This document shows positions 1-40,976 of a stretch of 40,976 nucleotides of DNA, piece by piece. The stretch covers positions 1 to 40,976 of the forward strand of contig CANRFC010000025.1 of assembly GCA_947629795.1 (NCBI GenBank), written 5' to 3'. The notes beneath the pieces were generated by a model. That model searched no databases. It saw only the letters and a program-made list of their open reading frames with translations, and was not told where the DNA came from. This DNA is from an uncultured Oscillospiraceae bacterium (GTDB taxonomy: Bacteria; Bacillota; Clostridia; Oscillospirales; Oscillospiraceae). Position numbers and translations under genes: made by a program. The first letter of the stretch is position 1. The number at the start of each line of letters is the position of its first letter.

Positions 1-168
1 GTCATCCACGATTTGGATTATCGGAAGAATACTCGTGTGATGCGGGACTACTTCACGCAGTTGGACAGGTTTCACATCCTGGGCCGCTGGGGTGAATGGA
101 ATTATAACAACATGGATGTGTGCATGGGCGATGCCTTTGCGCTGTTTCGCAAGGAGTTTGAGGCATGA
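1..168 (+). CDS. C-terminal end of a UDP-galactopyranose-mutase-like FAD oxidoreductase (partial)
   Basis: The reading frame is open from the first base and stops with TGA at 166-168, giving the last 55 residues of a larger protein. The motif GRWGEWNYNNMD followed by a short helix resembles the C-terminal FAD-contacting segment (GR-x-Y-NMD) of UDP-galactopyranose mutases and related amine-oxidase-fold flavoproteins. Such enzymes make or remodel sugar nucleotides for surface polysaccharides, which fits the membrane and GtrA proteins that follow. The stop overlaps the next start by 4 nt (ATGA at 165-168), so the genes are translationally coupled. The assignment rests on one motif in a fragment. 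Confidence 0.5.
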   Translation, partial: VIHDLDYRKNTRVMRDYFTQLDRFHILGRWGEWNYNNMDVCMGDAFALFRKEFEA

Positions 169-1715
169 AAAGGTTGGAAAACACTTTCCTGCATGAAGGT
201 GGATGGAAACGGGCGATACCGTTTGTGATGTTATTTGCATACTGCCTCACAATATATCAATTTATTCCGGAGATGTGGGATGATTTTTATTTTGGCAGTC
301 TGTCTGGATGGGGAATTACTGAAACTGATGTGGTGGGTAACAAGTTTAGCTTTGGCCAATTGTTACACTTCGCCTCGGAATTGTATCAGACCCGCATTAC
401 CCGTGTATTGCCACTCGTCCTGATAAACGCTCCATTGCTCCGTGTACAATGGCTTTATAGAATTGTCGATTCGCTGGGAATTACTTTGATGTTTTACTGC
501 CTTTATCGATTCAGCGGGGTAAAGAAAAGCGTTGCAAGCGCTGCTATATCCGTGGCGCTATTTGGACTATTTCCTCAGCGCATGTATACAGAGGGTGCGT
601 TTTGGTTTGGGACAGCGCTCACGACATTCTTTGCAAATGCGCTTATGTTCTTTTCCATTTTTGCATTTAAAAGAGTTCAAAGAAAACCGGATGCAATATG
701 TGTCGTTGGCTGTGCTTTCCTTTCATTGCTTACATGCCTTATGCAAGAAATTACGGCATTTACGCTTTGCGGAACCTTCGCATTGCTGATTCTCTATGAC
801 ATATTAGAGAAAAAAAGAATTCCGGTTGGACAATGTGTTATCCTCTGTTTTTCTGTGTTGGGAGCATCAATCATATGTTTTGGGCCAGGCAACTTTAATC
901 GCTATCAGAATGAAGCCGCTATAACACTTAGCGAGCGTGTTGCGGCGAATTTGGATGGATTTATCACGACAGTATTCCACAAAAGCAATATGCCTTTTCT
1001 TATAGTCTTATTAGCCTTCGTTTGTTATCTTAACTATAAACAGGAGAAGACAGGGAAAAAGTGCTTTCCAAGCACCATGGTTTGGTTATGGTCGATGGCG
1101 TTTTTGCCACTGTCGCTTTATTATAGTCCAGAATCAACCCTAAATGTGATGAACTACAATTATTCGGTTCATTCAGCATTTTTTGTGGTAAACGGGTCCC
1201 TATATATTGGTTATGCAGTTTACCTGATTGCAATAAAACTAATAGAAATAGACGATAGGTATCTGATATTCTTTGGGGTGTCAGGACTTCTGTCAGTAAT
1301 AACTGCGCTTGTATATTCCAACTATATTGCCCCAAGAATGGAGATATGTTTCTATCTTTCGATTTTCAGCATTATACTGCGGATCTTTTCGGAAGAAACT
1401 GGTCTAAAAAGAAATTTTATCTGCGGGAGTCTAAGTGTGCTTGCCTGCCTTTGGTTGTCGGTATTTTGGGTTGGTTATGCAAATAATGCTCCAATCCTAC
1501 AAGCAAACAGGGAAATATTACTAAGCACTGGTGCAAGAGCAACTGCAGGTGAGCCAGTCGTTTCCCCGAGGATTAATATTAGCTATGATCACTATTTTAC
1601 GCCTGAATTTGTTTATCCAGGCGAGCCTGGTTACCCTGATTTGCCAGATGACGTAAAATGTATAAAAGAATACTATTGCTTGCCTGATGATGTGGAGATT
1701 ATTTATATCCCCTAA
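165..1715 (+). CDS. Multipass membrane protein, GT-C/DUF6056-like
   Basis: A 516-aa integral membrane protein with about eleven hydrophobic segments. ATG is preceded by AAGGAG at 151-156, 8 nt away. The first extracytoplasmic loop carries MWDDFYFG, an acidic pair placed like the DD/DE motif of GT-C glycosyltransferases, and a later loop has LYYSPES. The C-terminus is a short extracytoplasmic tail containing HYFTPEFVYPGEPGYP. It lies in a polysaccharide-type operon directly after the flavoenzyme and 38 nt or so before a paralogue that shares the same loops. It may transfer or polymerise lipid-linked sugars, but this is inference from topology and motif placement. Codon use is more AT-rich than in the next gene. 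Confidence 0.6.
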   Translation: MKRLENTFLHEGGWKRAIPFVMLFAYCLTIYQFIPEMWDDFYFGSLSGWGITETDVVGNKFSFGQLLHFASELYQTRITRVLPLVLINAPLLRVQWLYRIVDSLGITLMFYCLYRFSGVKKSVASAAISVALFGLFPQRMYTEGAFWFGTALTTFFANALMFFSIFAFKRVQRKPDAICVVGCAFLSLLTCLMQEITAFTLCGTFALLILYDILEKKRIPVGQCVILCFSVLGASIICFGPGNFNRYQNEAAITLSERVAANLDGFITTVFHKSNMPFLIVLLAFVCYLNYKQEKTGKKCFPSTMVWLWSMAFLPLSLYYSPESTLNVMNYNYSVHSAFFVVNGSLYIGYAVYLIAIKLIEIDDRYLIFFGVSGLLSVITALVYSNYIAPRMEICFYLSIFSIILRIFSEETGLKRNFICGSLSVLACLWLSVFWVGYANNAPILQANREILLSTGARATAGEPVVSPRINISYDHYFTPEFVYPGEPGYPDLPDDVKCIKEYYCLPDDVEIIYIP

Positions 1716-1753
1716 TTGATTTATTCTTTTGCGTTAGATTGAGGTTTATGAAA

Positions 1754-3850
1754 ATGAGAATTAATGCCATGAGAAGTGAGAACGGTTGGACAAGAGCGAT
1801 ACCATTTGCACTTTTGTTTTTATACTGTCTGATAATTTACCAATTTGTCCCGGAAATGTTGGATGATATCTATTTGGGAAGTTTGTCCGCTTGGGGTGTA
1901 ACCGAGCCGAACGTGACGGGCACGAACTTTACTTTTTCACAGTTGCTTCACTTCGCACTAGAACAGTATAACACGCGGCTAACGCGGGTGGTATCCCTGG
2001 TATTGATGCATGCACCGTTGCTACGGGTTCAGTGGCTGTACCGAATTGTCGATTCGCTGGGAATCACATCTGTTTTCTATTGTGTCTACCGCTTTTCCGG
2101 CGTGAAGAAGACCACCTTCAATGCTTTTGCGTCGGTGCTCCTGTTTGGACTGCTTTCGCAGCGCATGTATACGGAAGGCGCTTTTTGGTTTAACGGCGGG
2201 TTAACTGTTTTTGTTGCCAATGCGCTGATGTTTTCATCACTCTTTCTCTTCAGAAAAATCGCTAGAGGCAAAACGGACGCGATTTATATTGCCTTCTGTT
2301 GTGTACTGTCGGTGCTTACATGCCTGATGCAGGAGATTACCGCATTTACGCTTTGCTGTACCTATTTTTGCGTGATCGCATATTATACTGTTAAGAGGAA
2401 AAAACTGCCTGTTTCCCAATGCATCGTCTTGCTATTCTCTGCCTTGGGAACTGCTGTCGTGTGCTTTGGACCCGGCAACCTGAACCGTTTCGAGGCCGAG
2501 ACCATATCCACTCTGAGCGAACGGGTGGCTAGAAACCTGGACGGCTTTGTCACAACGATATTCCATAGGAGCAATATGCCGTTTCTCGTGGTATTTCTGC
2601 TGTTTGTATGCTATTTGAATTTCAAGCGACGGCCAAAATCCGAATATGTGTTGTCTTCATTACTCGTCTGTATGTGGTCGGCGTCATTCGTACCTTTATC
2701 ACTGTACTATAGTCCCACCTCACTTCTAAATATGATGAACTATAACTATACGTTCAGATCTGCATTTATGGTGGTGGACTGTTTCCTTTATCTCTGTTAC
2801 GCCGCATATCTAATTGTTCTGGAGATGAAGGAATACGGTTGCGTGTACCTCAATGCGTTCGGGTTCGCGGGATTAATGAGCGTAGTCACGGCGTTGTTCT
2901 ATTCCAGCTATATTGTCCATCGCATGGAGATACTCTTATATCTCTCCTTGTTCTGCATCATGCTCCGCGTCTTTGCGATGGTTGAGGACGGCCTTCGAAA
3001 GCAGATGGCCTTTGGCGGGATAGCGTGCATCTCATGTGTATGGCTTGCTGTTTTCTTAATCGGGTATTGCCAAAATGCGCCAATCCTTATGGAGAACCGC
3101 AACACACTGCTAGAGGCCGGAGAAAAGGCAGCTGCGGGTGAGAAGGTCGCATTACCCGCTATCAACATAGATTATAACCACTATTTTACTCCGGAATTTG
3201 TCTATCCTGGAGAACCCGGTTACCCGGATTTACCACAGGACATTCAATCCTTAAGGGAGTACTATAACATTCCTGATACGCTTGAGATAATATATGGCAT
3301 TGGAGAGAAAAACTATATACCAGGGACGGCATCCATGGAAAGTTGGGCCAAACGCGGCCCATTAAGTGTGATTACCGGCGAAGATGGGGCGGCCATCATG
3401 GACTGGCAGGCCAATCCAATCCTGGAGTGGAACGCAACGGACACTCCTTCCATCAAATATTCGGAGTTGCGCGGAAAAGAGGTAACCATCTCGCTCGACG
3501 TGCGCAGCGACGATGCGGATCTGATTGACAACACGCTGTATGAAAACGGAGGTGGACTCTTGGTGGATATCTGTGTCGGCTCTGAACCCGGTTTGCGCCA
3601 GCGCTGGGCGTTCCTCGACCAGATTTCTTACCCAAAACTCAGCACGCAGTGGCAACGCATTAGCGCCACATTAACGCTGACGGACGATGCTTTCACGTTA
3701 GTGGATGATCCGAATTTTGTTCTCAGCGACGATTCGTGGGTGTACATCTCTATCACAAATCGCTCTACCTATCGGATGCAGATCAAACACCTCAAACTGG
3801 AACTCGGAAACAAAGCGACAGCATGGGTACCAGCATTGGAGGATATGTAA
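1754..3850 (+). CDS. Multipass membrane protein, paralogue of the preceding gene, with a C-terminal beta-sandwich
   Basis: About 698 aa. The first 520 residues align along their length with the preceding protein (shared RAIPF start, LDDIYLG acidic loop, RVQWLYRIVDSLGIT, MYTEGAFWF, HYFTPEFVYPGEPGYPDLP). Where the paralogue ends, this protein gains about 180 residues, soluble and beta-rich, ending in KLELGNKATAWVPALEDM. That ending is typical of carbohydrate-binding-like jelly-roll domains of phage tail and surface proteins. The extension probably sits outside the membrane and could bind glycan. Start choice: GAGG at 1741-1744 is 9 nt before ATG 1754; ATG 1748 and TTG 1739 are alternatives. Function is inferred as GT-C-like glycan assembly. 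Confidence 0.6.
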   Translation: MRINAMRSENGWTRAIPFALLFLYCLIIYQFVPEMLDDIYLGSLSAWGVTEPNVTGTNFTFSQLLHFALEQYNTRLTRVVSLVLMHAPLLRVQWLYRIVDSLGITSVFYCVYRFSGVKKTTFNAFASVLLFGLLSQRMYTEGAFWFNGGLTVFVANALMFSSLFLFRKIARGKTDAIYIAFCCVLSVLTCLMQEITAFTLCCTYFCVIAYYTVKRKKLPVSQCIVLLFSALGTAVVCFGPGNLNRFEAETISTLSERVARNLDGFVTTIFHRSNMPFLVVFLLFVCYLNFKRRPKSEYVLSSLLVCMWSASFVPLSLYYSPTSLLNMMNYNYTFRSAFMVVDCFLYLCYAAYLIVLEMKEYGCVYLNAFGFAGLMSVVTALFYSSYIVHRMEILLYLSLFCIMLRVFAMVEDGLRKQMAFGGIACISCVWLAVFLIGYCQNAPILMENRNTLLEAGEKAAAGEKVALPAINIDYNHYFTPEFVYPGEPGYPDLPQDIQSLREYYNIPDTLEIIYGIGEKNYIPGTASMESWAKRGPLSVITGEDGAAIMDWQANPILEWNATDTPSIKYSELRGKEVTISLDVRSDDADLIDNTLYENGGGLLVDICVGSEPGLRQRWAFLDQISYPKLSTQWQRISATLTLTDDAFTLVDDPNFVLSDDSWVYISITNRSTYRMQIKHLKLELGNKATAWVPALEDM

Positions 3851-3934
3851 GCCGTTTTCGTTGATTTGGAAAATGGCGTGCTGTGTGTGTGGTACCAGGA
3901 TTGGCCATGTGAAAAACAACGTAGGGAGATAAAC

Positions 3935-4339
3935 ATGAATATTATCGATAAGGTCAAAAATACGTTCTTCACAAAAAATTTTCTGATATTTGTATTCTGC
4001 GGCGGTATGGGAACACTGAGTAATATGCTGATTTCCAGCTTGTGTTCTATGAAAATCGATCCCACTGTATCATATGTCTGCGGCTATTTTGGCAGTTCTC
4101 TGGTGACCTATACGCTGAACAGTAAGCTGACCTTCCATGAGGGACTTTCCTTGCATCGCTATGTGCGCTTTGTAATCTCCTATATACCAAACTTTTTGAT
4201 TCTGTTCAGCTTTGTTGCGATATTCATCAATGTCCTCCATTGGAACCATATTTTCGTATACGGTTTCGCTGCGGCACTCGGCCTACCGCTTACATACGTC
4301 ATTGTGCGGATTGTTGCGTTCGCTAAGAAGACGGCGTAA
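3935..4339 (+). CDS. GtrA family membrane protein
   Basis: A 134-aa protein with four predicted membrane helices and the GtrA pattern: an N-terminal helix with FCGGMGTLSNM, a cytosolic SKLTFHE turn (family consensus NFxF or KxTF), and two C-terminal helices. GtrA proteins are thought to flip undecaprenyl-phosphate-linked sugars or to partner glycosyltransferases in O-antigen and teichoic-acid glycosylation. AGGGAG at 3923-3928 is 6 nt before ATG 3935. An in-frame ATG at 3866 would add an unconserved soluble extension and has no comparable site. This is the last gene of the + strand envelope locus before the ICE. Confidence 0.85.
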   Translation: MNIIDKVKNTFFTKNFLIFVFCGGMGTLSNMLISSLCSMKIDPTVSYVCGYFGSSLVTYTLNSKLTFHEGLSLHRYVRFVISYIPNFLILFSFVAIFINVLHWNHIFVYGFAAALGLPLTYVIVRIVAFAKKTA

Positions 4340-4557
4340 GGAAGGGAAACCGCTTCTTGCTCAGGCGCGCCGGGATACGGACTGGGTCGTAAGTGGCCTT
4401 GCCCACATTCCAGCGCGCTTGTCTTGTTTTTCCTCCTGGCCGCGGCTGCTATTTCAGTGGAGTTGCGAGTAGGGTCAAAATAACTCCTTTTCTCTGTCTT
4501 GATGTATCTGTAAGGTGATCCCTTCTGGGGGTGTCCCCCTGATATCCTCCTGGGGTC
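4340..4557. other. Intergenic boundary between chromosomal envelope locus and ICE
   Basis: No gene is supported here. The stretch separates + strand chromosomal genes from the minus-strand ICE genes, so the ICE end (att site) should lie in it, but no direct repeat can be shown because the other end is outside the window. It holds a small perfect hairpin (GGGGG, TGT, CCCCC at 4527-4539) and an inverted repeat CTCCTG/CAGGAG (4547-4552 with 4567-4572) that runs into the terminator of the ICE operon. In the frame of the GtrA gene there are 47 open codons after the GtrA stop that encode a short hydrophobic stretch, possibly a remnant of a disrupted gene, but too short to call. Confidence 0.45.
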
Positions 4558-4595
4558 AATAAAAGGCAGGAGTTCCCCCTTGGCGGGAAATTCCT
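4558..4595 (-). terminator. Intrinsic terminator of the ICE minus-strand operon
   Basis: Read on the minus strand, AGGAATTTCCC, loop GCCAA, GGGGGAACTCCT forms an 11-bp stem with one mismatch and one wobble, followed by TGCCTTTTATT. It lies 16 nt past the stop of the last minus-strand gene (4611), where the transfer operon should end. Confidence 0.65.
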
Positions 4596-4610
4596 ATCTC
4601 TCTCATAGCG

Positions 4611-4865
4611 TTATTGAACGTAATATCGATTGGATGAGCTGCTGCCGTTCTCCCTATACCTCGGTTCAATCTTGATCCAGCCGCCCCCTTGAAGGTCGCG
4701 CAACGCTCTCTGGACAGTGGAGCGGGAGAGATTCAAGTCAACAGAAATTGTCCGTATCCCCGGCCAGCAGACCCCGTCCTTGTTCGCACGGCTTTTGAGG
4801 TACATATAGACCGCCACCGCCCGGTGGGACAGTTCTGCGGCGTAGATGGAATCAAAGTAGCCCAT
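4611..4865 (-). CDS. Winged-helix DNA-binding protein
   Basis: An 84-aa protein. Residues 10-70 fit a winged helix: an N-terminal helix (AVAVYMYLKSRANKDG), then SVDLNLSRSTVQRALRDL as the helix-turn-helix, then a wing (GWIKIEPRYRENG) rich in basic and Ser/Asn residues. Similar domains occur in replication-initiator N-termini and small ICE regulators. It starts 1 nt after the TraG stop, with GAGGTGA inside the end of traG as its ribosome binding site, so it is translated with the coupling protein. As the last gene before the terminator it may be an autoregulator or a replication-associated protein; the sequence does not decide. Confidence 0.7.
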   Translation of the reverse strand: MGYFDSIYAAELSHRAVAVYMYLKSRANKDGVCWPGIRTISVDLNLSRSTVQRALRDLQGGGWIKIEPRYRENGSSSSNRYYVQ

Positions 4866-4866
4866 G

Positions 4867-6612
4867 TCATATCACCTCGTTGGTTGATTTAAGGCCGTCT
4901 TGCGGAGGTTTGCCTTCTGTATGCCTCTGTTTTCGTATGGCGCTAACGAGTTCCCGTTTAGTGGCGTATGCGACAGGCCGCTGGACCCGCTCCGGCGCCT
5001 CATAGGGCTTTCCAAAGGTGATACCCCAATCCAGGAACAGTTTCAACTTGACCTTCATGGGGTGCATCCCGGTCTTCATCACGATGAATTCTCCTTTGGG
5101 CATGGCTTTGAGCTCATCCGCGCTCATAAGGGGCCGCTCCATCATTTGGAGTGACTGGCTTTTGTCCTTTCCTTTGTTGATGGAGCCGGAGAGCACGGTG
5201 CGATTGCCCAGGGCTTTGGACATTTCCTCGGCGGTTTGGGATGCCGGGGCGAAGCCGCCGAAAATGTTGAGCTGGCAGTTGTCCACGATGATCTCGCTGC
5301 CCTCCTTACCGTAGTTCTTCTGGAGCTGCCCAGTGATAGACTGGACGATGGGTACCAGCATGAGCCGCCGTGACCTGGAGGCGGAGAACATCAGCTCCAG
5401 TGACTGGATGGGCGGGATCGTCCCCAGCTCATCGCAGTAGAAGACCACCCGGTTACGGAGCTGCCCGCCGTTTTCATCGGCCACGGCCAGGATCTCCCGG
5501 TAAAGGTTTTGGAGGAGGAGGGATACGATGGCATACTTGGTGTTGTCCTCCTCCGGGAGCACAATAAAGATGGCGGACTTCTCATTACAGAATTTTTCCG
5601 CGTCGATGGCCGTGTCGAAACAGAGAAGCTGTTCCATCTCGCTGTCCAGGAAGGTATTGAGCCGGGAGAGGACAGTGGAGAGAATGGAGGCCATCGCCTG
5701 GTCGGAGGAATTGAGGGCGGCCCCAGCGAACCACTTGGCTTTGTGGTTTTCCGGGAGCCTTTCCATCAAGTTCTGGAATTGGCTTTTCCCATCATCCCGC
5801 TGGCTGGGTTCGAGAAGTTCCTGGATCAGCTTAAAGGCACTGACGATGTGCCGCTTGTAGCAGGGCTTATGGTCCGCCCCCTCATCGGAGAGGTACTCAG
5901 CCATGAGGAGGAAAACGGAGGTCAGGAGCCCTTCAGCGGAGTCATAAAAGAATTGGTTTTGTCCGTAATTGGCATCGCTAGAGTTGATGAGGGTCTTGGC
6001 CAGTATCTTGGCGTACTTCTCTGATTTGGCTTTGGCAGAGAGGTTCTTGTGATCTTTCTTATAGATGTCCATATATTTGTTAATGAGGTGGAGAAGGTTA
6101 TTGCCGTCAGAGCGGGTGGGGTTTCGGAGATCCAGGATGGCCACATGGTAGCCGTAGCACTCCTGGGCAATCCCAGAGTAGTTGCGGTAAAGGTCGCCCT
6201 TGGTGTCGGTGCAGAGGAAAGACATTCCGCTGGCGCAGGCGTACTCGATGTTGGGGTAAAGGAAAAAAGCGGTCTTTCCGGCTCCGCTGGCCGCGGTGAC
6301 CATGGCATGGACGTCACCGGTCTCCACCAGGGCCTTGACTGATTTTTTCGTACCCGCACACCCCACAACGAGACCCTGCTCTTTGGGCAGTTCCTTCCCC
6401 TGGCGCCATTTCGTCACCTGATATGGCACCAGCTTGTAACTATCCGCAATCTCCTTCTTGGTGGCCCAGCGGGCCGTCCCGTGCTGGCCGTCGCCAACTG
6501 TTTTGGACTTGATCCCGTTTAGGTTGTATCCCCCGGAGACTGTGGTCACCAAGAAAAGAAGGAGCAGAACCCCCCCGGCGACAGCGGCCACAATGAAGGG
6601 CGTGTAGTTCAT
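4867..6612 (-). CDS. traG: VirD4/TraG type IV coupling protein
   Basis: A 581-aa coupling ATPase that brings the relaxase-DNA complex to the secretion channel. One N-terminal membrane helix (about residues 5-26) is followed by GQHGTARWATKKEI, typical of the TraG/TraD group of Tn1549-like elements. Walker A is AASGAGKT (residues 107-114) and Walker B is VVFYCDELGTIPPI, with PLMSADELKAMPKGEFIV near the C-terminus. ATG 6612 is preceded by GGGAGGG and overlaps the stop of the upstream gene by 4 nt (ATGA). The longer frame to 6696 only reads through that gene and lacks its own site. All motifs are intact. Confidence 0.95.
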   Translation of the reverse strand: MNYTPFIVAAVAGGVLLLLFLVTTVSGGYNLNGIKSKTVGDGQHGTARWATKKEIADSYKLVPYQVTKWRQGKELPKEQGLVVGCAGTKKSVKALVETGDVHAMVTAASGAGKTAFFLYPNIEYACASGMSFLCTDTKGDLYRNYSGIAQECYGYHVAILDLRNPTRSDGNNLLHLINKYMDIYKKDHKNLSAKAKSEKYAKILAKTLINSSDANYGQNQFFYDSAEGLLTSVFLLMAEYLSDEGADHKPCYKRHIVSAFKLIQELLEPSQRDDGKSQFQNLMERLPENHKAKWFAGAALNSSDQAMASILSTVLSRLNTFLDSEMEQLLCFDTAIDAEKFCNEKSAIFIVLPEEDNTKYAIVSLLLQNLYREILAVADENGGQLRNRVVFYCDELGTIPPIQSLELMFSASRSRRLMLVPIVQSITGQLQKNYGKEGSEIIVDNCQLNIFGGFAPASQTAEEMSKALGNRTVLSGSINKGKDKSQSLQMMERPLMSADELKAMPKGEFIVMKTGMHPMKVKLKLFLDWGITFGKPYEAPERVQRPVAYATKRELVSAIRKQRHTEGKPPQDGLKSTNEVI

Positions 6613-7223
6613 AATCTTATCCCTCCCATAGCCATAGTTGGGCCTTGATCGACTGCTCTCTGGAGTTTCCGCGTAGACTCCATTACGCCCAGGCATTGGG
6701 CGGCGAAGGTGAGCCAGGACTCCGCGAGCCTGCGCTTTTCCCCTGCGGTGTGGATGCCCTGAGCCTGCTTTTGGATGTTCGAAAGATTTCCGGCAAGACG
6801 GTCGGCACCATCAACGTCCATATATGCCGCCTTAATGTGGGCGGCCGCGTCCTCCTCCCGGAATGATTCTCCTATCTGGCGGTATTCCCGCATGGCGGCG
6901 GAGATGGCATAAGAGGCCGCGGCCATGAGGCATTCGTTGGCTTTAGATCGAACTCCCAGCTGTAGGTAGCGATTCCGCTGGCCAAGAAGAGCGGGGATCT
7001 TAATTCGGGCCAGCCTGCCCTTTTCCGGAGAGGAATCCTTCGCCAATTCATCCAGCATATTCTCGTCCGGCTTTCGGGCGGAGACCGGTTCCGCTTGCGA
7101 TATCCCCTTGGCGGTTTTCAGATTCTCGTTCCAGTCCTTGCAAGTGGGGAAGCAGGCTGTGACATTGTCATATCCCCTGACAGCACACCTTTTCCCGTTT
7201 GCGAAATGAATGTATTGTCCCAT
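6609..7223 (-). CDS. Mosaic protein with Toprim-protein flanks and a novel centre
   Basis: A 204-aa protein. ATG 7223 has GGAGG about 7 nt upstream; the longer frame to 7607 runs across a divergent promoter and the antitoxin gene and is not credible. Two end segments match the neighbouring Toprim/DUF3991 protein: GYDNVTACFPTCKDWNENLK matches its GYGAVTTCFPDRKDWNEELK, and LQRAVDQGPTMAMGGIRL matches LQRAADQALTMEMGGIC. In the Toprim protein these segments are adjacent; here about 130 mostly helical residues lie between them (NECLMAAASYAISAAMREYR and similar). It lacks the Toprim acidic residues, so it is not a primase. Its last codons carry the traG ribosome binding site. Function unknown. Confidence 0.75.
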   Translation of the reverse strand: MGQYIHFANGKRCAVRGYDNVTACFPTCKDWNENLKTAKGISQAEPVSARKPDENMLDELAKDSSPEKGRLARIKIPALLGQRNRYLQLGVRSKANECLMAAASYAISAAMREYRQIGESFREEDAAAHIKAAYMDVDGADRLAGNLSNIQKQAQGIHTAGEKRRLAESWLTFAAQCLGVMESTRKLQRAVDQGPTMAMGGIRL

Positions 7224-7261
7224 AGGACATCCTCCTTCCATAAAGTAGGATAGAAAAAGAT

Positions 7262-7290
7262 TTGCAACGCCGAGGCTGGTGTGGTATACT
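7262..7290 (+). promoter_or_regulatory. Promoter of the zeta toxin-antitoxin operon
   Basis: TTGCAA at 7262-7267 and TATACT at 7285-7290 are separated by exactly 17 nt, close to the sigma-A consensus. The GTG start of the antitoxin lies 33 nt downstream of the -10 box, with GGAGG at 7311-7315. The promoter lies in the 100-nt gap between divergent genes. Confidence 0.7.
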
Positions 7291-7322
7291 ATTTTCACCC
7301 TTCGACAATTGGAGGTTGCGGT

Positions 7323-7583
7323 GTGAGTAAATATGAGTTTTCTCTCCGGCAGGAAGTGCTGATGGAGCAAGGGGCCTCCGTGCTGGGTGATTTGTTCCGT
7401 TTGAAGCGCGCCCATGGCATCACGGATCGTACTGACCCTGTTTCGGTCATGTATGAGCTGGTGTGGTCTGCCAAACAGGATATCCTTATCGCAAAATCTG
7501 AGCCGGAGTTGGACCGCATCAGGGGTCAGTTTGACCTGGCCAGCGGTTTTATCTCCAAGATGGGGTCTGTGACCTATGCGTGA
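7323..7583 (+). CDS. Putative antitoxin of the zeta-toxin module
   Basis: An 86-aa protein directly upstream of, and overlapping by 8 nt, the zeta-toxin gene. GTG 7323 is preceded by GGAGG at 7311-7315 with 7-nt spacing. An in-frame TTG at 7281 lies on the -10 region and is rejected. It is predicted to be all-helical (RQEVLMEQGASVLGDLFRLK, then SVMYELVWSAKQDILIAKSE). It has no recognisable helix-turn-helix, unlike PezA, and is only loosely like the three-helix epsilon antitoxin. Position and overlap make it the antitoxin candidate that would block the ATP/UDP-GlcNAc pocket of zeta. Sequence alone does not prove the role. Confidence 0.65.
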   Translation: MSKYEFSLRQEVLMEQGASVLGDLFRLKRAHGITDRTDPVSVMYELVWSAKQDILIAKSEPELDRIRGQFDLASGFISKMGSVTYA

Positions 7584-8415
7584 GATGGCAGAGTTGAGCG
7601 CGTTCACATCAGAGGATGTGGACGCGCTTTTGGCAGATGAGACGTTTCTGAACGCCGGCCGGTATCATGCCCAAGAGTCGCCCCGCGCTGTCCTGCTGGC
7701 AGGCCAGCCGGGAGCGGGAAAAACGGAGCTTTCCACCATGATGCTGGCGCAGATGGGCGGGGACGCCGCCTTCATCAATGGCGATGACTATCGCCGCTAT
7801 CATCCGAACTACCGACAGCTCTTTGCGGAATATGGCTCAGACGCCGTGTCCATGACATCTCCCTTTTCTAACACGGTGGTGGAGCGTCTGATCGACGATT
7901 TCTCTGACAGGCGGTTTCACCTGATCATCGAAGGAACGGGGCGGGACGCCGACGTGCCCCGTGCCACCGCGGAAAAATTGGCCGGGAAAGGCTATCATGT
8001 GGAGTTGGCTGCCATTGCGACACGCCCAGAAGTATCCCTGACCAGCACCCTCTTGCGCTTTTGCCGTATGAACGCCAACGGCACTATTCCACGTGCCACC
8101 GCGATAGAGGCGCATGACGCCGTGGTGCGGCTCCTTCCGGGCAATTTGGATGTCCTCCGCGCCTGTCCCAGCATTACGCGCATTCGGATTTGGAACCGAG
8201 ATCAAGCCCTGCTCTATGACAGCGTAGAGAGTCAGGCCGCACCCTCTCAGGCCCTGCTGGGCTACTGGAACAGCGAGTGGTCGGCCCGAGAGATCGATGA
8301 AATAGAGAGGCAATTGCGTGAGCTCCGTTCTGACCCTGTTCTGCCAACGCTGGGCCAGCAAGAGGTGTTGGATGAACTGGTCAGGCGTGTCCAGGCCGCT
8401 GCCAGGGGCGTATAG
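7576..8415 (+). CDS. Zeta toxin family protein
   Basis: A 279-aa kinase-like toxin. Walker A is GQPGAGKT (residues 43-50), followed by the zeta signature NGDDYRRYHP (about 68-77), which supplies the substrate-binding Asp and Arg residues, and by EGTGRD (the second Arg/Glu region). Zeta and PezT toxins phosphorylate UDP-N-acetylglucosamine and so block cell-wall synthesis; related members may use other nucleotide sugars. ATG 7576 overlaps the antitoxin stop; ATG 7585 is an alternative. All key residues are present, so the toxin should be active. On an ICE such a module would stabilise the element. An intrinsic terminator follows at 8424-8457. Confidence 0.92.
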   Translation: MREMAELSAFTSEDVDALLADETFLNAGRYHAQESPRAVLLAGQPGAGKTELSTMMLAQMGGDAAFINGDDYRRYHPNYRQLFAEYGSDAVSMTSPFSNTVVERLIDDFSDRRFHLIIEGTGRDADVPRATAEKLAGKGYHVELAAIATRPEVSLTSTLLRFCRMNANGTIPRATAIEAHDAVVRLLPGNLDVLRACPSITRIRIWNRDQALLYDSVESQAAPSQALLGYWNSEWSAREIDEIERQLRELRSDPVLPTLGQQEVLDELVRRVQAAARGV

Positions 8416-8423
8416 ATCGTGAA

Positions 8424-8457
8424 GCGGGCCATCCCCTCATGGAGTGGCCCGCCTTTT
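8424..8457 (+). terminator. Intrinsic terminator of the zeta module
   Basis: GCGGGCCA and TGGCCCGC form a perfect 8-bp stem around a 13-nt loop, followed by CTTTTT, 9 nt after the zeta stop codon. It closes the plus-strand cassette before the convergent end of the Toprim gene. Confidence 0.85.
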
Positions 8458-8552
8458 TCGCATAGTCGATCGTTCTTCGTGGCCCAGACAGAGCGGTTAC
8501 AGAGGTCAGGAGGCGCGGCGCCGCCCCCACGAGAATGGCTGCCGGGTGTTCA

Positions 8553-9494
8553 TCAGCAGATCCCTCCCATCTCCATAGTCAGCGCCTGATCCGCCGCCCG
8601 CTGGAGCTCTCTGACGGCCTTCAACTCCTCGTTCCAGTCCTTACGGTCGGGGAAGCAGGTGGTGACAGCGCCGTATCCCCTCTCGGCCAGGACGCCGGTG
8701 ATCCGCTGGGCCGCGTTCCTCCCAGCCTGGTCGTTGTCCAGGCCCAGCTTGACTGTTCTGAGGCGGGGGTATTGCTTCAGCATCCACAGGATGGGTTTCT
8801 CACTTAGGCCGCAGAGGGCCACATAGCTGGAGTCCTCCCAGTCCTCCGGGTGGAGGGAGAGGTAGGAGAGCAAATCGATAGGCGCCTCGAAGGCGTAGAG
8901 AGTATCGTTCTGGCCCAGCCAATGGAAGCTGTACTGTAGCTTACTCCCCGTCTCGTTGATGCGGAAGGTCTTGCCGACGCTTTGGGTGCTCCTGCTGTGG
9001 GCATGGCGGGGCGTTCCATCCCAGTCCAGGCCCACAAACACGGCGTTGTGGTGGAGCGCGTCCTCAAAGATCAACGCTTTCTTGGCGAAGGCGGAGATGA
9101 CCTTGGGATCGATTCCCCGAGACTTGGTGAGATAGGCAAACACCCGGCGCATATCCCCATTGGCTGTGGGAAGGGCGAAGGGCCTTTCCGGCTCCGGCGC
9201 GGAAAGCTTGACGGTAGAGAGGGGAGTGGAGATGCCGCATCCGTCCAGCAGGAACTGCATGGCCTCTGGGTAGTTCATGCCATAGTAGGTTCGGACAAAC
9301 TCCACCGGCCCGCCGCCCCGCTGTGTGGCGTGGTCATACCACTTGTTCCCTCGGATGGTGATGGAGTGGTCGGACGCCATCCGCAGCTCCGGCCCGGAGC
9401 GGAGGAGGCGCTCTCCCCGGCAACGGAGGAACTCAGCCAGGTCAACGCTGTTGGCGGCATGCTTTTGCTCGTCTGTGAATGGGATGTAAGACAT
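8553..9494 (-). CDS. DUF3991/Toprim domain primase-like protein
   Basis: A 313-aa protein of the DUF3991-Toprim type common on Tn1549-like ICEs. The N-terminus (IPFTDEQKHAANSVDLAEFL to YDHATQRGGGPVEFV) resembles a CHC2 primase zinc-finger domain that has lost its cysteines. The Toprim part has a Glu strand, LYAFEAPIDLLSYLSL, and the acidic motif GLDNDQAGRNAA. Such proteins are thought to prime or process single-stranded DNA after transfer. ATG 9494 has GAGGTG 6 nt upstream; the GTG at 9503 lies inside that site. Its tail TMEMGGIC carries a GGGAGGG ribosome binding site followed by ATGAAC, like the junction in front of traG, although traG is now 2 kb away. Confidence 0.85.
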   Translation of the reverse strand: MSYIPFTDEQKHAANSVDLAEFLRCRGERLLRSGPELRMASDHSITIRGNKWYDHATQRGGGPVEFVRTYYGMNYPEAMQFLLDGCGISTPLSTVKLSAPEPERPFALPTANGDMRRVFAYLTKSRGIDPKVISAFAKKALIFEDALHHNAVFVGLDWDGTPRHAHSRSTQSVGKTFRINETGSKLQYSFHWLGQNDTLYAFEAPIDLLSYLSLHPEDWEDSSYVALCGLSEKPILWMLKQYPRLRTVKLGLDNDQAGRNAAQRITGVLAERGYGAVTTCFPDRKDWNEELKAVRELQRAADQALTMEMGGIC

Positions 9495-9510
9495 TCGTTT
9501 CACCTCACCG

Positions 9511-9539
9511 TTGCATTTTTACTTGATATCGGTTATACT
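9511..9539 (+). promoter_or_regulatory. Promoter of the MNT/HEPN operon
   Basis: TTGCAT at 9511-9516 and TATACT at 9534-9539 are 17 nt apart, almost identical in layout to the zeta-module promoter at 7262-7290. The start codon of the MNT gene is 34 nt past the -10 box, with GGAGG at 9561-9565. Confidence 0.7.
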
Positions 9540-9572
9540 GGAAACAGATACAGGGTGGGAGGAGGTCTTGCT

Positions 9573-9875
9573 ATGCCGCCCGCGGTCTATACTGTTTCAC
9601 AGCTGCAGGATGTTCTTGCGCCGGTCTTTAAGCGTAACGGCGTTAAGAAGGCTATCCTTTTTGGCTCTTATGGGAAAGGCAACGCTACTGAGAAAAGTGA
9701 CATAGACCTGCTGGTAGACAGCGGCTTGAAAGGACTTCGTTTCGTTGGATTTCAGGATGAGATCCAGCGGGCCTTGGGCAAGGACGTGGACTTGTTTGAT
9801 GTGTCTCACATCGAGCCAGACTCCTTGATCGATCGGGAGATCCAAGCCACAGGGGTGATGGTCTATGAGAAATGA
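9573..9875 (+). CDS. mntA: MNT-type nucleotidyltransferase antitoxin
   Basis: A 100-aa minimal nucleotidyltransferase. The catalytic signature is GSYGKGNATEKSDIDLLVD (residues 31-49), i.e. GS-x10-D-x-D with Asp43 and Asp45 binding metal. In MntA/HepT systems the MNT protein transfers AMP from ATP to a tyrosine of the HEPN toxin and silences it. ATG 9573 has GGAGG 7 nt upstream; a much longer frame from 8982 reads antisense to the Toprim gene and is rejected. The gene overlaps the HEPN gene by 11 nt, so the two are co-translated. Confidence 0.92.
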   Translation: MPPAVYTVSQLQDVLAPVFKRNGVKKAILFGSYGKGNATEKSDIDLLVDSGLKGLRFVGFQDEIQRALGKDVDLFDVSHIEPDSLIDREIQATGVMVYEK

Positions 9876-10185
9876 GGTCATCGTCCAGAAACTCCAAGGC
9901 TACACGGAGAAAATCCTTGTCTACTGTGAGAGCGTGACCTATGAGGAGTTCTGCCGCGACACGAAACTCGTGGAGGCATGTGTTTTCAATCTCAGCCAGA
10001 TGGGGGAGTTGGCCAATCGGATCGATACCGCCTATGCGGAGAACCATCCGGCGATCCCTTGGCGGTTGCTTTATGGACTGCGAAATCGCATTGTTCACGA
10101 CTACGAGGGCGTTAACCTTCGGTTGATTTGGGAGATTATTCGTGATGACCTGCCTGAACTCAAAGTCGAGTTGAACAAACTATAA
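9865..10185 (+). CDS. hepT: HEPN domain toxin (HepT/DUF86)
   Basis: A 106-aa all-helical HEPN protein. The active-site motif RNRIVHDY (residues 73-80) is an exact RX4HXY: Arg73 and His78 form the RNase site and Tyr80 is the residue AMPylated by the MNT partner in characterised HepT/MntA pairs. HEPN toxins cleave RNA, in some cases tRNA, as dimers. The gene order here (MNT first, HEPN second) and the 11-nt overlap are typical of this type VII toxin-antitoxin arrangement. It is followed by a strong hairpin at 10200-10233. It probably stabilises the ICE or acts in defence. Confidence 0.92.
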   Translation: MRNEVIVQKLQGYTEKILVYCESVTYEEFCRDTKLVEACVFNLSQMGELANRIDTAYAENHPAIPWRLLYGLRNRIVHDYEGVNLRLIWEIIRDDLPELKVELNKL

Positions 10186-10199
10186 CCCCCGACCTTTTG

Positions 10200-10240
10200 A
10201 ATGGCGTCCGTGCCGCAGAGCATGGACGCCATTACATTTT
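10200..10240 (+). terminator. Intrinsic terminator of the MNT/HEPN operon
   Basis: AATGGCGTCC and GGACGCCATT form a perfect 10-bp stem with a 14-nt loop, followed by ACATTTTCTG. It lies 15 nt past the HEPN stop, and its right arm covers the stop codon of the convergent relaxase gene. Confidence 0.75.
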
Positions 10241-12211
10241 CTGTTCGTTATCCTCTATCCGCAGACCCCGCGCCGCTTTCAGCTCCATGAGCTGCCGGCG
10301 GCGTTTTCGATCCATGCGGAGGTGCGTCATCGTCAGCGGCGGCCTCTTGTCCTCGAAGATCCCGCTCATATGATGGAGCAGACGGATCACCGACGCAGCG
10401 GCGGTGGGGTTCCGCCGATGGAGGAAGTAGTCGAAGCGGTCAACGAAGAATTGCGCATACTCGTTTCCCTGCTGGGCAGAGGCGGTCAGCCACTTCCACG
10501 CCAGCTCACTGTCTCTGGGGATGACCTCCCCCATGAGGTACAGCTTTCCCAGGGCGTATTGGGCGTACTGGTTCCCCTTCGATGCCGAGACGGTCAAGTA
10601 TCGGACTGCCCGCTCCACATCCTTTTCCAGACCATCGCCGGTCAGGTACAGTTTCCCCAGTCGGTAGTCAGCGTACTGATTTCCCTGGGCAGAGGCTTTC
10701 TCATACCACTCCACCGCCTCGCTGATTCGGCCCTGTCCCTGGAGGAGTTTGCCGAGGGCGTATTGGGAGTAGTCATTCCCTGTCTCCGCGGAACGGCGGA
10801 ACCAGAATTCCGCCTTGGCCATGTCCATCTCTCCATACAGGAGGCCATCCTGCCAGACCTTACCAAGCTGGTGGGCGGCCACGGAGAAGCCCTGTTCCCA
10901 TAGCCGCTCCAAAGTCCGGATGGCAAGTCGTTTCCCCTCCGTAGGCACGTTCTCATCCATGAGCATAGCCTTGGCCTCCTGGTACTCCACCGCCTGTTGA
11001 TACAAGGTTCGATGGCTTGCCCCACTCGTCGCCTTTTCCTCTGCCTCTGGTTCACCATCCATCTGCTGTTCCTCCGGCTCGTCCTCCATGCCCTCGTCCT
11101 CGATGATGATGGAGTCCAGGTTCAGGCGGAGCGCCTCCTGGATGACCATGTTTTTGATGACCTTGAACTCCTTCTGTTGGGACAAAGGCAGACGCTCTCT
11201 GAGCTTGTCTTTGTAGTAGCTTTCTAACTGATCCCGTAATGTGTTCCATTCCTCATAGCATCGGGACACCTCCGGGATGGTGGCGAGGCCGTCCACGATG
11301 GAGTCGATCTTGTCCTTGACGGGCCGTTTCAGATAACCGTAGACCTTCTTGCCGGTAGTCCTTTTGAGCATGGTGGAGAGCTCGACCAGCTTTTGCTCCA
11401 GCGCAGGACTGTCCGGCGTGACACGGCTCAGCGCCGTGGTCAGATCCTTCAGGGCGGAGCGGCTCTCCCGCGTGAGTTCTCTGTACGAGATATCCTTATG
11501 CGCGTAAAGGTTGTACAGATCTTCTTTGAAGATATCATTGGTAAGCGCGGAGCGGATGGCCTTGATACCCGATTTGGTGAGATACCCCTGCCTGGGATCA
11601 TCCGGCCACAGCATCATGTGTAGGTGTGGATGGTGACCCTCATCGTGGAAGGCTGCGTACCAATGGAGAGTTCCCTGCGGAATTTTCATCGCCTGCGCAA
11701 TCTCATTGACGTGGGAGAGAATCAGACCCCGCCACGCATCCGCACTATCATAGTCCAGGCGAGCGGCATCCTCCCGCCGCAGGGAAAGGATCATCGTCCA
11801 CACATTTCCCGTGTGGGACTCCATCTCCTTCAGGGCGGCGTCCAGAGAGACATTCATGTCCGAACTGAACAGGCCATGCTCGCCGTGCCGTTCCACCCTG
11901 GGGCGGGTGGCGATGTACTTCATATAGCCGTCCCGCTCCAGAGAGATGTGCGCGTTGGCATCCAGCGTGGCGGCGATGAACTGAGACGCCGCGCCAAAGG
12001 TAGGCGCCTTCTGATAGTCTCGGTACTCATAGGACGCTTTGCTGTCCGGGAAGTCGTGGAGCAGCTCGGCGATGAGTTTCCGTTGCGCTGTTGTTGCCTG
12101 ACCGTTCCCCTTGAGGATCTCGACCCGCTCACGGGTGGCGATGTACTTCAGGTAGCCGGCAGCGGCGCCGCCAGATTTGATATAGCCGCTTTTGATGATG
12201 AGCCTGACCAT
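10232..12211 (-). CDS. MobP-type relaxase with C-terminal Sel1-like repeats
   Basis: A 659-aa relaxase that nicks oriT and pilots the strand into the recipient. The metal-binding three-histidine motif is in HWYAAFHDEGHHPHLHMML (residues 183-201). The N-terminus MVRLIIKSGYIKSGG is typical of the MobP3/MobL group of clostridial ICEs. The segment GYLKYIATRERVE (about 19-31) recurs as GYMKYIATRPRVE (about 95-107), an internal duplication. After a long helical linker, residues 430-590 hold four or five Sel1-like repeats (A-x-YALGKLYL, A-x-W), suited to protein contacts. ATG 12211 lies 6 nt after the upstream stop with a weak AAGGA, suggesting coupling to the 133-aa protein. Confidence 0.93.
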   Translation of the reverse strand: MVRLIIKSGYIKSGGAAAGYLKYIATRERVEILKGNGQATTAQRKLIAELLHDFPDSKASYEYRDYQKAPTFGAASQFIAATLDANAHISLERDGYMKYIATRPRVERHGEHGLFSSDMNVSLDAALKEMESHTGNVWTMILSLRREDAARLDYDSADAWRGLILSHVNEIAQAMKIPQGTLHWYAAFHDEGHHPHLHMMLWPDDPRQGYLTKSGIKAIRSALTNDIFKEDLYNLYAHKDISYRELTRESRSALKDLTTALSRVTPDSPALEQKLVELSTMLKRTTGKKVYGYLKRPVKDKIDSIVDGLATIPEVSRCYEEWNTLRDQLESYYKDKLRERLPLSQQKEFKVIKNMVIQEALRLNLDSIIIEDEGMEDEPEEQQMDGEPEAEEKATSGASHRTLYQQAVEYQEAKAMLMDENVPTEGKRLAIRTLERLWEQGFSVAAHQLGKVWQDGLLYGEMDMAKAEFWFRRSAETGNDYSQYALGKLLQGQGRISEAVEWYEKASAQGNQYADYRLGKLYLTGDGLEKDVERAVRYLTVSASKGNQYAQYALGKLYLMGEVIPRDSELAWKWLTASAQQGNEYAQFFVDRFDYFLHRRNPTAAASVIRLLHHMSGIFEDKRPPLTMTHLRMDRKRRRQLMELKAARGLRIEDNEQKM

Positions 12212-12217
12212 GCGCTA

Positions 12218-12619
12218 TCACAGATCCTTCTGGAACTTCAGCGCGTCCTCAAAGTCGATCTTGCCGTTGGTGCGTTTCACATCCTGGACGCACTTGCCCT
12301 GGAGCTCCCGGAGCGTTCCCATGCTGATGTCCGACTCGTAGGCGAGAATGTTGTGGGTGACGGCTTCCCCCACAGAGAGCTTGAACAGATGACTTGCGAT
12401 CCGATCCCCCAGAGAGCGGAGCTTGCCCTCCAGCACATCCGAGAGGACGCGAGGCAGATATGCCTCTGTGTGAGCAGTATTGAGATAGCCAGTGTAGAAC
12501 AGGATGGCTTTTTCAATGTACTCGCTCTGTGTTTTGCAGTTGTCCGCTTTGTAATTGTGTTTCACCAGATCCAATACATTTGTTCCCACCCATAGAGCGA
12601 ACCGCTTTTTCTCTGTCAT
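12218..12619 (-). CDS. Probable relaxosome accessory protein
   Basis: A 133-aa protein encoded just before the relaxase and just after the probable oriT. ATG 12619 follows GGAGG; the frame to 12793 would read into oriT and is not used. The N-terminal half (FALWVGTNVLDLVKHNYKAD, then SEYIEKAILFYTGYL) looks like a strand-helix-helix, ribbon-helix-helix-type DNA-binding fold. The C-terminal half is helical. By position it corresponds to MobC-like proteins that bind oriT and assist nicking. The DNA-binding role is inference from fold pattern and location; no catalytic motif is present. Confidence 0.65.
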   Translation of the reverse strand: MTEKKRFALWVGTNVLDLVKHNYKADNCKTQSEYIEKAILFYTGYLNTAHTEAYLPRVLSDVLEGKLRSLGDRIASHLFKLSVGEAVTHNILAYESDISMGTLRELQGKCVQDVKRTNGKIDFEDALKFQKDL

Positions 12620-12940
12620 GATCCGACCTCCTTCCTGATGGTTCTGACACACGGGAAACCCTTGGAAATTGGGCGTTTCAGGGACTTGCGACACAGAACG
12701 CCTCAAAATCAGGCTCTCGTGACGCACTTTTGAAAGCCCGGAACCGCCCGCACTGCGGGCGGTTGTGAGCGAGAGGGGGCGCCCGCGACCCACTCTCTTT
12801 CTCCAGCTTTGTTTTCGACCCTCCCAAAACCGCCGAAACGGGGGAGAAATCCCGCCCTGGGGTAGTTACTCTCCCAGGACGGGAACCGGGGCGCAAACCG
12901 GCTGCAACGGCGTAACAACGGCCTTACTGTGTCGGTTTGC
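12620..12940. other. oriT: Probable origin of transfer (oriT)
   Basis: A 321-nt gene-free stretch upstream of the relaxosome protein and relaxase, the usual place of oriT. It holds three inverted repeats: GGCGTT/AACGCC (12672-12702), a perfect 10-bp stem AACCGCCCGC, ACT, GCGGGCGGTT (12742-12764), and TCCCGCCCTGGGG, TAGTTACT, CTCCCAGGACGGGA (12850-12884) with two mismatches. None has a T-tract, so they are not terminators. The last repeat with its AT-rich loop is the best candidate for the relaxase-bound arm and nic region. No nic consensus could be matched with certainty. Confidence 0.55.
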
Positions 12941-13990
12941 TCACATGGTCTGCTCCATGACAGGTTCTTGGCATCCGCGACCCGGAGATGCTAGGCCGCT
13001 CATTTCCTCCGTCATGTACTGCTCGCCGGCCTGCTCCAGAGAGACCCCCAACTGCTCCATACAGTAGTTGTCCATCCGGGAGCGCAGCATCTCCTGTTCC
13101 TCCGATGTGAGGCGGTACAGGCAGTCCAGCTCGGAGCCATCGCCGCGCACCAGGCAGATCTGCAGCGTGTCGAGGACTTTCCCGCTTTTGAAATCGTAGT
13201 CGGCATAGACGTTCAGGTAGTCATCGTTCTCTGTGGTCGCCACATGTGTGCCGAACACCTTGTCTGGGTCAAAGGTGACCGGGATGTAGAAGTTGAGCAA
13301 GTGACCGATCTCGCTGATTTCATCCTGAAAGATCAGCGCGTCAACAGGGATCCGGTGTTCTCCCTGGATAAAAACAGGCTGATAGGTATCCGTCAGTTCT
13401 TTGCCCGCCAACCGGTTCTGAAATACCTCGCCTCTTTTCCGCCACTGCCCTTGGGCCTTCGTCGCGAAGTAGACGGCGGCGCTCACATCCTTGACACGGA
13501 AACAGTGCCAGCCGTCCTTTGGGTTCAGAGTGGATGCTCTCCCGCTGTCCAGGTCGATATCAAAAACACCAGTCACCCGCGGAGAACCGCTGACCATCTC
13601 AGCGGTGTATCGCTCGAACTGCTCCAGAGGCATAGGCGCTGCCTTTGGTATGAGTTGGGAGACATCCGGCGTATCCCTCCGCAGGTATTGGCGCAGCCGT
13701 ATGCCCAACCCAAGGAAGTCTTCCCCATGATCAGAACGGCAGTAATGGGTTTGTCCATCCTTGGTGACGCGGAACACAGCAAAACGGCGATTGGCATCCA
13801 GCTCATGTGCCCGCTGCTGTTCCTCCCGCCGGATGTCGGCCTCAATGGGCAGCCGAACTTCCGGGGGGAGCTGCTGGATGAGTGCATCCACCCGCTCCTG
13901 AAGGATAACTTCCATCTTGCGTCCGGTGGCGGACTCCAGAGCATTGCACCAACGCTCATCCAGGTAGACGGTGATGTCACGACTGTTCAT
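12941..13990 (-). CDS. Conserved ICE protein of unknown function (DUF6329-like)
   Basis: A 349-aa soluble protein. ATG 13990 has GGAGGTCACC upstream; the frame to 14110 overlaps DUF6103 and is too long. The N-terminus (MNSRDITVYLDERWCNALES) suggests a small DNA- or partner-binding motif and is followed by a helical EADIRREEQQRAHELDANRR segment and then a beta-rich body with repeated FDIDLDSG-type strands. In related ICEs a protein of this type follows DUF6103, and I believe it is the DUF6329 family, but recognition is by context. It sits between the transfer genes and oriT and overlaps DUF6103 by 14 nt. The role is unknown. Confidence 0.6.
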   Translation of the reverse strand: MNSRDITVYLDERWCNALESATGRKMEVILQERVDALIQQLPPEVRLPIEADIRREEQQRAHELDANRRFAVFRVTKDGQTHYCRSDHGEDFLGLGIRLRQYLRRDTPDVSQLIPKAAPMPLEQFERYTAEMVSGSPRVTGVFDIDLDSGRASTLNPKDGWHCFRVKDVSAAVYFATKAQGQWRKRGEVFQNRLAGKELTDTYQPVFIQGEHRIPVDALIFQDEISEIGHLLNFYIPVTFDPDKVFGTHVATTENDDYLNVYADYDFKSGKVLDTLQICLVRGDGSELDCLYRLTSEEQEMLRSRMDNYCMEQLGVSLEQAGEQYMTEEMSGLASPGRGCQEPVMEQTM

Positions 13991-14249
13991 GCCCGGTGAC
14001 CTCCTTCTCTGTGATCGTTTTCGGCCTGCTGGCCGGCCGGGGACGGGGAGGGGCGGAACCGCGCCGGGGCTTACCGCCGCTGGTGGCCTCCACAAATTTC
14101 CGCACCTCATCCGGCACGGCCTGCTCGTAGAGCTGCTGGAGGGATCCCTCCAGCTTTTTCTGGACGGTAGTGTTCTCGTCAGAAAGGAAGACAGCCATCG
14201 CGTCCAGTTTCTCCTTTTCGAAGGAGAGGGTAATCGTTACTTTTTCCAT
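13977..14249 (-). CDS. DUF6103 family protein
   Basis: A 90-aa protein. Residues 1-45 (KVTITLSFEKEKLDAMAVFL, then a helix ending LQQLYEQAVPDEVR) match what I know of DUF6103, a short ICE family with a ribbon-helix-like start. The C-terminal 35 residues are basic and Pro/Arg-rich (GKPRRGSAPPRPRPASRPK) and probably disordered, possibly nucleic-acid binding. The stop lies inside the next gene (14-nt overlap), so the two are translated together. Its job on these elements is not known; position next to oriT suggests a part in the relaxosome or its control. Confidence 0.7.
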   Translation of the reverse strand: MEKVTITLSFEKEKLDAMAVFLSDENTTVQKKLEGSLQQLYEQAVPDEVRKFVEATSGGKPRRGSAPPRPRPASRPKTITEKEVTGHEQS

Positions 14250-14265
14250 CGTGTTGACCTCACTT

Positions 14266-15081
14266 TCACATCGTCATGTTCATTTCCATCTTCGGCTCCG
14301 GGCGCACCACTAGCTGGTGACCGAAGTCCAGGTTTCTCACAGCCGTCTGAGTTACAAACCGATCTCCCGCCTCCTGAATGATTGACAGATCGAACTCGCT
14401 GGCATCCCGCAGAAACCGCCCTCCGCACCCCGCGTAGGTTACGCAGAGGGCGGGCCAGAACCTCCGCTCCGGGTGTTGGGCGCAAAACCGCCGGTAGAAC
14501 TCGGTGTCCCTGACGGCCTGGGGCGTGACCACGCTGCCGGATACAAAGCCACTTTCGCAGGGGCCTGTCTCCGGCCCCAGAAGGACTCGAGTGAAGCGGA
14601 TGGGCTGTCTGGCGGTGACTTGGACGAGGGCGCTGGCCACTTTTTCCCTCGCTCCGCTCAGCCCCTCGTCCCGGCCACCCCACAGCCGATCCAGGAACAT
14701 ATCAGTGAGAAGTTCCCGCACATCCAGCAGTTGGCGCCGGTGATCCCCATCGGCGCCAGCCAGTGCGGAGACATACCCATGTAGGGCACGCAGGGTCGCC
14801 TGCTGGGTCGTGGCATCAGCGAGTTCGGCATAGCTATGCCGGGCCACCCCCTCCAGCCGGCGCGTCAGTTGAATTGTGACGCTCTCCGGATCCATACCCT
14901 GATACTTCGCGGCGCAGTAGAGGATGTGGGACATCCATTCTACCCTGGCCTCCTGCCAGGGCTTTTGGCCGATTGGCAGATGCCGTTCCTCATTGCTGTT
15001 TTGCCTCTCGATACCGTAGGCTGTAAAACCAATCAGCAGAGAGTCTACAGTACCTTCCGCAAGCTGTATTTCTTCTTTCAT
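14266..15081 (-). CDS. Hypothetical ICE protein
   Basis: A 271-aa protein with no family I recognise. ATG 15081 has GAGAGG 7 nt upstream, 10 nt after the NlpC/P60 gene stop. It is soluble, mostly helical in the first 170 residues (EWMSHILYCAAKYQGMDPES, ELADATTQQATLRALHGYVS) with no signal peptide or membrane segment. The C-terminal part is mixed and ends MEMNMTM, one of several Met-rich ICE protein tails in this window. Placement between the VirB1-like hydrolase and DUF6103 suggests a cytoplasmic accessory of transfer. Confidence 0.6.
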   Translation of the reverse strand: MKEEIQLAEGTVDSLLIGFTAYGIERQNSNEERHLPIGQKPWQEARVEWMSHILYCAAKYQGMDPESVTIQLTRRLEGVARHSYAELADATTQQATLRALHGYVSALAGADGDHRRQLLDVRELLTDMFLDRLWGGRDEGLSGAREKVASALVQVTARQPIRFTRVLLGPETGPCESGFVSGSVVTPQAVRDTEFYRRFCAQHPERRFWPALCVTYAGCGGRFLRDASEFDLSIIQEAGDRFVTQTAVRNLDFGHQLVVRPEPKMEMNMTM

Positions 15082-15091
15082 GCCGCACCTC

Positions 15092-16276
15092 TCAATCGTA
15101 GTTGATGTAGGGGATCTCCAACCACTCCTGCCAGCCCCGGCCCTCCAGCTGTGTCTTAACAACGCCGCGGCGGGTACTGCTGGCCTCGATCACTTCACCG
15201 CCGCCGATGTAGACGCCGATATGCCCCTCCATCCAGACGGCGAGGCCGGGCGTGTCCGGCATGGAGCCCATGCTCCCCTTAACCGCGGCGTTACGGCACA
15301 TGGAGTTGGCGCCGATATCCGGCATCCCGTTTGTCCCGTACTTGATGTCAAGGGAGCCAGGATCCAACCAGCCGTAGCCTTTGATGAGCCCCACACAATC
15401 TGTAGTACGCCCATTCAACCATTTGGAGCGGATGATATCCTCATATTGGCCTACTCCATCAGGGTATTGAGCGATTTTATAATTCAGCTGGGATTCCGTG
15501 AGGATATTTCCGTAGGTTCCCCATACATAGCCCCAGCCGTTTTCCCATGCCTGGATCGCATAGGCGACCAGGTCGTGGGCGTTCTTGGTAGACGGATCGG
15601 TGAAGCCGGATATGTTGATGGCGGTACTGTACCCACTCCCACGAAGGAAGTCCCCGTCGTAGCTTTCTCCGCTCCGGCCAGATACCTGATAGTAAAGAGA
15701 CTGGGCGCCTGCCATGTCATCCTCCGTTACCTCCCGGCCCAGCAGGGCGGAGAGGTTGGCGTAGGAATCGGTGAGGGAGTTGGGAATGACCACGGTGTAT
15801 TCCTCTACTGTTTCGACCTCGTTACCCTCCTCATCCGTGGTGGTGACGGTACGGGTGCGGGTCGCCAGCGTGTAGAAGCAGTCTGTCACATCTTCCGCTG
15901 TTATGGAGGGGGCCTCCACACACAGGGCATAGTAGGCTGCTTTGATCTGGACGGGGTCGAGCTCGCCGGACTCCGCGTCCTGATTTAAGCCCGCCACCAG
16001 CGTGTCGATCTGGCCAAAGATCCCGCCTACCCGGTCGAACTCAGACTGAATCTCCGCGGGCGCGCCGGGTGTAAGGGAGCCGCCAAAAAAGAGAGCGTCG
16101 GCCATTGCCTGATTGTGCTGGGCGGCGCCGGAGCCGAGGGAGCAGAGGACAGCCACCAATAGAATGAGCGGTGACAGGATGGCGATGACTATGCCCCCAA
16201 TGACCTTCCGGGCCTTCGGGTCGTTGAGTGCGGCAATACCGGCTTTGGCAAGCGCCGCGATCATATTTGCGCTCAT
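15092..16276 (-). CDS. VirB1-like NlpC/P60 cell-wall hydrolase
   Basis: A 394-aa membrane-anchored peptidoglycan hydrolase that would open the wall for the conjugation channel. One membrane helix at about residues 26-47 (IGGIVIAILSPLILLVAVLC) is followed by a helical stalk and a C-terminal NlpC/P60 domain. The catalytic Cys is in RTTDCVGLIKGYGW and the His in GHIGVYIGGGEVIEAS. No separate lysozyme-like domain is evident. The gene begins 9 nt after the VirB4 stop and has an AAGGTG site. The VirB4-NlpC/P60 order is standard in Tn1549-like operons. Confidence 0.9.
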   Translation of the reverse strand: MSANMIAALAKAGIAALNDPKARKVIGGIVIAILSPLILLVAVLCSLGSGAAQHNQAMADALFFGGSLTPGAPAEIQSEFDRVGGIFGQIDTLVAGLNQDAESGELDPVQIKAAYYALCVEAPSITAEDVTDCFYTLATRTRTVTTTDEEGNEVETVEEYTVVIPNSLTDSYANLSALLGREVTEDDMAGAQSLYYQVSGRSGESYDGDFLRGSGYSTAINISGFTDPSTKNAHDLVAYAIQAWENGWGYVWGTYGNILTESQLNYKIAQYPDGVGQYEDIIRSKWLNGRTTDCVGLIKGYGWLDPGSLDIKYGTNGMPDIGANSMCRNAAVKGSMGSMPDTPGLAVWMEGHIGVYIGGGEVIEASSTRRGVVKTQLEGRGWQEWLEIPYINYD

Positions 16277-16285
16277 ACCGCTGCA

Positions 16286-18133
16286 TCACCTTCCCCCGGC
16301 GTTTCCGAAGAGAGACTTCTTATACTCCGGGGCGTGAACCTCCAGCAGATACCGCTCACTGCCGCATTTATAGAGGCACAACCCCTGCACCGCCTGCCGG
16401 ATGAGTTCGAACTCGGACGGCTCCAACTGGAGGGAATCCATATAGAGCCGCTTGTCGATGGCCCCGGCGTTGAACAGGAATTGGTGGGTGGGAATGGCGA
16501 ACAGGGGCTTGGTAAACTCCGCCACACCGGGCAGCAAAAAATCCTCCAGATTCTGGCTTGCCAGAATCATGGAGGAATCTTTCTTCCGTGCCCGTTTCAG
16601 GATGTTGCGGATGTATTCGATTGCGATCTTGTTGGACAGCCACACATGGAGCTCATCCAGGGTGGCCACTGTGTTTCCCTGGGTCAGCAGCCGGTGGCTG
16701 AGATAGGACAGCACATTGAACAGCATGGCGTCTTTCACATTCCCACCGCTCTGGAGCAGGCCCTTTACCCCGAACACCACGAAACGGTCTGAGGTGATGT
16801 TGGTGTGGCCGTTGAAGAACCGGCTTTCCGCCCCCTCGCACATAGAATGGAGACCCAGCAGGATCTCTTGGAGCAGTTCCCTGGTGTAAAGGGGATTCTT
16901 CTCCCTGCCGTAGTTCTCATAGGCGGTTTCCATGATGGCGTAGAGATCCGAGAGTATGGGATACTCGTCCGGCGCCAGGCTGGAGAAATCGGTATCATCC
17001 GTAATGTCGAAGTGGTTGTAGAGCCGCTCCAGCATGATCTCAATGGCGTCGATATGCCTGTCCTCGAAACCCTTATAGCTGCGGAAGAAGTCCTTGAGGA
17101 AGGAGATATGCTGGGAGAGGACAGTCCTCTGCCGGAAGGCGGCCGGGGCCGTTTCGTCGTCTTCGGTATCCTCGTTCCACAGCTTGGGTTCCAACGGGTT
17201 GATCTTATACGCTCCATCCATGAGGTCAATGAAGCAGCCGCCCAGATTGTGACACAGTTCCACCAGCTCATGCTCCGGATCCAGGCAGATGATATTCTTC
17301 CCGCCCTCCAGGATATTGCACAGGAGCAGCTTGAGAAGAAAGCTCTTGCCCTGCCCGGAGTTGCCGAGGATGAGGGCGCTGCCGGTGGTCTTGTCCTCGG
17401 CCCGGCGCTCCAGGTCCACAATGATATTGCTTCCGTACTTGTCCCTGCCCACGTAGAACCCCTGGGGATCTGTTTTTCCGGAGTAGTTGAAGGGGAACAG
17501 GTCGCCCACGGAGGATGCCGGGAGGACGCGTTCAAACTGGCTGCCGAAACGGTTACTGCCCATTGGGTTAACAGAGAGGAACCCGTCCCGCTGCCGGAGG
17601 AGGAGGAAGTCCACCCCCAGCTTGGCGCGGGCAAGCTCGGCGGTCACCTCGTCCTTCAGGGCCTTCAGGCCGTCCATCTCCTTGGCCCGGAGCTCCAGGA
17701 ATACAGAGCAGTGGACGAGAGGCTCCTGGTTCCTCTGCATGGTGGTAATGAGGGTCACCACGTCTTGAAGGTTGACCTCGGCGGTGACGCTCTGCTTGAG
17801 ATCATCGGTGTTGCTCCGCTCCATGCGGCTTTTGTTGCTGGCATTGTGGAGGATGGCGTTTTCCTCGGCGGGGGTGACCTTTCTGGTGTAGATCCGGAGG
17901 GTCACGCCGCTCTTTTCCCCCAAATGCCGGAGGATGGCCAGGTCCTCCGTCTTAGTGGGGTAGCTCTTGACTGCCATGGCGCAGCGGTAGGTGCTGCCCA
18001 GGATGTAGTGGTCGGTGTTGAATTTCACCGCCGTGGGCGCAATCATGTCCAGGAAGTCCTTGGGTTTCCACGTGGCCTGGGCTGCCTTTTCCTTGGGCAG
18101 GTTTTTTTTAACCGTTTTCTTCTGTGTCTTCAT
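16286..18133 (-). CDS. virB4: VirB4/TraE conjugation ATPase
   Basis: A 615-aa ATPase that powers assembly and substrate transfer of the type IV secretion system. Walker A is GNSGQGKS (residues 257-264), Walker B is TVATLDELHVWL, and IICLDPEHELVEL and SMILASQNLEDFL match the other conserved helicase-like motifs of VirB4. The N-terminal 200 residues are the CagE/TrbE-type domain. The start overlaps the preceding gene by 26 nt and the N-terminus is Lys-rich (KTQKKTVKKNLPKEKAAQ). All motifs are intact. It acts with PrgI/VirB3, VirB6 and VirD4 from this operon. Confidence 0.95.
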   Translation of the reverse strand: MKTQKKTVKKNLPKEKAAQATWKPKDFLDMIAPTAVKFNTDHYILGSTYRCAMAVKSYPTKTEDLAILRHLGEKSGVTLRIYTRKVTPAEENAILHNASNKSRMERSNTDDLKQSVTAEVNLQDVVTLITTMQRNQEPLVHCSVFLELRAKEMDGLKALKDEVTAELARAKLGVDFLLLRQRDGFLSVNPMGSNRFGSQFERVLPASSVGDLFPFNYSGKTDPQGFYVGRDKYGSNIIVDLERRAEDKTTGSALILGNSGQGKSFLLKLLLCNILEGGKNIICLDPEHELVELCHNLGGCFIDLMDGAYKINPLEPKLWNEDTEDDETAPAAFRQRTVLSQHISFLKDFFRSYKGFEDRHIDAIEIMLERLYNHFDITDDTDFSSLAPDEYPILSDLYAIMETAYENYGREKNPLYTRELLQEILLGLHSMCEGAESRFFNGHTNITSDRFVVFGVKGLLQSGGNVKDAMLFNVLSYLSHRLLTQGNTVATLDELHVWLSNKIAIEYIRNILKRARKKDSSMILASQNLEDFLLPGVAEFTKPLFAIPTHQFLFNAGAIDKRLYMDSLQLEPSEFELIRQAVQGLCLYKCGSERYLLEVHAPEYKKSLFGNAGGR

Positions 18134-18710
18134 GTTCCGTCACCATTCCTTCTCCATCGTGATTTTTGAAGTCTTCGGTAAAGGCATCCTGCTGGTAATA
18201 CACCGCCAGGATCCGCTTGATGTCCTGGCGGCCGGCCAGACGGACCGTGAAACCACAGCCGTGGATCCGCTTTTCCATCTGGGCAAGCTGGTTATGATCC
18301 ATGGGCAGCTTGCTGTCCGGCCTCACCAGCAGGGCGAACTCCCGAGATGAGGCGGCGCCGGTCTGGATGGCATCCAGGTGAGCACTGTCCCTGCGGAGCA
18401 GCTCCAGCACCGCTGGGAGGTTCTCATGTTCCATGCGCCGCTGGTAGTAATCCTTGTTTTGCTGAAAAGATTCTCTGGAGTCAAGAGCCACCATGGTGAG
18501 TTCGGCGGAGGAGCGGAGAAGGTTTGTCAGGGAAAGGACACGGTTCCGGATCGATTCTTCCGGCATGACCGAGAGGTTATCTGGCCGGATGAGGTAAAAA
18601 ATAAATTCACCGTCTGGGGTGCTGGCCCCGTGTTCAGTGAGTTCCCTGACCCCCATGAGCTGCCGGGTGGATGCCCTCTGGCGGGCCTCTTTCTTTTGTT
18701 TCCGATTCAT
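18108..18710 (-). CDS. VirB4-associated conjugation protein
   Basis: A 200-aa soluble protein between PrgI and VirB4, overlapping PrgI by 4 nt and VirB4 by 26 nt. ATG 18710 has GGAGG 8 nt upstream; the frame to 18929 reads through PrgI and is rejected. The middle (FYLIRPDNLSVMPEESIRNR, then SLTNLLRSSAELTMVALDSR) looks like the N-terminal domain of VirB4/TrbE-like ATPases, without any Walker motif. It could be a detached extra copy of that domain which docks on VirB4. This is inference from local similarity and gene order. Confidence 0.65.
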   Translation of the reverse strand: MNRKQKKEARQRASTRQLMGVRELTEHGASTPDGEFIFYLIRPDNLSVMPEESIRNRVLSLTNLLRSSAELTMVALDSRESFQQNKDYYQRRMEHENLPAVLELLRRDSAHLDAIQTGAASSREFALLVRPDSKLPMDHNQLAQMEKRIHGCGFTVRLAGRQDIKRILAVYYQQDAFTEDFKNHDGEGMVTEHEDTEENG

Positions 18711-18970
18711 GTCTCTTGCCTCCAATCGTAATATTGCTGTTTCAAAAACAGGAAGTCGGCGGCGAACCGAAGAAAGTCCAGGACGCTGGTGTCCTCCACT
18801 TTGATGGAGAGGAACGCATAGAGGGCGGTGACGACAAGCGGAAGACCGCTCAGCCCATTGGCCAGGGCGAGGACAGAAAGAATGAGGCCCACGCCGATAA
18901 AAGCGAGGGAACGGAGTTCCCACAGCCACATCTTCGGTTTGGCCTTGAGGTTACTGGGGTAGATATACAT
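18707..18970 (-). CDS. PrgI/VirB3-like membrane protein
   Basis: An 87-aa inner-membrane protein of the PrgI type, equivalent to VirB3. It starts MYIYPSNLKAKPKMWLWELR, then has two adjacent membrane helices (SLAFIGVGLILSVLALANGL and LPLVVTALYAFLSI), then a short cytosolic tail ending QQYYDWRQET. PrgI/VirB3 binds VirB4 at the membrane, and here it lies just upstream of the VirB4 genes with a 4-nt overlap. ATG 18970 has AGAGGTG 6 nt upstream. An intrinsic terminator ends only 19 nt before the start (18990-19013), so expression needs read-through or a start downstream of it. Confidence 0.88.
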   Translation of the reverse strand: MYIYPSNLKAKPKMWLWELRSLAFIGVGLILSVLALANGLSGLPLVVTALYAFLSIKVEDTSVLDFLRFAADFLFLKQQYYDWRQET

Positions 18971-18989
18971 GGTAAACACCTCTTTGCGC

Positions 18990-19013
18990 AAAAAAGCCGC
19001 CCTTACGGGCGGC
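18990..19013 (-). terminator. Intrinsic terminator in the leader of the PrgI gene
   Basis: On the minus strand GCCGCCC, loop GTAA, GGGCGGC, then TTTTTT. The stem is perfect and the T-tract ends 19 nt before the PrgI start. A second, longer stem (GCTGACC/GGTCAGC, 19046-19078) followed by AATCTTTTT lies just upstream of it. Confidence 0.85.
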
Positions 19014-19161
19014 GGAAATTGACGATTTACATATCCAAAAAGATTGCTGACCACCCGGCTTGCGCCCAGGCGGTCAGCGGTTTAAGTTGACTTGCTCTTG
19101 GAGTTAACCGTTGAGAAACAGCGCTCTTTTTATGCCTATTATATCGTTTTCAAGTGTTTCG

Positions 19162-19524
19162 TCAACAGCTTTCACAGGGGGTGTCGGTTTCCGCTAAGTG
19201 GTCCTTCTGTCCCGCCTTTGGATTGGCCGTGCCGTCCGCTGCCAATGCCCTCTGGATACACTCCACGAAGAAGGCGTTTTGCTTGATGCCTTTGGCTCTG
19301 AGAAACTCCTTAAATCTTTCAAAGAGCTCCGCATCCACTTGGAACGCCACGGTACGCTGGTTGCCTTTCACTTTCATCATTCCTTCCTGTCTGTAGAATT
19401 CCGAGATGAGCCATGTCATGTACTCGCCAAGGTTTTTGCCTGACTCTCCCTGCCTTTGGCGCACCTGTTCGTGGAGAGCGGCAGGGATGGGGGCGCAGAG
19501 GTTTTTGAGCTTTTCCGTTTCCAT
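19162..19524 (-). CDS. Ribbon-helix-helix-like regulator
   Basis: A 120-aa protein with two similar strand-helix-helix segments: LCAPIPAALHEQVRQRQGES with LGEYMTWLISEFYR, and RTVAFQVDAELFERFKEFLR with QNAFFVECIQRAL. Each fits a ribbon-helix-helix half, so one chain could form the DNA-binding dimer by itself. ATG 19524 is preceded by GGAGG; the frame to 19611 adds an unlikely hydrophobic leader. It lies between the methylase and PrgI genes and ahead of two terminator hairpins, so it could regulate the transfer genes or bind oriT-like DNA. The target is not visible in the sequence. Confidence 0.65.
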   Translation of the reverse strand: METEKLKNLCAPIPAALHEQVRQRQGESGKNLGEYMTWLISEFYRQEGMMKVKGNQRTVAFQVDAELFERFKEFLRAKGIKQNAFFVECIQRALAADGTANPKAGQKDHLAETDTPCESC

Positions 19525-19629
19525 GGTTTTCGCCTCCTTCGCAAGCAAGTATATCCAAAACCGTACCACAAAGCCATTACCAATACCAACGATAAATGTC
19601 TGCCAAACCAAGCAAAATGGACAAAGACA

Positions 19630-21258
19630 TCAACTGCAAAGGATGGCCATAACAATGCCGGCCAGAACGAACTCCACACAGGGAATGGCCACGCTGTTGC
19701 CCAGGGCTTTGTACCGGGCCGAGTCGGACGCGTCGGGTATATCCGTCCAACCGTCCGGGAAACCTTGGAGCCTTTCGCACTCCAACGGGGTCAGGCGGCG
19801 GATCAGCATAGGGCCGTTCACCACCAGCTTGTCCTGATTGACATACTGAGAATTTGGCCCCTTGCGGTCGTCACAGGTGAGAGCTCCAACTGTCTCTTGG
19901 TATATGAGGTCGGTGACATCCTTGTGCTGTCTGGCACTTTCGGTGGACGCAACCTCGCTGTCACTAAATACATCCACCCGCTGCCGTGAGAACACGGCGT
20001 GGCGGTCGGTGGCGGTGAGGGTGAATGCCACACCCTCATCGATTCCAAGCCCGTTCCCGCCATTCTGCGGCTGGCGGTCTATGGCATTACCGGTAATGCA
20101 GATGACGGGGATCTTTTCCACTGCGGTTTCTTCAGCCACCAGAGGCAGATTATTGCCGCCTGTTCCCGCTCTTGCGGAGAGAGTGGGCGCGATTGGGTGG
20201 GGACCAGTGTATCTTGCATCAATGCCGTGGTTCTCAAACATGAGAGGCTGTGGCCGATTATTCCTCTGCTCTCCTACGATGAGAGGGGTGTTGCCGCCAC
20301 CCATGCCGAAGGCCGCTGTGACGGTCTGGGACGTTTCTACCGGCCCCTGGAAGCGGCTGTCCTGCCCGTGGGTGTCAAACACCAGCGGCTGATGCCCATG
20401 CTCCTGGGCCCGGAGCGTCCCTGACACGTCCTCGGATACATCCATCACCGTGCCACCCTGGTCGTTGAGGCAGAGGACAGAGGGCATACAGTTGCCACTG
20501 GGGGAACCTTTCAAAGTGGGAGCGACCTCCTCGCTGTACCCGATGCTGCCCGCTGTGGCTCCGGCTCCCGCGGAAAACGCGGCGGCAAACGACCGGCCAC
20601 CCGGAGTACGCCCGCCTCCGCCATCCGCTCCCGCCACATCGTGAAGGTCTCTTAGTTCATCCTGCTGATTGGTGGTGAAGGTCACCGACGCCCCGGTCAC
20701 GAAGGTTTGCATCTGCATATTTGCGGTAGCCATAAGAGCCCCGGCTATGCCATCCAAGTCTATTCCCTCGTCCCGCTGGTTGATGTGGTAGGCTTTCAGC
20801 GCCCCTTCAACAATATGGAAGTGAGCCAGCCCCGCTTGGGCCATCAGGGCCGATTTAAGCTGGGCGGGGAGTTCTTTTCCTCGCTCGTCCGCACGGCGCA
20901 GGATACCCAAACAGGCCGTCTGGCTGAGATAATACTTTTTGGCTGGATGGTCCTCCAGCACACTGGCGAGGGAGGAATAGACGGAATTGCGGGGCGCCAC
21001 GCCGGTGTTTAGAATGGTTCCATCCTCCAGAACGTGGGAACGCAGATCCCAATAGGCGCTCCCCAGCAGATCACCATGTCCTGGCGTGAGGTCGCAATAC
21101 TGATAGGGGAGGGCGATGAGTTCCAATTCGTTTACTCTGCGCTTGACCTTGACGGCATTTCTCTTGCCCCCGTCCTCCGCCATGGGCTCCAGGAAGGAAA
21201 ATTGGCCCTCGCTTTCATAGAGTTTCAGTTCCGTCCCTGTATCCAATTTCCTTGTCAC
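19630..21258 (-). CDS. C5 cytosine methyltransferase, beta part (target recognition, motifs IX-X)
   Basis: A 542-aa protein carrying the second half of a C5-cytosine methyltransferase. The last 60 residues hold motif IX (RRLTPLECERLQGFPDGW) and motif X (RYKALGNSVAIPCVEFV). The rest is a long, Gly- and Thr-rich target-recognition and spacer region (repeated VAPTL, SGTLRAQEHGHQPL, APTLSARAGTGGNNLPL) typical of phage/ICE methylases. The first part has KKYYLSQTACLGILRRADER, also typical of them. GTG 21258 has AAGGA and lies inside the end of the alpha gene, in another frame (44-nt overlap). With motifs I-VIII absent it must act with the alpha protein. Confidence 0.85.
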   Translation of the reverse strand: MTRKLDTGTELKLYESEGQFSFLEPMAEDGGKRNAVKVKRRVNELELIALPYQYCDLTPGHGDLLGSAYWDLRSHVLEDGTILNTGVAPRNSVYSSLASVLEDHPAKKYYLSQTACLGILRRADERGKELPAQLKSALMAQAGLAHFHIVEGALKAYHINQRDEGIDLDGIAGALMATANMQMQTFVTGASVTFTTNQQDELRDLHDVAGADGGGGRTPGGRSFAAAFSAGAGATAGSIGYSEEVAPTLKGSPSGNCMPSVLCLNDQGGTVMDVSEDVSGTLRAQEHGHQPLVFDTHGQDSRFQGPVETSQTVTAAFGMGGGNTPLIVGEQRNNRPQPLMFENHGIDARYTGPHPIAPTLSARAGTGGNNLPLVAEETAVEKIPVICITGNAIDRQPQNGGNGLGIDEGVAFTLTATDRHAVFSRQRVDVFSDSEVASTESARQHKDVTDLIYQETVGALTCDDRKGPNSQYVNQDKLVVNGPMLIRRLTPLECERLQGFPDGWTDIPDASDSARYKALGNSVAIPCVEFVLAGIVMAILCS

Positions 21259-22051
21259 CTTCTTCCTTATTCAGGCTGCCAAAGAGCAGTATAGGAGCGG
21301 AGTTTCCGGCAAAGTCGGCAACGAGAAAAATTCGTTTTCGCCGCTGGGCGACGCCCCAGTATTGCGCGTCCAGGCATCGCCATGCCAGGGACATCACACC
21401 CTGGATCTCTAAGCAGCCCGCTTGTGCCCAGCCGCCGGGGTATGGCCTGGGTACGGTGGCGCCTCCTGCCATGACCCGGACGATCTCCTCCAGAACGATG
21501 CGGAAATCCTCATACTTGGGTGCCCCGCTGCTGAACGCCCCCGGTACATTCTCCCAAATCATATACCGCGGGCGGATGTCCTTTCCGGTGCGGCCACGCT
21601 CCTTCTCTGCCTGCCGCATCTCCTTGATGACGCGAATTTGCTCCATAAAGAGGCCGGAGCGGGCGCCAGCCAAGCCAGCCCTCGTTCCGGCCACGGAGAG
21701 ATCCTGACACGGGCTGCCCCCGCAGATAATGTCTACAGGAAGCAGTTCCGAGCCTTTTAGCTTTGTAATGTCACCGCAGTGGTTCATGCTGGGGAACCGT
21801 CGCTTGGTGACCTCGATGGGGAACGGCTCGATCTCGCTGGCCCATAGGGTCTTGATGCCGCACCGATCCGCCGCCAAGGGGAAACCCCCGATGCCATCAA
21901 AGAGGCTCCCCATCGTCGTCACAAGCTCCGCATCACTCGCCCCGGCCCTGGGGCCAGGGCTCACTCGCTCCGCTGCTCCTCCTCTCCCCACGCAACCCGC
22001 TTCGCTGGGCTTGCGCATGGGCCCCGTAGCATTGAGTCCTTTTTCGGCCAT
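21215..22051 (-). CDS. C5 cytosine methyltransferase, alpha part (motifs I-VIII)
   Basis: A 278-aa catalytic half. Motif I is GSLFDGIGGFPLA, motif IV with the catalytic cysteine is GGSPCQDLSVAGTRAGL, motif VI is WENVPGAF and motif VIII is AQRRKRIFLV. It stops before the target-recognition domain, which the overlapping downstream gene supplies. The pair should transfer methyl groups from S-adenosylmethionine to cytosine, probably protecting the ICE from host restriction, as no nuclease is next to it. ATG 22051 is 12 nt after GGAGG; the first 46 residues are Gly/Arg/Ala-rich, and ATG 21913 directly before motif I is an alternative start. Confidence 0.88.
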   Translation of the reverse strand: MAEKGLNATGPMRKPSEAGCVGRGGAAERVSPGPRAGASDAELVTTMGSLFDGIGGFPLAADRCGIKTLWASEIEPFPIEVTKRRFPSMNHCGDITKLKGSELLPVDIICGGSPCQDLSVAGTRAGLAGARSGLFMEQIRVIKEMRQAEKERGRTGKDIRPRYMIWENVPGAFSSGAPKYEDFRIVLEEIVRVMAGGATVPRPYPGGWAQAGCLEIQGVMSLAWRCLDAQYWGVAQRRKRIFLVADFAGNSAPILLFGSLNKEEGDKEIGYRDGTETL

Positions 22052-22069
22052 CGCGGGAATCCACCTCCC

Positions 22070-22972
22070 TTATGCCGCCGCGGATGCCGCATGCGCGATC
22101 CTCTGTGTTGTGTTTACGACCGTCTGTACTGTGTAGACCGCGGACATGAGGTTGGCACGGGTGTTGGTGTCCAGCCCGAAGGCCCCGGCGATTCTGGGTA
22201 CCTCGCTGGCGGAGAGCAGCAGGCCAAGCCCCAGGAGCAGATGATCCTTGAATACCAGCATCCCAGCCACAAGGATCGTGGACTGGAGGAATGCCGTCAG
22301 GCACAGCCCGATGATCTGCTTCATCCACATGAGAAAGCCGTCAGTGTATCCCCGCGGTACGCTGAACATATAAAGGCTGCCCACGGCAATTTGGATGAGT
22401 AGGATGCCACCCCGTTTCAGGTTAGCGAAGAACACCTTGACGATGCAGTAGGCCGCCATGATAAGGCACAGGACAAGCATGATGGGACCCACGGTTACCG
22501 ACCCGACCGTCACCGTGGCGGCGCCCTCCATGATCCCCTCGGTGGTGGTGAAACCGTCCACGATGCTTTGCCCCAGCGCCCCAATGGTATTACTGTCTCC
22601 TACCAGCCCCGCGGTGAGAAGCCCCTGGAGGGATACACAGAGGGAGTAGAGCTTGACAGGGACGGTGGAGAACAGGCTCACCGCCAGAAAGCCCTTGATG
22701 ATGTTGAGGGCGGTTCGCTTGACGTCCCCTCTGCCGTTGGAGTATTCGATGCCGCACTCAAAGGCGCAGACCACCAGGCTGACAGCGAAGAGCGCCCAGC
22801 CCAGGTTGGAGAAAAAATGTACGATGGACTGGACCCACGAGAGCTCGAAAAGCTCCACGCCCATGTTTTCCATGAGTACGAAAAAGTCTCCCAGGAAACC
22901 GACCATCAAGTCGTAGAACCAATCGATGATGGCATTGAGGACAGTGGATGCCACAAAGTCCCAAATAAACAC
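22070..22972 (-). CDS. VirB6/TrbL-type conjugation channel protein
   Basis: A 300-aa polytopic membrane protein with about seven hydrophobic segments, including WALFAVSLVVCAFECGIEYS, VGPIMLVLCLIMAAYCIVKV and IIGLCLTAFLQSTILVAGML. This is the TrbL/VirB6 pattern of the inner-membrane channel component in Firmicutes ICEs. Translation starts at GTG 22972 with GGGGGTG upstream; no ATG fits before the first helix. The short C-terminus is Ala-rich. It lies between the VirB2-like and hypothetical genes and the methylase, in the usual Tn1549-like order. Confidence 0.88.
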   Translation of the reverse strand: MFIWDFVASTVLNAIIDWFYDLMVGFLGDFFVLMENMGVELFELSWVQSIVHFFSNLGWALFAVSLVVCAFECGIEYSNGRGDVKRTALNIIKGFLAVSLFSTVPVKLYSLCVSLQGLLTAGLVGDSNTIGALGQSIVDGFTTTEGIMEGAATVTVGSVTVGPIMLVLCLIMAAYCIVKVFFANLKRGGILLIQIAVGSLYMFSVPRGYTDGFLMWMKQIIGLCLTAFLQSTILVAGMLVFKDHLLLGLGLLLSASEVPRIAGAFGLDTNTRANLMSAVYTVQTVVNTTQRIAHAASAAA

Positions 22973-22988
22973 GGGCAGTCACCCCCTG

Positions 22989-23417
22989 TCACATGGACTG
23001 CCCGGTCATCGTGGGCGTTTCCTTTGCCCGCTGCCTCATGACGGGCGTCTGGAACAGTTCAACGTAGTCCTCTACAGAGTCCCCCAGGACAGCGATGTCC
23101 TTCTCGCTGGGCTGGACATACCAGTGAACCTTGCCGCCGTAATCCCAGATATAGGGGGCGGTGGAGGCTGAACAGTTCTGTCCTCTGGTGGTAAATATAT
23201 CCGCAAAACGGACGGCAATCTGATCTACCTTACCCTCGTCTGGCCTGAGAATGGTCATCAGGAGCCGGTCATAGTGATCCGCTATGCGGCCTGTGGCGAA
23301 GGTAAGCTTTGCCCTGTTCCCGCCACGGAGGGGGAGGAAACAGGCCCTGCCCACATAGACGGCGTCGGGGAAACGCTTTCCCACAATACGCCGGAGTTCC
23401 TGTTCGTAAAAGTTCAT
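22989..23417 (-). CDS. Hypothetical conjugation-region protein
   Basis: A 142-aa soluble protein of unknown function. ATG 23417 has GGAGGGG 7-8 nt upstream, and the frame to 23492 is not needed. The fold looks mixed alpha/beta (MNFYEQELRRIVGKRFPDAV, then LTFATGRIADHYDRLLMTIL, then VHWYVQPSEKDIAVLGDSVE). No catalytic or metal motif stands out. It lies between VirB6 and the VirB2-like protein, 13 nt from the latter, so it is probably an assembly factor of the channel. It ends PTMTGQSM. Confidence 0.6.
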   Translation of the reverse strand: MNFYEQELRRIVGKRFPDAVYVGRACFLPLRGGNRAKLTFATGRIADHYDRLLMTILRPDEGKVDQIAVRFADIFTTRGQNCSASTAPYIWDYGGKVHWYVQPSEKDIAVLGDSVEDYVELFQTPVMRQRAKETPTMTGQSM

Positions 23418-23430
23418 GGCGCACCCCTCC

Positions 23431-23775
23431 TTACATCCCGATAATCTGCCATACATACAGCGGGGCGGTGAGAGTGAAGATGAGGCAGGCAAAGAGGATC
23501 ACTGGGCCCGTCCATTCAAACTGCCCGTGCTTACGATAGTCAAAGTAGGCCATCCCCAGTTTGGCAAAAAAAGCAATGGCCAGAATCATATCCAAGGCAG
23601 GGAACACAACGCTGTCCACCACCGTCTTAATCTGACCGGAGGCGCTGGTCCAGGCATCCTCCACCGCTCCGGCCACATCGCCGCTTGCAGCGAGGGCGGG
23701 GACGCAGAGAACCCCCGTGCAGAGGGCAAGGGCAGCGGCCATCGCCAGAAACTTTTTCTTCCTGTTGTTTTTCAT
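23431..23775 (-). CDS. VirB2-like membrane protein, DUF3852 family
   Basis: A 114-aa secreted or membrane protein with a clear signal peptide (KKKFLAMAAALALCTGVLCVPALAAS, described here only by its ends KKKF and ALAAS, residues 6-31). A short amphipathic stretch (SGQIKTVVDSVVFPALDMIL) and two hydrophobic segments follow, separated by a small basic loop (FDYRKHGQFEW). Size, signal peptide and two membrane segments are those of VirB2/TrbC pilins, and DUF3852 takes that place in Tn1549-like elements. ATG 23775 has GGAGG upstream. Pilin function is inferred, not shown. Confidence 0.75.
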   Translation of the reverse strand: MKNNRKKKFLAMAAALALCTGVLCVPALAASGDVAGAVEDAWTSASGQIKTVVDSVVFPALDMILAIAFFAKLGMAYFDYRKHGQFEWTGPVILFACLIFTLTAPLYVWQIIGM

Positions 23776-23802
23776 GGTGAGATACCTCCAATTCTCTGGG
23801 CG

Positions 23803-24525
23803 TCAGCCCATCTTTTGTTCCATCGCTTGGGATAGATGCGTGACTCGGTGTTGCGTTCCCATGGTGGGGCCGGCAGGCTGGACGGTGCAGCCGTCGCGGT
23901 CCATGATCTCAGCAAACTGGCAAACGTGGTAGATCTCAGACCTCTCGAAAGGGGAGCCGATCTCCACATGGGTGTCATCGATGTACCGGCAGGATAGTTC
24001 CAGTTTGCTTCCGTCAGAATGAGTGATTCGGATATGCCCGCCGTCAGGGATGCGGAACAGCTCCCTATAGTCCGGGTCAATAAAGCGGATTCCGCGCTCC
24101 GCATGGGCCATGTGGCTGTCCAGCCAGCCTTTGTGGTAACTATATGCATAGAAGTTGTAATCCCCTTGTTCAGGACAGCACTTCATCAAATAGGCGTAAT
24201 CACTGCCATCTGTGCGGAAGCCAAACCAGCGGATATTTTCGGCGAGGCGGCAATCCCCGTTTTGCCGGCAGAGGGCGGCAATCCGATTACGGCTGGAGAA
24301 TTCCCCGGTGTCGAACCGCAGGCTGTCAATGACTCTCTGAAGATCTGCCTTAAACTCGGAGGTGTTCCAATCCTCACGGAAACCAAACCATGTGGTCCAG
24401 AATTCCTTCCCGCTCCGCCCAAAATCTCCCCTAAGATAGCCAACCAGCCCGGTCTGCTGGCTGATCTGCTGGGATTGACGATAGACGTAGAGCGGCTCGG
24501 AGCCCCTCAGTTTTCTAAGTTCCAT
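23803..24525 (-). CDS. Hypothetical protein with an LPD28-like C-terminus
   Basis: A 240-aa soluble protein. ATG 24525 has GGAAGG 6 nt upstream; the longer frame to 24597 runs through the Cys-rich gene. The first 150 residues include FWTTWFGFREDWNTSEFKAD and several Cys residues. The C-terminal part (GGHIRITHSDGSKLELSCRY, then YHVCQFAEIMDRDGCTV) resembles the small LPD28-like domain seen in ICE polyvalent proteins, with an HVCQFAE core. That resemblance is from memory and weak. It is 2 nt from the Cys-rich gene and 27 nt from the VirB2-like gene, so it is part of the transfer operon. Confidence 0.6.
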   Translation of the reverse strand: MELRKLRGSEPLYVYRQSQQISQQTGLVGYLRGDFGRSGKEFWTTWFGFREDWNTSEFKADLQRVIDSLRFDTGEFSSRNRIAALCRQNGDCRLAENIRWFGFRTDGSDYAYLMKCCPEQGDYNFYAYSYHKGWLDSHMAHAERGIRFIDPDYRELFRIPDGGHIRITHSDGSKLELSCRYIDDTHVEIGSPFERSEIYHVCQFAEIMDRDGCTVQPAGPTMGTQHRVTHLSQAMEQKMG

Positions 24526-24527
24526 TT

Positions 24528-24767
24528 TCAACCTTCCTTCGTCTGGGGGAGCAGGCCCATCTCCCGCATAATTTCTCCGGTGCACCAGCCAATACATGGC
24601 CGATCCCGCCCATAGGGGCAGTTATCGCATTCGCTGGTGTGCTCCTTTGGGGCTGTGTAATAACAGGAATCCCGCCTGCAGGCGCCCCGTTTCGTACCCC
24701 AATAGCAGAAAGCGCAGGACTTGGGCCTCAACTCCTGTAGATTATGATTTGTAAATGTACGAGCCAA
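24528..24767 (-). CDS. Small cysteine-rich protein, probably metal-binding
   Basis: A 79-aa protein with eight cysteines: CAFCYWG, then GACRRDSCYY, then CDNCPYG, and CIGWCTG. The paired spacing suggests one or two structural zinc or iron-sulfur sites. No ATG fits. The best start is TTG 24767, 10 nt after AAGGA; GTG at 24776 is too close to that site. It follows the adhesin gene, with a strong hairpin (24797-24820) between them, and overlaps no neighbour (2 nt from the next gene). Function unknown; similar small Cys-rich proteins occur at this place in related ICEs. Confidence 0.6.
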   Translation of the reverse strand: MARTFTNHNLQELRPKSCAFCYWGTKRGACRRDSCYYTAPKEHTSECDNCPYGRDRPCIGWCTGEIMREMGLLPQTKEG

Positions 24768-24796
24768 AGCGCTCACTTCCTTGAAAATAGGTTGAC

Positions 24797-24820
24797 GGGG
24801 CGTCCCGTTTGGGACGCCCC
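24797..24820 (-). terminator. Hairpin after the adhesin gene
   Basis: GGGGCGTCCC, loop AAAC, GGGACGCCCC: a perfect 10-bp stem 24 nt past the adhesin stop. The following minus-strand bases are GTCAACCTATTTT, so the T-tract is weak and delayed. It may be a leaky terminator that also lies 29 nt before the start of the Cys-rich gene. Confidence 0.6.
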
Positions 24821-24844
24821 GCCTGGCCGCTTCTTCTCGCTGTT

Positions 24845-27800
24845 TTAATACCCCGTTCTTGGCAGGGGCTTGCTGGGGGCATAGACCTTGGTTACCCAGC
24901 GGGTCACCGCCTGCACCCACGAACCGTTGTAGGTTCCGCCGGCGTCAGCCTGGTTGGAGAACTGATAACCGTTGGGAAGGCCATTTACAACAGTGAAGTC
25001 CAAGGCGGGGTTTTCAACCTGGTGGAATCCGGCGGGCACCACGCCGAACACCGCCATGATCTCAGTGACATACTCGTTGGATGCCAGCCGCAGAGCCGTG
25101 GGGGAGGCATCCAGGGTGTAGTTCTTGCTGGTGGATAGGTTGTCGGCCAGGGTCCGGTACTGTCCGCCGCTCATGTTGGTCAGGTAAACCAGCTTATAAT
25201 TCTGAGGCACATTCCAGGTGCCAGTAATCACCTTGCTGAGCCGGAGGGCATTAGTGGGGAAGGAATCCCTCCAATAGAAGTCCTGGAGGGACACAGTGGA
25301 ATTATTTCCGATGCCCGTAAAGGTGAATCGCTCCGTCTGGCCGGACATGACCTCTTTGTAGCCAGTCTTGGTAATGGACACACCTGTGGTGATACTCTTA
25401 TTGGTGGCCGCGGCGCGGACAATCTGGCCGGCAAACTGGATCTCCACATAGACGGGCGTCTTATCCAAAGCGTAGAAGTTGGCCGCTTTGCTCTCTACCA
25501 GCTTATACTGGCCCAACGGAAGGGCTTTGGAACTGGCCACGCCGTTCTTGTCCGTCCGCACAGTATCCACCAGATTCCCGGCCTTGTTGTAGATCTCGAA
25601 CTCACAACCGGGGATGGGCGTTCCAGCAGGCCAGCCATTTGTGGAGTTGTAGTCTGCGGAGGTCTTAACGATCTGGATCTGACCGGTGGCGGGGGTATTC
25701 TTCCAAGTGATGGTGCTGCACCCGCCGTACTCCACATAGAAGGTCTTAACGGTAGTGTCGGGCAGGTAGCCTTCCGCCTGCTGGATCTCCCGGATGGTGT
25801 ACTTTCCGTCCGCCAGCTCACCGTCGATATAGACATAGCCATCCTGGTCGGAGGTGTATTGGCCCACGGGGTTGCCTTTGCTGTCGGAGACCAGGAAGGT
25901 CACGCCGTAGATGCCCTTGCCGGTCACGCTGTCCACCTTGTGGATGAGGGCGGAGCCGGTGAGCCTGTTGGTGACCTCCAGCGTGGCGGTCTTGCCGTCC
26001 TTGACCTCGATGTCCCTGGGTTCGTCGTCCAGCCTGTAGTCCTTGGCTGCCTTGGTCTCCTGCACGGTGTACCAGCCCGGCTCCAAGTCCTCCAGGTAGA
26101 TGATACCCTTGCTGTTGGTGCGGTAAGTGCCAAGCCGCTCCCCATTGATTTTGCTGATGGAGAACTCCACGCCGGAAATGGGCTGCCGGGTCTCCTCGTC
26201 CAGTTTCAGGATCTTCAGGTCACCGATGGGGGTGGGTTTATCGTAGAAATAGAGCGTTTGGGTATCGTTGGCGTGAACGGCCACCGTCTGGGGCGTGGCG
26301 TCCAATTCATACCCGGAAGGGGCTTTGGTTTCGGTGACAACGTAAGTGGCGGGTTCCAGCCAGGTGAGGACGATTTGCCCCTCTTTATCTGTGGTATATA
26401 GGCCGTTAGAGCTGACCGCGCCGCCTTGGGCTGCGACAAAGGTACCGTCTGATGTGGTCACCCGGAATTCCGCACCCTGCAAGGGTTTATTGGTGTTGGC
26501 GTCCCGTTTCACGATGACCAACCCGCCGCAGGGCTGGTTACGGAATTCCAGCGTCACTGTCTGGCCAGCCTTGACTTGGGCGGTCTGGGGGGTGTCGTCC
26601 AGGACATACCCAGCTTTGGCGCGGGTCTCTTTGACCACCAGCGTCGTGCCGGGGTCGATGCCGCTGACCGTGAAGCTCCCAGCGGAGTCGGTGACGAACT
26701 TGCCGTTTGCGTCGCCCACCACAGCGCCATCGCTGGTGGTGACCATGAATTCTACATCGGACAGGGGCTTGCCGGTGACAGCGTCCACCTTCTTGACCAT
26801 GAGGCCACCCTTGGGGCTGTTGCCAAAGTAGAGTTGCACCACGTCCTGATCCTTTCCGCTGATGTAAGCGGTCTGGGGGGCGGTGTCGATGACGTGGCCA
26901 CTGTCGGAGGATAGTTCCTCCACGATGTACGTTCCAGCCTGGAGCCCGGTCACGGTAAAACTGCCGTTGACGCCGGTCTTGTAGGTGCCAATGACTGTAC
27001 CGCCGGTGCCAGAGGTTCCGGCCAGATAGCGAACCTGGAAGGTTGCCCCCTCCACAGCTGTCCCGGTCACGCTGTCGTACTTCCACACCACCAACGCTGA
27101 AAGGGGCGTGTTTTCAAAGGTAAGCGCTTTGGTAGTCCCGGCTTTGATGTAGCAGTCCTGTATTGCCGGATCTTTGATGGCATATCCACTTGCGGGTTCC
27201 GTTTCCTCTACCCGGTACCACCCGTCTTGAAGATTCGCGATGAAGAAGGTTCCGCTTTCATCGGTAATGTAGCTGCCGAGATCGTTGATCTCTCCGGTAA
27301 AGGTGTTGTTGCTGGCGTAGGTCACATGGAACTTGGCCCCTTTGATGGGGCCGCCCGTCACGCTGTCTAGTTTGGTGACGGACAGCCCTGGCTTGGGATA
27401 GTTCTGGAACCGGAGAGTGCCGGTTCTATTGGGGACAAGGGTGATAAGCTGGTGTTCCTCGTTCAGCAGATAGTTGTTGGGGACGTTCCGCTCCCATACC
27501 TCCACCACGCCGGGGTCTATGTCCTCGATGACGATCTCGCCGCCGCGATCAGTTGCCGCTGTGGTGATGGTGTGTCCATCCGCCTCCTTGATGGTGAATG
27601 TTACCCCGGCCACAGGCTCCCCGGTGACAGCGTCGGTCTTGACAATTTTCAGATCCGGTTTGGCATCGTTCTGGATGACAAGCCGTGGATCATCAGCGGT
27701 AGCGGGATCGTAGAGATCAATATTGATTCCGTAGACCTCGCTGTTGAGGGTGTAGCCATCCGGGGCGATGGTCTCTTTTACCTCGTAGTACCCTGTTCCA

Positions 27801-29611
27801 ATGCCGCTCACATAGGCGAGGCCGTTCTCATTGGTGGTAACGGTGTCGATGAGGGAGCCGTTCTTGTAGATCTCGAAAGTGGCTCCTGGCAGAGAATAGT
27901 TGGTTCGGGCGTCCTGTTTGTTGATGATGAGGGTGGGTTTTCGGGTATTTCGGAAGGTCAGGGTCATATCCTGCCTGCCATCCCAGTGGACGGTCTGGAC
28001 GGTGTTGTCCAGTTCATATCCCTGTGGAGCGGACACCTCAGACACACGATAGCTGCCGATGGGAAGCTGATCGGCGTTGAACTGGATGTTGCCCGCGGCG
28101 TCAGTGGTGCCGGTGGTCTTGAAGCTGCCGTCAATCCGCTCAAACTGGATGACACAGCCCCGGAGGGAGTAGCCGGTCTGCCGGTCAATCTTGTGAACCG
28201 TGAGGGTATGCTGGGGGTCGTCCTTCACAGTTTTATAGGTGACTTTTGCAGCCTGAACGGTGAGGGTTTCCGGTTCCACGGCGGAGTACCCTGCCGGGGG
28301 ATTGGTTTCAGTCAATGTGTAGGTGATATCGGGCGATAGGTCATCCCAGCAAATGATACCTTTCTTGTCTGTGGTTCCGGTTCTGGAACTTCCATCTGTG
28401 CCAGTCAGAGTAAAAGTGGCTCCTTCCAGCGGGACATTGCCGCCGCCGACTTTGAGGATCTCCAGCTTTCCTCTCTCAGTAAGGGGGCCGCCCCAAGAGA
28501 GAACGGCGTCGGCCTCCATCGCCCCCTTGCTGGGATCGGCAATGATATAGGATTGCTCGGAATAAGTCTCGTTCTCCGCCAGATAGATCTCATACTGCAT
28601 GATCTGACCGGCGCAGTGGATGGTGATCTCACCGCTGGGTGTGACAGTGTCCACAGGGATACACAGCTTGGCCTTTCCGGAATATTCAGAGCCATTGTAG
28701 TTGAGGTTGGTGCTCTTGAACTCCACCGGCACCCGCCAGGTCTTGGTGTCATGCCATGTGCTGCCCACGAGCTCCACATTCTTCAAATCTGTGAAGATGG
28801 TTCCGGCTGGGCAGTTGGTGGCCCACACATCAATGGTATAATCCTGATAGTAAGTGCTGGTGGCGCTGGCGAAGGTGTACTCCTTGGTGTAGTAGGCAAC
28901 ACCGTTGATGACTTCCCGCTTGATGCCGAAACGTCCGGCATCCGCGGCGAACTCCAGCGTCATGTCCGGGTCAATGGCAACATTGCCGTCCAGTTTGTTG
29001 TCCGTGACACGGATGTACATTCCAGTCTTATAGACTTTGTTCCATCTTTTTGCCGCGTTCAGGATGCACTGGACGGCCCGGAACACCCGCATCTGCTGGG
29101 CATCTCCAGAGGGCTGGGCGATACGCTCCCTGCCGCTGTTGAAGTCCGTACCGTCAACGGCAAGCTGGCCAAGGGTAGCCCATATCGCAAGCTGCGTGGC
29201 GTAGCGGTATTCATACTCAGTCAGTCCGGAGAGAATAGGATTTCCGTCCAGATAGAGTTCCAAAAAGGTAGACAGTGAATGCTGGGGATAGCCGTTGGCG
29301 AATGCCCCGGCTGTCTGTGGGGAGGCTTCATACTTACCTGTGATGGGCAGCACCTTGGAGGTGTAGGACAGACCGTGGTCGATGCAGTAGGCTGGGCCGG
29401 TTATCCCATCGTTGGTGGTGTAGTCGTATCCACCAGCCCGGAGCCAGGTGCCCGCTGTGGTTTCAAGGTAGTTGTGGATGGGGGCCACAGCCACAGTACA
29501 GGTTTTGCTCCCGTCTTGGATGGAGGTGGCCTGGGCCGGGAGGCTCATGCCGAGGACGGTGCAGACCACTAACAGCATGGCCACCAGGCGGTTCTTCATG
29601 GATTTCTTCAT
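24845..29611 (-). CDS. Thioester-domain adhesin with CNA-B/SpaA repeats
   Basis: A 1588-aa surface protein. A signal peptide (to about residue 29) leads into a thioester domain: Cys76 in PAYCIDHG and Gln140 in ATQLAIW are the pair that forms the covalent host-binding bond. From about residue 390 there are eleven CNA-B/SpaA-type repeats of 85-100 aa, most with a strand-1 Lys (K-x-D-x-x-T) and a Glu near the end (ETxAPxGY), the residues that form isopeptide bonds. A last beta domain follows. The protein ends KPLPRTGY, an LPxTG-type motif with no hydrophobic tail after it. It is encoded with a sortase and a transglutaminase-like protein and probably makes mating or host contacts. Confidence 0.9.
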   Translation of the reverse strand: MKKSMKNRLVAMLLVVCTVLGMSLPAQATSIQDGSKTCTVAVAPIHNYLETTAGTWLRAGGYDYTTNDGITGPAYCIDHGLSYTSKVLPITGKYEASPQTAGAFANGYPQHSLSTFLELYLDGNPILSGLTEYEYRYATQLAIWATLGQLAVDGTDFNSGRERIAQPSGDAQQMRVFRAVQCILNAAKRWNKVYKTGMYIRVTDNKLDGNVAIDPDMTLEFAADAGRFGIKREVINGVAYYTKEYTFASATSTYYQDYTIDVWATNCPAGTIFTDLKNVELVGSTWHDTKTWRVPVEFKSTNLNYNGSEYSGKAKLCIPVDTVTPSGEITIHCAGQIMQYEIYLAENETYSEQSYIIADPSKGAMEADAVLSWGGPLTERGKLEILKVGGGNVPLEGATFTLTGTDGSSRTGTTDKKGIICWDDLSPDITYTLTETNPPAGYSAVEPETLTVQAAKVTYKTVKDDPQHTLTVHKIDRQTGYSLRGCVIQFERIDGSFKTTGTTDAAGNIQFNADQLPIGSYRVSEVSAPQGYELDNTVQTVHWDGRQDMTLTFRNTRKPTLIINKQDARTNYSLPGATFEIYKNGSLIDTVTTNENGLAYVSGIGTGYYEVKETIAPDGYTLNSEVYGINIDLYDPATADDPRLVIQNDAKPDLKIVKTDAVTGEPVAGVTFTIKEADGHTITTAATDRGGEIVIEDIDPGVVEVWERNVPNNYLLNEEHQLITLVPNRTGTLRFQNYPKPGLSVTKLDSVTGGPIKGAKFHVTYASNNTFTGEINDLGSYITDESGTFFIANLQDGWYRVEETEPASGYAIKDPAIQDCYIKAGTTKALTFENTPLSALVVWKYDSVTGTAVEGATFQVRYLAGTSGTGGTVIGTYKTGVNGSFTVTGLQAGTYIVEELSSDSGHVIDTAPQTAYISGKDQDVVQLYFGNSPKGGLMVKKVDAVTGKPLSDVEFMVTTSDGAVVGDANGKFVTDSAGSFTVSGIDPGTTLVVKETRAKAGYVLDDTPQTAQVKAGQTVTLEFRNQPCGGLVIVKRDANTNKPLQGAEFRVTTSDGTFVAAQGGAVSSNGLYTTDKEGQIVLTWLEPATYVVTETKAPSGYELDATPQTVAVHANDTQTLYFYDKPTPIGDLKILKLDEETRQPISGVEFSISKINGERLGTYRTNSKGIIYLEDLEPGWYTVQETKAAKDYRLDDEPRDIEVKDGKTATLEVTNRLTGSALIHKVDSVTGKGIYGVTFLVSDSKGNPVGQYTSDQDGYVYIDGELADGKYTIREIQQAEGYLPDTTVKTFYVEYGGCSTITWKNTPATGQIQIVKTSADYNSTNGWPAGTPIPGCEFEIYNKAGNLVDTVRTDKNGVASSKALPLGQYKLVESKAANFYALDKTPVYVEIQFAGQIVRAAATNKSITTGVSITKTGYKEVMSGQTERFTFTGIGNNSTVSLQDFYWRDSFPTNALRLSKVITGTWNVPQNYKLVYLTNMSGGQYRTLADNLSTSKNYTLDASPTALRLASNEYVTEIMAVFGVVPAGFHQVENPALDFTVVNGLPNGYQFSNQADAGGTYNGSWVQAVTRWVTKVYAPSKPLPRTGY

Positions 29612-29635
29612 TTCTGCTCTGATCTCCTTTCGAAC

Positions 29636-29670
29636 AAAAATAAGGCCGTATGCCTTTCGACATACGGCCT
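29636..29670 (-). terminator. Intrinsic terminator in the leader of the adhesin gene
   Basis: On the minus strand AGGCCGTATG, loop TCGAAAGG, CATACGGCCT, then TATTTTTG. Perfect 10-bp stem. It lies between the transglutaminase-like gene and the adhesin and ends about 24 nt before the adhesin start, so the adhesin leader contains it. Confidence 0.88.
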
Positions 29671-29693
29671 GTGGGGGCTGTGCTTTCGTCTAT

Positions 29694-30749
29694 TTACTTG
29701 GTAGAGCCAGGGACGAGGACTTCCTGGGCGAAGGCGGTGATCTCTGGGATGCTGTCAACATATATCGAACCCTGGAGGTCTTGCGGCTCGTTTAAGACCG
29801 TCCAGTATTCGCGGGCCATGTCATCGCCGGCATCATCGCCTGTCACATCCACATCCCACCATGTACCATCTACATAGACCTTGTTCCACTGATGGGTAGG
29901 GTTGCTGACGAAGAGGCAGGGGATTTCGGCCAGATCGCAGAGGGTTTTAAAGCTGTATGCATAGGCCATACAGCACCCCTCCACCTGACCGTCCTGTCCG
30001 AAGATGATGTCGGGATATGGATATTTGATGGCGTAGGTGAGGTGATCTGCCACATAGTAGGCCATCTGCGTGACTTTTTCTCGGTCGCTCATGCCCTCGA
30101 TGCTTTGGAGGAACGGGGCCACGGACTTCCTGGCCCGTTCATTGGCATCCGAGGTGTGGATGTCGCAGATGTAGCCGCCGTTTCCATCCGTTTGCAGTTC
30201 ATAGACCGGCTGGATGCTGATCTTAGCTAACAGATTGCTCACCTGAGTGGTGTCGATTCCGCTGGGCAGCTTGACTTTGGGGCTTGCCCCTGAGAGGATG
30301 GCATCCTCATTCACCACGATCTCCCGCACGGCGTTGTAAACCTCTTTTGTCAGCATAGAGGTAAAGACGGCGCTATTGGCTGCTTGTGCATAGTCGGTGG
30401 CCGTATGTGTTTCTGCCTCTGTGGGCAGGGCAGTCGGTTGGTAGCCGGTCTGCTCCTTGGCTTGTTGGTCATCGTAATAGGGCCGGGTGGAGTCGATGAC
30501 CGCGGCGTTGAATTGGGCATCATAGCTTACATTAAAGCCTACTGCTTTACCGATGTCCCGTAGTTTCACATAATTGTATCCGCCGATGGCGTATGCTTCC
30601 AGCTCCGTGTTCTGCCCATCTACGATGAAGATCTGCGTGCTGGGCGTGGCCTTGAGCCAGTTTTCCGCGGCGCTTGCCAGGGGCGGACTCAGCATCATGC
30701 CCACAGCGGCCCCCACCGCCAGCAGGAGCCATTCTTTCTTTCTGCTCAT
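29694..30749 (-). CDS. Secreted transglutaminase-like protein with a stalk domain
   Basis: A 351-aa exported protein. A signal peptide (EWLLLAVGAAVGMMLSPPLA) precedes a copper-amine-oxidase-N-like stalk domain (TQIFIVDGQNTELEAYAIGG, then YVKLRDIGKAVGFNVSYD), common in clostridial surface proteins. The C-terminal transglutaminase-like domain has the Cys in QVEGCCMAYAYSFKTLC, the His in NPTHQWNKVYVDG and the Asp in WWDVDVTGDD, so the triad is complete. Such enzymes act as proteases or cross-linkers on the cell surface. ATG 30749 has AGGAGG 8 nt upstream. It sits between the sortase and the adhesin, and may process or cross-link the adhesin; that is inference from position. Confidence 0.85.
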   Translation of the reverse strand: MSRKKEWLLLAVGAAVGMMLSPPLASAAENWLKATPSTQIFIVDGQNTELEAYAIGGYNYVKLRDIGKAVGFNVSYDAQFNAAVIDSTRPYYDDQQAKEQTGYQPTALPTEAETHTATDYAQAANSAVFTSMLTKEVYNAVREIVVNEDAILSGASPKVKLPSGIDTTQVSNLLAKISIQPVYELQTDGNGGYICDIHTSDANERARKSVAPFLQSIEGMSDREKVTQMAYYVADHLTYAIKYPYPDIIFGQDGQVEGCCMAYAYSFKTLCDLAEIPCLFVSNPTHQWNKVYVDGTWWDVDVTGDDAGDDMAREYWTVLNEPQDLQGSIYVDSIPEITAFAQEVLVPGSTK

Positions 30750-30874
30750 ACTGTCGACCTCCTATATTTTTGATTGCTATGCTGCTGCAACGCAACCATA
30801 CCATAGAGAGGTGTTCAAGTCGAGAGAAATCAGAAGGAAAAGCTAACAATTTTTAAGTCCGGACACTGGGCAGA

Positions 30875-31675
30875 TTATCCAACGGCCACCGCTCTCACAC
30901 ACCAGCGGTAAGCACTCTGGTTTCGCACACAAGTGAACAGCGTAACACAGTTCTCCACGGTGGGAGCCAGCATGGAAGTGTCCGTTTCCAGCACCTTGCT
31001 CACGCTGGTGACGGCGTATGTCCTTGTCCCCAGCTTGGTAGCCAGCGTGATTATATCGCCAGCCTTCAGAGTATGGATCTCCCCGAAGTAGCAATTGGCG
31101 CCCCGATTGTGTCCGGCGATACAACAGTTTCCCTCCCAAATGGAGGTGTCCTCAAAATGGCCCGCGCCTTTGGCGAGAGCCGCGCTGTCCGTTCCCTGAT
31201 AGATTTTTACATTCACATTCAGGGAAGGGATCTTGAGCCTGCCGAGGTAGCCGCCGGAGTAATAGAGATTGGAGGTCACCTCGGTGAAACCATAGGTGAA
31301 GGCGTCATCAAGGAACACACCATCCCCGCCAGTGGGATAATTCGCTGTGGAGGTGGTACTGGGAATAGGAACCGTTTCCGCACCCTGTGCGGCCTGCCCA
31401 ACCCCGGTCATATTAAGGAAGGGATAGAGTGGTTCCCCGCTGCCGGGGAGGTAGCTGGTGTTGCTCCCAAAGGCAGGAGCGACAACAGGGTTGTTTTTGC
31501 TCAAATCCTCGTTGGTCCGCTCTCCGCCATCGGCGGTGATAACCGTCTCCACCGAGGTGGGGGAGGCGAATTCGGCGGAGACAGGGGCGTCCACGGAGTA
31601 TTCCAGAGCCGAGGCTGGAACTGTAGAGAAAGCAAGCAGACAGGCCAGCAGTACAAACAGGCTCAGACGTTTCAT
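30875..31675 (-). CDS. Sortase (class D-like)
   Basis: A 266-aa sortase. The N-terminus is a signal peptide (MKRLSLFVLLACLLAFSTVP) with no clear second membrane segment. The catalytic domain starts near residue 140: GRLKIPSLNVNVKIYQG, His in CCIAGHNRG, catalytic Cys249 in CVTLFTCVRN, and an Arg at 257 or 261 in YRWCVRA. Sortases cleave LPxTG-like signals and join the protein to the wall or to other subunits. Likely substrate here is the LPRTG adhesin downstream. The start overlaps the previous stop by 4 nt (ATGA). Odd point: between signal peptide and catalytic domain is about 100 residues of low-complexity Pro/Ser/Thr, including LPGSGEP. Confidence 0.9.
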   Translation of the reverse strand: MKRLSLFVLLACLLAFSTVPASALEYSVDAPVSAEFASPTSVETVITADGGERTNEDLSKNNPVVAPAFGSNTSYLPGSGEPLYPFLNMTGVGQAAQGAETVPIPSTTSTANYPTGGDGVFLDDAFTYGFTEVTSNLYYSGGYLGRLKIPSLNVNVKIYQGTDSAALAKGAGHFEDTSIWEGNCCIAGHNRGANCYFGEIHTLKAGDIITLATKLGTRTYAVTSVSKVLETDTSMLAPTVENCVTLFTCVRNQSAYRWCVRAVAVG

Positions 31676-32610
31676 TCCGCATCCCCCTCGCTTTCCTCAT
31701 GTTTTTTCTTGAAGAAGATGCCGGCACCGATGCCGACCCCCACTACGGCCACGATGCCTACCGGGATGAGGACAGCCTTCCAAGGGAAGGGCAGGGACTC
31801 GGCGGGGGAGGTGTCTCCGGCCCCCTGGCTGGGGTCGGGGGTCGGCTCGGCTGTGGGGACAGGATCCAGCGGCTCCCCCTCGAAGATGGCCACATAGCGG
31901 ATGCGTTTCAGGTTGATTCTGCTCACCGTCCCGGTGTAATCGGCGGTCACCGTATAACCTTTCACATAGCTGCTGGTGGTAGTTCCGGTATAGGTAGCCA
32001 TTCCAGTAAAGTGGCCTTCGGCATCACTTTGCCAGTCAATGGACTGTAGGGTCAATTCTGCCCCGGCGCTCTCCACGGTCTTAGGGATGTTGGAGGTGTC
32101 CTGATTGGACAGGCCGGGGTAGGTGCGTGTGGCGGTGAGTTCCTTAGTAGAGCTTCCATAACCGGCAACTTCCACCTTGACGGAGTCCAGTTGGAGGGTC
32201 AGGATCCCAGAGAGGCCGTCCTCGGTGAGAAACTCCCGTTCCTGGGGGAGTAGGGCCAACACCGCCCCCATATCCTTGCTCTTGCTGGGGATGGACACGG
32301 TCTCGGTCTGCTGGCGGCTCTCGTTGGCCGGGAGTTCCTGTTTCAGGAGATCTACCAGAGTAAAGTGGAAACCCGCCTGGTCGAAGTCGGAGCGGGGGAT
32401 GCCTGCAGGGTCATCCTCTGGGCCGAGGTCATACATCTTGCGGATCTCTGTTCCGTCCTCACTCCGGGTGACGGCAGTGGGATAACAGGCTGTTGCTTTG
32501 GCCCCTGTAGGCTGGGTGGTTTGGGAAACTTCGGCAGCGAAAGCTGGGGTGGCAGAGAGGGCTACAGTGAGCGCCATGAGCATGGCGCAGACAGTTTTTC
32601 TAGATTTCAT
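31672..32610 (-). CDS. Secreted, C-terminally anchored surface protein
   Basis: A 312-aa protein with a signal peptide (VCAMLMALTVALSATPAFAA) and a single C-terminal membrane helix (AVLIPVGIVAVVGVGIGAGI) followed by a Lys-rich, then acidic tail. A Pro/Thr spacer (PVPTAEPTPDPSQ) precedes the helix. The extracellular body is beta-rich without a recognised domain. Topology, with an outside body and an anchored C-terminus, is that of a type I surface protein. It is translationally coupled to the sortase and probably supports it or the adhesin. ATG 32610 has AGGAGG upstream. Confidence 0.75.
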   Translation of the reverse strand: MKSRKTVCAMLMALTVALSATPAFAAEVSQTTQPTGAKATACYPTAVTRSEDGTEIRKMYDLGPEDDPAGIPRSDFDQAGFHFTLVDLLKQELPANESRQQTETVSIPSKSKDMGAVLALLPQEREFLTEDGLSGILTLQLDSVKVEVAGYGSSTKELTATRTYPGLSNQDTSNIPKTVESAGAELTLQSIDWQSDAEGHFTGMATYTGTTTSSYVKGYTVTADYTGTVSRINLKRIRYVAIFEGEPLDPVPTAEPTPDPSQGAGDTSPAESLPFPWKAVLIPVGIVAVVGVGIGAGIFFKKKHEESEGDAE

Positions 32611-32629
32611 GGTCAGTTACCTCCTACGT

Positions 32630-32950
32630 TCACATACTCATCTCAGGTTCCTGCTGAGACGGCTTTTGGGTGTGTTGCCGCATTTGCTCCTCCATCTTCT
32701 GGTCATAGGCGGCAAGGATGGCGCTGTTAAACACAGAGTGGAACTCCTTGGTGCAAGGATAACAGATATCCTTGTACTCATCACCCACCCTGCGACTGGG
32801 CATGGACACAAAAGGCTGATCCTCTTTGCCTTTCCTGATTTGTATGCCGGTGATGGCGAAGCAGCCGCCAATGGTGGCGCTGGCGCGGGCCAGCAGGCTG
32901 CCGCCGCCTTTCACCGGGTAGATTCTGGTGTCGATAGTTATCTTATCCAT
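32630..32950 (-). CDS. spoVG: SpoVG family protein
   Basis: A 106-aa protein that matches the SpoVG family: an N-terminal beta domain (ITIDTRIYPVKGGGSLLARA), then FAITGIQIRKGKEDQPFVSM, PSRRVGDEYKDICYP and a C-terminal helix. SpoVG is a small nucleic-acid-binding regulator of sporulation, envelope and virulence genes; ICE copies are common and may alter host regulation or ICE control. ATG 32950 has GGAG 8-9 nt upstream and overlaps the preceding gene by 8 nt. The tail QKPSQQEPEMSM goes beyond the core family. Confidence 0.92.
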   Translation of the reverse strand: MDKITIDTRIYPVKGGGSLLARASATIGGCFAITGIQIRKGKEDQPFVSMPSRRVGDEYKDICYPCTKEFHSVFNSAILAAYDQKMEEQMRQHTQKPSQQEPEMSM

Positions 32951-33470
32951 GGATGATATCTCCTTTCTTCAGGTGCTGTCCCAGCACGCAGAGCCGCATA
33001 TCGATGTCCCCCAGTGCATCCAAGATGCTCTGGGGGACATCAGAGAGACTGGCGGCGTAGTCGGCTTCCGAGAAGATCACCTGATGGGCCTCCTTGTCCA
33101 CCTCGGCCATGATCTTGGCATCCTTCGGGATACCGGCGGCCTCTTTGAGGATCGGGTCCAGGCGGTACTGATCTTCAAAAATCTGCCCATAGGGGCAGAG
33201 GTTGTTCTGTTCATCCTCGCCCACGCACTCATTGCAGGAGCCGCAGCAGTCGGTCAGTTCGGTGAGCAGCTTGTTGGTGAGCTTGTTGAGGGCATAGATG
33301 GCATTGCTCATCTCCAGCGCGGTCATCTGGTGTTTCAGGGTGACCAGCACATCCTTTGCCACAAGAAAATCCAGTTGCTCTCTTGTGCCAATCCCAGCCA
33401 GTTTCAGAGCGGCAGAAGGGATGCGGAAGCCCCTGTCATTGGTCCAGTTGGAGAACTTCAGATTCTTCAT
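32943..33470 (-). CDS. AbrB-like protein with a cysteine-rich centre
   Basis: A 175-aa protein. The first 45 residues (NDRGFRIPSAALKLAGIGTR, then EQLDFLVAKDVLVTL) look like an AbrB/MazE swapped-hairpin DNA-binding domain. The centre has CCGSCNECVGEDEQNNLC, a possible zinc site. The C-terminal half is helical and acidic. ATG 33470 has GGAGG 9 nt upstream; the longer frame runs into the leader repeat and the IS110 element. With SpoVG, which it overlaps by 8 nt, it forms a pair of regulators at the head of the surface-gene block. The leader repeat at 33485-33556 lies directly upstream. Role as a regulator is inferred from the fold. Confidence 0.7.
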   Translation of the reverse strand: MKNLKFSNWTNDRGFRIPSAALKLAGIGTREQLDFLVAKDVLVTLKHQMTALEMSNAIYALNKLTNKLLTELTDCCGSCNECVGEDEQNNLCPYGQIFEDQYRLDPILKEAAGIPKDAKIMAEVDKEAHQVIFSEADYAASLSDVPQSILDALGDIDMRLCVLGQHLKKGDIIHG

Positions 33471-33484
33471 TCCCTTGCGCCTCC

Positions 33485-33556
33485 TATTACAATATATTTG
33501 GGTTGGGAGCACGGCAGCCAGCCGTGCCTTTTTCCATATCGTTGCCAAAGCTGTTA
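33485..33556 (-). repeat. Leader repeat, copy A (upstream of the AbrB-like gene)
   Basis: On the minus strand this stretch begins TAACAGCTTTGGC, contains ATGGAAAAAGGCACGGCTGG leading into a GCACGGC/GCCGTGC hairpin (33508-33527), and ends ATTGTAAT directly before AGGAGG of the AbrB-like gene. Copy B at 40905-40976 shares the start, the hairpin and the ATTGTA end. Copy A also codes a possible 16-residue leader peptide (MEKGTAGCRAPNPNIL) that stops 23 nt before the gene. The IS110 element abuts its outer end. Confidence 0.75.
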
Positions 33557-33559
33557 GAA

Positions 33560-33879
33560 TGGGAGGGTCTGGGCCTGACGTGCGCCTCCAAGGACCAGTT
33601 GCGTCCGTGAGAAAGTCCGTCAGCCAGCCTCTCATTCGCAGCGTTCGATTTATGCAGATTGAGCCACCTCGTCGGGACAAGCACCATATCATTCGCTTTC
33701 GCGCAAGCGCAAAAGCTCATTTATTCCGCTGCCCATCCTCTCCCCCACAAAGCGTTGCCGCCTTGCGGGGACCCCGGTTGGTTTTCCCGGCAAGCGCGTC
33801 CGTGTCATCAAATAGATTGAATCGGCAATGATGGAAGGGCTGGCCGCCAAAGACAAATCCAAGACAGGGAGCGTTGCGT
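33560..33879 (+). ncRNA. Candidate bridge RNA region of the IS110 element
   Basis: The 320 nt before the transposase hold no credible gene. In IS110-group elements the left end encodes a bridge (seek) RNA that guides recombination. Structured parts visible here are a hairpin GCTTTCGCGC, AA, GCGCAAAAGC (33690-33715 or so) and a GC-rich inverted repeat around 33747-33790 (TTGCCG with CGGCAA). Guide loops cannot be assigned by eye. The call rests on position and family knowledge. Confidence 0.4.
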
Positions 33880-35091
33880 ATGAACAATGTGGCAGGGATC
33901 GATATCTCCAAGGGGAAGAGTACGGTGTCCGTCCTCCGCCCATTTGGAGAAGTGGTGGCAAAACCGTTTGCCGTTGGTCACACCGGCAGTGAACTCAGGC
34001 AGCTGGCAGACTACCTGAAAAGCCTGGACGGTGAGACCCGTGTGGTCATGGAACACACCGGGCGGTACTATGAACCGGTGGCCCAGTTCCTTCACAACGA
34101 AGGCATCTTTGTCAGCGCTGTGAATCCGAAACTCATCAAAGACTATGGCGGCAACACGCTGCGCAAGGTCAAGACCGATGCGGCGGATTCCCGGAAGATC
34201 GCCCGATACGGTCTTGACAACTGGGCCGAGTTGCGGCAATATGCTTCCATGGACACGATTCGTTACCAACTGAAAACGCTGAACCGGCAGCAGGGGCTGT
34301 ATTCCAAAACCAAAACGATGATGAAGAATAACCTCATCGCCCTTCTGGATCAGACTTATCCCGGCGCCAACGCCCTGTTCGACAGCCCTGTCCGTGAGGA
34401 CGGGACGCAGAAGTGGGTGGACTTCGCCGCATCCTTCTGGCATGTGGACTGCGTGCGGGGCATGAGCCAGAGTGCTTTCACGGAGCGCTACCGCAAATGG
34501 TGTAAACGGCACGGCTATAACTTTAGCAGCGACAAAGCCGATGAGATCTACACCGAAGCGCGGGATTTGATTGCCATGCTGCCCAAGGATGCCATGACCA
34601 AGCTGCTGGTGCAGCAGGCCATTGACGCTCTCAATGCTGTTTCCACGGCCCAGGCCCGGCTCAAGGCCGAGATGCTGAAGCTGGCTTCCCAGCTTCCTGA
34701 GTTCCCCGTGGTAATGGCCATGCGCGGCGTAGGTGAATCCCTTGGCCCTCAACTCATGGCGGAGATTGGGGATGTGACCCGCTTCCCTCACAGGGGTTCC
34801 ATTACAGCCTTTGCCGGCGTTGATCCCGGCGCCAACCAATCCGGCTCTCATGAGTCCCAAAGTGTGAACACTTCCAAGAGCGGTCCGCCGGAACTGCGCA
34901 AAGCCCTGTTCCTCGTTATGGACTGCCTTCTGAAAACCATGCCCCAGGATGACCCGGTATACCGATTCATGGATAAGAAGCGTTCCGAAGGAAAGCCCTA
35001 CCTGGTTTACATGACGGCTGGCGCCAATAAGTTCCTGCGCGTCTACTATGGCAAAGTAAAGGAGTATCTCTCCCAGTTGGAGAATTTGTGA
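33880..35091 (+). CDS. IS110-family transposase
   Basis: A 403-aa DEDD recombinase. The N-terminal RuvC-like domain has Asp in VAGIDISKG, Glu in VVMEHTGRYY and the acidic pair in VKTDAADSRKIARYG. The C-terminal Tnp20 domain has AMRGVGESLGPQLMAEIGD, ITAFAGVDPGANQSGS with the catalytic Ser, and LRKALFLVMDCLL. The size is normal for the family, and no frameshift or stop interrupts it. ATG 33880 follows GGGAG; an in-frame start at 33874 has no better site. A 443-aa reading frame on the other strand (33808-35139) is antisense to this gene and is not real. It is intact and probably active. Confidence 0.93.
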   Translation: MNNVAGIDISKGKSTVSVLRPFGEVVAKPFAVGHTGSELRQLADYLKSLDGETRVVMEHTGRYYEPVAQFLHNEGIFVSAVNPKLIKDYGGNTLRKVKTDAADSRKIARYGLDNWAELRQYASMDTIRYQLKTLNRQQGLYSKTKTMMKNNLIALLDQTYPGANALFDSPVREDGTQKWVDFAASFWHVDCVRGMSQSAFTERYRKWCKRHGYNFSSDKADEIYTEARDLIAMLPKDAMTKLLVQQAIDALNAVSTAQARLKAEMLKLASQLPEFPVVMAMRGVGESLGPQLMAEIGDVTRFPHRGSITAFAGVDPGANQSGSHESQSVNTSKSGPPELRKALFLVMDCLLKTMPQDDPVYRFMDKKRSEGKPYLVYMTAGANKFLRVYYGKVKEYLSQLENL

Positions 35092-35165
35092 AGCATCCTT
35101 CCTTGAGTCGGAAGCACATTGCCCATACTCTAAAAGCATCTTATGACAGAAAGAGAGAAAGTAAG

Positions 35166-35585
35166 ATGTTTTTAGACAATTTATCCACCTCTGTACTCCA
35201 ACTTTGCGACGCCCGCAAACTCAGCTACGAAGCAGCTTCCGAACGATGCGGCCTCAGTTCCCGGTATTTCGGTGATATTGCCAGAGGCAAGACCGCCCCC
35301 ACGGTCCCCACGCTGGAAAAACTCTGCGTTGGCTTTGAGCTGACGCCAAACGATCTGCTTATTCCCTCACCTGTTTGGAGGGAGATAACCTTTCGCACCC
35401 CCATGCCTGTGACGCATATCCGCTGTTTCCGTTATTCTTATCCCGATGGTCTCACCAGCTTTCCTGTTTGCCCTCGGTGCGGGAGCACCATGGAACGGGA
35501 ATACCAAGCCTACTGTGACCGCTGTGGACAGTGTCTAAGCTGGAAGGGCTTCTCCAAAGCGGCCATTATCCTCCCGAAAAAATAG
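35166..35585 (+). CDS. XRE-family regulator with a C-terminal zinc ribbon
   Basis: A 139-aa protein. Residues 8-65 are a Cro/C1-type helix-turn-helix (LCDARKLSYEAASERCGLSS, then YFGDIARGKTAPTVPTLEKL). Residues 100-130 form a zinc ribbon (CPRCG, 15 residues, CDRCG). ATG 35166 has GAGAG 10 nt upstream; the longer frame from 35088 begins in the transposase stop. Possible promoters in the gap are TTGAGT/TACTCT (35103-35131) and TTGCCC/TATGAC (35119-35147), each with 17-nt spacing. It is one of few plus-strand genes in the ICE and could be either a passenger of the IS or a native regulator. Confidence 0.75.
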   Translation: MFLDNLSTSVLQLCDARKLSYEAASERCGLSSRYFGDIARGKTAPTVPTLEKLCVGFELTPNDLLIPSPVWREITFRTPMPVTHIRCFRYSYPDGLTSFPVCPRCGSTMEREYQAYCDRCGQCLSWKGFSKAAIILPKK

Positions 35586-35664
35586 ATTTGATTACATATC
35601 CTCACGGCCAGTTGCTTTTGTCTGCTGGCTGCTCTTGGCTTGCCCTTCTCTCTGCAAATTTTCT

Positions 35665-36558
35665 TCATTTACCTATTGACTTTTTATTTGCAGACTTTGT
35701 CAAATCGTCAAAAATGGTGAGCTGCACCATGGCCCGTTTGCGCTCGGCGGTATCATAGTTCGAGATAATCAGTTCCTCAAACTGACAATTGGGGTCGAAC
35801 CTCTGCCGAATGTTATTGAGTCGGGTAACTGGCTCGATGTAGATGCCTTCATGATCGTAGAGGTCACGCACAAAGGCGTCATCGTTGTATGAGAGCAGGA
35901 ACTTGCCGTGGATGGAGAGGAGGCTGTCCCGGAGCCGGATGTGATCCCTCTCTGTGAAACCGCCTTCTCCAATGTTCTGGTAGTAACCTTCCGTTGCATG
36001 GTAGGGTGGGTCGCAGTAGAAGATGGTGGTGTCCCTGTCATAGTGCTGGATGAGCCTCTCAAAGTCTTGGTTCTCCAATAGCACCCTTCCCAGTCTTCTG
36101 CTGGCCTGGTCGATGAGGGGGAAGTCAGCCCATATATCATGGGGCATTGCCCCGTAGCTGTTCAGGCCGGAGGCATAAGAATAGCGGATGATCTGATAGA
36201 ACCAGGCAGCCCTTTGGACATCTGTCGTCCGTTTCTTTCCCAGCGAACGCCGCGCCATGTCAAAGTCAGACCTGGAGTTGAGGACATAGCGGAGAGACCG
36301 TTTCAGCAGATCAGGCTTGTCCCGCACCACCCGGAAAAGATTGACCAGCAGTTCGTTCCGATCATTGTAGACCTCAAAGTCGCCGATAGGAGAGGCGCGG
36401 GCGATGGCGGGGTAGCCGTAGGCTGGGGGCTTGTGGAATAGCACCCAGCCACCTCCGCCGAACACTTCCACATACTTTTCAAAGTTCAGCGGAAAGCGGG
36501 AGAGGATTTCGTCCCGAAGTGCTTTCTTGCCACCTACCCAGCTCATAAAGCTGTTCAC
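35665..36558 (-). CDS. D12-class N6-adenine DNA methyltransferase (Dam-like)
   Basis: A 297-aa DNA adenine methylase. The S-adenosylmethionine site is MSWVGGKKALRDEILSRFP with EVFGGGGWVL, the catalytic motif IV is FYCDPPYH, and GKFLLSYNDD and a C-terminal FEELIISNYD complete the family pattern. It methylates adenine in a short target not visible here. No restriction enzyme is next to it, so it likely protects the ICE or marks DNA. Start is GTG 36558, which overlaps the winged-helix stop as GTGA; ATG at 36546 just before the motif would also work. Confidence 0.92.
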   Translation of the reverse strand: MNSFMSWVGGKKALRDEILSRFPLNFEKYVEVFGGGGWVLFHKPPAYGYPAIARASPIGDFEVYNDRNELLVNLFRVVRDKPDLLKRSLRYVLNSRSDFDMARRSLGKKRTTDVQRAAWFYQIIRYSYASGLNSYGAMPHDIWADFPLIDQASRRLGRVLLENQDFERLIQHYDRDTTIFYCDPPYHATEGYYQNIGEGGFTERDHIRLRDSLLSIHGKFLLSYNDDAFVRDLYDHEGIYIEPVTRLNNIRQRFDPNCQFEELIISNYDTAERKRAMVQLTIFDDLTKSANKKSIGK

Positions 36559-36860
36559 TCTCTGCCACGCTCCCCGAAACTATCCAGGCTCCCCTCTAGC
36601 CCGCAGACGGCAGCCTCCAGTCCCGCCATCATCTTTTCCAGATGCCGGAGAGTGGAGAACACTTCCCCGGCGGTCTGGGCGTAGTAGTAGCCAGTCTGGT
36701 CGCTGGCGATGGGGACACCCGCCCGCCGCAGGCGGTTCACCTGCTTACGGAGCTCGTTCTCCGAAATGTGGATAATACGCCGCAGACGCTCCCCGCTCAC
36801 TGCGTTGGCCTTACCCAGGCAGTGGGACTTAAGGTAGTTATTCAATTCTTCTTTCTTCAT
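36555..36860 (-). CDS. Winged-helix DNA-binding protein
   Basis: A 101-aa protein. The first 65 residues form a winged helix: KEELNNYLKSHCLGKANAVS, then GERLRRIIHISENELRKQVN, then a wing (GVPIASDQTGYYYAQ). The C-terminal 35 residues are a likely coiled coil (STLRHLEKMMAGLEAAVCGL). ATG 36860 has AAGGA 9 nt upstream. It lies between the PAPS-reductase-like and adenine-methylase genes and is coupled to the latter through a 4-nt overlap, so it may control it. The leader contains a terminator and a hairpin that covers its ribosome binding site. Confidence 0.75.
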   Translation of the reverse strand: MKKEELNNYLKSHCLGKANAVSGERLRRIIHISENELRKQVNRLRRAGVPIASDQTGYYYAQTAGEVFSTLRHLEKMMAGLEAAVCGLEGSLDSFGERGRE

Positions 36861-36897
36861 CTTCTGTCCTTTCCGGAACCATTTCCCGAAAAGGGCA

Positions 36898-36944
36898 TAA
36901 AAAAAGAAGGGGCCGCAGTCCCCATTCGGGAATACGGCCCCTTC
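36898..36944 (-). terminator. Intrinsic terminator in the leader of the winged-helix gene
   Basis: On the minus strand GAAGGGGCCG, 19 nt, CGGCCCCTTC, then TTTTTTT. Perfect 10-bp stem with further pairing inside (CCC with GGG). It ends 37 nt before the winged-helix start and overlaps nothing but the gap after the PAPS-reductase-like stop. The leader family it belongs to is described under findings. Confidence 0.88.
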
Positions 36945-36947
36945 AAA

Positions 36948-37700
36948 TCAAGTGTAGTTGTTTGGGTCGAACAGGGAACACTGCCTGTCCTCCCATTGAA
37001 AGCCCATGTCGATTTCGTCGATCCTCTGGGTGCGGTTGAACCGTTCTGTGGCCTTGTTGGGCGCCTGTTGGAGCGCCAACAGTTTTGCCCACAGGTCAGG
37101 ATGGTGGTCGTAGAGGTGCCGGAGCTCCTTCCGTGTCGCGTTAGGACAGAAAAAGCAGCCGTTGCGGGAGGTGAATTTGTAAATTGGCGAGTAGAGGCCC
37201 GCCCGTTTACAGAGCGCGGCGGCGTCCGCCTCGCTCACGCGGTATTTTGCCAGCAGGGAAACTTTCTTGCCTCCATCCAACCGCATGAGCCGCTCCTGCT
37301 CATCACAGGCATACCCGATGTATTGTACGGTATCGGGCCCCAGCGTATTTTGGTAGGCTGTGATGGGTGGGAGCTTGCAGTCCCGTTGGATGCAGCACCG
37401 CCCGCACAGCGGCCAGCTGTTTAGCTTTCCCGCCGCCGCGCCCCGCTGGACCACACGGTAGAAGGAGTCCAGATAGGTCATGGAGGAGCGGAGGACGGTC
37501 ACCTTCACGCCGTGCGCGTCCAGGAATGGGATCCCTTTCTCGCGGATGAAGTCCCGGTGTTCCGGGATCTCTCCCGAAGTGGCCGCGTCAAACATGACCT
37601 CGCAATAGACTGCCTCCTCCAGGGGATCTCCATGCTCCAACGCCAACAAGACCGTGGCCAGACTGTCCTTCCCAAACGAGCAGGACGCAATGTGATAGAT
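36948..37700 (-). CDS. PAPS-reductase-like PP-loop protein (start codon unclear)
   Basis: About 250 aa. The PP-loop is ASCSFGKDSLATVLLALEHG, and three Cys pairs (LCGRCCIQRDC, GCFFCPNATRKEL) fit an iron-sulfur or zinc site. The family contains PAPS reductases, DndC-type DNA-sulfur proteins and many phage and ICE members of unknown substrate. The frame has no ATG, GTG or TTG near its conserved start; AGGAGG (37711-37716) is 10 nt before an ATC codon at 37700. ATG 37811 exists in frame but would translate through the terminator hairpin. Either a rare non-AUG start is used or the gene is damaged. Adjacent to winged-helix and adenine-methylase genes. Confidence 0.72.
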   Translation of the reverse strand: MYHIASCSFGKDSLATVLLALEHGDPLEEAVYCEVMFDAATSGEIPEHRDFIREKGIPFLDAHGVKVTVLRSSMTYLDSFYRVVQRGAAAGKLNSWPLCGRCCIQRDCKLPPITAYQNTLGPDTVQYIGYACDEQERLMRLDGGKKVSLLAKYRVSEADAAALCKRAGLYSPIYKFTSRNGCFFCPNATRKELRHLYDHHPDLWAKLLALQQAPNKATERFNRTQRIDEIDMGFQWEDRQCSLFDPNNYT

Positions 37701-37706
37701 GGGGAA

Positions 37707-37724
37707 CTCACCTCCTGTGGTGAG
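37707..37724 (-). promoter_or_regulatory. Hairpin covering the ribosome binding site of the PAPS-reductase-like gene
   Basis: CTCACC and GGTGAG are perfect complements around a 6-nt loop. On the minus strand the second arm is part of AGGAGGTGAG, so the Shine-Dalgarno sequence is partly paired in this stem, which is likely to lower translation. Confidence 0.55.
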
Positions 37725-37744
37725 CCGTCTCCTGTGGGGGCAAG

Positions 37745-37780
37745 AAAAAAGGGCCGCTGTCCCTTTCAGGAAAACGGCCC
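37745..37780 (-). terminator. Intrinsic terminator in the leader of the PAPS-reductase-like gene
   Basis: On the minus strand GGGCCG, 18 nt (with CCT/AGG pairing inside), CGGCCC, then TTTTTT. It ends 44 nt before the probable start (37700) and lies between the DUF4314 gene and the PP-loop gene. Confidence 0.85.
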
Positions 37781-37853
37781 CTGCAAATGTGTATTGCCTT
37801 GCTGAACCCACCTCTCACTGCGGCGGGTGTGCTGCCTCCTCCTTTACTTTCCG

Positions 37854-38846
37854 CTACATCGTCATTCCCTCCATTCCTCCTATCTCCGGCTTGGCGTGCT
37901 TTTCATAGGCCATGGGATCGGCACCGGGGGTATTCCAGCCGAACATGGATCCATGAACCATAGCTGCCTCCTGTTGGGGCGTGACGCCCAGTTCCTGGTT
38001 TTTGTAGTCGGCGATGCGGCGGTTTCTGGCTGGGTTGCCGGTGTCCCACTCAGACAGGGTATAGCCGGATTTCCCCCTTTCGATATAAATGAGTTTACTC
38101 TCTGTTTCCGTCACAGACCAGCACAGATCGGGGAGACGTTTCGAAAACTCCGGATCGAAGCGATCTTGCTCCACCATAATGCTCCAGTTATCGTCGTTCC
38201 AGAGGTGGATATACAGTTCTCCCTCTCCGGTCCTGATTTCCCTCTGCTCAAAGCCCTCGCCCCAACCATCGCTGGCCTGTCCGGATATGAAGTCGATGAG
38301 GTTGACTTTCTCGTTGGCGGTGAGTTCGCCCACCACTTTGCACTCGGCCACCCCCCACAGCCTGCGATCCCGTTCCTCCACAGTGAACTCCATGCGTTTC
38401 ACTTTCTCGCAGACAGCATCCTCTTTATCGTACCAATGCATGATGCCGCTTTCCGTTTCCTCTGGCGCGGCATTGTTTTGAAGAGCCTTGAGGATGATGC
38501 CCTCGTACTCCCGGAGGGAGAACCCATCCAGCGGAGTTGGCTCATTGGTGAGGTCTCCCCACTCATCCCTCTCATAAAGGTCAGCGGTAAGGGGGAAGAA
38601 GAACTTGACCGTCTGCGCCTCCGGGGGCAGAACGGTAAAGCTGTCCTCTCCGGGGATGACCCCCAGCATCCGTCCATCGTCCCACTTCACATGGAAGGTT
38701 CCGATGTCATCGATGCTCTCCAACGTCCCCATCGTTCCGGGCATCACAGGTTGAGGGTCATTGCCCATTTCCCGGAGCCTGATGCGGCTGCCTACGGGGT
38801 ACTGCTCCTGAAGGAACTTCACCCAGCCTCTACTCAGCTCTTTCAT
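37854..38846 (-). CDS. DUF4314 domain protein
   Basis: A 330-aa protein. Residues 15-70 (YPVGSRIRLREMGNDPQPVM, then TMGTLESIDDIGTFHVKWDD) are the DUF4314 domain, a small SH3-like barrel found in ICE and phage proteins. The remaining 260 residues are soluble, acidic and of unknown family. ATG 38846 has GGAGGT 8 nt upstream and overlaps the ArdA stop by 4 nt (ATGA), so the two are co-translated. The protein ends EIGGMEGMTM, a tail also seen on the ArdA and 161-aa proteins. It lies in the establishment block next to ArdA, suggesting a role in entry or anti-defence. Confidence 0.85.
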   Translation of the reverse strand: MKELSRGWVKFLQEQYPVGSRIRLREMGNDPQPVMPGTMGTLESIDDIGTFHVKWDDGRMLGVIPGEDSFTVLPPEAQTVKFFFPLTADLYERDEWGDLTNEPTPLDGFSLREYEGIILKALQNNAAPEETESGIMHWYDKEDAVCEKVKRMEFTVEERDRRLWGVAECKVVGELTANEKVNLIDFISGQASDGWGEGFEQREIRTGEGELYIHLWNDDNWSIMVEQDRFDPEFSKRLPDLCWSVTETESKLIYIERGKSGYTLSEWDTGNPARNRRIADYKNQELGVTPQQEAAMVHGSMFGWNTPGADPMAYEKHAKPEIGGMEGMTM

Positions 38847-40087
38847 AGCGTCATACCTCCAATTTTCATATCCTGACTCATCGGGGCAGGGCGGTAACCC
38901 AGCCCAAGGCATGGGTTCAACTGTTCTTGTGCCTGGCCTTGCTCCGGGGTGTTCAGGGTGAAGAACTCCGCGAAACCCGATTCCTCCGCGCACTGGAGAT
39001 AGCCCAACCGGGTTATCTGGCCGATCTGGTGGAGCATGAGGAACTCCCCAAGGGCTTCGTAGTTATAGTAGAGCTCTAGCGCTGGGTCATACTCATACCG
39101 CCCAGATTTCTGGATCATGTACCTGCCCAATCCCTCGGCGTCTTTTACGCCGGGACATAAGGTAAAGTCATGGATGTTGTTGATGAGCAGTTCCGCCTGT
39201 TCGGGGCTGTCCGGGGCCATGACTTCAAAGGCAGCGAAACAACGCTGCCGCTCTGCATCCGACAGATCATCCAGTCTTTCGCAGATTTCGTTCCAATCCC
39301 ACAGATCGGCAAGGCTGCCGATGAGGTCGAGCTCATCACCCTTCCTGAGTCCCCAACTTAGGCTGTCTGGCTCCAGCCCTTCCAAACTGATGCCGCTCCG
39401 CTCACAGAAACGGGAGAAGGCCAGCCGGGTGGTGGGGAGAAACACGGTCACTGACTCGCCCTCCCGCTGGGTCAGTTCCACCTCCGCAACCGGCCTGTCC
39501 CACAGAAACCCTGGGAAAGCATGGCCATTGTAGGGTTCCTCCATCCGCATTCCGTTGCGGAAGAGGACACCATAGGGGGTCAACTTTCCCTCGCCAGACT
39601 GGAGAAGCCGCTCGGACAGGGTCCTGCCATTCTGAGCGTTTATCTCGTCCACTGGCGCGGAGCCGCCGTGAATGGTGAGATAATGCTGTTTTCCGGCTTC
39701 CTCCAGTTTGGAAAAGTCGCTGATGACTGTGACATTCTGAGAACAGAAGGTCATGTTGATGAGCGACCGGATGTCCTCGCACCCGAAAGCATGGCAAGCC
39801 GCCTGGAATTGCTGTGCTTCATATACATCGAAACTGTCCAGACGTTTGGCCAGGTAATCCAACTCATCCAAATTGACCCGTTGGCCTTTCAGACAGCCAA
39901 GGATGTTGTAGTCTGAGTCGATGTCTTCCACCATGCAGTCCTGGGCTATCGCGTCCCCGGCATTAAGATCCTTGAGGAGTCCGACGGCAATATCGTACTG
40001 TTGCCGGGAGAGGGGGAACATGATTTCGGCGCTGCCTTTCTCCGGCTGCTGGGCGTTTCGGAGGAAAGCTTTGATTAGATAGGACAT
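38843..40087 (-). CDS. ardA: ArdA-type antirestriction protein
   Basis: A 414-aa protein matching clostridial ICE ArdA: MSYLIKAFLRNAQQPEKG, then YDIAVGLLKDLNAGDAIAQD, then NLDELDYLAKRLDSFDVYEA, and INMTFCSQNVTVISDFSKLE. ArdA is a DNA mimic that blocks type I restriction enzymes during establishment of transferred DNA; acidic residues are abundant throughout. Standard ArdA proteins are about 170 aa, so this form has an extended C-terminal part (RTLSERLLQSGEGKLTPYGV onward), as in other Firmicutes ICEs. ATG 40087 has GGAGGT 8 nt upstream. The last codons (IGGMTL) contain the ribosome binding site of the DUF4314 gene. Confidence 0.88.
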   Translation of the reverse strand: MSYLIKAFLRNAQQPEKGSAEIMFPLSRQQYDIAVGLLKDLNAGDAIAQDCMVEDIDSDYNILGCLKGQRVNLDELDYLAKRLDSFDVYEAQQFQAACHAFGCEDIRSLINMTFCSQNVTVISDFSKLEEAGKQHYLTIHGGSAPVDEINAQNGRTLSERLLQSGEGKLTPYGVLFRNGMRMEEPYNGHAFPGFLWDRPVAEVELTQREGESVTVFLPTTRLAFSRFCERSGISLEGLEPDSLSWGLRKGDELDLIGSLADLWDWNEICERLDDLSDAERQRCFAAFEVMAPDSPEQAELLINNIHDFTLCPGVKDAEGLGRYMIQKSGRYEYDPALELYYNYEALGEFLMLHQIGQITRLGYLQCAEESGFAEFFTLNTPEQGQAQEQLNPCLGLGYRPAPMSQDMKIGGMTL

Positions 40088-40165
40088 GATATCCACCTCC
40101 ATTCTTCTTGATTTTGTGGCAGCCACAACACATACCACAACCTTTGGGACAAGTCTACGGAAGTT

Positions 40166-40315
40166 TTACTTGCCTCTCTGTTTTTCCCTGGAACCCTTGC
40201 GGCAGGGGAAGATCTTCTTCCTTTGGGGCTCATTGACCTTCGAACATTTTCGAGGTTCCATCATCATGCGCTCGAACTTCTCATACCGGGTGCCACCCAT
40301 AAAATACTTTGCCAT
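40166..40315 (-). CDS. Small basic protein of unknown function
   Basis: A 49-aa protein, MAKYFMGGTRYEKFERMMME at its start, then Lys/Arg-rich (KKIFPCRKGSREKQRGK). ATG 40315 has AAGGAGG 5 nt upstream. The longer frame to 40381 enters the terminator hairpin. No family is recognised. It is too small and basic for an enzyme and may bind nucleic acid or a partner. It follows the terminator at 40353-40386 and precedes ardA by 78 nt. Confidence 0.6.
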   Translation of the reverse strand: MAKYFMGGTRYEKFERMMMEPRKCSKVNEPQRKKIFPCRKGSREKQRGK

Positions 40316-40352
40316 GGTGCCTCCTTTCCGGCCGCGCTCCCAAAAGGGCAGC

Positions 40353-40386
40353 AAAAAAGGCCGCTGCTCCTTGCAGAACACGGCCT
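40353..40386 (-). terminator. Intrinsic terminator in the leader of the 49-aa gene
   Basis: On the minus strand AGGCCG, 17 nt (with partial pairing inside), CGGCCT, then TTTTT. It ends 37 nt before the 49-aa start. The sequence after it, GCCCTTTTGGGA then CCGGAAAGGA, matches the leader of the winged-helix gene at 36861-36900. Confidence 0.8.
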
Positions 40387-40407
40387 GATGTGTGAATTGT
40401 CTCGCGG

Positions 40408-40893
40408 TCAGATCTGCTGGGTCATACCGTCCATCCCCCCAATTCGTTGTCTCCCTCCACGCTGGTCCTGCGTCAGCTCGTTGGCCAGGTCGATCACTTG
40501 GGGCAGAGCTGCCTCAATCTGATCCATGATCTGCTCCAGAAGCTTTTCCTGCTCCTGAGTTGTCACAAGCCCCAATGTGGTCATGTGCTGGGCGGAATCG
40601 TAAATCACCGCCAGCTGACGGTCATTAAACGCCCGCTCCGGGGGAAGGAGACCGCTCCTTGTGGCAAAATCCCTCCGGGCGGCGTCGAGATCCTCACCAT
40701 AGTAGTGCCCTTGCCACAGATTGGTATGATTCTGAACCCATTCCCAGGTCACGAACTCCATGCCATAGGACGTCCGATGTCCGGCCAGCACCACATTGTT
40801 GAACTCAGCAAGGGAACGATAGTCGCCGCTCAGACCATCCGCCTGGATGAGAGGGGCCCTGTCCATCATCTCCGTGATTTTTTCCTGTTCCAT
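40408..40893 (-). CDS. Hypothetical ICE protein with an IGGMDGM tail
   Basis: A 161-aa soluble protein. ATG 40893 has AGGAGG 7 nt upstream; the frame to 40962 enters leader repeat copy B. The first half is mixed (DYRSLAEFNNVVLAGHRTSY, then WEWVQNHTNLWQGHYYGEDL) and the second half is helical (EKLLEQIMDQIEAALPQVID). No family is recognised. It ends RIGGMDGMTQQI, like the DUF4314 protein tail. It is the first complete ICE gene at the right edge of the window and lies directly after a leader repeat. Confidence 0.65.
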   Translation of the reverse strand: MEQEKITEMMDRAPLIQADGLSGDYRSLAEFNNVVLAGHRTSYGMEFVTWEWVQNHTNLWQGHYYGEDLDAARRDFATRSGLLPPERAFNDRQLAVIYDSAQHMTTLGLVTTQEQEKLLEQIMDQIEAALPQVIDLANELTQDQRGGRQRIGGMDGMTQQI

Positions 40894-40904
40894 GTTGCAA
40901 CCTC

Positions 40905-40976
40905 CTACAATAAAGATTACGGTGAAAGGCACGGCAGCCAGCCGTGTCTTTTTCCAACTCAAAGCCGAAGCTGTTA
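40905..40976 (-). repeat. Leader repeat, copy B (upstream of the 161-aa gene)
   Basis: Minus strand: TAACAGCTTCGGC at the outer end, then TTGGAAAAAGACACGGCTGG and the hairpin CACGGC, TGGCT, GCCGTG, then ATTGT directly before AGGAGG of the 161-aa gene. It matches copy A (33485-33556) over most of its length. The window ends inside or at the end of this repeat, so its full extent is unknown. Confidence 0.75.

Follow-up and report, generated by a model that had tools for sequence, protein, structure and literature searches.

Transcription attenuators, such as those of pT181, trp and riboswitches, are built from a leader terminator, alternative pairings and an upstream antiterminator. The conAn system of the pLS20 type comprises the ConAn1 protein and the conAn2 RNA at the start of the operon. 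In the repZ/repA pseudoknot switches of IncI-alpha and IncL/M plasmids (Asano and Mizobuchi 1998; Athanasopoulos 1999), pairing of a stem-loop with a segment close to the concealed ribosome site reportedly opens that site; these systems also have an antisense RNA and a leader peptide. The portions of the published accounts drawn on here describe terminators within the conjugation operons of pLS20 that must be passed (PMC8955417) and, in Tn916, canT, an RNA (452-bp fragment) that acts in cis from a position downstream of the conjugation promoter (PMC11658703). For the timP mRNA of the type I toxin-antitoxin system timPR of Enterobacteria, the portion of the account used here describes mutually exclusive folds with a sequestered ribosome site, and a pairing between an upstream stem-loop (SL1) and SL3 that is required for translation and is supported by covariation (PMC11228461).

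Here, we analyse a stretch of 40,976 nucleotides from an uncultured Oscillospiraceae bacterium (contig CANRFC010000025.1; hereafter the window) that carries part of a conjugative element. Three of its intrinsic terminators belong to one leader-RNA family, in which a segment downstream of the terminator can pair either with the terminator's first arm or with the arm bearing the Shine-Dalgarno (SD) sequence. A search by title and abstract opening, with most subscription papers outside its reach, returned no paper on such a leader. Rfam release 15 gave no match in the window at the gathering score, and at E<=1 on nine loci its sole match was a group II intron in L071.

A preliminary description had placed minus-strand terminators before the genes for PrgI, an adhesin, a winged-helix protein, a PP-loop protein and a 49-aa protein. 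All five were found at those places, each folding as a single hairpin, and the stated spacings between T-tract end and gene start (19, 24, 37, 44 and 37 nt, respectively) match the sequence. Absent from that list were a further PrgI terminator (19078-19046) and a hairpin within VirB4 (16576-16542). The hairpin it reported before the Cys-rich gene is present, with a 13-bp stem and the actual extent given in Table 1. GC-rich hairpins followed by U-tracts, as expected of intrinsic terminators, occur in the window beyond chance: a strict scan of the coding strand returned six, the five listed and the one within VirB4, against 0.50 expected (sd 0.63, maximum 2; 40 dinucleotide shuffles). Their position close before gene starts is unusual for the host. 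A 400-kb portion of its chromosome holds 24 strong co-directional terminators, and in 4 of these the stem ends no more than 50 nt before the next called start. With the same script, the window has 3 of 6 this close, or 5 of 6 after manual placement of the PP-loop start and of the ATG of the 49-aa gene; this correction was made in the window alone, so that unannotated chromosomal genes would bias the comparison.

The leaders of the winged-helix, PP-loop and 49-aa genes share a layout of about 85 nt: segment 1, segment 2, T-tract, segment 3 and segment 4. Segments 1 and 2 form the terminator (H1), and in most members of the family segments 3 and 4 are predicted to form a hairpin that covers the SD. 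Segment 1 is a second possible partner of segment 3, the two being complementary. The segment 3 of the PP-loop leader is unlike that of the other leaders in sequence and is still complementary to its own segment 1. The PP-loop gene does not start with ATG, GTG or TTG; an ATC stands at the position of its relatives' ATG. Relatives of the 49-aa protein are found in G621, G417 (two) and G450, with an N-terminal relative in G085, all behind the same kind of leader. The 49-aa gene precedes ArdA, and the winged-helix gene precedes the D12 methylase.

Table 1. Coordinates of leaders, hairpins and genes in the window
Feature	Position	Strand	Remarks
Winged-helix leader, covariance-model match	36858-36944	-	90.3 bits; itself part of the model seed
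Winged-helix leader, H1 hairpin (segments 1 and 2)	36906..36944	-	fold -31.7 kcal/mol
Winged-helix leader, segment 1	about 36920-36937	-	
Winged-helix leader, T-tract	36899..36905	-	sequence
Winged-helix leader, segment 3	36879..36896	-	duplex -22.6 with segment 1; whole-leader fold; alternative partner segment 4
Winged-helix leader, segment 4 (SD-bearing arm)	36866..36878	-	3:4 hairpin pairs 7/8 SD positions
Winged-helix (HTH_11-like) gene, 101 aa	36555..36860	-	PF08279 E 3.4e-4, under gathering score; PHROG 2113
D12 methyltransferase gene	35665-36558		downstream of winged-helix gene, overlapping it
PP-loop leader, H1 terminator	37750..37781	-	fold -21.6 kcal/mol; T-tract 37745-37750
PP-loop leader, model match	37726-37784	-	36.4 bits, outside seed
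PP-loop leader, segment 3	37725..37734	-	duplex -18.1 with own segment 1
PP-loop (PAPS-reductase-like) gene	36948..37700	-	PHROG 424 E 3.9e-28
49-aa leader, H1 terminator	40358..40386	-	fold -17.4 kcal/mol; T-tract 40353-40358
49-aa leader, model match	40313-40390	-	31.9 bits, outside R1 seed
49-aa leader, segment 3	40331..40348	-	predicted MFE fold already joins segments 1 and 3
49-aa basic protein MAKYFMGGT...	40169..40315	-	
PrgI leader, first terminator	19046..19078	-	fold -27.3
PrgI leader, second terminator	18996..19013	-	-15.8 kcal/mol; T-tract 18990-18995
Promoter-like site TTGACG-16-TATAAT, upstream of both PrgI terminators	19138..19165	-	11/12 matches
Adhesin intergenic terminator	29643..29670	-	fold -21.4 kcal/mol
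VirB4-internal terminator-like hairpin	16542..16576	-	strict scan
Hairpin between adhesin and Cys-rich gene	24794..24823	-	fold -30.7; poor U-tail

The five sites are not all of one kind: three are leaders with a segment 3, the adhesin hairpin has none, and the PrgI hairpins are unrelated. The adhesin hairpin reaches 22.5 bits with the leader model, shows neither segment 3 nor an SD lock, and looks ordinary. Neither of the two PrgI terminators is related in sequence to the family; the PrgI hairpin was rejected as a member because its sequence is not kept and its closest relative, in G282, lacks such a hairpin. By eye, a hairpin lies just 5' of PrgI in 9 of 17 loci (two near-identical, one without a U-rich tail), these being the loci among 30 VirB4 loci that have a PrgI start and readable upstream sequence. 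Promoter-like sites of 11/12 matches number 25 in the 400 kb of chromosome (both strands), so the one upstream of PrgI is not significant alone; none of the 10 relatives scanned has such a site there, the best reaching 9/12. The VirB4 hairpin, rejected as a conserved signal, sits in the codons for SSxILASQN(L/I)EDF, was called in 11 of the 31 VirB4 sequences listed, and is probably a by-product of that conserved protein motif.

A covariance model (R1) built from 11 winged-helix leaders finds the PP-loop and 49-aa leaders of the window, neither of which is in its seed (Table 1). A search of 300 genomes of the family gives a match at E<=1e-3 in 62 and one of at least 39 bits in 30, counting the seed genomes, and 27 of the 30 R1 loci returned read into a winged-helix ortholog. 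Seen from the gene, the leader is present at 10 of the 19 ortholog loci examined (the best 18 of 30 matches returned, plus one other), including the nine closest. Throughout a family of syntenic elements, a terminator-bearing leader is retained before the winged-helix gene; the G214 copy has a poor T-tract. The 60 nt 5' of H1 are unconserved (mean top-base frequency 0.36-0.45; 25 loci, ungapped alignment), which indicates that the module begins at H1, and no conserved upstream partner of the terminator arm, as an attenuator with an upstream antiterminator would have, was found in these 60 nt at the 25 loci.

Weaker R1 matches are of mixed kind. Of the 20 viewed out of 35, four read into a winged-helix gene, four into a 49-aa-like gene and 12 into neither, most of these 12 resembling plain terminators; matches below about 36 bits are therefore a mixture, and the 62 genomes include such matches. 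Two of the 12, L238 and L245, lead into genes of other kinds and may be outliers of the family. Another repeated hairpin (GACTGTAA..TTACGGTC or near, a T-run, then GTCC or near) occurs in L070, L071 (twice), L072, L073 and L121, 31-38 nt before the start in the four cases with a called start; its segment 3 amounts to only a few bases, and it was excluded from the counts. A loose pattern search outside the window gave 12 places against nine for a backward control and so gives no evidence of additional copies in the host. A scan of viral_contigs gave one locus, without an R1 match.

Covariation among the leaders of related elements shows that segment 3 coevolves with segment 1. Across 31 non-redundant leaders, a leader's own 1:3 duplex averages -21.07, against -16.77 (sd 0.49) for permuted pairs, a value reached in 0 of 5000 permutations; segment borders were drawn by a hand-made rule, and the pairing had been spotted by eye in about 12 of the leaders ahead of the test. 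The set consists of 30 model loci minus four copies (L205, L210, L223 and L224), plus 14 leaders from elsewhere, with nine of the resulting 40 dropped as at least 90% alike. It holds 25 leaders of the winged-helix class, five of the 49-aa class and one PP-loop leader; L221 and L228 were kept despite having no winged-helix reading, and L254 was added solely for the tests by identity threshold, by 49-aa class and with a reversed control that are given next. Among leaders less than 80% alike (n=14), the signal persists (z -6.1, 0/10000), against z -0.8 for a sham control with segment 3 reversed. At n=32 this control is also low (z -2.5, 88/10000), a sign of the relatedness of the leaders. Within the 49-aa class alone (n=6) the result is 8/720, and at n=5 it is weaker (256/10000).

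Individual pairs show the same pattern. Clear double changes occur in G493 (GUUUCUCUGAAAA/UUUUCAGAGAAAC), G515 (GUGUU/AACAC), G564 (GAUUU/AAAUC), and G214 and G561 (GUUACCCG/CGGGUAAC). In 25-27 of the 31 leaders, the best 1:3 duplex pairs positions 11-14 of segment 1, which lie in the loop and are mostly unpaired in the terminator. All 31 have a predicted 1:3 duplex of -15 kcal/mol or lower, against 15 of 86 chromosomal terminators. G-U enrichment was rejected as proof of RNA pairing: the share of G-U among non-Watson-Crick positions is 0.34 in own and 0.34 in permuted pairs, and so does not favour RNA over DNA.

In the predicted fold, the SD is occluded (at least 6 of 8 positions) in 27 of the 31 leaders, and under a forced 1:3 fold it is free (at most two positions paired) in 26. 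The four in which it is not clearly hidden are L226, L228 and two from the window, the 49-aa leader, where no cover is predicted (0/8), and the PP-loop leader (3/8), leaving the winged-helix leader as the window's only clear case. The 3:4 hairpin is likewise more stable in own than in permuted pairs (-15.94 versus -14.50; 1/5000), without significance in the smaller sets (n=8, 931/10000; n=5, 1328/10000). These leaders thus show two marks of an alternative-fold translation switch of the repZ/timP kind: a sequestered SD, in the window at the winged-helix gene only, and a competing long-range pairing with covariation. The default fold is predicted to be about 10 kcal/mol more stable on average than the nested 1:3 fold (mean -40.3 versus -30.5), so the 1:3 form would need a trigger.

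We propose that the leader acts as a double gate, a reading to which we give an even chance, our confidence being lowered by the two window leaders that lack a clear SD lock. Segments 1 and 2 would fold into the intrinsic terminator and stop transcription in the leader. In most members, transcripts that pass it would fold 3:4 and hide the SD, so that leaky RNA stays untranslated; in the window this second lock is predicted clearly for the winged-helix gene only. Alternatively, segment 3 could pair with segment 1 over about 15 bp, terminator loop included, leaving the SD free, either as a pseudoknot that retains the outer terminator stem or by full strand exchange. If the folds form in the cell, 1:3 would be the translated state, and something produced while the element is active, whether a protein, a modified polymerase or a trans-acting RNA, may shift the RNA towards it. 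As segment 3 lies downstream of the T-tract, 1:3 pairing in cis cannot block termination and would decide only the translation or stability of RNA already past the terminator.

An extension that we consider quite doubtful is that the leader records how polymerase passed H1, coupling read-through to translation. An antiterminated polymerase or a bound factor would block H1, letting segment 1 capture segment 3 and translation proceed; after a leak past a formed H1, segment 3 would close over the SD and the RNA would stay silent. Spurious transcripts of regulatory and anti-restriction genes would then be filtered twice. In a variant reading, the good cross-pairing between segments of different leaders might let H1 RNAs terminated at one leader act in trans on another leader's segment 3.

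The preliminary description had explained the terminators by conditional read-through, which separate promoters behind them would contradict. There is too little room for these between terminators and genes, and no sigma-70-like site of at least 11/12 matches lies on the coding strand from 20 to 41 kb. With the leader also kept before the winged-helix gene, expression should therefore pass through the terminators. The second hairpin over the SD in most members means that such passage alone is not predicted to suffice. Conditional read-through is a fair inference and is partly supported, for sites that are not all one thing; a proposed control of translation is what we add to it.

The element might instead carry plain terminators in a long conjugation transcript, passed by antitermination like that of pLS20 (conAn) or Tn916 (canT), with the second hairpin and the 1:3 pairing incidental. 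The six strict terminators against 0.5 expected and the absence of a strong promoter from 20-41 kb fit this, as does the precedent in the consulted portions of the two accounts (PMC11658703; PMC8955417). We nevertheless regard it as rather unlikely, as it leaves the 1-3 coevolution and the hidden SD (27/31) unexplained and the genome has no second NusG-domain protein: PF02357 gave one match in the whole assembly, on contig C2 and not on the window's contig, although other contigs may hold the remainder of the element. As the window's contig stops at 40,976, the start of the transcription unit is out of view.

We judge it unlikely, too, that the repeats are DNA operators around CCGTTTTCCGAAAGG (direct in segments 1 and 4, inverted in 2 and 3), bound by a protein such as the winged-helix product, with copies co-changing as its specificity changes and the RNA pairings a by-product. 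Segments 1, 3 and 4 are similar in sequence, the downstream gene product is likely DNA-binding, and G-U pairs are no more frequent than in permuted pairs, all of which such operators would explain. However, the 1-3 spacing varies between 31 and 43 nt, with two further values of 53, and shows no helical phase; segments 1 and 3 still pair despite insertions (L227, L199); the motif of the winged-helix leader has five matches in the window against 2.95 expected, an excess that is not significant; and the site lies behind a terminator and over the SD, at no recognised promoter. A further reading is that the hairpins are ordinary terminators at gene ends, or protect mRNA, while weak or atypical promoters nearby escape the sigma-70 scan; it would cover the adhesin and Cys-rich hairpins and perhaps all the others. 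In its favour, the adhesin, winged-helix and 49-aa hairpins begin 3-24 nt past the upstream stop, the adhesin hairpin has no segment 3, and 4 of 24 chromosomal terminators come equally close to a following start (50 nt or less). As a general account it is improbable, since the three leaders leave only 37-44 nt from T-tract to start and the whole leader is kept at 10 of 18 aligned winged-helix loci with nothing conserved just upstream.

If the double gate is right, conjugation in gut bacteria (Oscillospiraceae-type genomes) would have an RNA control element that packs a transcription stop and a ribosome lock into less than 100 nt and needs no upstream sensor. Integrated elements could thereby silence regulatory and anti-restriction genes despite host transcription leaking in, and the leader offers a small target for testing the coupling of read-through to translation.

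Among known systems, the leader family resembles the repZ/repA switches in that a stem-loop would pair near a hidden ribosome site. With timP, as far as the part of its account used here goes (PMC11228461), it would share exclusive folds, a hidden ribosome site and pairing with an upstream stem-loop; the timP pairing spans 7 bp against about 15 bp here, the upstream partner here is an intrinsic terminator with a T-tract whereas that part describes no terminator hairpin as partner, and the genes here, unlike timP, belong to a conjugative element. The conAn and canT systems, in the portions of their accounts consulted (PMC8955417, PMC11658703), likewise involve conjugation-operon terminators that need to be passed, but act as processive antiterminators near the main promoter, whereas here control would lie in the leader itself, through an SD lock and an alternative pairing. 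In contrast to the attenuators of pT181, trp and riboswitches, the alternative partner, segment 3, comes after the terminator, and nothing is conserved upstream of H1.

The preliminary description had placed five minus-strand terminators before the PrgI, adhesin, winged-helix, PP-loop and 49-aa genes and read them as conditional read-through in an ICE; a check of sequence and fold finds all five, together with a second terminator in the PrgI leader that had been overlooked. A strict scan of the coding strand yields 6 terminators, where 40 dinucleotide shuffles give a mean of 0.50 (sd 0.63) and never more than 2, and a built-in scan of both strands yields 32 terminator-like sites at 20-40 kb against 18.3 (sd 3.8) and 27 at 1-20 kb against 20.7 (sd 4.9). 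On the host chromosome (400 kb), 4 of 24 strong co-directional terminators lie <=50 nt from the next called start; the same script gives 3/6 for the window, or 5/6 after two starts were placed by hand. The window terminators are of different kinds, and those of the winged-helix, PP-loop and 49-aa genes have sequence in common.

The adhesin hairpin lies just past the stop of the upstream gene and has no segment 3 (the third segment of the leaders described below); in the relative genome G282 it is preserved with paired changes, as expected for a terminator. Hairpins stand directly before PrgI in 9 of 17 loci read, with unrelated sequences. In the window, PrgI is preceded by an 11-of-12 promoter-like site and then two terminators, an attenuator-like layout; the promoter-like site was not found in 10 relatives scanned. 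At the G282 locus (L041), which is the nearest relative, a different sequence occupies the place of these terminators and by eye looks like the start of a small antitoxin gene encoded on the other strand. Inside VirB4, codons of a conserved motif create what looks like a perfect terminator, which is called in 11 of 31 homologs among those listed. Two near-identical antisense hairpins have, when the coding strand is read by eye, a common protein motif around EKxTAGCRA.

The shared leaders run from a terminator hairpin (1:2, or H1) through a T-tract and segment 3 to segment 4, which bears the Shine-Dalgarno (SD) sequence, and the start codon. The 1:2 hairpin is GGGGCCG ... CGGCCCC, topped for example by UUCC-GAAA-GGGA; segment 3 is often GCGCCCUUUUUCGGGAAA and segment 4 often UCCCGGAAAGGAG. 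Segment 3 approximates the reverse complement of segment 1, covering the terminator loop and positions in the 3:4 loop. Single-sequence folds of the first nine winged-helix leaders gathered give 1:2 plus 3:4; for the 49-aa leader of the window, the prediction is a 1:3 pairing instead. In L254, L255 and L267, some of the T-run is included in the SD-covering hairpin.

The window is the entire contig C25 (40,976 bp; genome 2.86 Mb) and holds a Gram-positive conjugative element on its minus strand, in the order 49-aa gene, ArdA, DUF4314, cargo, winged-helix, D12 methylase, SpoVG, sortase, adhesin, TrbL, PrgI and VirB4. This order was found again in part among 13 compared relative loci (12 elements), and the D12 methylase comes next in all 10 that have the winged-helix gene. 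The names PrgI and Cys-rich are taken from the preliminary description; neither Pfam nor NCBIfam gives a match for the PrgI protein, and the matches of the PP-loop protein are to PAPS-reductase-like families. Behind its leader the PP-loop gene lacks an ATG, GTG or TTG start and has ATC at the position of its relatives' ATG; a rare start codon may be in use, or the gene may be impaired. A C5 DNA methylase is split over two frames that overlap, one with its N part and the other with its C part, and in relatives L129, L132 and L143 likewise gives two match pieces, adjacent or overlapping. A zeta-toxin-like gene lies within the element on the opposite strand.

Winged-helix orthologs were matched in 27 of 394 genomes of the order. 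Upstream sequence at 19 of the 30 loci listed (the best 18 and L195) holds the leader in 10, lacks it in 8 and is unaligned in 1; the nine closest orthologs among the matches listed all have it. A covariance model built from 11 winged-helix leaders (R1) was run on 300 genomes of the family and gave matches in 62 (E<=1e-3), of which 30 scored >=39 bits; in 291 genomes of the class it matched 2 at E<=1e-5, G013 and the genome that contains the window. Among 30 R1 loci listed, a winged-helix ortholog was read in 27; L224 stops at a contig end, and L221 and L228 have no winged-helix reading. Virome records L196-L199 also carry copies. Six leaders of the 49-aa kind were identified (window, G417 with two, G621, G085 and G450). 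Weak R1 matches precede other genes in L238 and L245, the latter directly before a DUF4314-like match; these may be outlying members. Like hairpins of a second family have about GACTGTAA..TTACGGTC followed by a T-run and GTCC; in cases with a called gene start they lie 31-38 nt ahead of it, and they are possibly a sister leader family.

Features of the window and of relative loci
Feature	Record	Position	Strand
TraG/VirD4-type coupling protein, MobL relaxase, NlpC-like, VirB4-like, TrbL	window		-
SpaA/thioester adhesin, sortase, SpoVG, D12 methylase	window		-
HTH_11-like protein, DUF4314, ArdA	window		-
Zeta-toxin-like gene	window	7576-8415	+
Terminator inside VirB4	window	16542-16576	-
Second PrgI-leader terminator	window	19078-19046	
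C5 DNA methylase	window	19630-22051	-
PP-loop gene	window	36948-37700	-
Antisense hairpin GCACGGCAGCCAGCCGTG + T-run	window	33506-33529	+
Antisense hairpin GCACGGCAGCCAGCCGTG + T-run	window	40928-40948	+
Weak R1 match	L238	1521-1602	-
Weak R1 match	L245	1789-1874	+
Second hairpin family	L071	7748-7783	
Second hairpin family	L071	13722-13759	
Second hairpin family	L070	3050-3086	
Second hairpin family	L072	5070-5106	
Second hairpin family	L073	5209-5245	
Second hairpin family	L121	25-68	
Group II intron match (Rfam RF00029), close to relative element	L071	2756-2853	+

Forty leaders were gathered and 31 retained (<90% alike): 25 of the winged-helix class, in which L221 and L228 are counted though they lack a recognisable winged-helix reading, 5 of the 49-aa class and 1 PP-loop leader. 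The 1:3 pairing had been spotted by eye in about a dozen leaders before testing, most others being collected later; own duplexes average -21.07, and permuted partners give -16.77 (sd 0.49; 0/5000), although the leaders come from related elements, so that strict probabilities should not be read from the permutation counts. The 3:4 pairing (own -15.94, permuted -14.50; 1/5000) and 1:2 (2/5000) also pass, and 1:4 gives 95/5000. Among leaders <80% alike (n=14), counts per 10000 are 0 for 1:3, 2147 for a sham with segment 3 reversed and 7 for 3:4; at <75% (n=8) they are 1, 4343 and 931, and at <70% (n=5) 256, 3109 and 1328. At n=32 the sham is likewise low (88/10000), which shows relatedness among the leaders. 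The 49-aa class by itself gives 8/720 for 1:3. A duplex of -15 kcal/mol is reached by 31/31 leaders, against 15/86 chromosomal terminators in a like comparison.

The 31 duplexes comprise 464 pairs, on average 15 per leader (424 Watson-Crick and 40 G-U); a further 31 positions are mismatched and 37 bulged. G-U pairs are no more frequent than among permuted partners, which leaves standing a rival reading of the repeats as DNA operators; against that reading are an unphased 1-3 spacing (31-43 nt and two of 53), a 1:3 pairing that stays intact where insertions occur, and a site positioned over an SD.

The leaders probably act through RNA pairing, in which RNA past H1 would hide the SD via 3:4 and a switch to 1:3 would expose it. 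As no promoter lies between H1 and the gene, any transcript of the gene has to traverse this terminator. Predicted folds hide the SD past H1 in 27/31 leaders, and a forced 1:3 fold frees it in 26/31; within the window the lock is clear solely for the winged-helix leader. In energy the default fold lies ~10 kcal/mol below the nested 1:3 fold, so 1:3 requires a trigger, for which a modified polymerase, a protein of the element or a trans-acting RNA would be candidates. Segment 3 is synthesised after the T-tract, and 1:3 is thus without effect on termination in cis. No conservation was found across leaders upstream of H1, which makes an aptamer or upstream antiterminator unlikely.

A terminator and an SD-freeing pairing in one module, with a terminator arm as partner, matched no Rfam family and was not found in the literature searched. 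Alternative folds in which long-range pairing frees an SD occur in repZ. The account of timP likewise describes alternative folds with an SD freed by long-range pairing (PMC11228461), and those of pLS20 and Tn916 describe terminators within conjugation operons that are overcome by antitermination (PMC8955417; PMC11658703).
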